From positions 1 to 64,000 of the forward strand of contig JAAUUT010000014.1 of the NCBI GenBank assembly GCA_012031035.1: a stretch of 64,000 bases of DNA. The letters run 5' to 3'. Position 1 is the first letter of the stretch. Each line of letters begins with the position of its first letter. The translations under genes were made by a program, and so were the position numbers. Origin of the DNA: Candidatus Altimarinota bacterium. GTDB taxonomy: Bacteria > Cyanobacteriota > Cyanobacteriia > Cyanobacteriales > Microcystaceae. Under the pieces are notes generated by a model, which saw nothing but the letters and a program-made list of their open reading frames with translations, was not told the origin of the DNA and did not search any database. Of this stretch, positions 1-64,000 are shown in pieces.

Positions 1-38
1 TAACTAATAACTCGATCTTTTAGATTAGTTATTAGTTA
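1..38 (-). terminator. 12-bp hairpin downstream of the small glycine-zipper gene
   Basis: TAACTAATAACT at 1-12 pairs perfectly with AGTTATTAGTTA at 27-38, leaving a 14-nt loop. The hairpin lies just past the stop of the minus-strand gene at 61-357, where a transcription stop is expected. The arms are AT-rich and resemble a small palindrome seen again at 11922-11973, so it could equally be a dispersed repeat used as a terminator. Confidence 0.4.
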
Positions 39-60
39 TCAGTACGGATACTGATTACTG

Positions 61-357
61 TTATAGTAGTTCGTCCTCAGAAGCATCGCCATTGACTGCT
101 CCAAGCTGCTGGCGAACATCATCGATTGCCAGGTTGAGTTGAGCAATTTTATCTTCTAGGCGACGACGAGCCTTTTCCATCGTTTCTTCTGGCTCGAATT
201 TAACCCCTTGCCCAGACGAAAGCAGAGAAAGATCGTCTTCTTCCGTTTCTTGTCCTTGCCGACGAGTGGCAATAACGGCTCCCATTACGCCGCCGAAAAC
301 GCCGCCAACAATCGCTCCCAAAAAAAATCCTCCCGCAAAACCATCGCGCTGACTCAT
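61..357 (-). CDS. Small membrane protein with glycine-zipper segment and coiled coil (unknown function)
   Basis: This 98-residue protein has an N-terminal hydrophobic stretch (about residues 8-30) rich in glycine spaced as in GxxxG zippers. A charged linker follows, then a predicted coiled coil (about residues 58-85, ARRRLEDKIAQLNLAIDDV). The pattern recalls YtxH-like or glycine-zipper membrane proteins, but no family can be named with certainty. It starts at ATG 357. It is followed by a hairpin at 1-38 and sits 39 bp downstream of upp on the same strand, so the two may be co-transcribed. Function unknown. Confidence 0.7.
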   Translation of the reverse strand: MSQRDGFAGGFFLGAIVGGVFGGVMGAVIATRRQGQETEEDDLSLLSSGQGVKFEPEETMEKARRRLEDKIAQLNLAIDDVRQQLGAVNGDASEDELL

Positions 358-396
358 AATTCCTAATCCTTGTGCTGAATATCATGAAACGATCGC

Positions 397-1047
397 TTAA
401 GTTCCAAAGGCGCGATCGCCTGCATCTCCTAATCCTGGTACGATATACCCTTTACTATTTAGTCCTTCATCAATGATAGCCGTATAGATATTCAAGCTAG
501 GATATTTTTCGCTTAATAATCGCAAAGCAGGAGGTGCGGCGACAACCGATACAATCTGAGTCAACGCCGGATCTCCGCCTCGGTTAATAATTTCTGCCAT
601 CGTTAGCATTATCGAACCGCCAGTCGCTAACATCGGATCTAAAATTAAGATTCGCGTTTGGGGTGTAAATTGTTCTGGTAGTTTGTTTAAATAACAACTC
701 GCTTCGAGGCTTTCTTCGTTGCGGACAACGCCTAAATGATAAATCGAAGCCAAGGGAAGCAAGGTTTGTGCCCCATCTAACAAAGCCAATCCAGCGCGGA
801 GAATGGGAATAACTGCAATCGGAACGGTTGGATTGACCAACGTCGCAGGACATTGAGCTAGCGGCGTTTTGATGGTCATATCGATAGTTGGCAACCAATG
901 ACGAGCCGCTTCATAAGTCAACCACCTTCCCAACTCTGTCATTGCAGTTTTAAATAAAACTGATGGCGTATTTTCATCGCGCGCGATCGCCAACCAGTGT
1001 TTAATTAGCGGATGATCGGGGACGTAGACTCGTAATTGTAAAGTCAT
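397..1047 (-). CDS. upp: Uracil phosphoribosyltransferase
   Basis: The enzyme salvages uracil by joining it to PRPP to make UMP in the cytosol. The 216-residue length fits the family. The PRPP-binding loop LDPMLATGGS is intact in the middle of the protein. Near the N-terminus HPLIKHWLAIARD, and near the C-terminus the uracil-binding end with GLGDAGDRAFGT, match UPRTase architecture. It starts at ATG 1047. The nearest gene downstream is the small membrane protein at 61-357. Upstream is a palindromic repeat at 1116-1171. Identification is secure; nothing unusual is seen. Confidence 0.95.
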   Translation of the reverse strand: MTLQLRVYVPDHPLIKHWLAIARDENTPSVLFKTAMTELGRWLTYEAARHWLPTIDMTIKTPLAQCPATLVNPTVPIAVIPILRAGLALLDGAQTLLPLASIYHLGVVRNEESLEASCYLNKLPEQFTPQTRILILDPMLATGGSIMLTMAEIINRGGDPALTQIVSVVAAPPALRLLSEKYPSLNIYTAIIDEGLNSKGYIVPGLGDAGDRAFGT

Positions 1048-1115
1048 AATTTTAGAAAACAGAAGGCAAAAGTTACAGTTTAAGTATTATCAAACCGTTT
1101 AATAATTAATCATAG

Positions 1116-1171
1116 GTAGTGCGAGCATCTTGCTCGCGTTCAGAAATTCGCGAGCGAGACGCTCGCACTAC
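1116..1171. repeat. Dispersed palindromic repeat, copy 1 (GTAGTGCGAGC...GCTCGCACTAC)
   Basis: An 11-bp inverted repeat (1116-1126 and 1161-1171) encloses a second GC-rich palindromic core (CTCGCG ... CGCGAG). Related palindromes with the same TAGTGCGAG/CTCGCACTA ends occur at 3029-3057 and 8277-8320, always between genes. This is a REP/MITE-like family. Confidence 0.75.
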
Positions 1172-1253
1172 AATTACACATCATAGGATACGTGAGTTCG
1201 AGCTAACTAACAATTGATAACCGCTCGCTGATAACTGCCTTCCCACACCACCA

Positions 1254-2893
1254 TTAACGCGACTCGAATAGTCGATTGTCGGGTAAATTGCTGACTGCTC
1301 GCTGCAAACTATTTAGCGATTGATTATAGCCAATAATTGCTTGTAAAAATTGGCTGCGAGCCTCAGTTAAATCTCGTTGGGAGTTGATTACATCCGTTTG
1401 GGTGCCAACGCCTGCTTGGAAGCGCAAGCGAGCCAATCGCAGCGATTCTTCAGCGCGTTCGACGTTGAGTCGAGTCGTTTCAATATTTTCCTGGTTGGCG
1501 GTGAGGTTGTAGTAACCTTCTTCTACCTGTAAGCGAACTGCGTTGCGCTGTCTGGCAAAATCAGTATCTGCCTGCTCGACATTTCTATCTGCCTGTCTTG
1601 CTCTAGCAAAAGCTCTGCCGCCATCAAAAAGCGTCCAGCGCATTCTGGCTCCAACAGCATAGCCTTCAGATACATCATCTGAGCTATCAAAATTATTATC
1701 GAAACTATATCGAGCGAAGAAATCGACTTGCGGTATTACGTCTGCTAATGCGATAACGCGATCTTGTTGCCCAATCTCTCGTTGAAGGATTTGCTGTTCT
1801 AGCTCCGCACGATTTTTGTAGGCTAAGACAATGCTTTCTTCAAGAGATAGCGGCCACTGACCTGCTTCTTGAATTTCATCGGCTGCCGTTAGTTCTACTT
1901 CTTGAGCTACGCTTAAGGTTTCTGCTAGCTGCCGTCTGGCTATTCGCTGTTCGGAAACTGCTCTGGTTAAGTCTTGGTTTGCTCTAGCTAAGTCTACTTC
2001 GGAACGCAACGTATCGAATCGCGTTCCCAAACCTGCTTGTTCGAGGAGTTGAGCATCGCGCAAACTTTGAGAAGCATCTTCGACGGCAGCTTGCGCGATC
2101 GCAACTTGAGCGTCGGCGTTTTGCAAGCGATAATACCGATCGGTAGCATCAAAGCGCGTTTGTTCGGCAAGACGTTCTACATCTAATTCGCTCTGACGAC
2201 GCGATCGTTCGGCTCGTTCGACTTGTGCGCCTCTACGTCCTCCTGTATAAATGTCATAGCTCAGTTGAACGTTTCCATTAACAGTCGTACTTTCCGCAAA
2301 CTCTTCGGTTCTTGGTCCAAAAAAACCTGATTGAGTTGTAGTAAGTTGTCCCTGACGACCAAATTGAACTTCCGTGGACAAATTCGGCAGCCAAGCACTT
2401 CTCGCTTCGTCTAACTCGGCTTGCCGACGTTCTAGGGTTATTCTAGCTGATTGAAGTTCTTTGTTGTTGCGAAGTGCCAGTTCGACGGCTTGATTGAGAG
2501 TAATTGGCTCGGTTATATCGATTTCTACTTCTTCGGGTTTAGTTGGAAATTGGAGCGGATTGGCACTCGGATTGAGATTTTCTGGGGCGGGTTCGTTTTT
2601 GGAGGTATTCGGTTGCGGGGGTTCGGGTTCGGATGCAGGGATAATGGTTGGTTGCGAGGAACCGTCATCGGTGGAGAAGGTTGGTTTTCTTCTAATTGCG
2701 GTATGGTTTCAGATGCAGGCGGCGAGGATTGTTCTTGAGCCTGTGAGATAGTGTTGTTTTGATGGTGGACTTGAGTTAATCTCTCAAATTTGGAACGCGG
2801 AGGGGATGTTGTTTGTGCAGTTGCGGAAACTCCCCAGGCGAGAGCCATAACTGCACTGACGCTAATGGTTACTAAATAACGAGGGGTTAGCAT
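1254..2893 (-). CDS. TolC-family outer-membrane efflux channel, one apparent frameshift
   Basis: The N-terminal piece (start ATG 2893) has a signal peptide (about residues 1-27, ending near SATAQ) and a long proline/serine-rich linker. The C-terminal piece (about 2680-1254) carries two outer-membrane-efflux repeats, with alpha-helical barrel heptads such as LARANQDLTRAVSEQR and the repeat-start pattern LNQAVELALRNNKEL. The pieces lie in different frames but are otherwise contiguous. One base is missing near 2665-2685, in a proline-rich stretch. Restoring it joins SPP directly to DDGSSQPTIIP. The product should form the outer-membrane duct of a type I secretion or RND/ABC efflux system. No inner-membrane partner is adjacent, although the MacB/DevC-type exporter at 41206-44317 would need such a channel. 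Confidence 0.85.
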
Positions 2894-3028
2894 AGGTCTT
2901 GATCTGAATATTCACTTCTTAGAGCGGTTGTAAAGAGATTGAAAATTACAAACTAATTTAGAGTACAACACGATTTTGCCAAATAGCGATCGGAGGTTTT
3001 TAATTCTTCGTTCTAGACTATTTTAAGG

Positions 3029-3057
3029 AATAGTGCGAGGAAAATACTCGCACTATT
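3029..3057. repeat. Dispersed palindromic repeat, copy 2
   Basis: AATAGTGCGAG (3029-3039) and CTCGCACTATT (3047-3057) form an 11-bp perfect inverted repeat with a 7-nt loop. It lies 21 bp past the stop of the squalene-synthase-like gene, so it may also serve as a terminator. It is the shortest member of the family at 1116-1171 and 8277-8320. Confidence 0.7.
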
Positions 3058-3078
3058 TCTATTTAACTAGCCATTACT

Positions 3079-3888
3079 TTAATGATTGGCTTGTTCGACA
3101 AGTGCCATAACATCGCTACGGCTTAGCTTTTCTTTGCCAAGTGCCAAAACTTCTAAGGTTCCATAGGCTAAAGCGAGGGGAATTTTACAGAAGTCGAGAG
3201 CAGGGCCCGCAGGGAGTTCTTTGGTATATCGTTCGGCGAGTTTTAGGTTACGACGAGCATACGCATAAAAAGCTTCTTCTCGCCAATTATCGGGAAAGAA
3301 ATCAACGCCTCGCTTGAGATCTTCTGTTCGGTTGCGGACGATATTAACGGCTTGCAAACCGCGACCGAAACCTATGGCATAAGAGCGATTTGTTGGCGTT
3401 CCGTCATGCCAAGCCCACAGATCGGACAGTAACAAGCCTACTGCACCTGCTACGCTAAAGGTGTAGCAGTCTAGATCCGATTCTGTTTGAATTTTCCAGT
3501 TAGTTTCAGCCCAGTAAGCCATGCGATCTGCCATTGCGGCTGTCGCATCCCAAATTCGCGGCGCGATTGTTTCAGGAGCTAGTAATGCCCATTCTCCGAG
3601 TCTTAATGTAACTTCTGGCAGTAGCTCGCAACTATCTAGATTCCTCAAGAAATTGTCTTTAGTAGAATATTCAGTTCCAGATTGGAGGTTACGACCGATC
3701 TGACGCAGAAGTTTAGCTTTGGCAGGATTATCTATTTCTGGAGAATCTTCTATTTCATCAATGGCACGCATACATAGGTATGCAGATGCTACTGCTTCCT
3801 GGAGTGGGGAAGGCAAACGACTAATGGGAATGTAAAACGTTCGACTGGTTTGTTGTAGAATTTTTAAAGCGTGATCGCGCAAATTCAT
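3079..3888 (-). CDS. Squalene/phytoene synthase family protein (squalene-synthase-like)
   Basis: This family condenses two prenyl diphosphates head to head. This 269-residue member resembles the cyanobacterial squalene-synthase-like branch rather than the CrtB phytoene synthase. The first aspartate-rich motif DEIED is at residues 44-48. The second motif reads NRTED within NIVRNRTEDLKRG, so its first aspartate is replaced by asparagine, a feature I believe typical of this branch. The start at ATG 3888 is supported by a GAGGAG ribosome site just upstream. A palindrome at 3029-3057 follows the gene. No hopanoid or carotenoid gene adjoins it, so the choice between squalene and another C30 product is inference. 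Confidence 0.8.
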   Translation of the reverse strand: MNLRDHALKILQQTSRTFYIPISRLPSPLQEAVASAYLCMRAIDEIEDSPEIDNPAKAKLLRQIGRNLQSGTEYSTKDNFLRNLDSCELLPEVTLRLGEWALLAPETIAPRIWDATAAMADRMAYWAETNWKIQTESDLDCYTFSVAGAVGLLLSDLWAWHDGTPTNRSYAIGFGRGLQAVNIVRNRTEDLKRGVDFFPDNWREEAFYAYARRNLKLAERYTKELPAGPALDFCKIPLALAYGTLEVLALGKEKLSRSDVMALVEQANH

Positions 3889-4036
3889 TTGTTTAGCTCC
3901 TCAAACCCACTTGGGCTACAATGTATACCCGCAATTTGGTCAATTTACTCTAGACTATGCTAATTTTGCTACTTTTTGAGAATTTGCCAAATTTTTTAGG
4001 AGCATTTTTTTATTTACGGCGATCGCAAATAATCTA

Positions 4037-4876
4037 TTAATCTTGTTGGTGAGAAAATTGGTAGGCTCCTGCTAAAGACAGCGCGATCGCGGTCACAATG
4101 AGGATAGGAATGGAATACCAAGGAAAATCAGACCACGAAGAATAAGCCGCAGATCGCAAACCAATGCTTGTATAGGTTAGCGGAAGACAATAAACAACAA
4201 TTTTGAGTATCGCTGGTAACGTACTGGGGTCGAAAAAAGTTCCGCCTAAAAAGGACATGGGAACGATGAGAAAGTTATTGTAGAGTCCTACGCTTTCGAG
4301 AGATTGAACTTTCAACCCAACTATTACTCCTAAACCCGCAAAAACAGCACAGTTAAGCGTTAGCAACAATAAAAACAAGGGATTGAGGAAACTGCCGATT
4401 TTCCCCGTAAATAAAACGGCAACTAAAATAACCGATCCCGATGTCATCAGTCCTCGCACGATTCCGGCAAACATTTTTCCTAAATGTAGGGCCAAAGGAT
4501 GTACGGGAAGGATTAATAATTCTTCAAAGGTTCTACTGAAAAGGCGATCGCCACAAATCGAAAAAGTCGTTCCCCCAAAACTAATCGTCATCGACGATAA
4601 AGCTACCATTCCCGGCAAGATAAATTCTAGGTAACTATTTCCCGCACTCGGTTCTACTGCGCGATCGATGGCACTTCCCAATCCTAACCCAAAGGCAAAA
4701 ATGTAGATTAAAGGCGATATTAGTCCCGTTGCAGCGATTTGAGTGAGGCGCGATCGCAACTCCAGCCATTCTCCCCAAAAGACCGTTAGGGTATCTGCTA
4801 GGATCGTTTGTAGTTGAGAAGCTCTTAAAGACTTATCGGATTTGGGACGAATGGATACTGAAGATGGCGAACTCAC
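4037..4876 (-). CDS. ABC-2 type transporter permease
   Basis: This 279-residue protein has about six hydrophobic segments in the arrangement of ABC-2 permeases. An N-terminal cytosolic helix (FWGEWLELRSRL) leads into the first membrane span (LISPLIYIFAFGLGLG). Later segments include LTLNCAVFAGLGVIVGL, and LGGTFFDPSTLP lies in the conserved region before the final spans. The start is GTG 4876. The substrate cannot be told; family members export drugs, polysaccharides or lipids. No ATPase gene is adjacent, so the partner must be encoded elsewhere. Confidence 0.85.
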   Translation of the reverse strand: MSSPSSVSIRPKSDKSLRASQLQTILADTLTVFWGEWLELRSRLTQIAATGLISPLIYIFAFGLGLGSAIDRAVEPSAGNSYLEFILPGMVALSSMTISFGGTTFSICGDRLFSRTFEELLILPVHPLALHLGKMFAGIVRGLMTSGSVILVAVLFTGKIGSFLNPLFLLLLTLNCAVFAGLGVIVGLKVQSLESVGLYNNFLIVPMSFLGGTFFDPSTLPAILKIVVYCLPLTYTSIGLRSAAYSSWSDFPWYSIPILIVTAIALSLAGAYQFSHQQD

Positions 4877-5198
4877 AGATAGCTATTCATTTAATTTTTT
4901 TCATTTTTAATCTTAACTTAACATTTCAGAAGAACTCAAGGAAATTCTATCTTTGGGAATGGTTATTATTTATGCGCGATCGCTTATTTAAGCGCAATTT
5001 ATTTTGTAACTCGCACGCAAATTAATCCCTTGACAAACTAGCTAAGTATAAATACTGTGCCTTTGAATGACTGGTCGCAACTTATCTGATTGAAAAACGA
5101 ATCAAAGCGAAATTCAAGAAAAATTTTGGGAATTTTATCAATATAAATCAATAGAGTATTTTAGAGTTTTAGGGTTACGTTTTCAATATAAACTAACG
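4877..5198. other. Intergenic region between divergent genes
   Basis: This stretch separates the minus-strand ABC-2 permease from the plus-strand DnaJ-WD40 gene and should hold both promoters. It is AT-rich with one HIP1-like site near 4977. I see no convincing ORF, RNA or operator. Confidence 0.4.
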
Positions 5199-6640
5199 AT
5201 GAGTGATTATGTTTGCTATTATAAAATTCTTGGGTTGAAATTTAATTCTTCTTCGGAAGAAGTAAAAAAAGCTTATCGCAACCTAGTTAAAATTTGGCAT
5301 CCAGATCGTTTTCCCAATAATTCAGTCGAACAAAAAACAGGCGGCAGAGAAATTCAAAAAAATTATTGAAGCTTATGAAGTTCTCAAGGATTATCAACCT
5401 CAAACCCAGGAAAAAAAATCGACAGCAGCCTCGACAATTGCAACTAAGCCCGATCGCTCTCAGACACACTATCAAGAAGGAATCGATTATGCTGAAAAAA
5501 AGCTATATCAAGAGGCTATAGAAGAATTTTCTCTGGCTATTAGACTCGATCCTAACTACATTGAGGCTTATCAATATCGAGGGTTTATTTTCTCAAAATT
5601 AGGATATGAAAATCGGGCTGAGGCCGATTTAAAAAAAAGCATCTGAATTAAAGCTAAAAAAGCAGTATAAAGAAGAATTTATTGCCGAACAACCTACTAA
5701 AACTGAAACTTATTCTCCTACTTCATCGTTTTCTCAATCGCCTTGGCAATGTACGCGAACATTGATAGCACACACCCATAGCGTCAATGCGATCGCGATT
5801 AGTAAAGATGGTAAATTATTCGCAAGTGCCAGTCGCGATCGCACGATAAAACTATGGCAGTTGTCTACCGAACAAGCACTTTTTACCCTAAAAGGACATA
5901 GCGATTCTATTCCTTGTATTGCGATTAGTTCAGATAGCAATTATCTCGTCAGTGGAAGTAACGATAAAACGCTAAAAATTTGGAATTTAAAAACGAAAAA
6001 TGTTCGCACGTTAGGAGGTTGGTTTTCTGGACATACTGATGAAGTTTTAGCTGTCGCTATTAGTCCCGACGGACAATATATAGTTAGTGGGAGTGCTGAT
6101 AAAACACTAAAAATTTGGGAATTAAGTACGGGAAAAGAACTGAATACTTTGACTGGATATTCTGCTCAAATCTCATCGGTTGCGATTAGTCCCAATGGAA
6201 AAAAAATAATCGGTGGAGGATTAGAAAAACAACTGAGAATCCGCGATTTTAGTAGGGGTAAGGTTACGCGATCGCTTAAAGGAAATGCGGGTGTATTAGC
6301 GATTGCCATTAGTTCGGACGGACAGTTACTTGCAACTGGTGGATTCGATCGCAATATTAAACTATGGAATTTAGAAACAGGACGAGAAATTACTACTTTA
6401 GTTGGTCATTTAGATAGGGTTTCTACTGTTTGTTTTAGTTGCGATGGAAAAACTTTAATTAGTGGAAGTTGGGACAAAACAATTAAAATATGGCAAATTG
6501 ATAAAGGTCAAGAAATTTGTACGCTGACAGGACATTTAGACGCTGTTTTGTCAGTTGCTATTAGTCCTGACGGACAAAAAATTATTAGTGGAAGTGCTGA
6601 CAATAGTATTAAAATTTGGCGCTGTAATTGGTCTTGCTAA
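5199..6640 (+). CDS. DnaJ-TPR-WD40 fusion protein, two apparent frameshifts
   Basis: From ATG 5199 the protein starts with a J domain (YKILGLKFNSSSEEVKKAYRN, then the HPD motif in KIWHPDRF). A TPR-like pair follows (ALA-rich helices around YQEAIEEFSLAIRLDPNYIEAY). The rest is seven WD40 repeats, each ending in patterns such as SGSADKTLKIW, enough for one complete beta-propeller. Two extra As break the frame, in A-runs at 5332-5337 and 5631-5638. Removing one A from each gives a continuous protein of about 480 residues. The longest open piece starts at 5762 and holds the propeller. The J domain would recruit Hsp70 and the propeller would bind a partner; the client is unknown. It converges on hemA. 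Confidence 0.8.
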
Positions 6641-6792
6641 CCAGCATAAAGTCCGAGCGAGGAAGTAGTATAAAATACAAATAGTTGTTGGGCTTCACTC
6701 TCGTATCACTTTGTGGAAGCAAGCTACCACCCAACATATTAGCTACTAGCGCTAATTTTCCCAATCACCAATCCCCAGTCACCATTCACTAG

Positions 6793-8079
6793 TTAACTAT
6801 ATTGTTCTTCTATATCTAGATCGAACAACATTTTTAAGGATTCAAGACAACGCCGACGCGCTTCAATATCTTGTTGCGCTCGTAATTGTACCATTGGTTC
6901 GTGGAGAATTTTGTTAACAATGCCTCGCGTCATAGCTTCGATAACTTCTTGATGTTTTTCGGCAAATTCTGTGCCCAATCGCGACAAAGCTTTTTCTAGC
7001 TCTTGTTCTCTTATGCTTTCAACCTTAGAGCGCAAACAACTGATAGTTGGAACGGTTTCGAGCGATCGCCACCACAATTCAAACGCTTCGATTTCTTGTT
7101 CTAGTAAAGCTTCTGCTTCTTGTGCCATTTTACGACGACTTTCGTAGTTTTGCGCCACGACAGCCTTGAGATCGTCTACGTTATGGGATTGTACGTATTC
7201 CATGCCTACCACGTCAGCATCGACGTTACGAGGCACAGAAATATCGAATAACATTAAAGCACGTTCGCCAGTTAGGACAGCTTCTAGTTTTACGCGATTG
7301 ATAATGGGTTCGGTAGCGGCGGTACTGGTAAAGACGATATCCGATGCCGCGATCGCATTCATCATTTCTGGTAGTAATTGAATCTTTAATTGCGCTTCGG
7401 GGAACTGATTGGCTAATTCTTCTGCTCTAAGATGAGAACGGTTGACAACGGTAATCCGATCTGCTCCTTTTGCCAACAAGTGCTGGACTAGCAAGCGCGA
7501 CATTTTTCCCGCACCGATGATACAGACGTTACAAGCCGCTAAATTCTCGACTTTTATATATGCTAATTCTACGGCTGCCGAACTGATCGAAACTGCCCCA
7601 GTGCCAATGTTCGTTTCGCTGCGGACGCGCTTTCCTGCTGTCATCGCTTGCTTGAAAAGGCGATCCAGAATTTGTGCGATACTATGATATTTTTGTGCCA
7701 ATTTATGCGTATTTTTAACTTGTGCTAGGATTTGTCCTTCTCCTAACACCAAGCTTTCTAGTCCTGCTGCTACGCGCATGAGATGGCGTACTGCATCTTG
7801 ATGAAGCAAAATGAATAGATAACGTCGCAATTGATGGAGGGGAATATGACCAATTTCACAGAGAAATTGACTGATTTCTCGAACTCCCTGGTCGGTTTCG
7901 GTCGTGACGGCGTAGATCTCTAGTCGGTTACAAGTGCTGATAATGGCGACTTCGAGAATGTGGGGATAGCTGCGCAATTGCGATAAAGCGCTTTCTAGCT
8001 TGGCTTCTTGAATACTCAGTTTTTCACGGATTTCAACGGGTGCGGTCTTGTGGCTCAGACCCACAACTGCAATATTCAT
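6793..8079 (-). CDS. hemA: Glutamyl-tRNA reductase
   Basis: The enzyme reduces glutamyl-tRNA(Glu) to glutamate-1-semialdehyde with NADPH, the first committed step of haem, chlorophyll and bilin synthesis. The 428-residue length is normal. The catalytic cysteine is C50 in [26 protein letters not shown] follows, then the NADPH-binding fold with [15 protein letters not shown], and a C-terminal dimerisation helix. The start at ATG 8079 has an AGGAGA ribosome site about 5 nt upstream. The gene sits 259 bp beyond the stop of glpX on the same strand, with a palindromic repeat between. Secure. Confidence 0.97.
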
Positions 8080-8276
8080 GTGTTCTCCTAAAGTTTTTTA
8101 TCTTAGATATTGCTCGAATTTAAAATAGCGTGGAGACGGTTAAGTCTCTAATCTTTGAAATTTAAACGGGATCGGGACACAAAAAAAGAGTTTGAAAACA
8201 AACTTTGTAAACCTGAGAATTCTGGAGTATAAATTCTAAATTATGTAGTTGATATATTGCCAAGGTCTGTTGTCAA

Positions 8277-8320
8277 TGTAGTGCGAGATTCTGGCTAGCG
8301 AGCGGGATGCTCGCACTACA
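8277..8320. repeat. Dispersed palindromic repeat, copy 3
   Basis: TGTAGTGCGAG at the left end and CTCGCACTACA at the right end are perfect inverted repeats around a GCTAGCGAGCGGGATG core. It lies just past the glpX stop, in the glpX-hemA gap. It is the same family as 1116-1171 and 3029-3057. Confidence 0.75.
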
Positions 8321-8338
8321 ATTTTTACAATCGAGCTA

Positions 8339-9376
8339 CTATTTCAATTGTATATACTCAGGCTTCTCAAACATATGAATGGTATCGACGAAGCGAGCGG
8401 TCTTGGATTGAGAGGAAATGACCAAGCTTTGAGTTCTCGCGCCGCCGTGGAAGAAACGAACGCCTTCCATCAGAGTGCCTGGCGTAATTCCACAAGCCGC
8501 AAAGAGAACGGTTTCTCCGCCTGCAAGTTCGTGCGCATCATAGACGCGATCGGGGTCAGTAATGTTCATTTCCTTAAGACGAGCAATATTGCTCTCTTTG
8601 CTTTCTCCAATCAAACCAGTTTTAACAATTTCGGGGTCGTAAATTAACTGTCCTTGGAAATGACCGCCCAAACAACGCATCGCAGCGGCAGAGATTACGC
8701 CTTCTGGTGCTGCGCCGATTCCCATCAGCGCATGAACGTTGGTTCCCGCAAATCCGCAAGAAATTGCGGCTGAAACATCGCCGTCGCTAATCAGTCGAAC
8801 TCTCGCACCAGCTTCGCGAATTTCTTGGATGAGTTCTTTGTGACGGGGACGATCCATGACAATGACGACCAATTCCTCAACAGCGCGACTCAAACAATCA
8901 GAAATAATTCTGAGGTTTTCGGTAGCCGATTTATTAATGTCTACATGACCTCTTGCTGCGGGTGGTGCGGCTAATTTCTTCATATAGAAGTCTGGCGCAG
9001 CAAACAAACCACCTTTTTCAGAAATGGCGAGTACCGCCATTGAGCCGTTTTGTCCGTAGGCGACAAGGTTTGTTCCTTCGCAGGGATCGACAGCGATGTC
9101 AATCTCGACTAATTCGTCTGGATTGCAATATGCTTTGGCATCCTCGCGGGTACAGATGCCGACTTCTTCGCCGATATAAAGCATAGGAGCTTCATCGCGT
9201 TCGCCTTCGCCGATGACGATGCGACCCCGCATATGGATTCTGTTCATCCGCTCGCGCATGGCTTCTACTGCTACGTGGTCGGCAGTATTTTTCTCGCCTT
9301 TGCCCATCCATTTGGCTGAGGCGATCGCGGCTTGTTCGACAACTTCAATAATTTCTAAACCCAGCGTATTTTCCAC
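8339..9376 (-). CDS. glpX: Class II fructose-1,6-/sedoheptulose-1,7-bisphosphatase
   Basis: In cyanobacteria this GlpX-type enzyme hydrolyses both fructose-1,6- and sedoheptulose-1,7-bisphosphate in the Calvin cycle. The 345-residue protein has the metal/substrate motif [16 protein letters not shown], the early [11 protein letters not shown] loop, and [13 protein letters not shown]. The start is GTG 9376, supported by GGGAGG about 9 nt upstream. A palindromic repeat follows the gene. No redox-regulatory insertion is evident. Secure as GlpX family; the dual substrate is inferred from known cyanobacterial homologues. Confidence 0.95.
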
Positions 9377-9623
9377 GGAATTTATCCTCCCAACAGCTTA
9401 TTTGGTTTTCCTGGTATGGTTTGTTCGCCTGCTAATACAAGTTACTCGATGATTGAGATGAGTAACTGCACAGTCAAAAGTCTATCAGAGAGTGGGATCT
9501 CCTTGAAAATTAAGTCGGATTTCGTCGATTGTTAAGTTTTATCAAAAAACTCTGCACGACTGGCGTTTCTTTTGTGTTAAGCAAGAAAATTCTAATTTCC
9601 CCCCAGAATTGGAGAGATAAGAA

Positions 9624-10595
9624 TTAAACGGACAACTCTAACATTCGTTGAATCGGACGCAATGCAGCAATTCTAATATGTTCGGGTAGCTCGATCGCGG
9701 GGGTTTTATTTTTCATGGCTAAATAAAGCTTTTCTAGGGTATTTAGCCTCATATGAGGACATTCGTTACAAGCGCAGTTGTTTGTGGCTGGAGCAGGAAT
9801 AAAATGCTTGTGTGGCGCTGCTTTTTGCATTTGGTGGATGATTCCTGGTTCTGTCGCGACGATAAATGTTTGGCGATCGCTAGCTAGGCAATAGTTTAAT
9901 AAGGCTGTAGTCGAACCGATATAGCTCGCATGGCGCAAGACAGGGGGTTCGCATTCGGGATGGGCAATAATTTCTGCCTCTGGGTGTTCTATTTTAAGTT
10001 GGACGATTTTCTTCTCAGAAAAGGTTTCGTGTACGATACAGCTTCCCTGCCACAATACTAATTCTCTTCCCGTTTGCTCGCTTACATAGCGTCCTAAATT
10101 GCGATCGGGCGCAAAAATAATGGGGGTATCTTTTGGGATCTGATTGACAATTTTGACAGCATTTGAGCTAGTACAAATAATGTCGCTCATTGCCTTGATT
10201 TCTGCGCTGCAATTGATGTAAGAAATGACGATATGGTCGGGATGAACTGCTTTAAAAGCTGCAAATTCATCAGGAGGACAACTATCTGCCAAGGAACAAC
10301 CTGCATTTAAATCTGGTAAAAGAACGAGTTTATCGGGATTCAAGATTTTAGCGGTTTCTGCCATGAAGTGAACCCCAGCAAAGACGATGACCTCTGCATT
10401 GGTTGCGGCGGCTTGTTGCGAAAGACCGAGAGAATCGCCCAAATAGTCAGCAATATCTTGTATGTCGGGGTCTTGATAATAGTGCGCCAAAACGATCGCG
10501 TTTAATTCGCGTTTCAGTTCGTTAATGGCTGCAAACAGATCGTCGGGCAGTTGTTCGGTTGTGGGCTTGAATTGAGGTCTTGCAGTTACGAACAC
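9624..10595 (-). CDS. nadA: Quinolinate synthase
   Basis: NadA condenses iminoaspartate with dihydroxyacetone phosphate to give quinolinate in de novo NAD synthesis, using a [4Fe-4S] cluster. The 323-residue protein has cluster-ligand candidates in [14 protein letters not shown], in [11 protein letters not shown] and in CACNECPHM, plus the family motif [20 protein letters not shown]. The start at GTG 10595 has AGGAGTT upstream. A 7-bp palindrome at 10635-10651 may control it. The gene stands alone; nadB and nadC are not in the window. Confidence 0.96.
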
Positions 10596-10634
10596 AGTAT
10601 CGTGTAACTCCTGAGATTGAGATAATTGAATATT

Positions 10635-10651
10635 ATGGTAATTTTTACCAT
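10635..10651. promoter_or_regulatory. Palindrome upstream of nadA, possible operator
   Basis: ATGGTAA (10635-10641) and TTACCAT (10645-10651) are perfect inverted arms with a 3-nt spacer. The site is about 40 bp before the nadA start, where a promoter would lie. Flanking AT-rich bases extend the symmetry imperfectly. The half-site spacing does not fit NtcA (GTA-N8-TAC). A dedicated NAD-metabolism repressor is possible but unproven. Confidence 0.35.
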
Positions 10652-10843
10652 TAATATTATAGCCGATTTTTATCGCGATCGGAGGAATGATGAATTATGA
10701 ATGATGAATTATGAAAATTAGCAGTTCAGACGTTCAATAGTAAATTGAACTCCGCCGCGCAGACATCTCTGATTTCGTAGCTTGCCTCTCCTTTTTGAAT
10801 GCAGCGCGACTTCTAACTTTCCCAAGGCTTCTGAATTCTGTAC

Positions 10844-10867
10844 AGACGCGATATATCGCGTCTCTAC
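10844..10867. repeat. Dispersed palindrome GACGCGATATATCGCGTC, copy 1
   Basis: A perfect 20-bp palindrome (10844-10863) followed by CTAC. The same 24 bp recur at 23978-24001. It is intergenic in both cases, a short repeat family distinct from TAGTGCGAG. Confidence 0.8.
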
Positions 10868-11002
10868 GACTTCCGACTTTTCTTGTCTCCTACCTTAGAT
10901 AGAGCTATGAACTTAATAGTGACGATAGCATTACTGTGAACTTAGTTGATTTTAGTGGCCAGCAAATTTGCTCGAATACCTCTGATAAACCTGCTTAGAT
11001 TG

Positions 11003-11902
11003 ATGATTATGAATCAGCCACTTTCTGAAGATAAAGAACAACTAATACGAACTAAAGCTTACGAAATTTGGCAATCTAATGGTGCTCAATACGGAGGTCC
11101 TAATTTGGATTGGTATCAAGCTCAAAAAATAGTAGAAAGAGAACAATCTAAAACAAGCGATATTGTTGTAAAAAACCTAGAAACAAGGAGACAAATCATG
11201 AACGCAGATAAGTTTTACGAACCATTAAACACTTTACAAAAAATGACTTTTAAGTATTGGCCTGGCTTTGGGGTGACAAAAGTACAGGAAAACTTGCTTC
11301 AAGATAGCTTAAAATTTCAATCTAAATTCGTTCAAATGTATGTAGATACCCAATTCTCTTTGTGGAAAAATTATTTTGATGCCTTAAATTCTTATACAAG
11401 TTGGTTTGGCAAAGTTCAGGATAAAACTGTTGCTACTATCGTTGATGCTCATGAAAAAGCCACGAATTATACAGAACGTAAACCTAGTTATTCTGAGGTT
11501 CGAGAAGCTGCAAACAATTCGATTAAACTATACGAAGAACAATTAGTTGCCAAGAAAAACCGCCAACAAGTTGGGGAAGTGGTGCTAGGAAAAACGGTTG
11601 TTGCTGAAACGGCTTTTGTTTCTGTTCCGGTGGAAAAAGAGCGAATTATTATAAAACATAAAGAGCCAAGAGAAGTTAAGCAACCTATTGCTTTTGATGA
11701 AACAGCTTTTTATCAAGGTGAAATAACTCGACTAAAAGTTTATGAAGAAACAGCAGATATTAGTAAAGAAGTTGTTCTGGCTGACGAAGTAACCATAACC
11801 AAAGAAGTAGAAAGTAATTTAGTAACAGCAGAAGAGATTCTGCGACGCGAGAAGCTAGAACTATATACTGAAGGAAATGCAATTATTGAGGATAGACCGT
11901 AA
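11003..11902 (+). CDS. DUF2934 - phasin-like - DUF2382 (YsnF/AvaK-type) stress protein
   Basis: The protein has three parts. The N-terminus (KEQLIRTKAYEIWQSNG) resembles the DUF2934 helix pair. The middle has long amphipathic helices (LKFQSKFVQMYVDTQFSLWKNY) that recall phasins. The C-terminus (RLKVYEETADISKEVVLADEV) is a beta-rich repeat of the DUF2382 type seen in YsnF and AvaK stress proteins. ATG 11003 or 11009 is a better start than the upstream TTG at 10946, whose extra residues look unrelated; neither has a strong ribosome site. Role inferred: stress or akinete/storage-granule association. Not experimentally known here. Confidence 0.65.
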   Translation: MIMNQPLSEDKEQLIRTKAYEIWQSNGAQYGGPNLDWYQAQKIVEREQSKTSDIVVKNLETRRQIMNADKFYEPLNTLQKMTFKYWPGFGVTKVQENLLQDSLKFQSKFVQMYVDTQFSLWKNYFDALNSYTSWFGKVQDKTVATIVDAHEKATNYTERKPSYSEVREAANNSIKLYEEQLVAKKNRQQVGEVVLGKTVVAETAFVSVPVEKERIIIKHKEPREVKQPIAFDETAFYQGEITRLKVYEETADISKEVVLADEVTITKEVESNLVTAEEILRREKLELYTEGNAIIEDRP

Positions 11903-11921
11903 TCAAGCGCGACCAATGACC

Positions 11922-11973
11922 AGTTATTAGTTTCATCGTTACTTCTAAGTATAGGAATTGATAACTAATAACT
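11922..11973. repeat. Inverted repeat AGTTATTAGTT...AACTAATAACT
   Basis: The 11-bp arms (11922-11932, 11963-11973) are perfect complements 30 nt apart, just past the stop of the 11003-11902 gene. The arm sequence matches the hairpin at 1-38, so it is probably a dispersed cyanobacterial small repeat, and it may help end transcription. Confidence 0.55.
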
Positions 11974-11998
11974 ATTTGCGGGTTGCTGAGTTAATTAA

Positions 11999-12037
11999 AA
12001 ATCCCATGCCTTTTCTACATGTTTAGGCATGGGATTT
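11999..12037 (-). terminator. Strong 12-bp hairpin between convergent genes
   Basis: AAATCCCATGCC (11999-12010) pairs perfectly with GGCATGGGATTT (12026-12037) around a 15-nt loop. On the minus strand the stem is followed by TTTTAATTAA, the shape of an intrinsic terminator for the small gene at 12132-12227. It could also stop plus-strand readthrough from the gene ending at 11902. Confidence 0.65.
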
Positions 12038-12131
12038 ATGTAAAGTTACTTAAAAATATTGGCTAATTAAAAATCAAAATGTTAATTGGTTGTGATTTTT
12101 TTATTAATAGGTTTTAGGTCGCTCTAAAAAA

Positions 12132-12227
12132 CTATTTCCTAAATAACGTAATCAGTCTAGGCAAAAACAAACAAACAGTTCCGTTAAATGCTGTCATTAA
12201 AGCTAATTCAACCCAATTCATTTCCAT
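12132..12227 (-). CDS. 31-residue single-span membrane mini-protein
   Basis: The frame from ATG 12227 to TAG 12132 encodes 31 residues beginning MEMNWVELALM. A hydrophobic stretch (about residues 5-22) is followed by PRLITLFRK, a positively charged end. AAGG lies upstream at a plausible ribosome-site distance, and a strong terminator hairpin follows (11999-12037). Size and shape match the one-helix subunits of photosystems, cytochrome b6f or NDH-1, but the sequence is not one I recognise (not PetG, PetL, PetN, PsbY or PsaM). A second in-frame ATG at 12221 would give 29 residues. Confidence 0.5.
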   Translation of the reverse strand: MEMNWVELALMTAFNGTVCLFLPRLITLFRK

Positions 12228-12473
12228 AGCTTTTACCTTAGTAAATGTGTATTTTTTATTATGGAGTTAAATGCTCGAAATCAAACTGCGATCGCCTTTG
12301 AATTTCTTTTGACAGTCATAATCTCTGCTTATGAGAATTAGGAATTTAGAGGCGAAATCGTTCTCATAACCTACTCTCATCTTTTGGATAAGCTCTACAA
12401 CGCCCCTGGACTATACCAGTAAACTGTAAGATTTATTTAATAGTTGCAATGATGAGAAGGGGTATATAACAGC

Positions 12474-14672
12474 ATGACAATTGCCAGCGCAATTCCCGCA
12501 TTTTGTCAAGGAATTCAACATTTTGGTAACAATTTACCGGATTTTGAGAAATATGGAAAAGAAGCCGCGATCGCGTCGGGAAAAAATGCGATCGCCTCGC
12601 CTAGAGATCTATCTGCCGTCTATCAAACCCTCCTCGCTGCGGATGCGTTGCGTTACCTAACCTTACAAACCACCGCAACCAAAGAATCGGGACATCCTGG
12701 CGGATTTGCCAGCATTGCTGACGGGATTGCCTCCCTAGTCATGTTGGGCTACAAAAACATTCTTACAGAAGTCGGACATCATGCCCCAGGATTTTACAGT
12801 ACCATGTTCCTCGATCGCTCTCTCGAAGACATGGGCATCAGCACCGTGCAACAATTAGGAGAACGATTTCGAGAAATGCACGGACTTCTAGGGCACTTAT
12901 CGGGACAAATCCCAGGACTTCTCAACCCCGCAGGCCCTCTCGGACAAGGACAGCATTTTGCGATGGCGGGAGCTAAATTGCATCCTGGGGTTCTCTTTCC
13001 CGTTACCATTGGCGACGGCGGTTTGGGCGAACCCTATATCATGAGTAGCTTTGCCCATTTCCATACCGCATATCCAGACGCAACCAATTTCCTCCCCATT
13101 TTGGTATGGAACGGCTATTCTCAAGAACATCACAGCATGGTTTCCACCAAAACCAACAAGGAAATGCTCGAATATTGGAAAGGCAATGGTTTCCAAGAAG
13201 TTATTTTAGTTAACGCCAAAGACTTCGACGATGTTAATCAGATAGGAGAATATGTCGATAGCACCAAATTTTCTTTCCAAAAACGTCTAGAATTTACTCA
13301 AGCTTTACTCGAAGCCGTCGATAAGGCCGCTAAATCTGCCTTGGGTGGCACGCTAACCGTTCTTATCGTCAAACAGCTTAAAGGCGCTGGCGTACACAAG
13401 CGTGGCGCACAATCTCATAACCTTTATCCTGGGGACAGTCTAGAACGAGATTACATCGTCAACGCCCTCAAAGAACGCGCCTTACCTCCCGAAGCTTGGG
13501 AATTGGTCAGAACCAACTTTGAACGTTCTTCTGGCGGTTCTGCGTCCCGTCAAGTCGTTACCGAAAAAGAATTACCTTTACCCGATTTAGGCACGCTACC
13601 CCTCAACGAATTCCCCGTCAAAGGCGATAAAAAAGTTGCCACGACAGCAATGGGAGAATTAGTCGTTCATGTTGGCAAAAAAGATCCTAACTTTGTCGTT
13701 ACCAACGCCGATGGCAATGCAGCATCGGGGATCAATAACATCAACGTCGGACTCAAAATCGTTCATCCTACCCTTGACGATACCTATTTCCAAGCGCCTC
13801 AAGGTCAAGTATACGAACCCCTCAGCGAAGATGCTTGTGCGGGTTTGGCGGTTGCATTAGCCTTGTTTGGTGCGAGGACTTTGTGGTGTTCCTACGAATC
13901 CTTTGTTATTAATGGTTTACCCATTTGGCAAACGGTAACGCAGGCAATGACAGAATTGCGCCGCCCGACTCCTTCTACGATTACCTTATTTACCGCTGGG
14001 GCACTCGAACAAGGACGCAATGGCTGGACTCACCAGCGTCCAGAAGTAGAAAATTATTTTGCTTCTATGATGCGCAATGGCAATGTATTTCCTTTATTCC
14101 CTTGCGATGCCAATAGCATCCAGGCGTGTTACGAATGGGCATTAGGAACTAAGAATAAGGGCATTACTATTACAGCAAGTAAGTCTGCTTTACCCGTCCT
14201 CACGACTCTCGAACAAACCCGTCAAGCATTGCAAGATGGTGGCGTGGTAATACACGAAAGCGAAGGGAAGAAAAAAGTTACCTTTGCTGTTATTGGCGAT
14301 ATGACTTTGATTCCCGTTTTCGATGCAGCATCGCAACTCGAAAAAGAAGGGGTTGGAGTGCGGATTGTTTCCGTTATCAATCCCCGTCGCTTGTATCGTC
14401 CCCACGATGTAGCATGGGACACTTGCACCGAATCCGACAGTCATTTCTTAGATGATGCAGGGTTTGAACGTTTATTTGGCGGCGATGCTGTAATTGGCGT
14501 TACTGGTGGTGCGAGTGGGATGTTAGAACCCATTATGTTACGCAGTACGGCTAAGCGAGATACTTTCGCTTGGAAGCGCGGCGAGACAACTGCAAGCGCG
14601 GGTCAAATCATGGCGTTTAATGGTTTGACGGCTGAAAATCTAGCGAAACGCGCCGTTGAGTTGCTTAGTTAA
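12474..14672 (+). CDS. Phosphoketolase, short cyanobacterial type
   Basis: Phosphoketolase splits xylulose-5-phosphate (and fructose-6-phosphate) with phosphate to acetyl phosphate, using thiamine diphosphate. At 732 residues it is shorter than the usual ~800-residue Xfp and resembles the second cyanobacterial phosphoketolase form. Seen: ESGHPGG near residue 68, the VGHHAPGF active-site loop, the diphosphate-binding IGDGGLGEP with downstream asparagine, the QEHHS histidines, and KGAGVHKRG. ATG 12474 has AGAAGGGG about 9 nt upstream. A hairpin at 14712-14750 follows the stop. It is a single transcription unit. The gene may provide an acetyl-CoA bypass in the light or ferment sugars in the dark (inference). 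Confidence 0.88.
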   Translation: MTIASAIPAFCQGIQHFGNNLPDFEKYGKEAAIASGKNAIASPRDLSAVYQTLLAADALRYLTLQTTATKESGHPGGFASIADGIASLVMLGYKNILTEVGHHAPGFYSTMFLDRSLEDMGISTVQQLGERFREMHGLLGHLSGQIPGLLNPAGPLGQGQHFAMAGAKLHPGVLFPVTIGDGGLGEPYIMSSFAHFHTAYPDATNFLPILVWNGYSQEHHSMVSTKTNKEMLEYWKGNGFQEVILVNAKDFDDVNQIGEYVDSTKFSFQKRLEFTQALLEAVDKAAKSALGGTLTVLIVKQLKGAGVHKRGAQSHNLYPGDSLERDYIVNALKERALPPEAWELVRTNFERSSGGSASRQVVTEKELPLPDLGTLPLNEFPVKGDKKVATTAMGELVVHVGKKDPNFVVTNADGNAASGINNINVGLKIVHPTLDDTYFQAPQGQVYEPLSEDACAGLAVALALFGARTLWCSYESFVINGLPIWQTVTQAMTELRRPTPSTITLFTAGALEQGRNGWTHQRPEVENYFASMMRNGNVFPLFPCDANSIQACYEWALGTKNKGITITASKSALPVLTTLEQTRQALQDGGVVIHESEGKKKVTFAVIGDMTLIPVFDAASQLEKEGVGVRIVSVINPRRLYRPHDVAWDTCTESDSHFLDDAGFERLFGGDAVIGVTGGASGMLEPIMLRSTAKRDTFAWKRGETTASAGQIMAFNGLTAENLAKRAVELLS

Positions 14673-14711
14673 TCGCGATCGGGCAAAGCCGATTGCTTTC
14701 ATTTAGTTTAA

Positions 14712-14750
14712 ATTAGCTCCTATCGAAGTTTTACTAAGATAGGAGCTAAT
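14712..14750 (+). terminator. 13-bp hairpin after phosphoketolase
   Basis: ATTAGCTCCTATC (14712-14724) and GATAGGAGCTAAT (14738-14750) are perfect complements around a 13-nt loop, 40 bp past the stop at 14672. No T-tract follows, so it may block exonuclease or need another factor for termination. The region from 14751 to 15027 holds no clear gene. Confidence 0.55.
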
Positions 14751-15027
14751 GTATTGGGATGACTTCTGGCAAGATATTAAGTTATAAAGATAAACCTCGT
14801 CAGTTATTCTAGAAAAAGAATTTTTACTTCGCTTTGAGCTAATGTTCGTTAGACCTCTTGCAAAAATTAGTTATTACCTTCCAAATATGAAGGGAAGAGA
14901 AAAGGTTAAAGACTTCGCCTGGAGAAAGGATCGAGAGGAATGGGGAAAACTTTCATTTCTATTTTCTCTTTTACACTTTCCCCTTGTTGCTAAAAAAGTG
15001 CCTTTTTCCTCCTTCTGCAAGAAGTCT

Positions 15028-16584
15028 ATGAATCGATCGCGTTTTTCTGGCTGGTTTCAAAGGTCAATTGTCTCTCTTCTGCTCATGGTGTTCGTCTGGA
15101 ACGCTATGCCAGCAACCGCTCAAGCTCGCAGCGAAACGATAGTAGCCGCTCAATCGATTCAACCCTATTTAGAAGAAGTTATCGATCGCGTTACCGAATT
15201 TCGTTTAGACAATGGGATGAAGTTTATTGTCTTAGAAAATAAGGAAGCACCTGTTGTTTCTTTTGTGACTTATGCTAACGTTGGCGGTGCTAACGAACCC
15301 GATGGAAAAACAGGTGTTGCACATTTCCTCGAACATTTGGCTTTTAAAGGAACCAAACAAATTGGAACGACCGATTACGCAGCAGAAGCCAAAATCTTTG
15401 CTCGTCAAGACGAACTTTTTGACAAAATTAAGGCATCAAAAGCCGCAGGAAAAGAAAAAGATTTGACCCAACTCGAACAAGAGTTCGCACAACTGGAAAA
15501 AGAAGCCGAAAAATACGTAAAACAAAACGAATTCGGTCGCATTGTCGAACAAGCAGGCGGCGAGGGATTAAACGCTTTTACCTCGGCTGACGAAACCGCC
15601 TATTTCTATAGCTTCCCTTCTAATAAAGTAGAATTGTGGATGTCTTTGGAATCAGAACGATTTCTAGAACCCGTTTTCCGAGAATTTTTTAAAGAAAGAG
15701 AGGTCATTCTCGAAGAACGACGCTTGAGAACCGATAATAATCCCTTGGGACAGATGATGGAAGCCTTTATCGATAAAGCATTTTCTGTCCATCCCTATAA
15801 GCGTCCCGTCATCGGTTATGACGAAGACATTCGCAACCTGACGCGAGAAGATGTCAGACAATTTTTCGATACCTATTATCAACCCAATAATATAACCGTT
15901 GCGATCGCGGGAGATGTCGAGCCAACCCAAATTCAAAAATTAGCGCAAGTCTATTTCGGACGCTATGCGGCAAAATCCAAACCGCCAGAAGTTACAAAAG
16001 TAGAACCCAAACAAACCCAAACACAAGAAGTCACCTTAGAATTACCCTCGCAACCTTGGTATTTAGAAGGCTATCATCGTCCGCAACTCAATCATCCCGA
16101 TAACGCTATTTATGAAGTCATTGCTGGGTTAATGAGTAATGGTCGCACCTCTCGCCTCTATAAATCGTTGGTGGAACAGAAGCAAGTGGCACTTTCAGCG
16201 CAAGGATTTAACGGATTCCCAGGCAACAAATATCCTAATTTAATGCTGTTCTACGCCTTAACCGCCCCCAATACAACCGTTGAGAAGGTAGCCCAGGCAT
16301 TAAATATAGAACTAGAACGAATCAAAAATGAACCCGTCGCGCAACAAGAGTTAGAAAAAGTCCAAAATCAACTGAGAGCAGATTTATTGCGCAGTTTAGA
16401 TTCTAATCTGGGTATGGCAAAGTTATTAGCAGAGTACGATATTAAAACCGGCAACTGGCGCAATGTATTTAAGCAGCTAGATGCGATCTCGTCTGTTACC
16501 CCTGCCGAGATCCAAAGAGTCGCCAAAGCCACTTTTACGCCCGAAAATCGCACGGTTGGGCGTTTGTTAAACAAGCAGGGTTAA
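15028..16584 (+). CDS. M16 zinc protease, catalytic partner
   Basis: With ATG 15028 the protein has a clean signal peptide (SLLLMVFVWNAMPATAQA) and about 518 residues; the open frame upstream to 14842 looks unrelated. The inverted zinc motif HFLEH lies at residues 99-103, and KEREVILEE holds the expected distal glutamate. A lysine/glutamate-rich insertion of about 50 residues sits between them. The C-terminal half lacks a clear arginine-tyrosine substrate pair. The gene is 4 bp upstream of a second M16 gene that has the opposite deficit, so they likely form a periplasmic heterodimer that degrades or processes peptides. Confidence 0.9.
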   Translation: MNRSRFSGWFQRSIVSLLLMVFVWNAMPATAQARSETIVAAQSIQPYLEEVIDRVTEFRLDNGMKFIVLENKEAPVVSFVTYANVGGANEPDGKTGVAHFLEHLAFKGTKQIGTTDYAAEAKIFARQDELFDKIKASKAAGKEKDLTQLEQEFAQLEKEAEKYVKQNEFGRIVEQAGGEGLNAFTSADETAYFYSFPSNKVELWMSLESERFLEPVFREFFKEREVILEERRLRTDNNPLGQMMEAFIDKAFSVHPYKRPVIGYDEDIRNLTREDVRQFFDTYYQPNNITVAIAGDVEPTQIQKLAQVYFGRYAAKSKPPEVTKVEPKQTQTQEVTLELPSQPWYLEGYHRPQLNHPDNAIYEVIAGLMSNGRTSRLYKSLVEQKQVALSAQGFNGFPGNKYPNLMLFYALTAPNTTVEKVAQALNIELERIKNEPVAQQELEKVQNQLRADLLRSLDSNLGMAKLLAEYDIKTGNWRNVFKQLDAISSVTPAEIQRVAKATFTPENRTVGRLLNKQG

Positions 16585-16588
16585 AGAA

Positions 16589-18055
16589 ATGAAAAAACGT
16601 CTTAAAATTTTTAACTGGCTGAGAATAGTTCTTATTTCAATCTTGCTAGTTTTTGTCTGTCGTTTTCCAGCTTCCGCTCAAACTCCTCAATCTTATACAG
16701 AATTAGAATTTTCTGCCCCACCAACGATTAAAATTCCCAAATACGAACGCTATGAGTTGAAGAACGGTATTATCGTTTATTTGATGGAAGACCATCAACT
16801 GCCCTTGGTTGGCGGGAGCATTATGATTCATACTGGCTCTCGCTTAGAACCACTCCAGAAAGTCGGGTTAGCCGAAATTACTGGTACAGTAATGCGTAGC
16901 GGCGGAACTCAACAACATCCAGCCGACGAATTAAATCGAATTTTAGAACAACGAGCAGCCGTTGTAGAAACGGGAATCGGCACGACATCGGGAACAGCTA
17001 ACTTTAGCGCACTCAGCGAAGATCTCGATACCGTCTTCAATTTATTTGCAGAAGTCATTCGCTATCCCGCTTTTGCGCCCGACAAGCTAGAATTAGCTAA
17101 AACTCAACAAAAAGGCGCGATCGCGCGTCGCAATGACGACCCTGGCGATATTGCCAGTCGCGAGTTTCAAAAGCTGATTTACGGGGAAACTAGCCCCTAT
17201 GCTCGTACAGTAGAGTATGCCACCCTGGATAATATTTCTCGCGAGGATGTCATTGACTTCTATAAAACTCAAATCAGTCCAGATAAGACGATTTTGGGAA
17301 TTACGGGAGATTTTGAACCAACCGAGATGAAAGCGCTAATCGAAAAAGCCTTTGGAGATTGGCAAACCCCAGCAACTAATTCAGCACAATCGCTTCCTTC
17401 CGCTTCTCAGAAATATCAAGGCGGCGTATTTTTTGTAGATCTACCGCAATTGACGCAAAGCACAATTTTACTCGGTCATCTGGGAGGAGAATTTAAAAAT
17501 CCCGACTATCCCCATTTAAGCGTGTTAAATGGAATGTTGAATGGATTTGGCGGACGCTTATTTAACGATTTGCGATCGCGCCAGGGACTAGCTTACTCGG
17601 TTTATGGCTACTGGGATCCCAGATTTGATTATCCTGGCATTTTTATAGCAGGAGGACAAACGCGATCGCAAGCAACGGTTCCTTTTATAGAGTCTCTCCT
17701 TGCAGAAATCGAACGAGTTCGTACTACCCCGATTGCAGAAACAGAACTCGCGTTTGCGAAAGATTCAATCCTCAATTCTTTTGTCTTTAACTTTGAGAAT
17801 CCCAGTCAAACCCTATCGCGATTGATGCGTTACGAATACTTTGGCTATCCCAAAGATTTTATCTTCCAATATCAAAAAGGAGTTCAAGCAACGACTATTG
17901 AAGATGTTCGGCGCGTCGCCCAAAAATATTTACAACGCGATCGCATCGTGACTTTAGTAGTCGGAAATGCTCAAGAAATTCAACCGCCTTTAACGAATTT
18001 GGGTGCAGAAGTCAAAACCGTCGATATTTCAATTCCGCAACCCAAACAAACTTAG
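16589..18055 (+). CDS. M16 peptidase-like protein, non-catalytic partner
   Basis: This 488-residue protein has a signal peptide ending near FPASAQ. At the place of the zinc motif it reads GLAEITGTVMRSGG, so all three zinc-site residues are missing. Its C-terminal half has the conserved RLFNDLRSRQGLAYSVYG, carrying the arginine and tyrosine that position substrate in M16 enzymes. It starts 4 bp after the catalytic partner, so the two are surely co-translated. The last bases of the gene are part of a 27-bp sequence repeated at 18857-18883, beyond the toxin-antitoxin insertion. Confidence 0.88.
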   Translation: MKKRLKIFNWLRIVLISILLVFVCRFPASAQTPQSYTELEFSAPPTIKIPKYERYELKNGIIVYLMEDHQLPLVGGSIMIHTGSRLEPLQKVGLAEITGTVMRSGGTQQHPADELNRILEQRAAVVETGIGTTSGTANFSALSEDLDTVFNLFAEVIRYPAFAPDKLELAKTQQKGAIARRNDDPGDIASREFQKLIYGETSPYARTVEYATLDNISREDVIDFYKTQISPDKTILGITGDFEPTEMKALIEKAFGDWQTPATNSAQSLPSASQKYQGGVFFVDLPQLTQSTILLGHLGGEFKNPDYPHLSVLNGMLNGFGGRLFNDLRSRQGLAYSVYGYWDPRFDYPGIFIAGGQTRSQATVPFIESLLAEIERVRTTPIAETELAFAKDSILNSFVFNFENPSQTLSRLMRYEYFGYPKDFIFQYQKGVQATTIEDVRRVAQKYLQRDRIVTLVVGNAQEIQPPLTNLGAEVKTVDISIPQPKQT

Positions 18056-18068
18056 AAACTATGGATAA
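18042..18068 (+). repeat. 27-bp direct repeat, left copy
   Basis: The sequence starting CCAAACAAACTTAG covers the M16 stop codon and 13 bases after it. It recurs without a mismatch at 18857-18883, offset by 815 bp. The copies flank the toxin-antitoxin unit, so they mark an insertion or duplication. Confidence 0.9.
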
Positions 18069-18070
18069 AC

Positions 18071-18077
18071 GTTAGGC
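18071..18077. other. GTTAGGC, candidate attC R' box
   Basis: GTTAGGC fits the integron attC R' consensus GTTRRRY. It lies 3 bp beyond the left 27-bp repeat, at the left edge of the toxin-antitoxin unit. Its complement GCCTAAC occurs at 18781-18787 at the right edge. A 7-mer alone could be chance; the pairing is what matters. Confidence 0.4.
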
Positions 18078-18160
18078 ATTTAATCTACTCACCAGTTGTT
18101 CAAGGGCGGCATCATTGACAACTCATGTAGGATTGGCTAGTATGATAATCTAATCCTACC

Positions 18161-18179
18161 AAACTGTCTCGGACAGTTT
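18161..18179. promoter_or_regulatory. Inverted repeat upstream of the antitoxin, likely autoregulatory operator
   Basis: AAACTGTC (18161-18168) and GACAGTTT (18172-18179) are perfect arms with a 3-nt spacer, ending 6 bp before the antitoxin ATG. A second inverted pair, TAGGATT (18128-18134) and AATCCTA (18152-18158), brackets a TATGATAAT -10-like stretch. Ribbon-helix-helix antitoxins usually repress their own promoter through such sites. Confidence 0.55.
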
Positions 18180-18185
18180 ACAGCA

Positions 18186-18410
18186 ATGAGTAAGAAAGTC
18201 AGTATAACCTTGGACGACGAAGTTCTGGATTTTGTAGATCGGCTAGCAAGCAATCGTAGCAGCTTTATAAATGATGTTCTCTGGCGAGAGAAGAGGAGGG
18301 TTTTCATGAAAGAGCTAGAAGATGCTTATAAAGATCAGGCTAATGACCTAGAGTTCCAAGAAGAAATTTCTGTCTGGGATATTGCAGTGGGCGATGGTTT
18401 AAATGCCTAA
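18186..18410 (+). CDS. Antitoxin, ribbon-helix-helix type (MazE-like)
   Basis: This 74-residue protein begins KKVSITLDDEVLDFVDRLA, the beta strand and first helix of a ribbon-helix-helix DNA-binding fold, and ends in an acidic tail (DLEFQEEISVWDIAVGDGL) that should bind the toxin. It overlaps the toxin start by 8 bp, the usual antitoxin-first arrangement. A perfect inverted repeat sits just before its ATG. It belongs with the MazF/PemK gene that follows. Confidence 0.85.
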   Translation: MSKKVSITLDDEVLDFVDRLASNRSSFINDVLWREKRRVFMKELEDAYKDQANDLEFQEEISVWDIAVGDGLNA

Positions 18411-18786
18411 CGGAACCTTAACCTACAAGCGAGGAGAGATATGGTGGGTCGAGTTAAAACCCGTTGTTGGTCATGAAACCGATAAAGAGCGCCCTTGTCT
18501 GATTTTGCAAAACGACATTGGCAACCAAAATGGGACAACAACAATAGTTGCCCCCTTGTTGCCTGGAACAAAGACTTATCCGTTTGTTGTGAATGTTACA
18601 CCGACTGTACAGAATGGACTAAACGGAGATCGACACATCAACTTAAGTCAAATGAGGGCTATAGATGCTCAAAGAATTAAGAATAAACAGGGTGTTTTAG
18701 AAGACATTTATTGGGAAGAAATCGAGAAAGCAGTATGTATTGAGCTTGGTTTCAGTTTAGCGTTTAAGTCTTCACAGCTTGCCTAA
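18403..18786 (+). CDS. MazF/PemK-family endoribonuclease toxin
   Basis: The 127-residue protein has the family start KRGEIWWVELKPVVGHE followed by KERPCLILQND, the central VAPLLPGT strand and the NLSQMRAIDAQRI helix. MazF toxins cut mRNA at short specific sites. The antitoxin gene overlaps its first bases. The stop codon TAA at 18784-18786 lies inside GCCTAAC, which looks like an integron attC R'' box. The unit is flanked by 27-bp direct repeats. Secure as MazF family; cleavage site unknown. Confidence 0.92.
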   Translation: MPNGTLTYKRGEIWWVELKPVVGHETDKERPCLILQNDIGNQNGTTTIVAPLLPGTKTYPFVVNVTPTVQNGLNGDRHINLSQMRAIDAQRIKNKQGVLEDIYWEEIEKAVCIELGFSLAFKSSQLA

Positions 18787-18855
18787 CCAGCGCTTGAACA
18801 CGGAACGGAAATGAATGCTATCTGTTGAGGTAGACAAATCATCGCCGTCCGGTTA
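18781..18855 (+). other. attC-like element at the end of the toxin gene
   Basis: GCCTAAC (18781-18787) fits the attC R'' consensus RYYYAAC and is followed by CAGCGCTTGAACACGGAACGG. About 45 bases later comes GCCGTCCGGTTAA, which is roughly complementary to it with bulges, as in attC stems. The closing R' box is absent on the right, but GTTAGGC stands at the left edge of the unit (18071-18077). No integrase gene is in the window. Fits a cassette remnant lacking an integrase. Confidence 0.45.
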
Positions 18856-18856
18856 A

Positions 18857-18883
18857 CCAAACAAACTTAGAAACTATGGATAA
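18857..18883 (+). repeat. 27-bp direct repeat, right copy
   Basis: A perfect copy of 18042-18068. Here it has no coding role. Bases after it (GAGTAAATC) differ from those after the left copy (ACGTTAGGC). Removing one repeat plus the material between would restore a simple M16 gene end. Confidence 0.9.
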
Positions 18884-18991
18884 GAGTAAATCTTGAGTTT
18901 GAGGAGGAGAAACAGACGCGATCGCGCTGACCTGCTCGACTAGTTTTAGTTTATCAAGGATCGATACGCTTCTATGAGGAGAGTTGCTCAA

Positions 18992-19576
18992 ATGAAGTCT
19001 GAAATGCACAAAAAAAGGTCAAAATTCTCGGTCACGTACAAAGACCCGCAAGCGATCGAGCTTATTGAGAAGACTGACCACAAAACTTTAGCAGTATGGG
19101 CAATTGATTGTGTTGAGCGTGTTCTCCCATACTTTGAAACTAGGTATTCAGAAGACCTGCGCCCCCGAAACGCTATCAAGACCCTCCAAGTGTGGATTGA
19201 AACGGGTGTGTTTAAAATGGCTGACATACGCAAAGCTTCGCTTGCGTCTCATGCTGCTGCTCGTGAGGTTGGCGAGGATAATCCGGCTCGCTCTGCTGCC
19301 CGCGCCGCAGGTCAAGCAGTAGCGACTGCACACGTTCGTACTCATTCCATTGGCGCTGCCAACTACGCCGTGCAGGCTATCTACCGAGCCACAGATTCTA
19401 CTAATGCTGATGCTTTAATAGCTGAAGAACGAGAATGGCAATGGCAACGCCTGCTCAAATTGAGAGAAACTCAACAACTCAACATTGAGAAAGAAGAATT
19501 GCGATCGTCTTTTGAAGTTACTAGTAGCGCGGCAAGCTTAAAATACTGGGTAGAACGATCTCGAAAAATCATTTAG
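18992..19576 (+). CDS. Imm-5-like putative immunity protein
   Basis: The protein (194 residues from ATG 18992) is all-helical, with an N-terminal HKTLAVWAIDCVERVLPYFE and alanine-rich helices (SARAAGQAVATAHVRTHSIGAANYA) typical of Imm-5-like immunity proteins, a family best known beside polymorphic toxins. GAGGAGAG at 18976-18983, 8 nt before ATG 18992, favours this start over the ATG at 18974. No toxin gene of that type is adjacent; the MazF unit upstream has its own antitoxin. Horizontal origin is likely. Whether it still protects against a toxin is unknown. Confidence 0.7.
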   Translation: MKSEMHKKRSKFSVTYKDPQAIELIEKTDHKTLAVWAIDCVERVLPYFETRYSEDLRPRNAIKTLQVWIETGVFKMADIRKASLASHAAAREVGEDNPARSAARAAGQAVATAHVRTHSIGAANYAVQAIYRATDSTNADALIAEEREWQWQRLLKLRETQQLNIEKEELRSSFEVTSSAASLKYWVERSRKII

Positions 19577-19731
19577 GACGAAATTTTCTGGATTCGAGCG
19601 ACCCAAAAAATTAAATTAGACGTGCTACTACGACTGATAACTGCTATTAAAAACAGTTATGGGAATAAGAACGATCGCCCTCTCTTACGAGCAATCGTTT
19701 TCATAATTCATCATTCACAATTCATAATTTC

Positions 19732-21060
19732 TTAAAATCGCCAGTTAACTTGTACGCCGATGATATCCACATCGCTGCCGATGTCGCCCCGTAAGCGATC
19801 GCCCGTAACATTTACCTGGTCGATGTTAGCATCGCCTACAAATAAATGAGCGTAACCGACATCGAAACTCAAAGATTCAGTGGGACGATAGCTAAGTCCT
19901 AATGCCAACCAAAAGCGATCGTTGTCGGGAATGCGAGGAGTCCGAAAGTCATCTCTTACCGGACTTTGGTCGTAAGCGACCCCCGCACGCAGTGTTAGAT
20001 TCTCATTGGGGAGATAGTTAACGCCTAAGCCGATGCGCATAGTATCTTCCCAGTTTTCCGGTTGCACGGAGTCGGGTTGTACGGGATTATCGTATTGAAT
20101 GCGCAACTCGTCAAAGCGACTCCAATTCGTCCAAGTAACATCGCCGAGTACGGCTATTTTAGGAGTAACTTTTTGATAAAACCCCAGCGACAGAGAATCT
20201 GGGGTTTTAAGCCTAGCTTTGACATCGGTATCGGTAAAAAGTCCATTTCTCGTAAGTAGCGCCGCGCTTTGGGGAGTCGTGAAATCCGCTTCGCCTTCGA
20301 GGGTGTATTCGAGTCCAGAACGATAGGCTAAACCGATGCGCGTATCTGGAGAAGGTGCGTAAAGCAAGCCAATATTGTAGCCAAAACTCCAATCATTTCC
20401 CTGAACCTCAAGAAAACCATCCGCACTCTGAGGTTGAGAAGGGAAACCAGCAGCCAATGCGATCGCGCCAAAATCTATGGCATTAGTTAATTTAGCATCT
20501 GCATATTGAATATTGAGTCCCAATCCGATAGAAAGCTCGTCTGTTACTTTAGCGGCAACGGTTGGGTTAATATTAATCGTTTTCAATTCAGAAGTTACAG
20601 CTTGATAGCGCCCCACCCAATCCTCTTCGTATTTAGTCGCCAAGCCAAACGGAACGTTGACTCCAAGCCCCAGTTTGATTCGTTCTGAAACACTCCAAGC
20701 TGCATAAAAATTAGGAACAAAGCTATCTTCTCCCGCCTCTCCTCCATTGCTACCCCTCAGAGAAACGCCATTGACTGCCGTCGATCCCTCGTTAGAAAAT
20801 CGAACGGTAGGAGAGATCAGATAAGCGCCTCCCATAATCGAGTTATCTGGCAAAAAGGTCAATCCGGCTGGATTAAAATAAATGGTGCTGGCATCTTCTG
20901 AGACAGCAACGCTACCCGCAAAAGCATTTCCCAATCCCGTCACGCTTTGCTCGATTAAGCCAAAGCCAGAACCAAAGGCAGGTTGCGCCATTGCGATCGC
21001 GCTGGTTGCAGCCAGTAAATATTTAAAATGCCAATTCAATAAATTTCTCAAAATCGTCAT
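19732..21060 (-). CDS. FadL/OMPP1-type outer-membrane transporter
   Basis: The protein has a signal peptide ending near AMAQPAFG. The N-terminal hatch begins GFGLIEQSVTGLGNAFAGSVAVSEDASTIYFNPAGL, a FadL hallmark including the NPAG motif. A 14-strand-type barrel follows, with RIGLAYRSGLEYTLEG and LTLRAGVAYDQSPVRD, ending in an aromatic residue (VNWRF). ATG 21060 is preferred to the TTG at 21072. FadL proteins pass fatty acids or other hydrophobic molecules across the outer membrane. The next gene on the same strand (21237-22538) is a lipase-like hydrolase, but the 177-bp gap leaves linkage uncertain. Confidence 0.9.
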   Translation of the reverse strand: MTILRNLLNWHFKYLLAATSAIAMAQPAFGSGFGLIEQSVTGLGNAFAGSVAVSEDASTIYFNPAGLTFLPDNSIMGGAYLISPTVRFSNEGSTAVNGVSLRGSNGGEAGEDSFVPNFYAAWSVSERIKLGLGVNVPFGLATKYEEDWVGRYQAVTSELKTININPTVAAKVTDELSIGLGLNIQYADAKLTNAIDFGAIALAAGFPSQPQSADGFLEVQGNDWSFGYNIGLLYAPSPDTRIGLAYRSGLEYTLEGEADFTTPQSAALLTRNGLFTDTDVKARLKTPDSLSLGFYQKVTPKIAVLGDVTWTNWSRFDELRIQYDNPVQPDSVQPENWEDTMRIGLGVNYLPNENLTLRAGVAYDQSPVRDDFRTPRIPDNDRFWLALGLSYRPTESLSFDVGYAHLFVGDANIDQVNVTGDRLRGDIGSDVDIIGVQVNWRF

Positions 21061-21236
21061 TAAACTCGTCAAGATGTAATAGACTACTTATGCCCAAAAG
21101 CTCACAGCAGCTAGTCACCAATTAAATCAATAAACGAGCAAAATGCGATACCCAAAGCTATTTGTTCTTAAAATAAATTAATTTTGTAGGGTTAAAAGAG
21201 AATTGAGTTAGTTTTTTGTGCAATGTTATATCGTCG

Positions 21237-22538
21237 CTATGGACGAGATTCAATTAGCACCTCTGGATAGTTAGATGAAGCCTTTTTGAGCAAAGGTTCT
21301 CTCCTGTCTTTAAGATAGCGATCGAAGAATGCCAATGTGTAAACGTTGACGATCTTAGATGCTTGTTGCGGATCGATTGAACCAATTGCTTGCTTAATCG
21401 GAGATGTTGCTTGGTTTATTGAATTTGCTGAAAATGCAGGTAAAATTAACCCAAAGTCCATAAACGTGCTGTGTTTGCTTCCTTTGATTATTAGCCTATA
21501 AGCGTTTGTTGTCAGCCGTTGATAAAACAATTGCAAGGCATTATCAGCACCATCGTGAGACATTATCAGAAACGGGCGATTTAAACTGTCTCTATTCCCG
21601 CTTCTCAACAGCGTCCCATAGCTGCCACCATCCATATTGATTCCTGCTTGTAAACGGCGATCGCGCCACATCGCCTCAATAGCCGTATCTCCACCTAGCG
21701 AATGACCGAAAATTCCAACTCGGCTTAAATCTAAACGTCCAGTAAATAGTCCTTGAGGGTCATCGAGATTGAGTCTATCTAATTCATTCAATACAAAACT
21801 AATATCCTTGGCACGAATTTTGACTGCTTCATTGAAGGTTCGCTGTTCGGTTTTCTTATCGGCAGATGAAAAATCAAACGCGGAAGATTGAGTAATTATT
21901 TGCCCACCTGGAAACAAAACTGGTACTTCATAGGTGGGATTCACGGCGACAACGACATAACCATAACTTGCAAGCTGCTCGATCTGTGTTGTATAAAACT
22001 TAGGTGTCGATCCAAAACCAGGAGAGAAAATTACAACGGGATATCGTTTTGAAGCATTAGCAAGCTCTGCTTTTGGGATGGAATTTGTTTGAATGGTTTG
22101 AGTAACTAGCCGAACGAATTGCTCTGGCGACACGCCAAAATTCGCTCCCATTCCTTCAGCAGTCGCCAGAGCAAAACCCTCATCGATATAAGGGGTTGTT
22201 TTAGCGCCTGACTGACTTTTAGCAGGATACCAAATGTATACCATTAACTCTCGATGAGCCGTTGGTCTTGGCGTAGTAACTGGCTTTTGTGTCTGTAAGT
22301 CGTAAATCTCTGAACTATAAGTTTCTTCACGAGAGGGATCGACTAGATAGTAAGCGGTTGCGCCTACTGAATAAGTGCCCTTGAGAGCAGGCAATCGGAA
22401 GCTTAACGCTCGATCTGTAGGTTGAGTTTGAACTTGCGATGGCTGTGCTAAAAGTATTTCAACTTTTGTTAACAGAGGATTAACTCCCAGAATGGCAAGC
22501 GTGCTGAGGGCAATGATAAATCCATAAAACGTCTTCAT
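21237..22538 (-). CDS. Secreted alpha/beta hydrolase, PAF-acetylhydrolase/dienelactone-hydrolase-like
   Basis: The 433-residue protein has an N-terminal hydrophobic segment (FIIALSTLAILGV) that may be a signal peptide or anchor. YPVVIFSPGFGSTPKFY is the oxyanion region of the fold. GHSLGGDTAIEA holds the nucleophile serine, and SKHSTFMDFG near the C-terminus holds the catalytic histidine. The YIWYPAKS strand and pre-nucleophile helices fit PAF-acetylhydrolase-like enzymes. It probably splits an ester outside the cytosol. The substrate is unknown. It lies directly upstream of the FadL-type porin. Confidence 0.8.
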   Translation of the reverse strand: MKTFYGFIIALSTLAILGVNPLLTKVEILLAQPSQVQTQPTDRALSFRLPALKGTYSVGATAYYLVDPSREETYSSEIYDLQTQKPVTTPRPTAHRELMVYIWYPAKSQSGAKTTPYIDEGFALATAEGMGANFGVSPEQFVRLVTQTIQTNSIPKAELANASKRYPVVIFSPGFGSTPKFYTTQIEQLASYGYVVVAVNPTYEVPVLFPGGQIITQSSAFDFSSADKKTEQRTFNEAVKIRAKDISFVLNELDRLNLDDPQGLFTGRLDLSRVGIFGHSLGGDTAIEAMWRDRRLQAGINMDGGSYGTLLRSGNRDSLNRPFLIMSHDGADNALQLFYQRLTTNAYRLIIKGSKHSTFMDFGLILPAFSANSINQATSPIKQAIGSIDPQQASKIVNVYTLAFFDRYLKDRREPLLKKASSNYPEVLIESRP

Positions 22539-22809
22539 CTGGCAATCTTAGCTCCTACAACTCTATGATTGTTAAAATACCGCTCCATTTATGCTGTGAC
22601 AATACCAGTAAAGATTAGCCAGTGTTAAATTTGAAGCCTGTTGTAAATTAGCTGTAACTAAACTTTTATATCCTGTGCGATCGCATCTCAATATGCAATT
22701 TAAATATCGAATAGCTTAACCAAAAACGATCGCGCCGAAGCATAGTTTACTTAACGGGCGATCGCCTATGATAAAAGATTGGTGAAATCGAATAATTTAT
22801 CTTCCACTG

Positions 22810-23919
22810 ATGCCACAAACTATCGTCGTTAAAATTGGTACATCCAGTTTGACTCGCGTCGCAACAGGTCAACTCGCCCTTTCTACTGTCGCTGCTTTAG
22901 TCGAAACGCTCACTCGCTTGCGAAAGGCAGGACATCGAGTAGTTTTAGTTTCTTCAGGTGCGGTGGGGATTGGATGTGCTAGGCTCAATTTAAGCGAACG
23001 ACCGCGCAAAATGGCGCTCAAACAGGCCGTTGCTGCTGTCGGACAAGGACGATTAATTCGAGTCTACGACGATCTATTTAACAGCCTCGGACAATCGATC
23101 GCGCAAATTCTCTTGACCCGTCGAGAATTAATCGAGCGCAGTTGTTATGTTAATGCAGTTAATACCTTTGGGGCACTTTTCGAGTTGGGGGTCATTCCCA
23201 TTGTCAATGAAAACGATACGGTTGCGGTTGACGAACTCAAATTTGGCGATAACGACACGCTTTCTGCTTTAGTTGCTAGTTTAGTTGAGGCAGATTGGCT
23301 ATTTATCCTCACCGATGTAGACCGATTATATTCTGCCGATCCGCGACTCGTCCCCGATGCCAAACCGATCGCGATCGTCAACTCCACTGACTTTGCTCAG
23401 CTAAAAGTAGAAGCAGGCTCTAGCGGGACTCAGTGGGGAACTGGAGGAATGGCAACTAAATTATCGGCGGCTCGCATTGCCACCAGTGCGGGGATTAGAA
23501 TGGTTATTACCCACGGAAGACAGCCGGAAAATATCGAAAAAATTTTGCTAGGCGAACCGCTAGGAACGCAGTTTGAACCGCAACCGAAGACAGAAAACGC
23601 TCGCAAGCGTTGGATTGCCTATGGATTGATCCCAATGGGAAAACTCTATCTCGATCGCGGTGCTATTCGTGCCCTTCGTCAAGATGGCAAATCGCTTTTA
23701 GCGGCAGGAGTTATTGGCGTTGAAGGAGATTTTCTTGCGTCTGATGCGGTACAGTTGTGCGATGCCGATGGCAAAGAAATTGCTAGGGGGATTGCTAATT
23801 ACAACAGTGCAGAAATCAAAAAAATCAAAGGTAATCACTCAGATAATATTCCTGCGCTATTGGGCTATGTTGGGGCAGAGACAGTGGTTCATCGAGACAA
23901 TCTTGCTTTGTTCGATTGA
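22810..23919 (+). CDS. proB: Glutamate 5-kinase
   Basis: ProB phosphorylates glutamate with ATP, the first step of proline synthesis. The 369-residue protein has the kinase domain with [33 protein letters not shown] and [12 protein letters not shown], then [13 protein letters not shown] for the nucleotide pocket. A C-terminal PUA domain ([18 protein letters not shown]) is present. Start at ATG 22810. It stands alone on the plus strand. Secure. Confidence 0.97.
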
Positions 23920-23977
23920 TGAAAAGGTGATTGGGGACTGGTGATTGGGTAAAATGTTTACGATGGAAATACTGCAA

Positions 23978-24001
23978 AGACGCGATATATCGCGTCTCTA
24001 C
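23978..24001. repeat. Dispersed palindrome GACGCGATATATCGCGTC, copy 2
   Basis: A perfect copy of 10844-10867, including the CTAC tail. Located between convergent proB and the 24029-25138 gene. Confidence 0.8.
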
Positions 24002-24028
24002 TTTGAACATTGAACTTTAATAACTGAT

Positions 24029-25138
24029 TTAAGGGCTTGACCCAAAATCTTCGATCGCCCTTTGTACTTCAGGCGCTGTCACGGGATCGACAGGCTGATT
24101 CAACTGATTTGGAGAAATCTGGGGAGCTTGTTGAACTGGAGCGTTTATATAACCAGTAGGAGCTTGATTCGCTGACATCGGAGCGTTCAAGTAAGGAGTT
24201 TGGGCAGGTTGAAGGGGCGGTTGCGCTGGTGCGTTTGGCTGTACGGGGCTATTTATGTAGGTATAAGGGTTGTTGGCTGGTGAAATAGGTTGAAATAGAT
24301 CGGAGCGATTGTTTTGTCGAATGGGAGCGGGATTTCTAAAAGGCTGGTAAGTATCAACAGGGGGTTGCGCTGAAGGATTAGAAAAGCCTCCATTAGCTTG
24401 TGGCGATCGCTCTGAAGCCTCAAATTGGTTTGTACCCGTTGGATTGCCCAACTCTCTGTTGGAAGTATTCGGGGCAGTATTCGGGGCGGTTTGAGTTGGG
24501 GCTGGGTTGCTAAATACCTGACCCATCGCATCCTGTAAGGGATTATCTACAACCGTCACGGGTTTAGGTTTGACTAATCCATTAATCGGAGATTGCACGG
24601 ATGAATCAACTAGATTATTTTGTCTTCGAGTATTGGTTTGTCCTGGAATAACTAATGAAGGATTTTTAACACCGGGAAGCAGAGGCATAAAAATTTGAGA
24701 CGAATTTGAGGTGTTATTCGACTCGTTTTTTTGCTTAGTCGAGCGACCTAACAAAGTTGGGTCGCTAGCGTTTTCTTCCATATTCCTTTGAGTTCCCAAC
24801 AGTGGCGATGGCGGAATACCTGGATTGCTAGGATTTATCAAGTTTGATTGTTGTTCTTGCTGCTGTCTCTCGGCATCTCTGGCGATCGATTGTAGCGGCA
24901 TCTCTAAGCCAATATCAGTATTCTCTATGAGGTTTGGATCGCCACCGATCGCCTCTTCCACGCCTTCTGGCTGATCGAATGACGTACTCTGCCACTCTGG
25001 ATTGCTCCGATATTGCCAATACAACAATGCTATAAGCGCGATAAGGCTTGGCGGCCCCCACACAGAAACGCGAGCTAGGGGTTTAAGACCAGCTTTGAAA
25101 TAGCGAAATGCCGACATGAAGTTTTTGTTAGAATTCAT
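24029..25138 (-). CDS. Membrane-anchored proline/asparagine/glutamine-rich protein (unknown function)
   Basis: The 369-residue protein has a short basic N-terminus and one hydrophobic span (about residues 25-45, SLIALIALLYW). The rest is low-complexity and rich in P, N and Q, with repeated patterns such as YINAPVQ, YLNAP and YTYINSPVQ near the C-terminus. The topology would place the tail outside the cytosol or in the periplasm. I do not recognise a domain. It follows the tubulin-like gene (25274-28591) on the same strand with a 135-bp gap, so it may be that protein's membrane partner; this is inference. Confidence 0.6.
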   Translation of the reverse strand: MNSNKNFMSAFRYFKAGLKPLARVSVWGPPSLIALIALLYWQYRSNPEWQSTSFDQPEGVEEAIGGDPNLIENTDIGLEMPLQSIARDAERQQQEQQSNLINPSNPGIPPSPLLGTQRNMEENASDPTLLGRSTKQKNESNNTSNSSQIFMPLLPGVKNPSLVIPGQTNTRRQNNLVDSSVQSPINGLVKPKPVTVVDNPLQDAMGQVFSNPAPTQTAPNTAPNTSNRELGNPTGTNQFEASERSPQANGGFSNPSAQPPVDTYQPFRNPAPIRQNNRSDLFQPISPANNPYTYINSPVQPNAPAQPPLQPAQTPYLNAPMSANQAPTGYINAPVQQAPQISPNQLNQPVDPVTAPEVQRAIEDFGSSP

Positions 25139-25273
25139 TACGCTAATCGTGTGAATAACCTACAACAGAGCCAAACGTCTCTTCAATCTATCCTAAATCG
25201 CTACTGGTTACTTTTGCGATAAGTGCTTAAGCAAAATTAATCACAGAAATTCTTATAATTAGTCTTGAACGAC

Positions 25274-28200
25274 TCAAGCTTCTGGTTTGACCAATCGCGT
25301 ACCGCATTTGGAACAGAAGTTAAAATTCAATGGGTTTCGATGACCGCAGTTGTGACAGAAAATTTGTGTAGGAGATGATGCGGGAGGAGTTTGAGTTACA
25401 TTGCCATTAGGATTATTAGCATAAATTGGAGTTGGTGAAGCAATTTTTTCGGTTGGTTGAGATACAGAAACCCCTATTTCTGTATTTAATTGATAGGCAT
25501 TAATTAAATCTAAAACAATTTTGTCTTCTCGTTTATATTCTGGACTTTCTTCGCCGCCTTGTTTTTCTAAATCCAAAGCACGATCGTGAAGATAATTTAT
25601 TAATAGATTGTATAAAGTTTGTTTTTGTTCGGGAGTTTGAGTTGCATCGATCTTAGCAGTAACTTGACGCTGAATTTCTTCGCGATCGCTCCGACAAATT
25701 TTTACTTCTAATACTTGTGCTGCTTCTTCCCAACTCGCAGAAATGTCGATCTTTTTAACGCCCGTCGCTGTTTTGATTTCGTAGCGAATAACATTTTCAT
25801 TGGTAACGCGATTTTTTTCTTGACGTAAGATTCCTAACGCACGCGCTTCTGTGACTAATTTAAACACCGTCGCATCTTCGGGAAAGAGATCCCAGAATGG
25901 CGGTTCTTTTTGCATATGGACGGGGATTGGTAAATCGCGACTTTCTCCCGATTGTTGCGCTCGTTTGGCACTAATAAATTCTCCTTTCCAATCTAAATAA
26001 GATTGTCGTAAGTCTTGCATTCCATCGATACAACGCAGGGAAAATCCACCAATTTCTTGAACGAAAACAATACGATGGCGTTCGAGATCTCCTAATGGTT
26101 TAATATCTTCATCATTGCCGATAAATTCTTGCAATTTGGGAAGCAATTTTTGTGCGGCGGGATTGCTGGTATTGCGTCCGCCAACAATAGCAACATTAGT
26201 ATTAATAGCTGGGGTAAATCCTGCATCTTTTCCTCGCAAAACTGCTTGGTTGAGCAAGATTAATGGCTTAGATTTGTTATAAGCCATACGGATATTATTG
26301 ATAATTTCTTGGTCGTCTGTATAGAGTTTTAAAACGCGATCGCAAGCGGCTAAATCTCGTTTAAATTTACTAGTTTCTGGGGCATTTTGGAGACTTTTTT
26401 TGGCGCGATCGCTTATAATTTCTTGTACGTCTTCATCGCGTACATCTGGTAATTCTGTTAAATCGAATAGACGCATGATTTCATTAGCAGCGCGAGTTTC
26501 TTTCCACATAGGACTAGCAGCTTTCAAGATATCATTTGATAAAGTGCTACAAACCGAATCCATGCCAATTTCATAACGGGTTTTACTTCCTTCGCTACTG
26601 CCTGCTAATTGTTCGATAAAATCTTGATAAAGGTTATTGAGTTCTTGGCGATCGAATAGTTTAATACCATTAATGGCTAAAGCATCTGCACTATCAGCTT
26701 GACCGTCAGCTTTTTGTTTGAATAAATCTTTTGCTTGAATTAATTTTTGTTTGAAGCGATTGAAGCGCGTTTCTAAATAGGTTAAATGTTCTTGCAATCG
26801 CGCGATAACTTCCAATCCTGCTACACGAGTTTTTCTTTGAATAATCGCAATTAAATTCCCTTCTAATCCGCTAAGCGCATTATTAGAATATTGCTCCATT
26901 TTCTCTTGTTTAGAAATGCCAAATTTATCTTTAAATTCATTAATTTCTGCTAAAGCATCTTCATATTGTTTTTGGCGAGTTCCTTCATTAACCGACCAAA
27001 CTTTTTCTTGTTCTCTACGAAACTTTTCTTCTGCGCTCGTAAAAATCTGTCGTACTGTAACGATAAACGCTTCTGCAAATTTTGGGCCTCTATTACGATC
27101 TTCTAAAATGTTATATAACTCTTCTTCTAACGCTTTTCTTCCTCGTTGAATAATTGTGTCTCGATTGTTATATATCTTTCTTAAATAATCTCCATGAACG
27201 CGCTCGTCGGGACTGAGTTCGTTAAAATGGTCGGCACGGTAATCGTCAACTTTTGGCTTAAGATACTCATTAATAAACTTTAAAACCTTACCTTTCTCAG
27301 AACCAATCATATTGATTCCTTGTTGGGTGCATTCCAGCCAATTTTCTGTTGTAATTTCGTTGCGAATACTATTTACCCATTCTGAAATTACCGCAATTAA
27401 GGCGCGATCGCGATCGGCTCCCAAATCCGCTAACATTTCTACTTCCGAAAGACGCATTCGTTTGAGAAGATCGCCCTTGACTAATTCCATCATTTGTGCA
27501 GTTAAAATCGCCGTATCATTGAGCCACCAACCGACGAAATCCTGCGATAATCGATAGGATAAAGAATAGCGAATCTGAGCCAAAGGAATTTCAATTGCAG
27601 ATAGTCCAAAACTCATAAATTGTTTGGGATAGCCTCTTCCTCCTGGATCTGCTTGCGCCCAAGCACCTTTAATATTATCTCGAATCGATCGCTTGTGAGG
27701 GGCAAAATCTGAAGTAAGATCCAAGAAAATATTTTGGGCAATAATTTCTCGAATTCTATCTAATTTAAAATCGCTTTCTCCATTTTTTGTTCCTACTAAA
27801 TAAGTAAAATCAAAAGGCGGTAATTTACTGCGGACTTCATCGACTAAACCGCTACTAAATTGATTGCCATATTCAGTTCGATAATCGGAAAAATAATTCA
27901 ATTCCATCAACGCTGCATAACCATTTGCTAAAACGCGATCGCCGACGCTAATCCCTGCAAAAGCTTCTGGCATGGGAACAATAGCAGTCGTTAAAGGACT
28001 TCCTTCCCCTCTGAGCCAATTGCGGATACAATAGCCCATATCGATTAACATTCCGCTTCCCGTGCCCCCAGAGAGAGAACCCGTCACAAAAACATTAATT
28101 GCATTAGAACTAACTTTAATTCCATAGCGATCGGACATAAAATTATCTTGTCCTTTAACTCGCTTAACTGCCTCAAGAAACTTCTTTTGAATATCGTGAT

Positions 28201-28591
28201 AGTTACAGAAAAAAGCAAAGCGCCCGCAAGCGCGAATTTGTCCCGCACCCGCTTCTAGGGAAGTAATATTTCTCTCTAATTCATTTGGAAACCAGCGATT
28301 AATCCAGGGATATTTCTCCATGTCAGATACCATCTCCCTGACTTGCTTTCCTCCCACTCTCGCCCAATGTTTTTCGTAATCCTTAAACGGCGTTCCCCCT
28401 GCTTCGGGATTAGTAATTTTATAATCTTTATCGGTATCGACGACTAAAAAACTAAGAATGGGAAAATTTCTGAGACTACCATAGGTTTCTTCTACTAACC
28501 TTCTCACTCTTGCCAACACTTCCGCACCCGTTCCCCCGATTCCGACGATAACTGTAGGAACCATGCTTTTTTCTTCAACTTGTGGTGGCAT
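25274..28591 (-). CDS. Giant tubulin-like GTPase with C-terminal zinc ribbon
   Basis: The 1105-residue protein begins with a tubulin/FtsZ-like Rossmann start (VPTVIVGIGGTGAEVLARVRR), then VVDTD, GAGQIRACGR, and the tubulin signature SGGTGSG at residues 174-180. A long helical region with coiled-coil character fills about residues 400-900. The C-terminus has a zinc ribbon with two CxxC pairs (FCHNCGHRN ... FCSKCGTRL). This belongs to the large bacterial tubulin-like family whose roles are largely unknown. The signature loop is intact, so GTP binding is likely. The neighbouring membrane protein at 24029-25138 may anchor it. Confidence 0.8.
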   Translation of the reverse strand: MPPQVEEKSMVPTVIVGIGGTGAEVLARVRRLVEETYGSLRNFPILSFLVVDTDKDYKITNPEAGGTPFKDYEKHWARVGGKQVREMVSDMEKYPWINRWFPNELERNITSLEAGAGQIRACGRFAFFCNYHDIQKKFLEAVKRVKGQDNFMSDRYGIKVSSNAINVFVTGSLSGGTGSGMLIDMGYCIRNWLRGEGSPLTTAIVPMPEAFAGISVGDRVLANGYAALMELNYFSDYRTEYGNQFSSGLVDEVRSKLPPFDFTYLVGTKNGESDFKLDRIREIIAQNIFLDLTSDFAPHKRSIRDNIKGAWAQADPGGRGYPKQFMSFGLSAIEIPLAQIRYSLSYRLSQDFVGWWLNDTAILTAQMMELVKGDLLKRMRLSEVEMLADLGADRDRALIAVISEWVNSIRNEITTENWLECTQQGINMIGSEKGKVLKFINEYLKPKVDDYRADHFNELSPDERVHGDYLRKIYNNRDTIIQRGRKALEEELYNILEDRNRGPKFAEAFIVTVRQIFTSAEEKFRREQEKVWSVNEGTRQKQYEDALAEINEFKDKFGISKQEKMEQYSNNALSGLEGNLIAIIQRKTRVAGLEVIARLQEHLTYLETRFNRFKQKLIQAKDLFKQKADGQADSADALAINGIKLFDRQELNNLYQDFIEQLAGSSEGSKTRYEIGMDSVCSTLSNDILKAASPMWKETRAANEIMRLFDLTELPDVRDEDVQEIISDRAKKSLQNAPETSKFKRDLAACDRVLKLYTDDQEIINNIRMAYNKSKPLILLNQAVLRGKDAGFTPAINTNVAIVGGRNTSNPAAQKLLPKLQEFIGNDEDIKPLGDLERHRIVFVQEIGGFSLRCIDGMQDLRQSYLDWKGEFISAKRAQQSGESRDLPIPVHMQKEPPFWDLFPEDATVFKLVTEARALGILRQEKNRVTNENVIRYEIKTATGVKKIDISASWEEAAQVLEVKICRSDREEIQRQVTAKIDATQTPEQKQTLYNLLINYLHDRALDLEKQGGEESPEYKREDKIVLDLINAYQLNTEIGVSVSQPTEKIASPTPIYANNPNGNVTQTPPASSPTQIFCHNCGHRNPLNFNFCSKCGTRLVKPEA

Positions 28592-28868
28592 AAGATAGTC
28601 TCCCTAGTAATTAGCGTCTTGCGTTACGCACGGTAATATCGATAATAAATCTTTTAATATTTTAAATTCGATCTATGGTCGATCGCTCAAAAGAATAAGA
28701 TGCAAGTAAAATATTCACACCACTTTTATTGAAATTTTACAGCGATCGCATCAACTAAAAATGGTTATGAAGTATAGTTGGCGATTGTTGCCAAAGACGA
28801 GCGCGACGATCGACTAAGCTAAATGTTAGCCTAGAAGAAGTGAAATCTCATTTTTAACTCGAACGATT

Positions 28869-29918
28869 GTGAACAGAGTTGTCGTCGGTCTATCGGGTGG
28901 CGTTGATAGTTCGGTTGCGGCTGCCACCTTACACCATCAAGGATATGAAGTTATCGGTCTTACCCTTTGGTTGATGAAGGGTAAAGGTCAATGTTGTTCT
29001 GAAGGAATGGTGGATGCGGCGACGATTTGCGAACAGTTGAATATTCCCCATCACATCGTCGATAGTCGCGATGTTTTTCAGGCTAATATTATCGATTATC
29101 TCGTCTCTGGTTACGAAAGCGGAATCGCCCCTTTGCCGTGTTCTCAGTGCAACAAAGCGGTAAAATTTGGTCCGATGGTTCGCTATGCTAGAGAACAGTT
29201 GGATTGCGATCGCATTGCTACGGGTCACTATGCTCGCATTCGTTATGATGAAGCAACTGGACGCTATCAATTATTAAGAGCGATCGATCCTAAAAAAGAT
29301 CAATCTTACTTTTTGTACGATCTAACCCAAGACTTGTTAGCAGCATCTATCTTTCCCTTGGGCGAACAAACCAAAGAAGAAACCAGACGCATTGCCACTC
29401 AATTTGGTTTAAAAACTGCCGATAAACCTGACAGTCAGGATTTATGCTTAATTGAAGCACACGGTACGATGCGATCGTTTCTAGATAAATATATCGATCG
29501 CAAAGAAGGCGATATCGTCGATCTCGATGGCAAAGTATTAGGAAAGCATAACGGCATCCATCACTATACCATCGGTCAGCGCAAAGGGTTGGGCATTGCC
29601 GCAACCGAACCTTTGTACGTCGTCAAACTCGATCCGGCAATGAATCGTGTTATTGTAGGAAACCGCGCCAATGCTGGAAGTTTAGAATGTACGGTAGGGC
29701 GAATGAATTGGATGTCCATTCCCGAACCTTCTAATCCAATACAAACGCAAGTGCAAGTCCGCTATCAAGCAACTCCTGTGGTAGCAAGCGTTATTCCTTT
29801 AGGAGAATCGCGCATTAAACTAACGTTTGACGAACCCCAGTTTGCTATTACTCCAGGACAAGCAGCCGTTTTGTATGATGGCGATGTTTTGCTTGGCGGC
29901 GGGATTATCGAAAAGTAG
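28869..29918 (+). CDS. mnmA: tRNA-specific 2-thiouridylase
   Basis: MnmA adds sulphur to position 2 of U34 in tRNAs for Lys, Glu and Gln. The start is GTG 28869. The PP-loop [14 protein letters not shown] is at the N-terminus. The two catalytic cysteines are expected in [13 protein letters not shown] and in [26 protein letters not shown] and the C-terminal [17 protein letters not shown] complete the family pattern. 349 residues is normal. It converges on the CHASE2-GGDEF gene, with an AT-rich imperfect hairpin between the stops. Confidence 0.97.
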
Positions 29919-29952
29919 TAGCAGTTAAATTTTTAATTTTTGTAGATTAAAT

Positions 29953-31764
29953 TTACTGCATTATAGAACGACCGATCGCGCGATTTCGTCCTTTTTGTTT
30001 AGCTTCGTAGAGAGCTTCGTCAGCGGTAGCGATAAGCTTAGGTAAAGAAGAGGTAAAATTTGGAATGATAGTGGCTACACCACAACTAAGCGTCACGCGA
30101 TCGCTAACCAAAGATTTAGCATGAACGATGTGTAAAGCGCTGACTTGGAAGTTAATTCGTTCGGCAATCTGAAGGGCAGTTTCATTATTAGTATTGGGTA
30201 GTACGATAACAAATTCCTCTCCCCCATAGCGAGCTACCAAATCGTTAGATCGTACTGCACGACCGAGTGCTTTTGCCACTTGTTGCAGACAATTATCTCC
30301 AGCTAAATGACCGTAAGTATCGTTATAGAGCTTAAAATGATCCACATCGCACAAGATAACCGAGAGTGGTTGTTTCGTTTCAACTTGTCGATACCACTGT
30401 TGCTCGATATATTCATTAAAGTAGCGGCGGTTGGCAACTTGAGTTAAGCTATCTAAAGAAGCTTGGCGTTGCAACTCTGAGGTTCTGTACCCTTGAATCA
30501 TCAAAACCGATAAACTCATCGCGACTAAAGGGGCAATCACCGGAAGCCACCAACCTCCTAAAAAAGCTAAATAAGTCAACCCAACTAAAACGCTTCCGGG
30601 TAAAACAATAGCAACAACAGTCAGGATAGCCAATGAGACAATATTTTGTCTGAAGGGATTCTTTTTGAGTAATTTCCAACCAATCGAAGCCCCCACAAAA
30701 GACCAAAACAAGATCCACAGCCATTCTTGCGGATCGGATAATATTTGAAGTAAAGGACGACCGTTTAAAGCTGCACTCAAAATTTGACTGGCGATATTGG
30801 CGTGAATAACGACTCCTGGCATTGGGAGGGGATGACTGCTCAAACTACTGCTGTAAGGGGTTTGAAAATGGTCGTTGAGGCTTTCGGCAGTCGAACCGAT
30901 GAGAACGATGCGATCGCGCATTAACCCAGCCGGAATTCGATTTTCTACGACATCTGAGAGCGAGACAGTTTGAAAGTTTTTGATTTCCCCCCGATAGTTT
31001 AATAAAATTTGATAGCCGCCATTATCAGCACGAACATAAGAACCGTCATTTTCCTGAAACGGAATAAAAGTTGCTTTGCCTAGTTGTAATGCGTTTGGGG
31101 TTGAACGATTGGCTCTTTGCAGTCCAATTCCATCAGCTTCTAAATATTTTAAAGCTAGTGCGGTTCCCAGGCTCAAGCGTGTTTGACCGTTCTCTAGTTT
31201 GACGGAAAGCAAAGCGCGACGAACTTTGCCATCGGCATCCAAGATTAAATCGGCAAGTGCTACTCGATTTTGTTGTTTCAAAATCGGTGACGCATCGACA
31301 GAATTGCCAATAACTTTTTCTATGCCAAAGAGAATAGAAGTATTTTGAAAAACTTGCGCTAATTGTTGATATCCCGGCTCTACAGGTAAGTCGCGGTATA
31401 GATCTAAACCTATTGCTCTTGGCTTTTGCTGCTCAATTTTCTTAAGCGTTTGTGCGAGAATGGCATCAGAAAGCGGCCAGCTTTTAAAACGCTGAATGTC
31501 TGATTCACTAATGGTAACGATAACAAGACGAGGATCGGGAGCTTCTTGGGGACGCTGACGAAGGGCAAGATCGAATGCCGACCACTCCATTTGCTGAAAC
31601 ACTCCAGTTAAACTTCCTGCGACAACTAATCCAGCAATAGCGGGTGCTGTTACGAAAACTCCCTGCCATTGCCGAATTATTTGCTTAATTCTCACTCGTA
31701 TCATCTGGCGATGTCCCGAATGGCTTTTTGAGTTAACATTTTTAGCTGATTTTTGTTTTGTCAC
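29953..31764 (-). CDS. CHASE2-GGDEF diguanylate cyclase
   Basis: The 603-residue protein has a membrane helix (about 35-55), an extracytoplasmic CHASE2 sensor domain (about 55-330, including LRQRPQEAPDPRLVIVTISE), three further helices (about 350-430) and a C-terminal GGDEF domain. The catalytic motif reads GGEEF in ARYGGEEFVIVLP. The inhibitory site RxxD is present (RSND) five residues before it. It should make cyclic di-GMP. Start GTG 31764. It is the last gene of a co-directional set with DUF928, CHAT and haemagglutinin genes, so its sensor may monitor the envelope or that secretion system. Confidence 0.92.
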   Translation of the reverse strand: MTKQKSAKNVNSKSHSGHRQMIRVRIKQIIRQWQGVFVTAPAIAGLVVAGSLTGVFQQMEWSAFDLALRQRPQEAPDPRLVIVTISESDIQRFKSWPLSDAILAQTLKKIEQQKPRAIGLDLYRDLPVEPGYQQLAQVFQNTSILFGIEKVIGNSVDASPILKQQNRVALADLILDADGKVRRALLSVKLENGQTRLSLGTALALKYLEADGIGLQRANRSTPNALQLGKATFIPFQENDGSYVRADNGGYQILLNYRGEIKNFQTVSLSDVVENRIPAGLMRDRIVLIGSTAESLNDHFQTPYSSSLSSHPLPMPGVVIHANIASQILSAALNGRPLLQILSDPQEWLWILFWSFVGASIGWKLLKKNPFRQNIVSLAILTVVAIVLPGSVLVGLTYLAFLGGWWLPVIAPLVAMSLSVLMIQGYRTSELQRQASLDSLTQVANRRYFNEYIEQQWYRQVETKQPLSVILCDVDHFKLYNDTYGHLAGDNCLQQVAKALGRAVRSNDLVARYGGEEFVIVLPNTNNETALQIAERINFQVSALHIVHAKSLVSDRVTLSCGVATIIPNFTSSLPKLIATADEALYEAKQKGRNRAIGRSIMQ

Positions 31765-31818
31765 GAACTCACCACCCTCTCGAACATCTGCGGATTTAGA
31801 GAATTAGCCTAGTTAATT

Positions 31819-32556
31819 TTATTTAATTAACGGCTGAGTAGCGATCGCGTTTAATTCTACGGATGTTAATAAGTTTTCCCAGATGGTTGCTAGTTCTAAA
31901 TCGTTCGGTTGAGAACGCCCGATCTCTGCCAATGTAGCCACAGTATCGTACCAAAGTCCTGCTTTACCATATAAAGCAGCCTGTTGTATGAGGGTTGCTC
32001 CTTTTAGCTGACTACTCAAGCTAGAATTCATCTCGACACGCTGAATTTCTCCTTCTACTAAAGGACTATCCGGTCTTAGAGAGCTATCGCACATAATAAC
32101 AAAAGACCATTTATAAGTTTTATTCGTTTCTAGAGGAAGCGCGTCGGCGGGAAGTTTAATTGCCATTACGCCCGATTTTTGCGTCAGGGGTAAGAAAGTT
32201 TGATAGTGGTCGCGATCGTTTTCGTCTTTTATGCTAAAAAAAGCATTTTGAGCAACCGTTGGCGGTAAATAGACCAAGAAAGTTGGATGAGATTCTACTG
32301 TCAACCCATAACGATCTGATGGAAGAACCGCTGTGATATAAGGTTGCAAATTTTTTGGATCTTGAGAACATCTACCGTCATTACGAGAAGCTCCTCCCAC
32401 TGTATTTTTGGGTCTGTCTTCGTCAGGCGGCTCGAAGCTAACACTAGCAATCGTTGACGTTTGTTGCGTCTGGCTCCAAACCGGAGTAGCTAGGATCTGT
32501 AACCAGAGAACACTAACTAAGGAAGTTAGGGAAAAAACTAATTTTTGTAGATTCAT
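31819..32556 (-). CDS. DUF928 family exported protein
   Basis: The 245-residue protein has a signal peptide (SVLWLQILATPVWS). Family features are the GGASRNDGRC segment, TAVLPSDRYGLTVESHPTFLVYLP and YKWSFVIMCD. A helical C-terminus (AALYGKAGLWYDTVATLAEI) resembles a TPR-like hairpin. DUF928 genes in cyanobacteria often sit beside CHAT proteins and filamentous-haemagglutinin genes, as here. The molecular function is unknown. Confidence 0.85.
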   Translation of the reverse strand: MNLQKLVFSLTSLVSVLWLQILATPVWSQTQQTSTIASVSFEPPDEDRPKNTVGGASRNDGRCSQDPKNLQPYITAVLPSDRYGLTVESHPTFLVYLPPTVAQNAFFSIKDENDRDHYQTFLPLTQKSGVMAIKLPADALPLETNKTYKWSFVIMCDSSLRPDSPLVEGEIQRVEMNSSLSSQLKGATLIQQAALYGKAGLWYDTVATLAEIGRSQPNDLELATIWENLLTSVELNAIATQPLIK

Positions 32557-32741
32557 AGATCGTTTTTCTAAATAATAATTTCATTTTGTTTTCATTGTGG
32601 AGTTTTTTTACTTTTGAGACAGTGACTGCACAATGGATTAATCTGCGAGCGTCGTTATCTTACAATTTTAGAATTCCCAAAAGTAAATCTTAAATATAAA
32701 ATTGGCTATCGGTGATTAATTCGCGATCGCGGGTCGCCGAT

Positions 32742-35360
32742 CTAAAGCCAGTTTCCTACTAGGATAAAAGGGGCCCAATAAAAGGGGTGTTGAAATTTAG
32801 ATGACTTGAGTAAAGAGATTTGAGCTTGACGAAGTGCTTCCGATTTATTGAATTGAGTTGTTATTAGTTCTTGATAAAGTCTAGTCATGAGTAAGGCAGT
32901 AGATTCATCTTTGACGGCCCAAAGGGTCGCGATAGTGCTGCGAGCGCCAGAACGGACTGCCATCCCCGCTAAACCAAGCGTCGCTTGCTTGTCTCCTGCG
33001 GCAGTTTGACAGGCACTCATCACTAATAGTTCAATAGGATTGGTTTTGCCTCGCTGACGCGATCGCAATAAATTTTGGAATTCTTGGACTTTAATCGGTG
33101 CATCCCAAGCAAGAACAAAGGTTTCGTCGGGTTTGGAACTAAACTGACCGTGGGTTGCTAAGTGAACGACAGGCGCGGGGGTTTCTTCTATCTGTCGTTC
33201 AAATCTTAGTTTCGTAAATTCTTGGTTGAGTAATTGACTTGCCGGAACGGCGATCGCAATTTCGGATAATTCTACTTTGACACCTGGTAATTCCGAAAAA
33301 CCTTGGTTAGACTCGCTCACCCCCGCAGTAACGGCTGTAAATTCTTCTTGGTCTAAAATTTGTGTTTCTAGCAATTGCAATCCTGGCGCGATCGCAACTC
33401 GATAGTTTTCGATTAAATACTTTTGACCGTCGTACAATGCCGTCATGGGGATGTTGCGCAAGAATCCATCTAATACAAAAACGAGAGTTGTAATGTTATT
33501 TTTCGCTAATGCAGCTTGGGCGGGTTTAATAAGCCAATCGTAGACTTGTTGAGACTTTTGCAAGCGAATTTGGCTAGAAAAAGCTGGATTAAGGGATTGA
33601 AAGAGTTTTTCTAAGGTTTCCTCAAGTTTTTGCTGCGGTAGTTGTGTTTCGTAATAATCGAGCGGTTGTCCTGGTAGGGAAAGAATGACGGATAGACGAT
33701 CTGGCAAAATAATGGGATAGATAACAGCAGCAGCGCGATCGATTTCATCGATTTGTTGGGGACGCGCTTCTAAACACGCTTCTCGAAAGAAGTTTTCTAG
33801 TTCTGCTAGTTGTAAGGATTCGATGACGAGACGAGCTTGTTTGAGGTTATCTTGACTGGGTTTAGCTGTTTTGCTTGAGGAGGCGAGCAAAAGTTTAACT
33901 AAATTTCGGTAAATGGGTTCGATACCCTCGCGAAAAGAAAATTGTACGTTGGGATCGATCGCCACTAAATCGGCACGCAGCAATTGTAAATTATTGACCG
34001 CTTCTTGATTGGTCGCGATCGCTTCTGGAATCTCTCCCCGCGCTTCCAAAATTCTTGCTAGTTGCCATTGCCATTGATAGATAATATCGTTGGCTTTAAT
34101 TGTTTGAGCGAGGCTTAACGCTTGTTCGGTTAGGTTTTGAGCATCTGTCCATTGCTGTTTTTGCTCGTATAATTTTCCTAAAGTTCCCAAAGCGTAAGAT
34201 TCTGCTCTTTGGTCTTGCAGCGTTCTCGCTTCTTGTATGGCTTTGGCTAAAATTTTAGCAGTATCGTCGCTCGCTTGACTTTTTTCAGGCTCTGGTAAGG
34301 GAGAACGACCGTTCTTCCCAACCGATTCCAATTTCATCAAATTCTCGGCAAAATTAACCCAAGCATAGATAGCGCTGCGACTAGGGGTTAAGGTTGATAA
34401 TTCGGTTTGTAGTTGAGGTAATACAAGTAAAGCATCCGATCGCTGTTGATTTTCGATGAGAAGGCTAAATTGATTGAGTTGTGCTTCTTGCTGCAAGAGG
34501 GGATTGGCACTTGTCGAGGCAACTTGTTGATAAAATTTGATGGCTGCTTGAGTCTCGCCTGATGCTCTGCTATTATTGCCCAGACTAAACAGCGTTGCGC
34601 TTATTTCTTCTCGATTAGAGAGATTTTTGGCAATGGTTAAACTCTCTTCTAAAACTTGTTTAGAAGCTGGTAAATCTCCTAAAAGTTGCAACGCCATGCC
34701 AAGACTGCGCAATCCGGTAGCTTTGAGCGAAGAATCTGGCTGAGTTTGTAGCTGTTGCTGTACTCGTTCGAGGAGCGATCGCGATCGCCGATACAAGCCT
34801 AAATTTTGCAATGCTTGTGCTTGATTAATCTGACTTCCCAGTTTTCCTACTTCGTCTCCTGCTTGCTGGTAGCGTTGTTCGGCTTCCTGCCAAGCGTTGA
34901 GCGCTTCTTGGGTTTGTCCTCTGGCTAGTTGTAGGCTGCCTTGAGTATTGAGAACTCTAGCTAAGATAAGATTGTTATCCTTTGCTTGCTGGCTGAGTTC
35001 CAAACTTTGGGCGATCGCTTTTTGTGCGGCTTCCCATTGTCCTAACTCTTGATAAGCCAAGGATAAATAACTGAGGCTCAAGGCTTGGTTGCGCAGATCG
35101 TTTTGGCTTTGATAGGCTTGCGCTGCTTGTTGAAAAACATTAACAGCTTCAGAAAACTGTCCGTTTTGATACTGAATCTTGCCTTTTTCTAAAGATTTTT
35201 GTGCGTTGCTTGCCTGTGGAAGGATTGGCGTAGTTGGGGAATATTGGGCAACTGCTGGCACAACAATAGCGATCGCTAATAAGGTTAGTACGCTCAAGCA
35301 GAGGTAACGAGCGATTAATTTTAGACGCGATCGCATACGAGAAAAGTGTTGCCCAATCAT
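32742..35360 (-). CDS. TPR-CHAT domain protease-like protein
   Basis: With start ATG 35360, backed by GGGGAGG at 35373-35379, the protein has a signal peptide or membrane span (YLCLSVLTLLAIAIVVPAVAQ). About ten TPR motifs follow (residues 50-450), then a C-terminal CHAT domain. Both catalytic residues are visible: the histidine in HLATHGQF and the cysteine in VMSACQTAAGD. CHAT domains are caspase-like peptidases. The protein lies 27 bp downstream of the haemagglutinin gene and upstream of DUF928. It may process or scaffold the secreted adhesin, or sense its folding state (inference). Confidence 0.88.
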   Translation of the reverse strand: MIGQHFSRMRSRLKLIARYLCLSVLTLLAIAIVVPAVAQYSPTTPILPQASNAQKSLEKGKIQYQNGQFSEAVNVFQQAAQAYQSQNDLRNQALSLSYLSLAYQELGQWEAAQKAIAQSLELSQQAKDNNLILARVLNTQGSLQLARGQTQEALNAWQEAEQRYQQAGDEVGKLGSQINQAQALQNLGLYRRSRSLLERVQQQLQTQPDSSLKATGLRSLGMALQLLGDLPASKQVLEESLTIAKNLSNREEISATLFSLGNNSRASGETQAAIKFYQQVASTSANPLLQQEAQLNQFSLLIENQQRSDALLVLPQLQTELSTLTPSRSAIYAWVNFAENLMKLESVGKNGRSPLPEPEKSQASDDTAKILAKAIQEARTLQDQRAESYALGTLGKLYEQKQQWTDAQNLTEQALSLAQTIKANDIIYQWQWQLARILEARGEIPEAIATNQEAVNNLQLLRADLVAIDPNVQFSFREGIEPIYRNLVKLLLASSSKTAKPSQDNLKQARLVIESLQLAELENFFREACLEARPQQIDEIDRAAAVIYPIILPDRLSVILSLPGQPLDYYETQLPQQKLEETLEKLFQSLNPAFSSQIRLQKSQQVYDWLIKPAQAALAKNNITTLVFVLDGFLRNIPMTALYDGQKYLIENYRVAIAPGLQLLETQILDQEEFTAVTAGVSESNQGFSELPGVKVELSEIAIAVPASQLLNQEFTKLRFERQIEETPAPVVHLATHGQFSSKPDETFVLAWDAPIKVQEFQNLLRSRQRGKTNPIELLVMSACQTAAGDKQATLGLAGMAVRSGARSTIATLWAVKDESTALLMTRLYQELITTQFNKSEALRQAQISLLKSSKFQHPFYWAPFILVGNWL

Positions 35361-35387
35361 CTTTCTGTAATTCCTCCCCAAAAACTA

Positions 35388-38300
35388 TCAATATTGAACA
35401 CAATTAACAGGTTGCTGGCTCAAGGCTTGAGTCATTCCCTCGGATGTACGAGAAACCAGACGAACTTTCCCATCACTACTTTGCACCCAACCTTGTGCCT
35501 CTGTAATTTTTGATGTTTGTTGGGAGGAACGATCGCGCGTCTCTACTGCATCATTTTCTCCTTCAATCGCTCGTAAATCCTGCCATATCGATCGCCCTTG
35601 TAGGGTTTGACTGGGATTTTCTGGTAAACCGCCGCGTCCGGTGACGACAAACGTATTGCCTTCATCGGCAGGACATCCGGCAACAATCTGGTTGCTGACA
35701 TCAACGACTTGGGAAGGTAATACAACTGCACTTATCGTGCGATCGACACTGGGATCGATAATTTGGACAACGCCACTAAATTGCGAACCTAGTTCGGACG
35801 TTGCAGTAATATCGCTTAACGCTGTTAATTGTTTTCTTGGCTTAATGCCAAACAATCCTTGCGTCCGAACAATCACGCGACCGCCGCGACTTTGTTGGGC
35901 GTTGGCACTGATATCGCTATTTTCGTTGGCGATAGCAAAGAGAAGATTGGTATCGATAATGATATTACCGCCCGGAGCAGTTCCTCGACCGTTGGTACTA
36001 ATTTGACTGCCTCGACGTAGTTCGATTAAGGGAGCTTGGAGGGTTATGTTACCTTGACCACCAGTAGCGGAAATCCTGCCGCGATCGAGCAGAAATCTAG
36101 CAGGGGATAGACCTTTGATGTCGATATTGCCTCCCGAACCCAAACGGTTAGAATCTGCTGAGATTTTGCTATTTCCTAAAATTGATAAATTCCCCGTAGT
36201 TATCGCAATATTCCCTCCACTTCCTTCTCCAGAAGCATCGGTGCTAATTCGACTTCCTTGACGCAGTTGAAGATCTTGAGACTGAATGTTAATGTTGCCT
36301 CGATTTCCCGATACTGTATCGGCCGTAAGCGTGCCTTGGTTGTCTAATAGGATAGAACGAGCCTTTATATTCATATTGCCGGCTTGTCCTTGTCCTGGAC
36401 TAAAGTCGAGGTTGGCGCTAGGAAAATTACTAACGCTGATAGTTGTCCCATCTCGAACGGTTAATCGATCTGTCGCAAGATTGATATCGCCTCCATTTCC
36501 TTTTTCAATAATTGCATTAGCAAATAATCCGCTTGCTTGCCCTTCGCCTCTCCCAATTAGTTCGATCTCGTCAGCTTGAATATTGAGGTTTCCTGAATTT
36601 CCAATTCCATTGGTACTGACAGCAATTTGCGCTCCATCGAGAAGGCGCAGACTTTCGGTTTGAATCCTTATCTCACCTCCTCGACCCGTTGCGAGGTCGT
36701 CGGCCACTGCTGCCGTCAATCCGCTAGAAACTGGTAAATTCCCAACAGGAACAAAGGCTAATTCTCCAATTGCTTCTATTTTTTTGGCTTTAACATCGAT
36801 TAACCCACCATTCCCCGTACTGGTAGTAATAGCTTCAATCGTTCCTCCACCTGTTAAGCGCAAGTTTTCGGTATTAATCGTTAAATTTCCTCCCTTCCCG
36901 GCGGAGAAAGCGTTGACTCCAATAGTTGCTCCATCAGCTACCAGTAGGCGATCGCTTGTAATTCTCAAATTACCCCCGTTGCCCGTTGTTTCAAATCCAT
37001 CAACATTAGCAAACAAACCACTCGGTAATCCATTAATGCCAATTAATTCGACTTCATTAGCGTTCAGTGTCAGGGTTCCCCCGTTACCCATTCCAAAAGT
37101 GCTAACAGAAATTTGCGCGCCATCGGCTACTCGCACGCGATCGGTTTCAATCTGTATATTGCCTCCATTCCCCGTCGCTGCAAATTCGACATCAGCAACA
37201 AGCCAGTTGGACTTCCATCGGGGGCAGTTCCTATTACTTCAACTTCATTCGCTTTTAGATTTAAAGTTCCTCCATGACCCAATCCAAAGGTACTAACGAT
37301 AATTTGCGCGCCATCGGCTAGTCGCACGCGATCGCTAGTAATATTTAGAACTCCGCCATTCCCATTAGCACCTGGAGCAACAGGAGCAAATAAACCGCTA
37401 GGGCCGAGAAAGTTACCGCTGGTGACTTCTACAAAATTAGCCTTAACGTTCAACGTTCCTGCATCGCCATCGCCAAACGTTCCGGTAGATATCTGCGCCC
37501 CATCAACAACTTGCAAATATATCGTGTTAATGTTTATTGTTCCCCCTCTGCCAGTTGCCCCAGAAGCAACATCAGCTAGAAAACTACTATAAATATTGTC
37601 GGAAATGCCTTGTAAGCTAACCGATTTAGAAGCGTTAATGGTAATCTTTCCACCCGCACCAGAACCTAGTGTATTAGAGAAGATAACCGAACCATCACTC
37701 AGCGTTAAATTCCGTGCTTGAAGGGCGATATCGCCTGCATCTGTTCCACTAGCATCCACCGAAGATGCTTGAGTAAGTTGAACCTCGCCATAATCGATAG
37801 TCGCTGATGGATTGCTTAGTTGCAGTTGTCCGTTGCTATCAGCGATTGAAACTTGTCCGCTTCTCACTGCCCAGAGTTCGATCCGTCCTTCTTCTGCTGT
37901 CAGATTGCCGCCTTCAACCAAGATATCACCGCCTACCAAGGCTAAGGTTCGATTGGGATTTACTTGCAATCCAACAGGTCGAGAAGTGCGATCGATTTCA
38001 GGACTGTCCTGTCTCTGCCTCAAATTGTTTCCCAATCCTCTAACGGTTATACTGCCTGGATTAGAACCATATTGCAATCCTACAGGAATGCTCATCTTTA
38101 ATAGAGGGGGCGCTTGGGGTTTTATGGCACTAAATTCGCTGCCATCTGTCCATTTGAAACTCTCGGCGGTACTGGCAAAAAAAGAACCACCAAGATTGAG
38201 GGAAGCATTGGGGCCAAAAATTATGCCGTTGGGATTGAGTAGAAATAAGTTTGCAGAACCGTTTGCCCTAATTAAACCATCGATATTTGAGATAGATTGT

Positions 38301-38570
38301 CCTGTGACCCGCGAAAAAAATATTTTCTATTTTCGAGGGATTGTTAAAAAAAGCTTCTTTTCTTGTAGATACAGAAAGTTGCTCGAAACTGTGAAATAAA
38401 TTGTTGTTGCGAATCGTGCCGCCTGTAATTTCGCTAGTGTTTCCATTAGTCGTAACGATGGAGTTGTTGGGTAGCGTTCGATCTGGAATAATCTGTGCTT
38501 GGGCGATCGAAGGTAATAGGAATCCCAAACAGCAACTAGAAAAAAAGACAAATTGCAAGAGTCGAGACAT
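35388..38570 (-). CDS. Filamentous-haemagglutinin-type two-partner secreted protein, two apparent frameshifts
   Basis: The N-terminus has a signal peptide (CCLGFLLPSIAQAQ), then the TPS secretion domain with LFLLNPNGIIFGPNASLNLGG. The rest is a right-handed beta-helix built from repeats of GNGGxxxI...L.xxDGAQIxxxTxGxGxGG. It ends with VSNQIVAGCPADEGNTF, a common cyanobacterial tail. The reading frame is broken by an extra A in the run at 38314-38320 and a missing A at about 37197. Correcting these gives about 1060 residues. Neighbouring CHAT and DUF928 genes fit. No TpsB (ShlB-type) transporter is in the window. It is probably a surface adhesin. Confidence 0.85.
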
Positions 38571-38693
38571 ATAAACTTTTAAATTTGCATTGCTCCTCTC
38601 TAGTATCTTAAAAAAATTTCTAAAACTTGCAATTTATCTAGATTCAATCTTGATGTCTTGGGCGCGATCGCGTTAAGTTAGCGATCGCTTAAT

Positions 38694-40121
38694 TTATCCC
38701 TTACTTTGAAGTTTGAGTTTGGCGATCGCACCTAATCCCAATAATCCAAATAATCCAGTAATGGCAGACGGTTCGGGAACGGATTTCTTTTGAAGGTCTT
38801 GAGGATCTACAGTTTGCCAAGAAAAGTGTTGCCAAAAGCCGTTTTGCCATTTGCATCCCGAACCCTGACGGGATCGACCTTTAGTACTACAGTTTTTATT
38901 CCCACCACTACTGCCCCATTTGTAGATTTTACTTTGGTCGATCATTGTCTCTACGTCCTGGCTGCGGTCTTGGGACAGCAATCGCTCTGCTTCTAACGGG
39001 TTCGCTTCCAGCCACGCTACTGTTTTACCGATTCTAGCTGCTAAACGTTGTTTAGCCTGCAATTCAAGATTGGCAAAATTTACTGTTCCCATTCCTAGAT
39101 CCCAGCCAATCGCATCCATCGCGCGTCGGTCGAGGGTCGAAATGTTCCCTTTTTGACCTACGTTTAGGACTGGATTCATAATGCCCAGAGGATTGTTATT
39201 CTGTTTCCAATGACTAGCTTGCTCTCCGTCGCCGCCGAGACTGGTATCCTCTCCGGTGGCAAAGTAACCGAGAGCCGTTTTACCGCCATCGACGGAAAAG
39301 TAAGGGTTGCCACCCATAGACATATCGATCCAGGGATCTCCCGATCCTCCGGCTGCAATGCTTTGAGTAGAATAACGAAACAAATCGAGAGGGGTAACGT
39401 GGTCTAATTTGCCAGTTAAAGCGGCGTAATAGTCACTTACGGATTCGTACTGAGTCTTTTGGGTTAACCATCCTGGTTTATCGACTCCACTAACAAAACC
39501 GAGGACGTGACCGATTTCGTGGATTCCTACGCTCACAAAGTCTAAATGGTTATTCGCAACGGTAGTGTTCTGGTGGTTATAATTCCAGCTAACAGGATAC
39601 TCGTTAAGATTATTCATGAGGATATAGCCATCGAGGGCAGAATTGTTTCTGTCGAGCATCCCTAGTGCCTTGGCATTGGCACGAGTCATATTGAGAAAGG
39701 AATTGTTATCGACCTTGTAACCATCTACTAGCGACGTAAACTTATCTTTATCGTCTTGCAGATTATTAGTGACAGAAGTATCATCTGCTGATTTTCGATC
39801 GGCAATGGTAGAAGTACGCCAGGTATCGTAGGCTTGCTTGGCGCTGATTCCTGGCAGCGCGCCACCAATAACATTGGTTGGAAGGTCGTTAGTCATTTCA
39901 ACATAGATGTTGACGGAAACTGGATCGGCTAAATTAGCGTTCCAAATTCCCCCTGCCATCTCAAAGCCAATCATTTGCTTTAGGGTGGTTCCTTGAGCAT
40001 AGCTGAAGTTAAATTGCACGGCTTGTGCTGCCGGACTAGTAGCCGCGATCGCGACTGATGAAACCGTGAAGGGAACAAGCAATTTAATAAGATTAATTAG
40101 ACTAAAATTTTTTTCGGACAT
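38694..40121 (-). CDS. Secreted metzincin-type metalloprotease with PEP-CTERM anchor
   Basis: After ATG 40121 comes a signal peptide ending near AAQA. The zinc site HEIGHVLGF extends to an aspartate (HExxHxxGxxxxxD), the metzincin-like pattern. The C-terminus has VPEPSAITGLFGLLGLGAIAK, a PEP-CTERM sorting signal (VPEP, membrane span, basic end). PEP-CTERM proteins are thought to be trimmed and anchored by exosortase. It resembles the family called NF038122. The substrate is unknown. A region of remodelled sequence with an IS remnant lies upstream. Confidence 0.87.
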   Translation of the reverse strand: MSEKNFSLINLIKLLVPFTVSSVAIAATSPAAQAVQFNFSYAQGTTLKQMIGFEMAGGIWNANLADPVSVNIYVEMTNDLPTNVIGGALPGISAKQAYDTWRTSTIADRKSADDTSVTNNLQDDKDKFTSLVDGYKVDNNSFLNMTRANAKALGMLDRNNSALDGYILMNNLNEYPVSWNYNHQNTTVANNHLDFVSVGIHEIGHVLGFVSGVDKPGWLTQKTQYESVSDYYAALTGKLDHVTPLDLFRYSTQSIAAGGSGDPWIDMSMGGNPYFSVDGGKTALGYFATGEDTSLGGDGEQASHWKQNNNPLGIMNPVLNVGQKGNISTLDRRAMDAIGWDLGMGTVNFANLELQAKQRLAARIGKTVAWLEANPLEAERLLSQDRSQDVETMIDQSKIYKWGSSGGNKNCSTKGRSRQGSGCKWQNGFWQHFSWQTVDPQDLQKKSVPEPSAITGLFGLLGLGAIAKLKLQSKG

Positions 40122-40127
40122 TCTCAA

Positions 40128-40497
40128 AAACTATAAAGTTAAGATAACTAATTTTATTGTCTTTAAACTGTTTTAACTGTTTTTTACCAACCCGGACAAT
40201 AGTAATTTTACCGAACTTTTAAGTTTCCTAATATAAAGCTACTTTGTAAAAAAAACATTGTTTTTTTACTTTACATAAACTTTATAAATCTGCGAACAAT
40301 TGCCTATAGAGTATTTAAAATAGACTAAAAAATATATTCAGAACGACATCCCGACTGAGATAAAAATATAAATTAGATTAACGACATTTTAAAGTTATCT
40401 TGTCAGTGATAGGGATCGACAATTGATTGCGATCGCGATCGTACCAAATAACGGGACTTAAACAAAAATCAAGCCCAAATAAAGCCTAAACTGACTG
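40128..40497. other. Intergenic, AT-rich
   Basis: The stretch between the metalloprotease and the IS remnant is AT-rich and has several runs of A or T, including TTTTTTTAC near 40260 and a HIP1-like GCGATCGCGATCG near 40428-40440. No open frame of worth. It may hold the metalloprotease promoter. Confidence 0.4.
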
Positions 40498-41112
40498 ATG
40501 TTTGCGGTAAATACGTCTAAAGAAAAACCAAATCAGCTACAGCTATGGTTTTGGGATGAGTCTGGATTTAGTTTAAGAGTGATAAGAAGAAAAAATTGGT
40601 GTAAAAAAGGTTCTCGAAAGAAAATAACAGGTCAAAGAAGAAGAGGAAGAATAAATGTAAGGGGAGGTTGAAGATACTCGGACAGAAAAAGATGGGTAGA
40701 ATTTGTAAATCAAGGAACTTCTAAAAGCTTCTTTGAAGTTTTAAAGCTTTTTTATGAAGAGATGATTAAGGAATGGATTGTGGCAGGAAATCAGCGAGAG
40801 GATTTTGCCAAATGTGAACCAAAACTCATGATTATTTTAGACAATGCAAGTTTTCACAAACAAGCAGAGATGCTCAAAGAAATCGAATCTGAAATGCCGA
40901 ATATTTAATTAGAGTATCTTCCCGAATATAGTCCCGATTATAACTTAATTGAATTGGTTTTGCACTCGGCAAAAGAATATCTAGCTCATCGCTTTTTTCA
41001 ATCAATTGAAGAACTTGAATTAGTCATCCATAAGCTTTTAAATGAAGGAGAATTAATAATTAATTGGAGTGGCAAACTCAAAAACAAGGGCAACTCTATT
41101 AATCTAATTTAA
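40498..41112 (+). pseudogene. IS630-family transposase remnant
   Basis: Reading from ATG 40498 in one frame gives LWFWDESGFSLR, then the catalytic aspartate in IILDNASFHKQ, and PEYSPDYNLIELVL with the glutamate of the DDE triad. These mark an IS630-type transposase. Two in-frame stops (TGA at 40669-40671, TAA at 40906-40908) interrupt it. The N-terminal DNA-binding half is absent, leaving about 200 codons. I did not find terminal inverted repeats. It is a dead, truncated insertion lying beside the start of the biosynthetic cluster. Confidence 0.85.
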
Positions 41113-41205
41113 ATGCGCTCTAGTTTACTCAACGGCGATCGCCTGATTGGTCTATTTTTGAATTCGCCAACAGTATCGGGAGAGTGGCTCAACCCCTCTA
41201 ATGAT

Positions 41206-43575
41206 TTAGCGCTGACTGTTTTTGAAAACTTCCATTAAATCGAGGTGTTTTAGTTTTCGATAAATAATTAAACTAGAACCAAAAGCCGTAATTACTACGA
41301 TCGCAAAAGCAAAAAAATAAGTGTGTCGATCGATAATCAAAGGTAGACGAAATATTTCTGAATTATAAGCTAAAGACATTAAAAAAGACAAAATATAACC
41401 ACCAAGAAAACCGATTGGCATAGCTAAAATAACCAATATCAGTTGTTCTCCTAATAAAATCAGAGCAACTTCATTATGACTAAAACCAATAATTCTGAGA
41501 CTAGTAAGTTCTCTTATTCTTTCAGCTAGAGAAATTCTAGCTGAATTATAAATAATACTAAAAGTAATAATACAGGCAAAAATCACTAAGACTTTAGTAA
41601 AGAATTCTAGATTTTGGGCAATAAATTCTTTAAAGCTTTTTAAACTGGTTTGACGATTGGATACTCCACCAATAGTAGGAAGAGTTTTTAAATGGGAGTA
41701 AAGCAAATTAGTAGCGCGATCGTCTACTGATAAATAAGCACCAGAAATGGTTAAATCTTCTTCGAGCATTCGATTAAGAGCGCTAAGATTCATGTACGCA
41801 GAAAGTCCTAACAATTCGTCTACTAAACCCACTACTGGAATTTCACGAATAAAACGTTTTCCTTCCAAAACTTCTACTGTAACTGTTTTTCCTAAATCTA
41901 CTTGTAAAATTTCTGCTAGTTTGACACTAAGCACTAGTCCGTTACTTGGAAGTTGGAGTGAATTAAGATTGCGATCGACCAAACGGCGTAACTCGCCATT
42001 AGCTCGAATGCCGGTTAAATTGAGACGATAACTATTCTGTTGGCTGCGCAAACGGACAGAGATAGTCCGAAAAGGCTCGCTGCGAAGAACTCCAGGTAGA
42101 TCGTTAACTTCGTAAATAGCACGACCTGAAATTGCCTCATTAAAAATAATCGAAACATTTTCCCGTTGAATATTGCTAAATTGAACTTTGGCAATATGGC
42201 TCATCGCATCCCTGATGTAGTTACCCGCTACTAAAATTGCTATGGCTAGAGCAATACCGATAATGGAAAATAAAGCTTGTGAAAATTTGCGTTCCAAATT
42301 ACGGATAATGATGCGACTGGTGGGAGAGAAAAAACGCTCCCAACCTAATTTTTCAAGAATTGTCGAGCGAAATTGGGCTGGTGGTTCGGGACGCATTGCC
42401 GTAGCTGGAGCCAGAGCAACCGCTCGACCGACGGGTTTTAGTCCGCCAATCATAGCGGTAATTAAGCTAAACAAAACTGCGGTGGTGACTAAACTAGATT
42501 CTAGTTGATAGCGGATTAGAGGTAGACGAAAAAATTGGGTATAGGTTAGAGTCATTTGTTGACCCAACCAATAGCCAAATACAGAACCTATAATTACGCC
42601 ACCACCAACGATCGCTAAGATAAATTTTAGATAGTGAAAGCCAAGAGCCAAGTTACTATAACCAAAGGCTTTTAAGACACCTATTTGTTCTCTTTGGGTG
42701 GCTACCAAACGAGAGAGAATAACATTAATTAAAAAAGCGGCAATTCCTAAAAAGATGGAGGGAAGAAAAGTAGCTAAATTTTTTAGATCGTCAATTTTTT
42801 GAGTAAAAATGCGATGAGAAACTTGGTCTTTTCTACTATAAGCTCCCAGTCCGCCATAATTTGCCAAAAGGCGATCGAGACGAGAGATAACTTCTAGTTC
42901 TCTAGTATTTGGAATCAGAGAAATAGTAACATCGTTAAAAGCACCATCGAGATCGAAAGCTTTTGCCAATGCTTCTCTACCCATCCAAATAACACCAAAT
43001 CGTTTGTTGTCTGGATAGACATCGCTGCCACCGCGCACTTCATAAACATACTCTGGAGAAAGAACGATCCCGACAATTCGTAGTTTTTGCCATTTGCCGT
43101 TAATAACTGCGCCGATTTCTCGATCGAGTCCGAGTTGATTTGCCTCGGCAAAAGCTTCGCTAATTAAGATTTCATTTCCCCTCGTCGGGTCGAGATAGCG
43201 TCCCTGACGGAGATGTAAACGATTGAGCAATTGCGAGCGCCCTTCGGGAAGGGAAATTAATCTACCCGTTGCTGGTTCGTTTAATTGGGGTACGTCCAGA
43301 GTAACTTCTTTGACAATGCGAGTTTCTACCCTAGCTACGCCTTCGATCGCTTCAATTTGTGCGGTCAAACTCGTGGGGGCGCGTTTGAGAGGGGCAAAAA
43401 TCTGGGCAAAATGATAGTTATTGTAATAAATCGATTGAGTGAGTTTGACCGAGCTATAGGCACTCATCGCCATTAAAAAACTAGCGATCCCACAGACTAG
43501 CACTAACCCAAGTGCTAAGATTTGACCCCTTTGTTGCCAAAGTTCTCTGAGAATTTTGCGATCGAGGATATCCAT
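41206..43575 (-). CDS. ABC exporter permease, FtsX/DevC-MacB type
   Basis: The 789-residue protein has two FtsX modules. Each has periplasmic loops and three to four membrane spans. The N-terminal part (LALGLVLVCGIASFLMAMSAYSSVK), the repeated FLPSIFLGIAAFLINVILSRLVA, and the C-terminal ELTSLRIIGFSHNEVALILLGE match lipoprotein- or macrolide-type export permeases. It is encoded directly after its ATPase (20-bp gap), downstream of the NRPS genes and type II thioesterase, so it probably exports the cluster's product. No membrane-fusion partner was seen in this operon. Confidence 0.88.
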   Translation of the reverse strand: MDILDRKILRELWQQRGQILALGLVLVCGIASFLMAMSAYSSVKLTQSIYYNNYHFAQIFAPLKRAPTSLTAQIEAIEGVARVETRIVKEVTLDVPQLNEPATGRLISLPEGRSQLLNRLHLRQGRYLDPTRGNEILISEAFAEANQLGLDREIGAVINGKWQKLRIVGIVLSPEYVYEVRGGSDVYPDNKRFGVIWMGREALAKAFDLDGAFNDVTISLIPNTRELEVISRLDRLLANYGGLGAYSRKDQVSHRIFTQKIDDLKNLATFLPSIFLGIAAFLINVILSRLVATQREQIGVLKAFGYSNLALGFHYLKFILAIVGGGVIIGSVFGYWLGQQMTLTYTQFFRLPLIRYQLESSLVTTAVLFSLITAMIGGLKPVGRAVALAPATAMRPEPPAQFRSTILEKLGWERFFSPTSRIIIRNLERKFSQALFSIIGIALAIAILVAGNYIRDAMSHIAKVQFSNIQRENVSIIFNEAISGRAIYEVNDLPGVLRSEPFRTISVRLRSQQNSYRLNLTGIRANGELRRLVDRNLNSLQLPSNGLVLSVKLAEILQVDLGKTVTVEVLEGKRFIREIPVVGLVDELLGLSAYMNLSALNRMLEEDLTISGAYLSVDDRATNLLYSHLKTLPTIGGVSNRQTSLKSFKEFIAQNLEFFTKVLVIFACIITFSIIYNSARISLAERIRELTSLRIIGFSHNEVALILLGEQLILVILAMPIGFLGGYILSFLMSLAYNSEIFRLPLIIDRHTYFFAFAIVVITAFGSSLIIYRKLKHLDLMEVFKNSQR

Positions 43576-43594
43576 CTTAATTGCAAAACTAAAT

Positions 43595-44317
43595 TTACCA
43601 TTCCAAGTCTTGCGGATTTACCTTAGTTTGATTGTCGTGTATCTTAATAATTTCACCGCTACGCATGGTAATAACTCGGTCTGCCATAGCTGAAATGCCA
43701 GTGTTATGAGTAATTATCACTATCGTAGTTTTCAACTCGCGGTTGAGACGAGCGAGTACGTCTAAGACGAGCTTTCCAGTTTGATAATCTAGCGCGCCTG
43801 TCGGTTCGTCACAAAGAAGTATCTCAGGGCGTTTGGCAATAGCGCGAGCGATCGCCACTCTCTGTTGTTCGCCTCCAGATAATTGGGAAGGAAAATGGTT
43901 GAGTCGATGGTCTAAATTGACCATTCCTAAAGCTTCTCTAGGATGCATAGGACGAACGGCTATTTCGGTGACGAGGGCAACATTTTCCAAGACAGTCAGA
44001 CTGGGAATGAGATTGTAAAATTGGAAGACAAAGCCGATCGATTCTCGGCGGAAAAGAGTTAGGGTTCGATCGCTAGCTTTTGCCAAATCGCGATCGCCGA
44101 ACAAGACTTGACCTTGAGAAGGTAAATCTAAACCTCCTAATAAATTCAGCAAAGTAGATTTTCCACTTCCTGAAGGTCCTAACACTACTAAAAATTCTCC
44201 TCGGTATATGTCGAGGTCGAGGGATTTAAGTACCTCGACATTCACTTCTCCCATTCGATAGGTTTTTTGAAGATTGCGTACTCGAAGGATCGTTTGGGTA
44301 GTGGATTTAGTAAACAT
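43595..44317 (-). CDS. ABC transporter ATPase, LolD/MacB type
   Basis: Walker A is GPSGSGKST, the signature is LSGGEQQR, and Walker B is [11 protein letters not shown], in a 240-residue protein. Start ATG 44317 is preferred over the TTG at 44323. It overlaps the end of the thioesterase gene by 11 bp, so translation is likely coupled. It powers the FtsX-type permease that follows at 41206-43575. Secure as an ATPase; the substrate is inferred from the operon to be the polyketide-peptide product. Confidence 0.95.
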
Positions 44318-45092
44318 GACCAACTCGATCTAAAGATAAATAAATAGACAAAATTTGACTAATTCTCTCTAACAATAAGTCTTTGGCAGTATTGATAAAA
44401 AAGTGATTGCCAGGAAACATTTGCAAAGAAAATTCACCTTTTGTTTGTTTTCGCCATGCTTCTAAATCTTCTAATTTTGTTTCTGGATCTGCCAATCCAC
44501 CAAAAACGGCGATCGGACAAGTAAGAGGTTCTGAATTCAGGTAATTATAGGTTTCGTCGATTTTTAAATCTGCTCTCACCATTGGCAATAAAAGTTGTAG
44601 CATCTCTGCACTTTCCAAGACAGCTTTGGGAGTACCATCTAAGCGACGCAGTTCGGCAATTAAATTTGCTTCGGATAGAGCGTGCATTGGGGAAAGATCG
44701 TGAATTGGCGGTGCTTGGCGACCAGATACTAACAAGTGAACGGGAACTTTTCCGTATTCTCGATCCAGATAACGAGTAAGTTCAAATCCGATCAAAGCAC
44801 CTAAGCTGTGACCGAAAAAAGCAAATGGTAAATCTAATAAAGGTGCGATCGCAGTCATTAATTCTTCGACTAGAGATTGAGTATTTTCAAAGGGTTTTTC
44901 TAATAAGCGAGAACCCCTTCCTGGTAACTCGATCGGGCAAACTTGAATATCGTTTGGTAAGCTTTCTTGCCAATCGCGAAAAACTAACGCACTACCACCT
45001 GCGTAGGAAAAACAAAACAGACGCAATTTAGCTTGAGGATTGACCTGAGAATAGGCAATCCAAGGCGTGTTTAAAGGAGAAGTTTTTAGCAT
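44307..45092 (-). CDS. Type II thioesterase
   Basis: The 261-residue alpha/beta hydrolase opens with [18 protein letters not shown]. The catalytic serine is in [13 protein letters not shown], and the histidine is in FPGNHFFI near the end. This GrsT-like family frees carrier domains that are blocked by the wrong acyl group. It sits just downstream of the last NRPS gene (20-bp gap) and overlaps the ABC ATPase start. It is not the product-releasing enzyme, since the NRPS has its own reductase domain. Confidence 0.95.
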
Positions 45093-45112
45093 TATCGATC
45101 GATTAGAAACAA

Positions 45113-48100
45113 TTAAGACTTGATAACTGGAGATTTTAGTAAGTTGCTACTAACTAAATAATTAAGACAGTGATGAATTAATCGTTCGTCAACTGGAGGA
45201 CAAACAATAGAACTCCCAGTTAATGCTTGTAGGGTATTTTGACAGTGGAATCTAGGCGAACCAGAAATAGAAATGCCTAATTCTTTCATTTGTGCTTGAG
45301 GTGGAAAAACAGGTAATAGAGGAGACAGAGCATTATCTATCGAATTTAAGGTCACTTCTAATAGTTTTTCGCGCCAGCGATCGTGATCGGTCATCTCTAC
45401 TCGATAACCAAAGGAATTAATCCAAGCGATCGCATTATGCCATTGAGTCGGATTGGGATTGACGATGTGAAAAATTTGCTGCGGAAGTTCTTTTCGCATC
45501 GATAGATAAACAATAGCATTACTGATGTAATCTACTGGCGATAATTCTAGGGTTGTTTCCCATTTAGGAGCTAAACCTAATTGAGCAAAACCTTGCAGCA
45601 TTCGATAAATTAATTCTTCAGATTTGCACGCGCCAGTTTGGCTATCTCCTGCAATCATTCCAGGGCGATAAATTCTAACGGGAAGCCCCTTTAATGCAGC
45701 GTTCGTAACTAGCTTTTCTGCTACCCATTTACTTTGAGCGTAACCACCATAGATGAACTGACCGTGTTCTATGCTATCTAATTCTCGGATTTGGTTATTT
45801 CCAGCATAAGCATCGCTAGAAAAAACAGCGACGCTAGAAATAAAATGCACTGGCTTAACTTTAAATTGACTTGCCAAACGTAATATCTCTTGAGTACCTA
45901 GTACATTGGCAGCTTTTAAATCTGAGTATTGATAGGTAAAGTTAATGAAAGCACCATTGTGGTAGATCGCATCGATTTGTTCGCATAGCGATCGCCAGTC
46001 GGATTCAGAAATTCCCAACCTCAGTTGCGATAAATCTCCGACAATCGGAATAATTCTTCCTTGAAAATTGTCGTCCCAAAGTTGATAAGTTTCCAAATTT
46101 TGTTGCAGTCTTTTAGCACCCTGTTCTCGATTATTTGCTCTTACCAGACAGTAAAGATCGGCTTGGGTTTGTTTGAGTAAGTCGCGTAGTAAAAATGCAC
46201 CGAGAAACCCAGTCGCACCCGTTATTAAGATGTGTTTGGGTTCGATGTTAAAGTCTACAGAAGATGGTTCGATCGCCAGATCGATAGCTAAATTGGCTTC
46301 AGCAGCTAAAGTTTTAATGGGAATAGTTCTAGTAGAAACGAGCGTACCGCGATCGGAAGTAGTGGCGATTAACTCAGCCAATCGAGCAATTGTTGGTTTC
46401 TCAAATAAATCCTGCAAAGATACATTAACTTGAAAAGCTGACGAGAGAGCAACAACTAGCTGAGTGGCTAAAAGAGAATTTCCCCCTAATTGGAAAAAGT
46501 CAGCTTCAACACTTACTCGTTCGAGTTCGAGAATTTTTAACCAAATCGAAGCAATTTTTTCCTCAATAGGATTGCGTGGTGGAATAAAGGGGCGATCGCT
46601 TGACGATTTCGCTCGTTCTAAATTTAATAAAGCGTTTCTGTCTACCTTACCATTAGCTGAGAGAGGTAAAGTTTCTAACCAATCGAAATTAGAAGGAATT
46701 GCATATTCTGGCAGTTTTTTACTCAAATAGCCGCGCAGTTGTTCGACAGATACTTTTGTCTCTGAGGTAGGAACTAAATAGGCTATTAAATGTTTGTCTC
46801 GATCTCGTTCTCCCACAACAGTAACTACTGCTGTTTTTATTTGTGGATGTTCGATTAAGGCAGCTTCAATTTCGCCTGGTTCGATGCGATAGCCCCGCAA
46901 TTTGATTTGAAAATCCACTCGACCTAAAAACTCGATATTGCCATCGGGAAGATAGCGACCTCGATCGCCAGTACGATAAAGGCGTTCGCCCGTACGGGGA
47001 TGATGGATAAAACTGGCATTTGTTTTATTGGGATTGTTCCAGTAACCCTTTGCCAAACCAATTCCAGAACAGTAAAGTTCTCCTGCAACCCAAGTCGGAC
47101 AATCTTCTAATTTTTCATTAAAAACGTAATATTTGGTATTGGCGATCGGGCGACCGTAAGGAATACTTTTCCAATCGGGATTGATGGTTTCAACAGGATA
47201 CCAAATATTCCAGACTGTTGTTTCGGTTGGCCCGCCAATACTGAGTAGGGAAATTTGCGGGATTAGTTTTCTGAGTCGATCGGGTAAGCTAAGAGGGATA
47301 AAATCACCCCCTAAGATAGCCAAACGTAAATTAAAGTTGCGTTTGTCTGGTACGGAATCGGCATAATCTAAGAGCATCTCCATCATCGCAGGGACGGAAT
47401 TCCATAACGTTACCTTATGTTCGATCGTTAATTCTAGCCAGTGAGCGGGATCGCGTACTTTAGCTGCACTTGGTATAACTAAAGTTCCTCCCGCAGCAAG
47501 CATCCCAAAAATATCGTATACCGATAAATCGTGATTGAGAGCGGTAAGGGCGAGAAGGCGATCGCCACTCGTTACTTGCCACGATTGATTGGTTGCCAAA
47601 ATCGTATTGAGAAGACTGCGATGGGAAATCGCCACGCCTTTAGGCATTCCCGTCGAACCAGAAGTATAAATAACGTATGCTAGATTTTCTGGTTGTTGCA
47701 GCGTTTCTAAGGGTTGGCTGTTTTCTCTTGCTAGGGTATCGGTATCCAAACAAATAACTTGAAGGCGTTCTGGTAATGCTAGAGACGATCGTAACTTGGA
47801 TTGAGTTAAAACTATTTGGACTCGGCTATCTTCTAGCAAATAGTCGATCCGTTCTAAAGGAAGTTTGGGATCGATGGGGACATAGGCGGCTCCCGATTGT
47901 AAAATACCGAGAACTGCTACTACTTGTTCCCAACCCTTTTCCATCACCACAGCGACAAGTCGATCGGGTTTTGCTCCTAAATGCCGCAGCCGATGACCGA
48001 CTCGATTGGAAAGCTGGTATAGTTCTTGATAGGTTAACGTGCGATCGCTGCTAATAATGGCTGGTTGTTGGGGAAGAAGCCGTGCTTGTTTGGCAAAAAG

Positions 48101-49669
48101 AGTATGTGCTAGTTCATCAGGAAGCGATGTTTCTGTTTGATTGATTTTGGCTCGTTGTTCTAACTGAGGTTGGGGAATTAGTTCGAGTCGATCGCAACTC
48201 CAAATAGATTCTTCATCGGCTAAACGTTTTAAAAGATTGCTATAAGCAGCAAACATCTCCTTTAATAGTCCTGAAGGAAATAGTTCTTCTACTGCATCCC
48301 AGTGGAGGACTAAAGCTCCTTCTGCTTCTCCAAACTGACTGTCAAGCCAAACTTGAGGGGTTTCTGTCAGAACTTCGATTATTTCTCCCCAATCTTTTTG
48401 CCAAGAAGGTAATCGTTCGTTCCGATTTTTATCGACATTTTGAGGCGTGCTGGTAAAGACGACAGGCATAGTTACCCCAGAATTCACCCCTCTTGCCCGT
48501 GGAATGTCTCTGAGAACGCTAACGCCACTAACATAAGTATGTTCTAAATCTCTCCAGAGTTGCTCTTGATGTCGTTTGGCACGTTCTGTAAAAGATATTT
48601 GGTTAGAGTTATCGATTTCTAAGAGAGTGAATGAAGCAAATTCTCCTATAAGTCGATCGATCTGAGGATGTAAGGGTAAACGATTGAATCTAGGTACGTT
48701 TAAAGTGAAGTGAAAACTATTGCTCCAAAGCGTTAATATTTCGGCATAGGCTGCTAGTAAAATACCAGGAGGTGTCAAACCGACTCTTGCTGCTTTATTT
48801 TTTAGTTTTTGCCAAGTTTCTGCTCCTAGTCGAGCTTCACGTCTGACGAAATGGGGATGTTTGAGAGAAGCAGGATTTTTTGCAAGAGGCAAATTAGGAG
48901 CGTTAGGAATACTAGAAAGACGCTCTTGCCAATATTTGCGAGATTTTTGTGCTATTTCTGTTTTTTGTAGTTCAATTTCACTTAAAACGTAATCTCGAAA
49001 CGAAACTTCTAAGGAAGGAAGTTGTGTAGTTGGCTCTTGATAGAGTTGCATCAACTCCCCAAACAAAATTTGATAACTCCAACCATCGACAAACAAGCCA
49101 TCAATATTGATGAAGAGGCGAAGACGTTGGTTCTCTAGTTGACAGGCTAAAAGTTCAAAAAGAGGCCAGCGATCGCTCTTGAAGACTTGATGGGATAGGC
49201 GATCGCGAATTTTCTGTAATTGTGATTCTCTTTCTGGTAATGTTTTATCTCTTAGGTCGATAATTTCGATTTCATAAGGAGGAACTGTTTCTAAAATTTG
49301 CTGCTGTCCATCGGGATTTACTATCGATCGCAGCATATCGTGTCGATCGACTAGCTGTTGCCAAGCTCGATTAAATTTCGGCAATTCTAGGGTAGTACTT
49401 TCTAGTTCTATGTAAGTATGGATGCCAACATTACCCAATTCAAAAAAGCTATTTCTTCCCAGCCAATAAGCTTGTTGCATTTCTGTTAGTGGGAATGGCT
49501 GGTAACGATTGGCTGGATCGGGTTTAATTAGAGGAAGTTGGGTAGAATTAGTAGATTTTGTTGCAGTCGCTTGTTTAGTTGGAATAGTTTCTCCGCGCAA
49601 ACGTCTGGCTAGTAAGGCTTGTTTGGCGGTTGAGAGTTGAGTTTGTTTGATATTTTTGTTTAATTCCAT
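45113..49669 (-). CDS. NRPS terminal module: Cy-A-PCP-thioester reductase
   Basis: The 1518-residue protein has an N-terminal docking-like helix (KQALLARRLRG), then a heterocyclisation domain whose Cy motif is DGLFVDGWS (DxxxxDxxS). The adenylation domain has [16 protein letters not shown] and YRTGDRGR. Its pocket reads D-L-Y-N-I-G-I-V-W-K, close to the cysteine code but with differences at four positions. PCP: FFQLGGNSLLATQL. The C-terminal reductase has ITGATGFLGAFLL and YAQSKW (NADPH fold and YxxxK). It should add the last Cys-type unit and release the chain by reduction to an aldehyde or alcohol. It starts 12 bp after the preceding NRPS gene. Confidence 0.92.
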   Translation of the reverse strand: MELNKNIKQTQLSTAKQALLARRLRGETIPTKQATATKSTNSTQLPLIKPDPANRYQPFPLTEMQQAYWLGRNSFFELGNVGIHTYIELESTTLELPKFNRAWQQLVDRHDMLRSIVNPDGQQQILETVPPYEIEIIDLRDKTLPERESQLQKIRDRLSHQVFKSDRWPLFELLACQLENQRLRLFINIDGLFVDGWSYQILFGELMQLYQEPTTQLPSLEVSFRDYVLSEIELQKTEIAQKSRKYWQERLSSIPNAPNLPLAKNPASLKHPHFVRREARLGAETWQKLKNKAARVGLTPPGILLAAYAEILTLWSNSFHFTLNVPRFNRLPLHPQIDRLIGEFASFTLLEIDNSNQISFTERAKRHQEQLWRDLEHTYVSGVSVLRDIPRARGVNSGVTMPVVFTSTPQNVDKNRNERLPSWQKDWGEIIEVLTETPQVWLDSQFGEAEGALVLHWDAVEELFPSGLLKEMFAAYSNLLKRLADEESIWSCDRLELIPQPQLEQRAKINQTETSLPDELAHTLFAKQARLLPQQPAIISSDRTLTYQELYQLSNRVGHRLRHLGAKPDRLVAVVMEKGWEQVVAVLGILQSGAAYVPIDPKLPLERIDYLLEDSRVQIVLTQSKLRSSLALPERLQVICLDTDTLARENSQPLETLQQPENLAYVIYTSGSTGMPKGVAISHRSLLNTILATNQSWQVTSGDRLLALTALNHDLSVYDIFGMLAAGGTLVIPSAAKVRDPAHWLELTIEHKVTLWNSVPAMMEMLLDYADSVPDKRNFNLRLAILGGDFIPLSLPDRLRKLIPQISLLSIGGPTETTVWNIWYPVETINPDWKSIPYGRPIANTKYYVFNEKLEDCPTWVAGELYCSGIGLAKGYWNNPNKTNASFIHHPRTGERLYRTGDRGRYLPDGNIEFLGRVDFQIKLRGYRIEPGEIEAALIEHPQIKTAVVTVVGERDRDKHLIAYLVPTSETKVSVEQLRGYLSKKLPEYAIPSNFDWLETLPLSANGKVDRNALLNLERAKSSSDRPFIPPRNPIEEKIASIWLKILELERVSVEADFFQLGGNSLLATQLVVALSSAFQVNVSLQDLFEKPTIARLAELIATTSDRGTLVSTRTIPIKTLAAEANLAIDLAIEPSSVDFNIEPKHILITGATGFLGAFLLRDLLKQTQADLYCLVRANNREQGAKRLQQNLETYQLWDDNFQGRIIPIVGDLSQLRLGISESDWRSLCEQIDAIYHNGAFINFTYQYSDLKAANVLGTQEILRLASQFKVKPVHFISSVAVFSSDAYAGNNQIRELDSIEHGQFIYGGYAQSKWVAEKLVTNAALKGLPVRIYRPGMIAGDSQTGACKSEELIYRMLQGFAQLGLAPKWETTLELSPVDYISNAIVYLSMRKELPQQIFHIVNPNPTQWHNAIAWINSFGYRVEMTDHDRWREKLLEVTLNSIDNALSPLLPVFPPQAQMKELGISISGSPRFHCQNTLQALTGSSIVCPPVDERLIHHCLNYLVSSNLLKSPVIKS

Positions 49670-49681
49670 CGTTCGTTAAAA

Positions 49682-52600
49682 TCAGTTCGATTGAGAAAGT
49701 TGTTCGGCTTCTGCTTCATCTAAAGCTGCGATTTCTGCAAAAATAATTTCTTCGATCGCTTCTGCAAGTTTGGTGATGGTGGTTGCTTGCAGGAGTTTCT
49801 CGATCGGTAATTCGATTTGGAAAGTATTTTTGATTTTAGTGGTTAGCTGAATTGCTAATAGGGAATCGCCACCTAACTCGAAAAAATTATCTTCGATACT
49901 GATTCGATCGCGATCGAGTAATTCTTGCCACAGTCGGACTAAGATTTGTTCTGTTTCAGTGTGAGGGGGAACGAATATCTTTTCTGACAAAATTTGCTCT
50001 GGTGCGGGTAAAGTTTTGCGATCGATTTTCCATTAGCAGTTAAAGGCAAGCTGTTTAGGAAAATAATTTGATGGGGAAGCATATATTCGGGCAATCTTTG
50101 CGCCAAAAATTTTCTTAAGTCGCGATCGCTAGTAGATTCAGTTGCGGCTACTACATAAGCCACTAAGTATTTGCTTTCCTGTCGTCCAACAGCTATCACC
50201 ACCGCCTGACGCACTCTTGGATCGCTAGCTAAAGTCGATTCGATTTCTCCTAACTCAACCCGAAAACCTCGTATCTTAATTTGATAATCTTCTCTTCCTA
50301 AAAATTCGATCGCTCCATTGGGTAAATATCTGCCTAAATCTCCCGTGCGATAGAGTCTTTCTCCTGTATCGGGATGGATGATGAAACTGGCATTAGTTTT
50401 CTCAGGGTTTTGCCAATACCCTTTAGCTAATCCCACACCTGCGATATAAAGTTGTCCTGTTACCCAAACTGGACGAGATTGTAAGTTCTCATCTAGTACG
50501 TACCAACGTTGATTGGTCATGGGATAGCCATAGGGAATGCTTTGCCAGTTGGCTTCGATGTGTTGAATCGGATAAAAAATCGACCAAATTGATGCTTCGG
50601 TCGCACCACCCAAGCTAATAGTTTCTGCTTCTGGGAAAAACGATTTAATTTGTTTTGGTAAGGATAGAGGAATCCAATCGCCACTAAGAAGAACTAAACG
50701 CAGACTTCCTAATTCTTTTTCAACGCTAGGAGAGTTTAGGTAATCTATCCACAATTGCATCAAAGCGGGAACAGAATTCCAAATGGTAACTTGCTGTTGT
50801 CGAATTAATTCAGTCCAATGGGAAGGCTCTTTAGTCTTATTTGCTTCAGGAATAACGATCGTCGCACCAGCCGCCAGCGTCCCGAAAATATCGTAGACGG
50901 AGAGGTCGAAATTGAGAGAGGATAGAGCTAATAAGCGATCGCCAATGCCAACTCGAAAGCGTCGATTCATGTCGAGGATGGTATTAACTGCGCCGCGATG
51001 GTCGATTATTACTCCTTTGGGCGTTCCTGTCGAACCCGAAGTATAGATGACATAGGCAATGTCTTCTGGTGTTTGTATTGGATTTAAAAGGCGATCGAAA
51101 CCGCGTACCTCTTCACTCAGTCGATCGCTATCCAGACAGATAGTGGTTAGTTCCGTCGGGAATGTTACTTTTTCTAATACTTGAGATTGAGTCAGAATTA
51201 ATTCAACTTGACTTTGTTCTAGTAATTGTTGCAGTCTGACATTCGGTAGTTGGGGATCGAGGGGTACATAAGCAGCACCAGCAGTTAAGATGGCTAAAGC
51301 AGCGACTACCTGTTCCCATCCTTTCTCCATAACGATCGCAATTAATCGATTGGGAGATGCGCCTCGTTGCTGTAGTAGATTGGCAAGATGAGCAACGCGA
51401 TCGCCCAGTTGAGCGTACGTAAGTTGCCGATCGGGTGCAATAATAGCTATTTGCTGAGAGTTTTGTCGTACTTGTTTCCAGAAAAGCGTGTGTAATAAAT
51501 CCTTAGAAATTGTGGCATCGGTACTGTTGAAGTCAGCTTGTCGATCGAGCATGATTGATGGCGAACTTTGTTGCCAAATTTCTTCTTCTTCTGCCAATCG
51601 ATCGATAAATTGACAATATGCCTCAAACATATCATCTAAGACTCCTTCCGGAAAAATTTCTTCGAGAGCATCCCAGTGAAAGAGTAATTTTCCACCCCCT
51701 TCAAAAATTTGATGATCGAGCCAAATTTGTGGGGTTTGAGTTAATAAATAGTCAACAGTTCCCAAACCATCTGCATATTCTTGGTCTTGATTGGTATCGA
51801 CGGCAATCGTGCTGGTAAAAACAACAGGCATATTCGCTGTCGTTCCTTCTTGTTTCTGCATCTCGCGCAATACCTGTACGCCGCTCACTTCTCGGTGTTG
51901 TAGATCTTCCCACAGTCGCGCTTGAATGCGTTTTGCCCTGACAACAAAACTATCGACACCAGAGTTATCCACTGCGAGTAAGGTTAAGGAGGTAAAGTCA
52001 CCTACCAACTCATTAACCTGGGGATGAATGGGCAAACGGTTAAATAAAGTTAAATTAATCGTAAAACTGGGGTTTTTACTCCAAGCAGTAATAATTTCAG
52101 CGTAAGCTGCTAATAAAATTCCAGAAGGCGTTAATCCTAATTTGGCAGCACGATTTTTGAGTTTTTGCCAGGTAGCTGGTTCTAAGGTAGAACTACGACG
52201 CTTAAATTGGGGACGAGTTATCGAGCGAGGATTTTTTGCCAGGGGTAGATCTGGTGCTGGCGGTAAGCTAGAGAGGCGATCGCGCCAGTAGTTGAGAGAT
52301 TTTTGATAGGTGGGAGATTCTCGGAAACGATGTAGGGCTAAGGTATAGTCTCGAAATGATAGTTCTAGAGGGGGTAGTTCGAGTTCAAGATTTTGATAGA
52401 AAGCTGATAATTCTTGAGTTAGTATTTCTCCACTCCAAGCATCGGCGACAATTAAGTCGAGGCTGAAATAAATGCGAAAATGTTTTTCTCCCAATCTGAC
52501 AGCAGAAATTTCAAACAAGGGGTAGCGATCGGCAGAAAGAATTTGATGGGAAAGGCGATCGCGCATCGCTGCTAATTCTTTGTTAACGGTTTGTCGATCT

Positions 52601-54701
52601 CGTCCGCGCAGGTCTAGAATTGAGACTCGATAGGGCGGAACTTCTTGCAAAATCTGTATTTGACCGTCAGAACGAACGATCGCCCGCAACATATCATGGC
52701 GATCGATTACTTTTTGCCAAGCTCGTTCAAATCTGGCGACATCCCAATCTTGGTTGTCAAATTCTGCATAAAGATGTGCGGCTACGTTTCCTAGTGTAAA
52801 AGCACCACTGCGCCCCAACCAATAGGCTTGTTGTACGTCGGTTAGAGGAAATGGTCTTTCTTTTTGTTCTGGTGCTAGAGTCAGTAAAGGTAATTCAGCT
52901 AAATTGTCTGGCGAAAGGGTAAGTTCGTTAACGGTCGCTGCTAACTGTGCGATCGTGGTGGTTTGTAATAATTTACCCAGAGGAATATCGACCGAGAAAT
53001 CATCGCGCAAACGTAACATTAATTGAATGGCGATTAAAGAGTTTCCGCCTAATTCAAAGAAGTTATCATTAATGCCGATCGTTTCTGTTTCTAATAGTTC
53101 TTGCCAAATTTCTACAAGTTTTGTTTCAGTTGGGTTACTGGGAGCAAGATAATTGGTTTTGTTGCTTGTTAAGGTTAATCGTTCTCGATCGGCGATCGCT
53201 TCAAAAAAGTTGTTATTTGTAAATTGCTGTCGTTCTAAAATTAAAGATGTCTGCGATCGCAGATTCGCTCGTCAGCAATTAGTTGCTGTAAAAGATTTTC
53301 GTGTGCTGTAACTAAAGACGCGATCGCACCATCGGCAAAAATCTCTTCGATTACATCCCAATTAAAAATTAATCCATCTTCGTTTGCTAATACTTGATGG
53401 TCTAACCAAACTTGTGGGGTTTGAGTGATACCATAACTTAATTCTCCAAAAGGAGTAATTTTATTTTCTCTCCCGACTGCTGTTTCAACGTCAACAGTGC
53501 TAGTAAAGATAACTGGCATTGTCACCGTCTGGTTGCCACGACTTTTTTGTAGTTCTCTAATTACGCGAACTCCACTGACGGCACTATGTTCTAAGTCTTC
53601 CCAAAGTTGAGTTTGAATCCGTTTTGCTCTTGCTAAAAAAGAGTCTTCTTCTCTGCTAGAGTTATCAATTTCTAGTAAAGTTAAAGAAGTAAAATCGCCG
53701 ACTAAGCGATCGATTTGGGGATGTAAGGGGAGACGATTGAAGAGGGTTAAATTAATCGTAAAATGAGGTTTTCGACTCCAAGCGGTCAATACTTCTGCAT
53801 AAGCAGCTAGTAACAGCCCCGATAAAGTCAATCCTGCTTGAGTTGCTTTTTGTTTGAGTAATTGTGTCTCTGTTGCTTTGAGATAGGAATTGTAACGAAC
53901 AAAGCGAGGATTTTTGAGGCGATCGGGATTTTTAACTAGAGGTAATTCGGGGCCATTGGGTAGAGTAGTTAAGCGTTTTTGCCAATAATTAAGTGAGTTT
54001 TGATAGCTGGAAGATTGTTTTAAAGATTCAACTGTTAAAACATAATCGCGGAAAGATATTTCTATTAGTGGTAAATCTAGTTGCGGATTTTGATAGAGTT
54101 GACTGAGTTCTTTAAGGATACTTTCAAAACTCCAGGCATCAGCAATCAGCAGATCGAAACTAAAACAAATTTGCGTGTTGTCTTCGTCTAGTTTGACAGC
54201 ACAAACTTCAAACAGAGGATATTTATTCGTACTGTGAATTTGATGAGAAAGTCGATCGCGTAGTTGTTTTAATTCGAGTTCCTTATTTGTGCGATCGCTC
54301 TGACTACAATCGATGGTTTTGATTTGGTAAGGCGGTACTTGTTTGAGAATCTGCTGTTGTCCGTTGTCTAAAATAATTGCCCTTAACATTTCATGGCGAT
54401 CGATTATAGTTTGCCAGGCTCTAGAAAAGCGATCGAGGTCAAAATTTACACAGAGAAATTCTGCATAAATATGAGCGGCAATATTGCCTAATTCTAGAGA
54501 AGCATTTCTACCAATCCAGTAAGCTTGTTGTATGTCAGTTAAGGGAAAAGTGTCATATCTTTCTGCTGTTTTTTCAGTTAGTTTGGCAGGAATATTTTCT
54601 GAAGCTCGATCGGGAGTTTGAGCAATTGTTTTTCTTTGCGATATTTTTGCCAAACGTTCTTTTAGCAAAACTTGTTTGAGTTTTGTTTTTTGTTCGCTCA
54701 T
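49682..54701 (-). CDS. NRPS: Cy-PCP-Cy-A-PCP, first module without an A domain, two apparent frameshifts
   Basis: From ATG 54701 (helix-rich docking start, LKQVLLKERLAK) comes a Cy domain with motif DLLIADAWS. The next domain is a PCP (FFELGGNSLIAIQ) with no adenylation domain between. A second Cy (DLIVADAWS) follows, then an A domain with pocket D-L-Y-N-L-S-L-I-W-K (cysteine) and a PCP (FFELGGDSLLAIQ). Frame breaks: near 53244-53265 between the first Cy and PCP, and one missing A in the run at 50026-50029 between A and the last PCP. The long frame from 53019 starts inside the first PCP. The PCP of the A-less module must be loaded in trans, as in yersiniabactin HMWP1/HMWP2. Confidence 0.88.
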
Positions 54702-54795
54702 ATTTATAAAAGGAAGTAGAGGAGGGGGAATAGGGAGTAGGGAGTAAAATCTATCTGTTATCTCTTGTCTCTTGGCTATTCCCTATTTTGGAAAA

Positions 54796-57700
54796 TTATC
54801 GAATATTTTGTAGAATTTTTTCTGCTGCTTCTTCAGTCAAGTTTTCTACTTCATGGTCGATATCTTCGACCAAAATATCTTCAACAGCTAATGATAGTTC
54901 AGCAATGGTAGGACTAGTAGTCAGATTTCTCAAAAGAATTTTAATCTGAAAAATTTCTTGTAACTTAGTAATGATTTGAATTGCTGCTAATGAATTTCCA
55001 CCAATGGCAAAAAAATTATCATTTACACTGAGGTTTTTAACTGATAAAACTTGTTGCCAAACATCGGCTATAATTCGTTCGATTTCAGTACGAGGAGCAA
55101 TAGATTTTAGGGTAGATTCTGACGTAAAATCTCGCTCTTTTTGAGTTAAATTAGCGAGTGCCTGACGATCGATTTTGCCATTAACAGTTAGTGGCATTTC
55201 CTTTAACTCAATCCATTGATGGGGAATCATATAATCGGGCAATCTTTGAGCTAAGAAATTTTTAAATTCTTCTAAATTAAATGAATCTGACTTTAAGACT
55301 AAATAGGCAACTAATTGACGATCGCGTTTTCCCGCAGTCATCACAACTGTCTGACGTACTTTTGTATGAGTTCCTAAAACCGATTCAATTTCACCCAATT
55401 CGATACGATAACCTTGAACTTTAACTTGCGAATCTTCTCTGCCTAAAAACTCGATCCCCCCATCGGGTAAATATCTGCCTAAATCTCCCGTGCGATAGAG
55501 CCTTTCTCCGGTATCGGGATGAATAATAAAACTCGCTTCACTCTTGTGGCGATCGCGCCAATAACCTTGGGCTAAGCCAATTCCGCCTATATATAATTGC
55601 CCAGTTACCCAGACTGGACGGGGTTGTAATTTCTCGTCCAAGACATACCAGCGTTGGTTGCTGAGGGGATAGCCATAAGGAATAGTTTTCGCATTCTTAT
55701 CTGTGGTTTGAATTGGATAGTAAATCGACCAAATCGAGGCTTCGGTCGCCCCACCCAAACTAATTATCTCAATCTTGGGTGCAATAGTTTGAATTAGGGA
55801 TGGTAAAGTCGGGGGAATCCAATCTCCGCTTAAGAGTGCCAATCTCAAATGTTGTTCTGGAAATGAGTGACCAGAAGTAAGATAACCACACAAAAGTTGC
55901 ATCAAAGCGGGGACGGAATTCCAAAGAGTAACTCGATGTTGTTGGATTAACTCAGCCCAATGAGCGGGGTCTTTAGCTTGGTCGGCTTCGGGAATGACGA
56001 TAGTCCCACCAGCAGCTAAAGTGCCAAAGATGTCGTAAACAGAGAGGTCAAAACTCAGCGAAGAGAGAGCTAAGATTCGGTCTTGCTGGGTAAGATTAAA
56101 ACGACGGTTAATGTCGAGGATAGTATTGACAGCGCCGCGATGGTCGATGGCGACTCCTTTGGGCGTTCCGGTCGAGCCTGATGTGTAGATGACGTAGGCT
56201 AGATCTTCTGGTTGTTGGAGCGGGGTAAAATTATCCAGCCACTCGAAAAGTTGGTTGTGATTGTCAGTATAGTCGAGATTGCGATCGACTGCGATCGCCG
56301 TCAAATTTCCTAAAGCTAGATTTTCGATTAAATGAGATTGGGTGAGGACGATCTCGACTTGACTTCGATCGAGAAGATGTTCGATTCTGGTTTTGGGTAG
56401 TTGGGGATCGATGGGTACGTAAGCAGCACCAGCAGTTAAGATGGCTAAAGTAGCGACTACCTGTTCCCATCCTTTTCCATCATCACAGCAATTAATCGAT
56501 TAGGAGATGCACCTCGTTGCTGTAGTAGGTCGGCAAGACGAGAAACGCGATCGCCCAGTTGAGCGTAAGTAAGTTGCCAAGCGGGTGCAATGACGGCTAT
56601 TTGTTGGGGGTTTTGTCGTACTTGTTTCCAGAAAAGCGCGTGTAGTAAATCTTTAGGAATGGTGACATCGGTAGCATTAATGGCGATTCTTTGGGCTAAC
56701 TGAATGGCTGGCATTAGTGGCGGTGTTTTTTCCTGCCATGCTTCATCGTCGTCGGCTAATCGTTCCAAATGATGACAGTGCGCCTGAAACATTTGGTCTA
56801 GCATTCCTTCTGGAAAAACTCGGTCTACACTGTCCCAATTAAAGACTAATGCCCCTTTTTTTTCTGAGACTTGATAGTCGAGTAGGACTTGAGGAGTTTG
56901 GCTGATGCCGTAAATTTCTTCTAAGGGAAACTCGCAGGAAGTATGACTATCCCCCAAAGGATCGTTTGCCCCGTTATTAACTAAATTACTAGTAAAGACA
57001 ATTGGCATAGCTGCCTCTGCAACTAATCCTTTTTGACGGCTTAATTCTCGTAAAATTTCGACCCCACTGACATGACTGTGTTCTAAACTCTCCCAAAGTC
57101 GGCGTTGCAAGGCTTTAGCCCGTTCTAGGAAAGTACTTTCCGAGTTATCGATCCCCAATAAAATAGTTTTAGTAAAATCACCTAAAATGTCATTGATTTG
57201 AGGATGAATTTGCAAGCGATCGAATACTGTTAGAACTAAGCTAAACTGACGTTTTTTACTCCAAAATACTAGTATTTCACTAAAAGCAGCACAAACTAAA
57301 CCAGAAGGAGTTAAACCAACTTTAGCAGCTTTAGATTTCAATTTTTGCCAAGTTTGTCTGTCTAAACAAGCTTGTCTGCGAACAAAATGGGGTTTACCAA
57401 CAGTAGCAAGATTGGTAACTAGAGGTAATTCTGGTGCTGGGGGTAAGGTCGATAGTCGCTCGAACCAGTAATCTTTACTGCGTTTGTACAGGTCTGATGT
57501 CCTCAACTGTAATTCTTTGAGTAAATAGTCTCGAAAAGAGATTTCGAGGGGAACGAGTTCGCTATCGGGATGGTTGTAAAGATGAAACCATTCCTTAAGA
57601 AACAATTGAGAACTCAAAGCATCTAAAATTAAATTATCAAAACCAAGATGGATGCGAGTTTTATTTGCATCTAATAAAGAGGCACGCAAATCGATTAAAG

Positions 57701-58262
57701 GACAACGATCGAGAGGTAAAACTTGCTGAGATAGTCGCGATCGCAGTGCAATTAAAGTCTCTTCTACTGTGGCGGGGTTTTGACCCCGTAAATCGCTAAC
57801 AGGAATTTCATAGTCAGGTAGAAAGGGCTGGATTTGTTGTTGTCCTGTAGGCAAAATTTTAGTTCGCAGTAGATCGTGTCTTTCGATTAAACGATTGAAT
57901 GCTTTTGTCAGCCGTTCGAGATCGACATTTACTCCTTCCATTTCGACGTAATAATAAGAAGAGACATTACCCAGATCGAATCCACTATTACGTCCCAACC
58001 AATAAGCTTGCTGTAGATCGTTGAGAGGAAAAGGTTGATAGCGATCGCTCGGATTGGGAATAATTTTGGGTAGTTTGTTTTTCAAGCTATCTCGATCGCG
58101 TTGACGTACTAGTTCGAGAATGGCTGTTTTATGTTCGACTAATGCAGCGTGTAATTCAGAATTCCAAGACTCTTTGGGCGCGCGATAATAGAGGCGATCA
58201 TTTTCCGTCCAAAGTTTGACTCCAGCACGAGTTAATCGATCGAAAACTTCAGTTGAATTCAT
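54796..58262 (-). CDS. NRPS: TubC docking-Cy-A-PCP, one apparent frameshift
   Basis: Start ATG 58262 has GGGAGGAAGGAAG in front and overlaps the TGA of the previous gene (ATGA). The N-terminus (STEVFDRLTRAGVKLWTEND, RAPKESWNSELH) is a TubC-type docking domain. The Cy motif is DNLILDALS. The A domain holds [16 protein letters not shown] and [10 protein letters not shown], with pocket D-L-Y-N-L-S-L-I-W-K (cysteine). PCP: FFAIGGNSLAAIQ. One A is missing in the run at 56473-56476, which splits the gene after VMMEK; the frame resumes with [12 protein letters not shown]. The A domain shares a 209-bp identical block with the preceding gene. Confidence 0.9.
55376..55584. repeat. 209-bp block identical to 58794-59002 in neighbouring A domain
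   Basis: The block encodes A-domain core motifs from just before the A10-side region through [14 protein letters not shown] to the [11 protein letters not shown] segment. It matches 58794-59002 base for base (offset 3418). Similarity of roughly 90-95 per cent then continues to about 56170 and 59590. Such identity between modules suggests recent duplication or gene conversion. Confidence 0.85.
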
Positions 58263-61200
58263 AAACTTCCTTCCTCCCAATCTTGGTCGTTTGAGTTTAG
58301 TTGTGACATTTCTCGTTCGATCGCTGCTCCCAAGGCAGCAATATTAGATGATTGAGCTAATTCACTCAATCTGGGACGTATTTGAAATCTTTCTTCTATT
58401 GCATTGGCAATACGAACGATATCGACCGAATTTGCTCCTAATTCGAGGAGATTAATGTGGACATCTAATCGTTCGACCGCTAAAACTTGACTTACGAGTC
58501 GTGCTACTTCCGAGGCAATTGGACTAGTTGGTTCGGGTAATTCTGGTGTTGGTTCGATGGCGATTTTGGGTTCGGGAAGTAATTTGCGGTCTATTTTCCC
58601 GTTAGAACTTAAAGGTAGGCGATCGAGAAAAACAAAGTGAGAGGGAACCATATATTTTGGGAGTTTTTCTGATAGCCAAGCGCGTATTTTTTCGCTAGCA
58701 ATTTCTGTTTGAGCCACAATATAGGCAATCAATCGTTTATTCTGTTCGCCAGCAGTATTAATTACTACTTGATTTATGCCTTGGTATTGACTCAAAACCG
58801 ATTCAATTTCACCCAATTCGATACGATAACCTTGAACTTTAACTTGCGAATCTTCTCTGCCTAAAAACTCGATCCCCCCATCGGGTAAATATCTGCCTAA
58901 ATCTCCCGTGCGATAGAGCCTTTCTCCGGTATCGGGATGAATAATAAAACTCGCTTCACTCTTGTGGCGATCGCGCCAATAACCTTGGGCTAAGCCAATT
59001 CCACCAATATATAATTGCCCAGTTACCCAGACTGGACGGGGTTGTAATTTCTCGTCAAGGACATACCAGCGTTGGTTGCTGAGGGGATAGCCATAAGGGA
59101 TGGTTTTCGCCTTAATATCGGTGGTTTGAATTGGATAGTAAATCGACCAAATTGAGGCTTCTGTAGCACCACCCAAACTAATTATTTCAATCTTGGGTGC
59201 AATAGTTTGAATCAGGGATGGTAAAGTTGGGGGAATCCAATCTCCGCTTAAGAGTGCCAGTCTCAAAGTCGGTTCTAAAAATGAGTGACCAGAAGCTAAA
59301 TAACCACACAAAAGTTGCATCAAAGCGGGAACGGAATTCCAAATAGTCACTCGATGTCGTTGGATTAACTCAGCCCAATGAACGGGGTCTTTAGCTAACT
59401 CGGCAGAAGGAATAACGATAGCACCACCAGCAGCTAAAGTACCAAAGATGTCGTAGACCGAGAGGTCAAAACTCAGCGAAGAGAGAGCTAAGATGCGGTC
59501 TTGGTGAGTAACATGAAAACGACGGTTAATGTCGAGGATGGTATTGACAGCACTGCGATGGTCGATGGCGACTCCTTTGGGCGTTCCTGTTGAACCCGAA
59601 GTATAAATGACGTAGGCTAGATCTGTTGATTTGCGAACTGCTACGCTTGAAACTTTAGGGGAGCTAGGAGAGGTATTTACAAGCTGGGAATCGACGACAA
59701 TAGTAGTTAGATTCTCGGCTAATTTAGATTATCTTTCAGCCAGGATTGAGTCAGAATTAAGTTGACTTCTCCTTTTCTAACAGATATTTTTGTCGATCGC
59801 GGGGTAATTCGGGGTCGATCGGTAAATAAGCCGCACCAGTCAATAAAATCGCCAGAGTTGCAACGACTTGTTCCCAACCTTTTTCCATCATCACGGCAAT
59901 TAATCGATCGCTAGATGCACCCAAATCTTGTAATTGCTTGCTTAGTTCGTAGGCGCGATCGCATAATTCTTGATAAGTTAAGCTGCGATCGCTGGTAATT
60001 ATGGCAAGTTGTTGGGGTTGTTTGGCGACTTGTTCGAGAAATAGGCTATCTAGTAATTCTTCTGTAATTGGTAGATCGGTACTATTGACTGCATTGAATT
60101 TCTGAAGCTGATTTTTTGGTATTAGTTGAGATGAGCGATCGAGTTGCCATATTTTCTCGGTTGCCAAACTCTCTAGCAAATGACAATAAGCGGCGAACAT
60201 ATCGTCAAGAAGTCCAGTCGGAAATAATTCTTCTACTGCATCCCAGTTAAAAATTAACGATCCTGCTTCTTCGTAAACTTGATGGTCGAGAAATACTTGG
60301 GGTGTTTGGGAAATCCCCCAGACAATTTCTCCCAACCATGTCAAGGGTGAATCTCGATCGCTATCTTTGATTTGTGGATTGCCCAACAGACTGGTAAAAA
60401 CGACAGGAAATGACGCACCCGTACCGATGTTTCTCTGTTTTGCCAGTTCTCGCAGCAACCCAATTCCACTAACTTCGCTGTAGTTAAGGTCTTCCCATAG
60501 TTGCAATTGAACTTGTTTGGCGCGGGTATTAAAATTATCTGTTTTTGAGTAATCGATCGCCAGTAAATTGAGAGAAGTAAAATCGCCGACAAGTTGATTA
60601 ACTTGAGGATGGATGGGGAAACGATTAAAAGTCGTTAGCGTAATAGTAAAACGAGGATTTTTGCTCCAAAGGGCGATTATTTCTGCAAATGCAGCTAATA
60701 ATCCTCCAGAAAGGGTTAAACCTGTATCGAGAAATTTTTGTTTGAGTGGTTGCCAAAAATCTGGTGTTAATTTATGAGTACGACGGACAAAATGCGGTTG
60801 TTTGACAGTCGCTATACTTTTAGCTAGAGGTAATTCTGGTGCATTTGGTAAGTCGGCTAATCGTTTTTGCCAATACGTCCAAGCCCGTTGGTAGCGAGAC
60901 GATTTTTCGAGGGAATTGAGGGATAGAACATAGTCTCGAAAAGAAAGTTCTAAAGGTTGAATTTCTGAGTGAGGATTGCGATCGAAACGATGCCAATCTC
61001 TGAAAAGCGAACCCAAACTAGCAGCATCGGCAATAATATTTTCAATGCTAAAACAAAGGCGATAATTTTGGTCTTGTAAGCGAATGGCGCAAAGATCGAA
61101 CAGGGGATAGCTATCTAATTGTCTGACTTGATAGGCGAGACGAGAACGGATCGCTTCTAATTGAGTATCGACTCGTTCGGAATCTAATCCGCGCAGATCG

Positions 61201-64000
61201 ATAATTTCAATCTGGAATGGGGGAACTTCAGCTAATATTTTTTGTTCGCCATTGGGTAAAATGATGCAGCGCAACATTTCATGTTGAAGAATAACTCGAT
61301 TCCAGGCGCGTTCGAGTCTGTCGATCGCCAAATTGCTGGCAAACTCTAAGTAAACATGTGTCGAAACATTTCCCAATTCAAAAATGTTAGTTCTTCCCAT
61401 CCAATAGGCTTGTTGAATTTCGTTGAGAGGAAAGGGTAGATAGCGACTTTGTGGATCGGGGGAAATTGTCGGTAAAACTAAATCTTTTTCAGCATTAGCT
61501 ACTTCTTGGAGAATTTCTGTAGCAAGTTGGGCGATCGTCACTCCTTGCAGTAATAAAGTCATTTTTACTTCTACCGCCAAACAAGTTTCGAGATTATTTT
61601 TAATTCGATCGCCATAATCGAATCCAACCCCAGTCGATTTAAAGGGCGATCGGCAGGGATTTTTTGGTCGTTTGCACCGATAATTTTGGCAATAATTTGA
61701 CATAGATAAAATTCTAGGAATGACTGTTTTTCAGTCCCTGGTAATTCTGCTAAAACATTTCTATTTAAGTTAATTTCTGTAGGGCTTTGTGTTTGAATGT
61801 TGCTACTGGCTCGATCGAACTGTTGTGGCGAGGGAAGGTCTCGATCGAGCCAATAACGTTCTCCCTGAAAGGGATAATTAGGTAAAGCCAAACGTTGTCT
61901 TGCATAATCGCGATCGAAACCAGACCAATCTATCTCTACCCCTCGCAAATAGAGTTGTTTTAAACTTTCGAGTAACATCGACCAATTTTCGGTTTCTGGA
62001 TGCAATGAAGATAACCACAAGGAGTTAGAATTATTGTCCAGACAACTTTTGCCCATTTTGGTTAGGGTGGGTTTTGCCCCAATTTCCAGAAAGATCTCGA
62101 TTCCGTTTTCAGCCATAGCGCGAATGCTGTCGTAAAAACAAACGCGATCGCGCAGATGTTTTCGCCAGTAACTAGCATCGGCAATAAAATGATGGGGAAT
62201 AATTTGGCCGTTTAAATTGGAATATAGAGGGATTTGGGCGGGTTTATAGTCAATTTCTCTGGCTATTGTTTCAAATTCCTCTAAAATCGGTTCTAATAGC
62301 GACGAATGAAAGGCATGGGATACGGGTAAGACTTTCGTACCGATTCCTTGAGATTCTAATTGAGTAACGACTTGTTTGACGGTGGTACTCAACCCAGAAA
62401 TTACCGCAGCTTGTGGAGTGTTAACCGCAGCAAGATCGACTTGGCGATCGCTTTTTTCCAACCAAGGACGAATCTTTGCTTCTGGGGCAAAAACAGCTAC
62501 CATCATGCCGTCGCGAGGTAAGTTTTGAATCAGTTGCGATCGCTTGGCGATCAGTTTTAAGCCATCTTCTAAGCTAAATACGCCAGCCAAACAAGCTGCG
62601 ACATATTCGCCTACGCTATGTCCCATCACTGCATCGGGAACAATCCCCCAAGATTGCCAGAGTTGGGCGAGAGAGTATTCCAGGGCAAATAAGGCAGGTT
62701 GGGTGTAAATAGTTTCGTCTAGGAAATTGGTGTTGTTTGAGAATAATAATTCGAGTAGGGGTTTATCGAGATAGGATTCGAGGATTTCCGCGCAGCGATC
62801 GAGTGTATTCTTAAAAGTAGGCTGAGTTTGATAGAGTTGGTAGCCCATCCCCGCATACTGCGAACCTTGCCCTGTGAATAAAAAGGCGATTTTTGGTTTT
62901 TGTTGCGGAGAAACTTGAGATTTTGGAGAATTTATTAGCTGTTGGCGCAAAGATAGAGATGTATCGGCAACAATAGCAAGGCGATGGTCAAAATGCGCTC
63001 TTCCTAAATTAGCAGAAAAGCAAACATCCCCTAGATCGATTTCTGGATATGATGCTAAATATCGTTCTAATTTTTGGGCTAGTTCGGTTAAAGCATTCTG
63101 GCTTTTAGCAGATAAGGTTAATAGATGATGAGGTCTTTCTAATTTTGGGGTTTCGATCTTGTCTGTGTCTGTTACGGCTTCTTCTAAAATTAGGTGGGCG
63201 TTACTACCATTCAAACCAAAGGAACTAACACCAGCAATTCTCGATCGATTGCGATCCTGCCACGGTGTAGCTGTTGTTGGTACGACAAAAGGATAGCGCG
63301 CCCAATCGATATGTGGATTGAGTTTCCGTAAATGTAATGTGGGTGGAATTTCTTTATGTTGTAGTGCCAAAACAACTTTGATTAAACTGGCAATACCAGC
63401 AGCAGCTTGCAGATGACCGATATTCGATTTGACCGAACCAATCGAGACAGGTGCATCTGGGTTTCTTTCTCCCATAACTGCGCCTAAAGCTTGTACTTCA
63501 ATGGGGTCGCCCAAAACCGTTCCCGTTCCGTGTGTCTCTACATAACTGACTAGATCGGGTGTCACTCCTGCATTGGCTAAAGCTTGACGAATTAATTTTT
63601 GTTGGGCTATGCCGTTGGGGACGGTTATGCCACTACTAGCACCATCTTGGTCGATCGCAGAACCCCGAATCAATGCCAAAATGCGATCGCCCGAAGCGAC
63701 TGCATCCTTGAGTCGTTTGAGGACGACAAGACCCCCGCCTTCCCCGCGACTAAAACCGTTGGCGGCTGCATCAAAAGGTTTACAACGACCGTCAGGGGCG
63801 ATCGCGCCTGTTTGCGACAGAGAAATTAAAATATCGGGAGAGAGTAATAAATCGATTCCTCCTGCCAACGCCATAGAACATTCTCCAAGACGCAAACTCT
63901 GACAGGCAAGATGAACGGAGGTCAAAGAAGAAGAACAGGCGGTATCTACGGCTAGAGAAGGCCCTTGTAAGCCGAGAAAATAGGAGATCCGTCCTGCGGT
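58259..64000 (-). CDS. Hybrid PKS-NRPS: KS (partial)-AT-ACP-Cy-A-PCP, three apparent frameshifts
   Basis: The gene's start lies beyond 64000. The ketosynthase keeps all three catalytic parts: DTACSSSL (Cys codon 63935-63937), the histidine in ETHGTGT and that in SNIGHLQAA. The AT has GHSVGEY and HAFHSS, a malonyl-CoA pattern. No ketoreductase, dehydratase or methyltransferase precedes the ACP ([12 protein letters not shown]). A Cy domain follows with an altered motif, ENIIADAAS. The A-domain pocket is D-L-Y-N-L-S-L-I-W-K, then [12 protein letters not shown]. Each frameshift is a missing A (T on the plus strand) at 61597-61601, 59773-59776 and 59723-59725. The next gene starts in an ATGA overlap at its stop. 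Confidence 0.9.
58794..59002. repeat. Partner copy of the 209-bp identical A-domain block
   Basis: Perfect match to 55376-55584; see that entry. The two lie in adjacent NRPS modules of the same operon in the same orientation, so recombination between them would delete about 3.4 kb, that is, one complete module. Confidence 0.85.

Follow-up and report, generated by a model that had tools for sequence, protein, structure and literature searches.

A cyanobacterial assembly line with five consecutive heterocyclization domains and a putative zinc-metallophore product

The window analyzed in this study, a stretch of 64,000 nucleotides, carries an assembly line with five consecutive heterocyclization (Cy) domains. 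The line probably makes a metal scavenger, most likely a zinc metallophore, that would be induced under zinc shortage. Domain order, motifs, uptake genes, a palindromic site and the recurrence of this site beside zinc-type genes were obtained from the sequence. Beyond the window lie a fatty-acyl-AMP ligase (FAAL) start, a second PKS module, uptake genes like those of yersiniabactin and a Zur-type site; they change the generic sulphur-rich product of the preliminary description into a probable metal scavenger. If true, this provides a testable zinc-scavenging molecule with a concrete gene set, built by an unusually long uninterrupted run of Cy domains.

All features of the line in the window lay on the minus strand. 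A KS-AT-ACP module lacking reductive domains (61574..64000; AT motifs GHSVG and HAFH) was followed by Cy1 (60150..61508), A1 (58763..59978), PCP1 (58319..58510; LGANSV), Cy2 (56742..58097; a TubC_N docking domain ahead of it), A2 (55342..56475), PCP2 (54892..55071; IGGNSL), Cy3 (53244..54782), PCP3 (52933..53121; LGGNSL), Cy4 (51574..52926), A4 (50197..51420), PCP4 (49754..49945; LGGDSL; in a frame different from that of A4), Cy5 (48185..49639), A5 (46823..48034), and PCP5 (46367..46561; LGGNSL). The terminal thioester reductase (45140..46234) showed TGFLG and YxxSKW motifs and matched NAD_binding_4 at 5.6e-73 and TIGR01746 at 354 bits, against a cut-off of 213. Next came a type II thioesterase (44307..45092; PF00975, 1.4e-47), a LolD/DevA-type ABC ATPase (43595..44323; PF00005, 1e-34; scores of the LolD and DevA models below their cut-offs), and an FtsX/MacB-type ABC permease, probably an exporter subunit (41206..43575; PF02687, 4.7e-24; PF12704, 2.4e-15). 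These matches confirmed the reductase, thioesterase and exporter of the preliminary description.

The five consecutive Cy domains described earlier were recovered as Pfam Condensation matches. Their E-values of 6.9e-33 to 2.7e-41 exclude chance matches, and their pairwise identity was 45–54%. Each contained the Cy motif that had been quoted: ENIIADAAS in Cy1, where E replaces the first D, DNLILDALS in Cy2, DLLIADAWS in Cy3, DLIVADAWS in Cy4, and DGLFVDGWS in Cy5. HHxxxDG was present in none of the five Condensation domains, in agreement with the earlier statement that the window has no ordinary C domain. In the profile search of the window, the Cy run was followed by neither an ordinary C module nor a peptide part, and none of the Cy modules contained a methyltransferase.

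The earlier count of five Cy modules was correct for the Cy domains, but Cy3 had no A domain of its own. The order around it was Cy-PCP-Cy-A-PCP, with no AMP-binding match between Cy3 and PCP3. The best solved matches of Cy3 were the Cy domains of EpoB, Irp2 and bacillamide (BmdB). Because its own A domain is absent, PCP3 would have to be loaded by the A domain of another module. In yersiniabactin HMWP2, one Cy-PCP unit without its own A domain is loaded by another A domain, and Cy3-PCP3 resembles this unit. The nine pocket positions of the A domains were placed by motif, using GrsA numbering. Four A domains were present, as claimed; A1, A2 and A4 had the pocket DLYNLSLIW, which we take to be that of cysteine, whereas the last, A5, had the variant DLYNIGIVW. 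The pocket DLYNIGIIW or DLYNIGIVW occurred in 15 of 96 readable A domains, and all 15 were behind a Cy-type motif. Judged by pocket, at least three of the five residues are predicted to be cysteine, and the substrate of A5 is uncertain. The string DLYNLSLIW occurs in PMC12283262, in passages that do not name cysteine.

The KS-AT-ACP module had been regarded as the leading module. Its presence and its lack of reductive domains were correct, but the line does not begin with it, since the window contig (C117) continues to 69384 with AT-cMT-DH-KR-ACP upstream. The frame of KS-AT-ACP was open on the contig up to 64615, with the ACP end in a different frame. No methyltransferase had been noted in the window; a polyketide-type cMT in PKS module 2, the only methyltransferase seen along the line, was located just beyond the window edge. 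A second contig, C199, added the FAAL and two further KS domains. The ends of C117 and C199 overlapped: their alignment spanned 165 columns and had 2 gaps but 0 mismatches, and the next-best AT copies in the genome matched at 92% and 85%. The overlap suggests that the two contigs adjoin, and the genes may form one operon.

On C199, genes for a TonB receptor, two ABC proteins and an MFS protein lay in this order, divergent from the FAAL. The receptor passed TIGR01783 (231.3 against a cut-off of 223.5). Its best solved match was the pesticin (yersiniabactin) receptor, FyuA (7.5e-39), followed by the pseudopaline receptor CntO (8.4e-22). The second ABC protein had its closest match in chains 6p6i_A/B of the yersiniabactin transporter; the first matched 6p6i_A at 2.3e-104, with P-glycoproteins outscoring 6p6i. 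The best models of the MFS protein were AmpG (210 bits) and RhtX/FptX (197 bits), both below cut-off. If C117 and C199 adjoin, a FyuA-like receptor and a YbtPQ-like ABC pair would adjoin the line. A salicylate start was rejected: no salicylate synthase matched above the 325-bit cut-off in the 93% complete draft genome, and the usual phenolate group would therefore be absent. This weighs against a metallophore and makes the metal-binding atoms of the product uncertain.

A palindromic 19-bp site, AATAATGATAATCGTTATC, was found at C199:44181 between the FAAL and the receptor. It was located 82–100 bases before the likely FAAL start codon and farther from the receptor, directly before which only a 14/19 site was present. 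When the intergenic stretch was put through 1000 simple shuffles, none reached 17/19, the score of the site in the initial scan, which used a classical Fur consensus. The pattern of the site had no match in 200 dinucleotide shuffles of L107. An Rfam search of L107 and L001 returned nothing. The genome-wide search returned 13 rows, covering 11 places, and 1 row when the pattern was reversed; the pattern had been loosened to take in the C199:44181 site, which was thus top-scoring by construction.

Seven of the ten other places adjoined genes of the Zur-controlled kind or a metal-transport ATPase. At two of them a CobW gene was present, together with a ZnuA-family gene at one and with folE at the other. 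The other five had an exporter-type heavy-metal P-type ATPase; two all3515-family ('Zur-repressed', ZepA-family) genes, at one place each; hemB; and a short row of genes that leads to hemB. The remaining three had no recognizable zinc gene. The ZnuA-family protein did not reach the cut-off of either zinc model (AztC, 224.6 of 350; ZnuA, 111.7 of 268) and also scored with manganese models. The published Zur regulon of Anabaena includes znuABC, COG0523, hemB2, folE2 and TonB receptors (PMC6103462), and All3515 is ZepA (PMC10957091). Since the site recurs beside zinc-type genes, the palindrome at C199:44181 is probably a zinc (Zur) box, placed at the putative biosynthetic promoter. Among six relatives, two (G103 and G389) had their sole site of at least 15/19 immediately ahead of the receptor frame, where it may be of Zur or Fur type, and four had none of this score; the chance level of 15/19 in simple shuffles of the six regions was 0.08 to 0.52 hits per region.

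The same enzymes and uptake genes could serve an iron siderophore, with Fur reading the 19-bp site and iron as the natural cargo. The site agreed with the classical Fur consensus at 17 of 19 positions, and the receptor fitted a siderophore receptor model as well as the pesticin receptor. The ybt operons are repressed by Fur (PMC10136090), and cyanochelin B, likewise FAAL-started, is an iron siderophore (PMC12628792). However, the site adjoins zinc-type genes at seven of the ten other places, and no iron gene was recognized among the flanking proteins scanned there (at C177, C203 and C228, some of the flanking frames). An iron siderophore is therefore considered unlikely, and Fur was rejected as the first-choice regulator because the genes at the other genomic copies of the site point to Zur.

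For a zinc metallophore, the FAAL would load an acyl chain onto an ACP. PKS module 1 (KS-AT-KR-ACP) and then module 2 (KS-AT-cMT-DH-KR-ACP) would lengthen the chain, and module 3 (KS-AT-ACP) would leave a beta-keto group. The five Cy domains would add and cyclize five residues, and the thioester reductase would free the product as an aldehyde or alcohol. As proposed in the preliminary description, a product with as many as five linked thiazolines, released by reduction, is still the best chemical interpretation. Export would fall to the LolD/MacB-type ABC system; the TonB receptor, ABC pair and MFS protein encoded divergently from the FAAL would return the metal complex; and zinc-bound Zur would block the FAAL promoter at the palindromic site. 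The product chemistry, the metal, Zur binding and the transport direction are putative.

The uninterrupted run of five Cy domains compared with a longest run of three among 124 other loci, some of them overlapping; of 137 loci in all, 13 from the own genome were left out and one own-genome locus (L108) was counted. Most loci were shorter than 27 kb and many were about 4 kb, so longer runs could hide past their ends. Of 329 matches, the 80 best were kept, in 75 loci. Scoring took in at most three candidates per genome, with the five genomes that reached this limit (including G000) scored again, and at most four in a later round. In a midpoint-rooted tree of 129 Cy domains, the deeper nodes of which were weak, the nearest relative of Cy1 was from L130 (0.84; next, 1.05) and that of Cy5 from L124 (0.77), with L006 (0.79) and L004 (0.81) nearly equal. 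Both L124 and L130 come from FAAL lines that also include a TonB receptor, two ABC genes and an MFS gene; they were chosen for their MFS genes, so the tree sample was enriched in such lines. The occurrence of these relatives in FAAL lines with uptake genes further supports the C117–C199 join. Among pairs of window Cy domains, only the sister pair Cy3–Cy4 was well supported (0.97).

The nearest relatives of Cy5 and Cy1 were in G219:C58 and G103:C8, cyanobacterial FAAL-PKS-Cy lines that have genes for a TonB receptor, two ABC proteins and an MFS protein. G219 had the same TonB-ABC-ABC-MFS order, divergent from the FAAL, whereas the receptor genes of G103 (TonB-MFS-ABC-ABC) were about 18 kb from the FAAL. 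Unlike the present line, each had a single Cy domain in the stretch read, followed by ordinary C modules. A more specific proposal is a dedicated Zur-controlled zincophore with a lipopolyketide tail, five consecutive thiazolines, a reduced end and yersiniabactin-like uptake, grown as Cy modules were duplicated and exchanged among metallophore lines that start with a FAAL. We hold this proposal tentatively, as slightly short of evenly balanced.

Zinc-starved cyanobacteria use importers under Zur control as well as the exoprotein ZepA (PMC10957091, PMC6103462). In the literature searched (titles and the starts of abstracts, with most subscription papers outside the search), no Zur-controlled NRPS/PKS metallophore of a cyanobacterium was found. 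Coelibactin of Streptomyces, termed a putative zincophore NRPS product (PMC3430247), is also made under Zur control (PMC6103462), but it is actinobacterial and is likened here by description. In yersiniabactin, three rings derive from cysteine; YbtX is required for Ybt-dependent zinc uptake, and Psn (FyuA) and YbtPQ are dispensable for zinc in Yersinia (PMC10136090). The yersiniabactin system and the present one share Cy domains accompanied by cysteine A domains, as well as a type II thioesterase; a receptor of the FyuA kind, an ABC pair and an MFS protein also occur in both. It differs in its salicylate start (FAAL here), three Cy domains (five here), TE release (reductase here) and Fur control (a putative Zur-type promoter here), and the present line has three PKS modules ahead of the rings.

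Leptochelins are cyanobacterial PKS/NRPS metallophores with Cys modules. The lusichelin and fatuamide A lines are also cyanobacterial PKS/NRPS lines with Cys modules, and the lus cluster includes genes for a TonB receptor and for ABC and MFS proteins; unlike the present line, both start from salicylate, and lus has four Cys modules with PKS between them and fatuamide has one (PMC12210259, PMC11877528). Cyanochelin B of Leptolyngbya is an amphiphilic cyanobacterial metal chelator whose line has a FAAL start, a carrier protein, PKS with cMT, and then a cysteine Cy module; its acyl hydroxyls and thiazoline are thought to give part of the iron binding (PMC12628792). In cyanochelin B, a single methylated thiazoline precedes a peptide that contains two beta-OH-Asp (PMC12628792), whereas the present line has five Cy domains in a row without methyltransferase, no C modules, and a reductase end.

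Thiamyxins, thiangazole, tantazoles and mirabazoles also contain chains of several rings, either thiazolines or thiazoles. The runs of rings, the cyanobacterial setting and the lipid-PKS start would suit a cytotoxic or defensive polythiazoline of the tantazole, mirabazole or thiangazole kind, with the uptake genes as unrelated neighbors. In thiamyxin, the methylthiazoline modules contain cMT, the thiazole module contains an oxidation domain, and a TE stands at the end of the line (PMC10100342). The Cy modules here lack both kinds of domain and the line ends in a reductase, so the comparison with mirabazole, tantazole and thiangazole made in the preliminary description is weak; 2-methylcysteine rings were likewise not supported, as methyltransferase is absent from the Cy modules. 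The Zur-type site ahead of the ligase and the same receptor, ABC and MFS genes near the FAAL-Cy lines of G219:C58 and G103:C8 also argue against a cytotoxic product, which is considered quite improbable.

About nine frame breaks, absent from the preliminary description, occurred along the line. Five were inside Pfam domains: KR of module 1, DH of module 2, ACP of module 3, A1 and A2. Those in the window were at ACP/Cy1, A1 (about 59728–59763), A2 (about 56460–56499), Cy3/PCP3 and A4/PCP4, with more further upstream. Homopolymer runs were not clearly seen as a cause at the frame junctions. The breaks are most likely assembly indels: the two gaps without mismatch in the contig overlap show that indel errors exist in the assembly, and A or KS domains were split between frames elsewhere in the genome (C11, C49, C110, C116, C146, C163, C165, C173 and C216). 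A decayed cluster, in which nine or so breaks, five within Pfam domains, would be true mutations and no product would be made, is very unlikely in view of these overlap gaps, the similar splits at nine other contigs, and the catalytic motifs looked for along the line, most of which were present.

The assembly line was located on the minus strand of the window, running with its export genes from 64000 down to 41206. KS-AT-ACP was followed by Cy1-A1-PCP1 (Cy, heterocyclisation domain), then by Cy2-A2-PCP2 behind a TubC-type docking domain, the A-less Cy3-PCP3, Cy4-A4-PCP4, and Cy5-A5-PCP5-reductase. Genes for a type II thioesterase, an ABC ATPase, and an FtsX/MacB permease lay downstream of the reductase on the same strand. 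All five Cy domains of the window lacked HHxxxDG, the motif found in ordinary C domains. This agreed with the preliminary description, which had listed five consecutive Cy domains with no ordinary C domain, a terminal reductase, a type II thioesterase, and an exporter, the last represented by the ATPase and permease. Genes for a CHAT-TPR protein and for a TPS-domain protein of the two-partner secretion type, at 32742-38326 of the window, lie close to the cluster but are probably unrelated to it.

The contig of the window, C117, was 69384 bases long, and the window made up its positions 1-64000. Past 64000 it carried ACP, KR, DH, cMT (methyltransferase), and AT, in this order away from the window, and stopped within the AT. 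The end of C199 (52947 bases), a second contig of the same assembly, held a KS and the start of an AT and overlapped the C117 end (165 columns, no mismatch, two gaps). On the plus strand of C199 were a fatty-acyl-AMP ligase (FAAL, 44269-45999), ACP-KS-AT-KR-ACP in two frames (45906-50977), and KS-AT (51045-52871). The joined line would consist of FAAL, ACP, KS-AT-KR-ACP, KS-AT-cMT-DH-KR-ACP, KS-AT-ACP, five Cy units, and the reductase. The KS-AT-ACP was thus not the start that had been proposed; more PKS domains followed past 64000, and the FAAL start would lie on C199.

All five PCPs had the carrier serine, as did the ACPs of PKS modules 1 to 3. Motif scans also found the active-site motifs in all three KS domains, GHSVG in the three ATs covered, and the methyltransferase and reductase motifs. 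The Cy5 motif was DGLFVDGWS. Regular expressions missed three motifs: that of the loading ACP, a domain detected by Pfam; the second one of the module 1 AT; and the final A-domain motif in A1. The AT fragment closing C199 was too short for motif judgement. The A pocket was DLYNLSLIW in A1, A2, and A4, but DLYNIGIVW in A5, so that the four A domains described earlier were present and only three shared one cysteine-type pocket. DLYNIGIIW/IVW pockets occurred in 15 of 96 readable A domains in other loci, all 15 behind a Cy-type motif; A5 was therefore assigned to the Cy-linked kind. Overall, the earlier observation was partly confirmed.

About nine frame breaks interrupted the line. Four fell between domains, and the other five lay within Pfam domains, namely the module 1 KR, the module 2 DH, the module 3 ACP, A1, and A2. 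A or KS domains were also split between frames on nine other contigs (C11, C49, C110, C116, C146, C163, C165, C173, and C216). From these splits and from the two gaps in the C117-C199 overlap, we infer that the breaks are indel errors of the draft assembly; all frames were read as assembled.

Uptake genes on C199 were transcribed divergently from the ligase: a TonB receptor with AMIN domains (40681-43725), a first ABC half-transporter (38884-40653), a second in two pieces (37007-38080 and 36360-37052), an MFS protein (35122-36369), and an SDR (34151-35092). The receptor scored above the cut-off of a siderophore receptor model. Its best solved relative was the pesticin receptor, FyuA (7.5e-39), followed by the pseudopaline receptor (8.4e-22). 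The second ABC piece was closest to 6p6i, whose chains grouped with 8vsi, a yersiniabactin transporter entry. For the first ABC protein, P-glycoproteins scored above 6p6i, and 6p6i_A matched at 2.3e-104.

A palindrome, AATAATGATAATCGTTATC, was found between receptor and ligase (C199:44181-44199), 82-100 bases ahead of position 44281, where the ligase frame has its first ATG. With up to 3 mismatches, it was absent from the 64-kb window. With up to 2 mismatches, it gave 13 rows at 11 places genome-wide versus 1 row with the reversed pattern. Among the ten other places, the C181 site had a CobW gene and one for a ZnuA-family binding protein as neighbours, and an ABC ATPase lay across from them. 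The remaining neighbours were folE and a CobW gene (C14); an exporter-kind heavy-metal P-type ATPase (C21); an all3515-family "Zur-repressed PEP-CTERM" gene (C35:31374 and C234:12226); hemB (C35:36173); and a gene row leading to hemB (C234:6515). No telling neighbour was seen among the frames scanned at C177, C203, and C228. The C181 ZnuA-family protein was under the cut-offs of zinc and manganese models alike, AztC, a zinc model, being its best. The C35 and C234 regions each held an all3515/ZepA-family gene, a metallophosphatase, and hemB. The Anabaena Zur regulon includes znuABC, COG0523, hemB2, folE2, and TonB receptors (PMC6103462, Table 3), and Zur represses All3515/ZepA, an exoprotein that serves zinc uptake (PMC10957091). 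Because several of the site neighbours match these genes, the C199 palindrome is probably a Zur box, and the set beside zinc-type genes outlines a probable Zur regulon of the strain.

The results partly supported the earlier interpretation and redirected it. The product is likely a lipid-polythiazoline metallophore. Genome context supports zinc control of the line with slightly less confidence, and the two together are favoured with somewhat less still.

By analogy, the line would work most like yersiniabactin, with cysteine rings, an A-less Cy-PCP unit, and FyuA/YbtPQ-like uptake genes. Yersiniabactin HMWP2 also has an A-less Cy-PCP unit. No salicylate synthase over cut-off was found in the genome and a reductase replaces the TE (thioesterase), so the line is not a yersiniabactin by membership. 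According to PMC10136090, yersiniabactin serves zinc too, via YbtX, although Psn and YbtPQ are said to be unnecessary for zinc. The FAAL start is shared with cyanochelin B, whose line is outlined in PMC12628792 as FAAL, PKS with cMT, one Cy-MT cysteine module, and a beta-OH-Asp peptide. Lusichelins (PMC12210259) and fatuamide A (PMC11877528) have a salicylate start. The thiangazole/thiamyxin likeness, part of which the preliminary description had drawn, was rejected because the Cy modules here lack methyltransferases such as those of the thiamyxin methylthiazoline modules (PMC10100342). Tandem Cy domains are one published rule for detecting metallophore clusters (PMC12971057). No published description of this domain order was found in the literature searched, which was mostly outside subscription papers.

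Cy3 was searched against 388 genomes of the class, with up to 3 candidates scored per genome, and matched at 1e-70 or better in 45, source genome counted. Seventeen genomes, including the five that had reached 3 scored candidates, were rescored fully; outside the source genome, no more than 3 of their Cy domains lay 40 kb or less apart (G389, where C and KS modules stood between them). Uninterrupted Cy runs in 124 loci, some overlapping, were of 3 in two, 2 in seven, 1 in 91, and 0 in 24, against 5 in the window. A second line in the source genome (L108, C70:1-20000) had a Cy module and a thioester reductase end. L055 (Holophagales UBA5704, non-cyanobacterial) showed Cy-A-PCP-Cy-PCP, its second Cy without an A domain. 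L069 (Aneurinibacillus) and L074 (Brevibacillus) had runs of three Cy-type domains; L069 contained methyltransferase domains and fits methylthiazoline chemistry better than the window.

The MFS protein matched at 1e-40 or better in 74 of the 388 genomes, source genome counted. In six others, all read and with positions compared by eye, its gene lay within 40 kb of a Cy on the same contig. G219:C58 had FAAL, KS-AT, and Cy with divergent TonB-ABC-ABC-MFS in the order of C199. G103:C8 had FAAL, PKS, and Cy with MT, then C modules (L130-L132), and TonB-MFS-ABC-ABC about 18 kb away; by its domains and their order it looks like the cyanochelin B kind. Cy was accompanied by receptor, two ABC, and MFS in G389:C10, by receptor and MFS in G037:C18, and by MFS with weak receptor matches in G126:C40 and G232:C12. 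Sites of 15/19 or better in the six regions were two only, both Zur/Fur-type, in G103 (103673, scoring 15/19) and G389 (164765), each less than 50 bases from the upstream edge of the receptor frame (103715; 164732); the remaining four regions had none. Simple shuffles gave 0.08 (G103) and 0.26 (G389) hits per whole region.

The Cy tree comprised 129 domains, a sample leaning towards lines with MFS genes because L124 (G219) and L130 (G103) were retrieved for them. Cy3 and Cy4 were sisters (support 0.97); therefore, one growth step was an internal duplication. Cy1 was nearest to L130 (0.84; next 1.05) and Cy5 to L124 (0.77), with L006 (0.79) and L004 (0.81) nearly equal. The DNA of A1 and A2 was 93% identical over 833 bases (window 58794-59624 versus 55376-56206), which suggests a recent exchange or an assembly effect.
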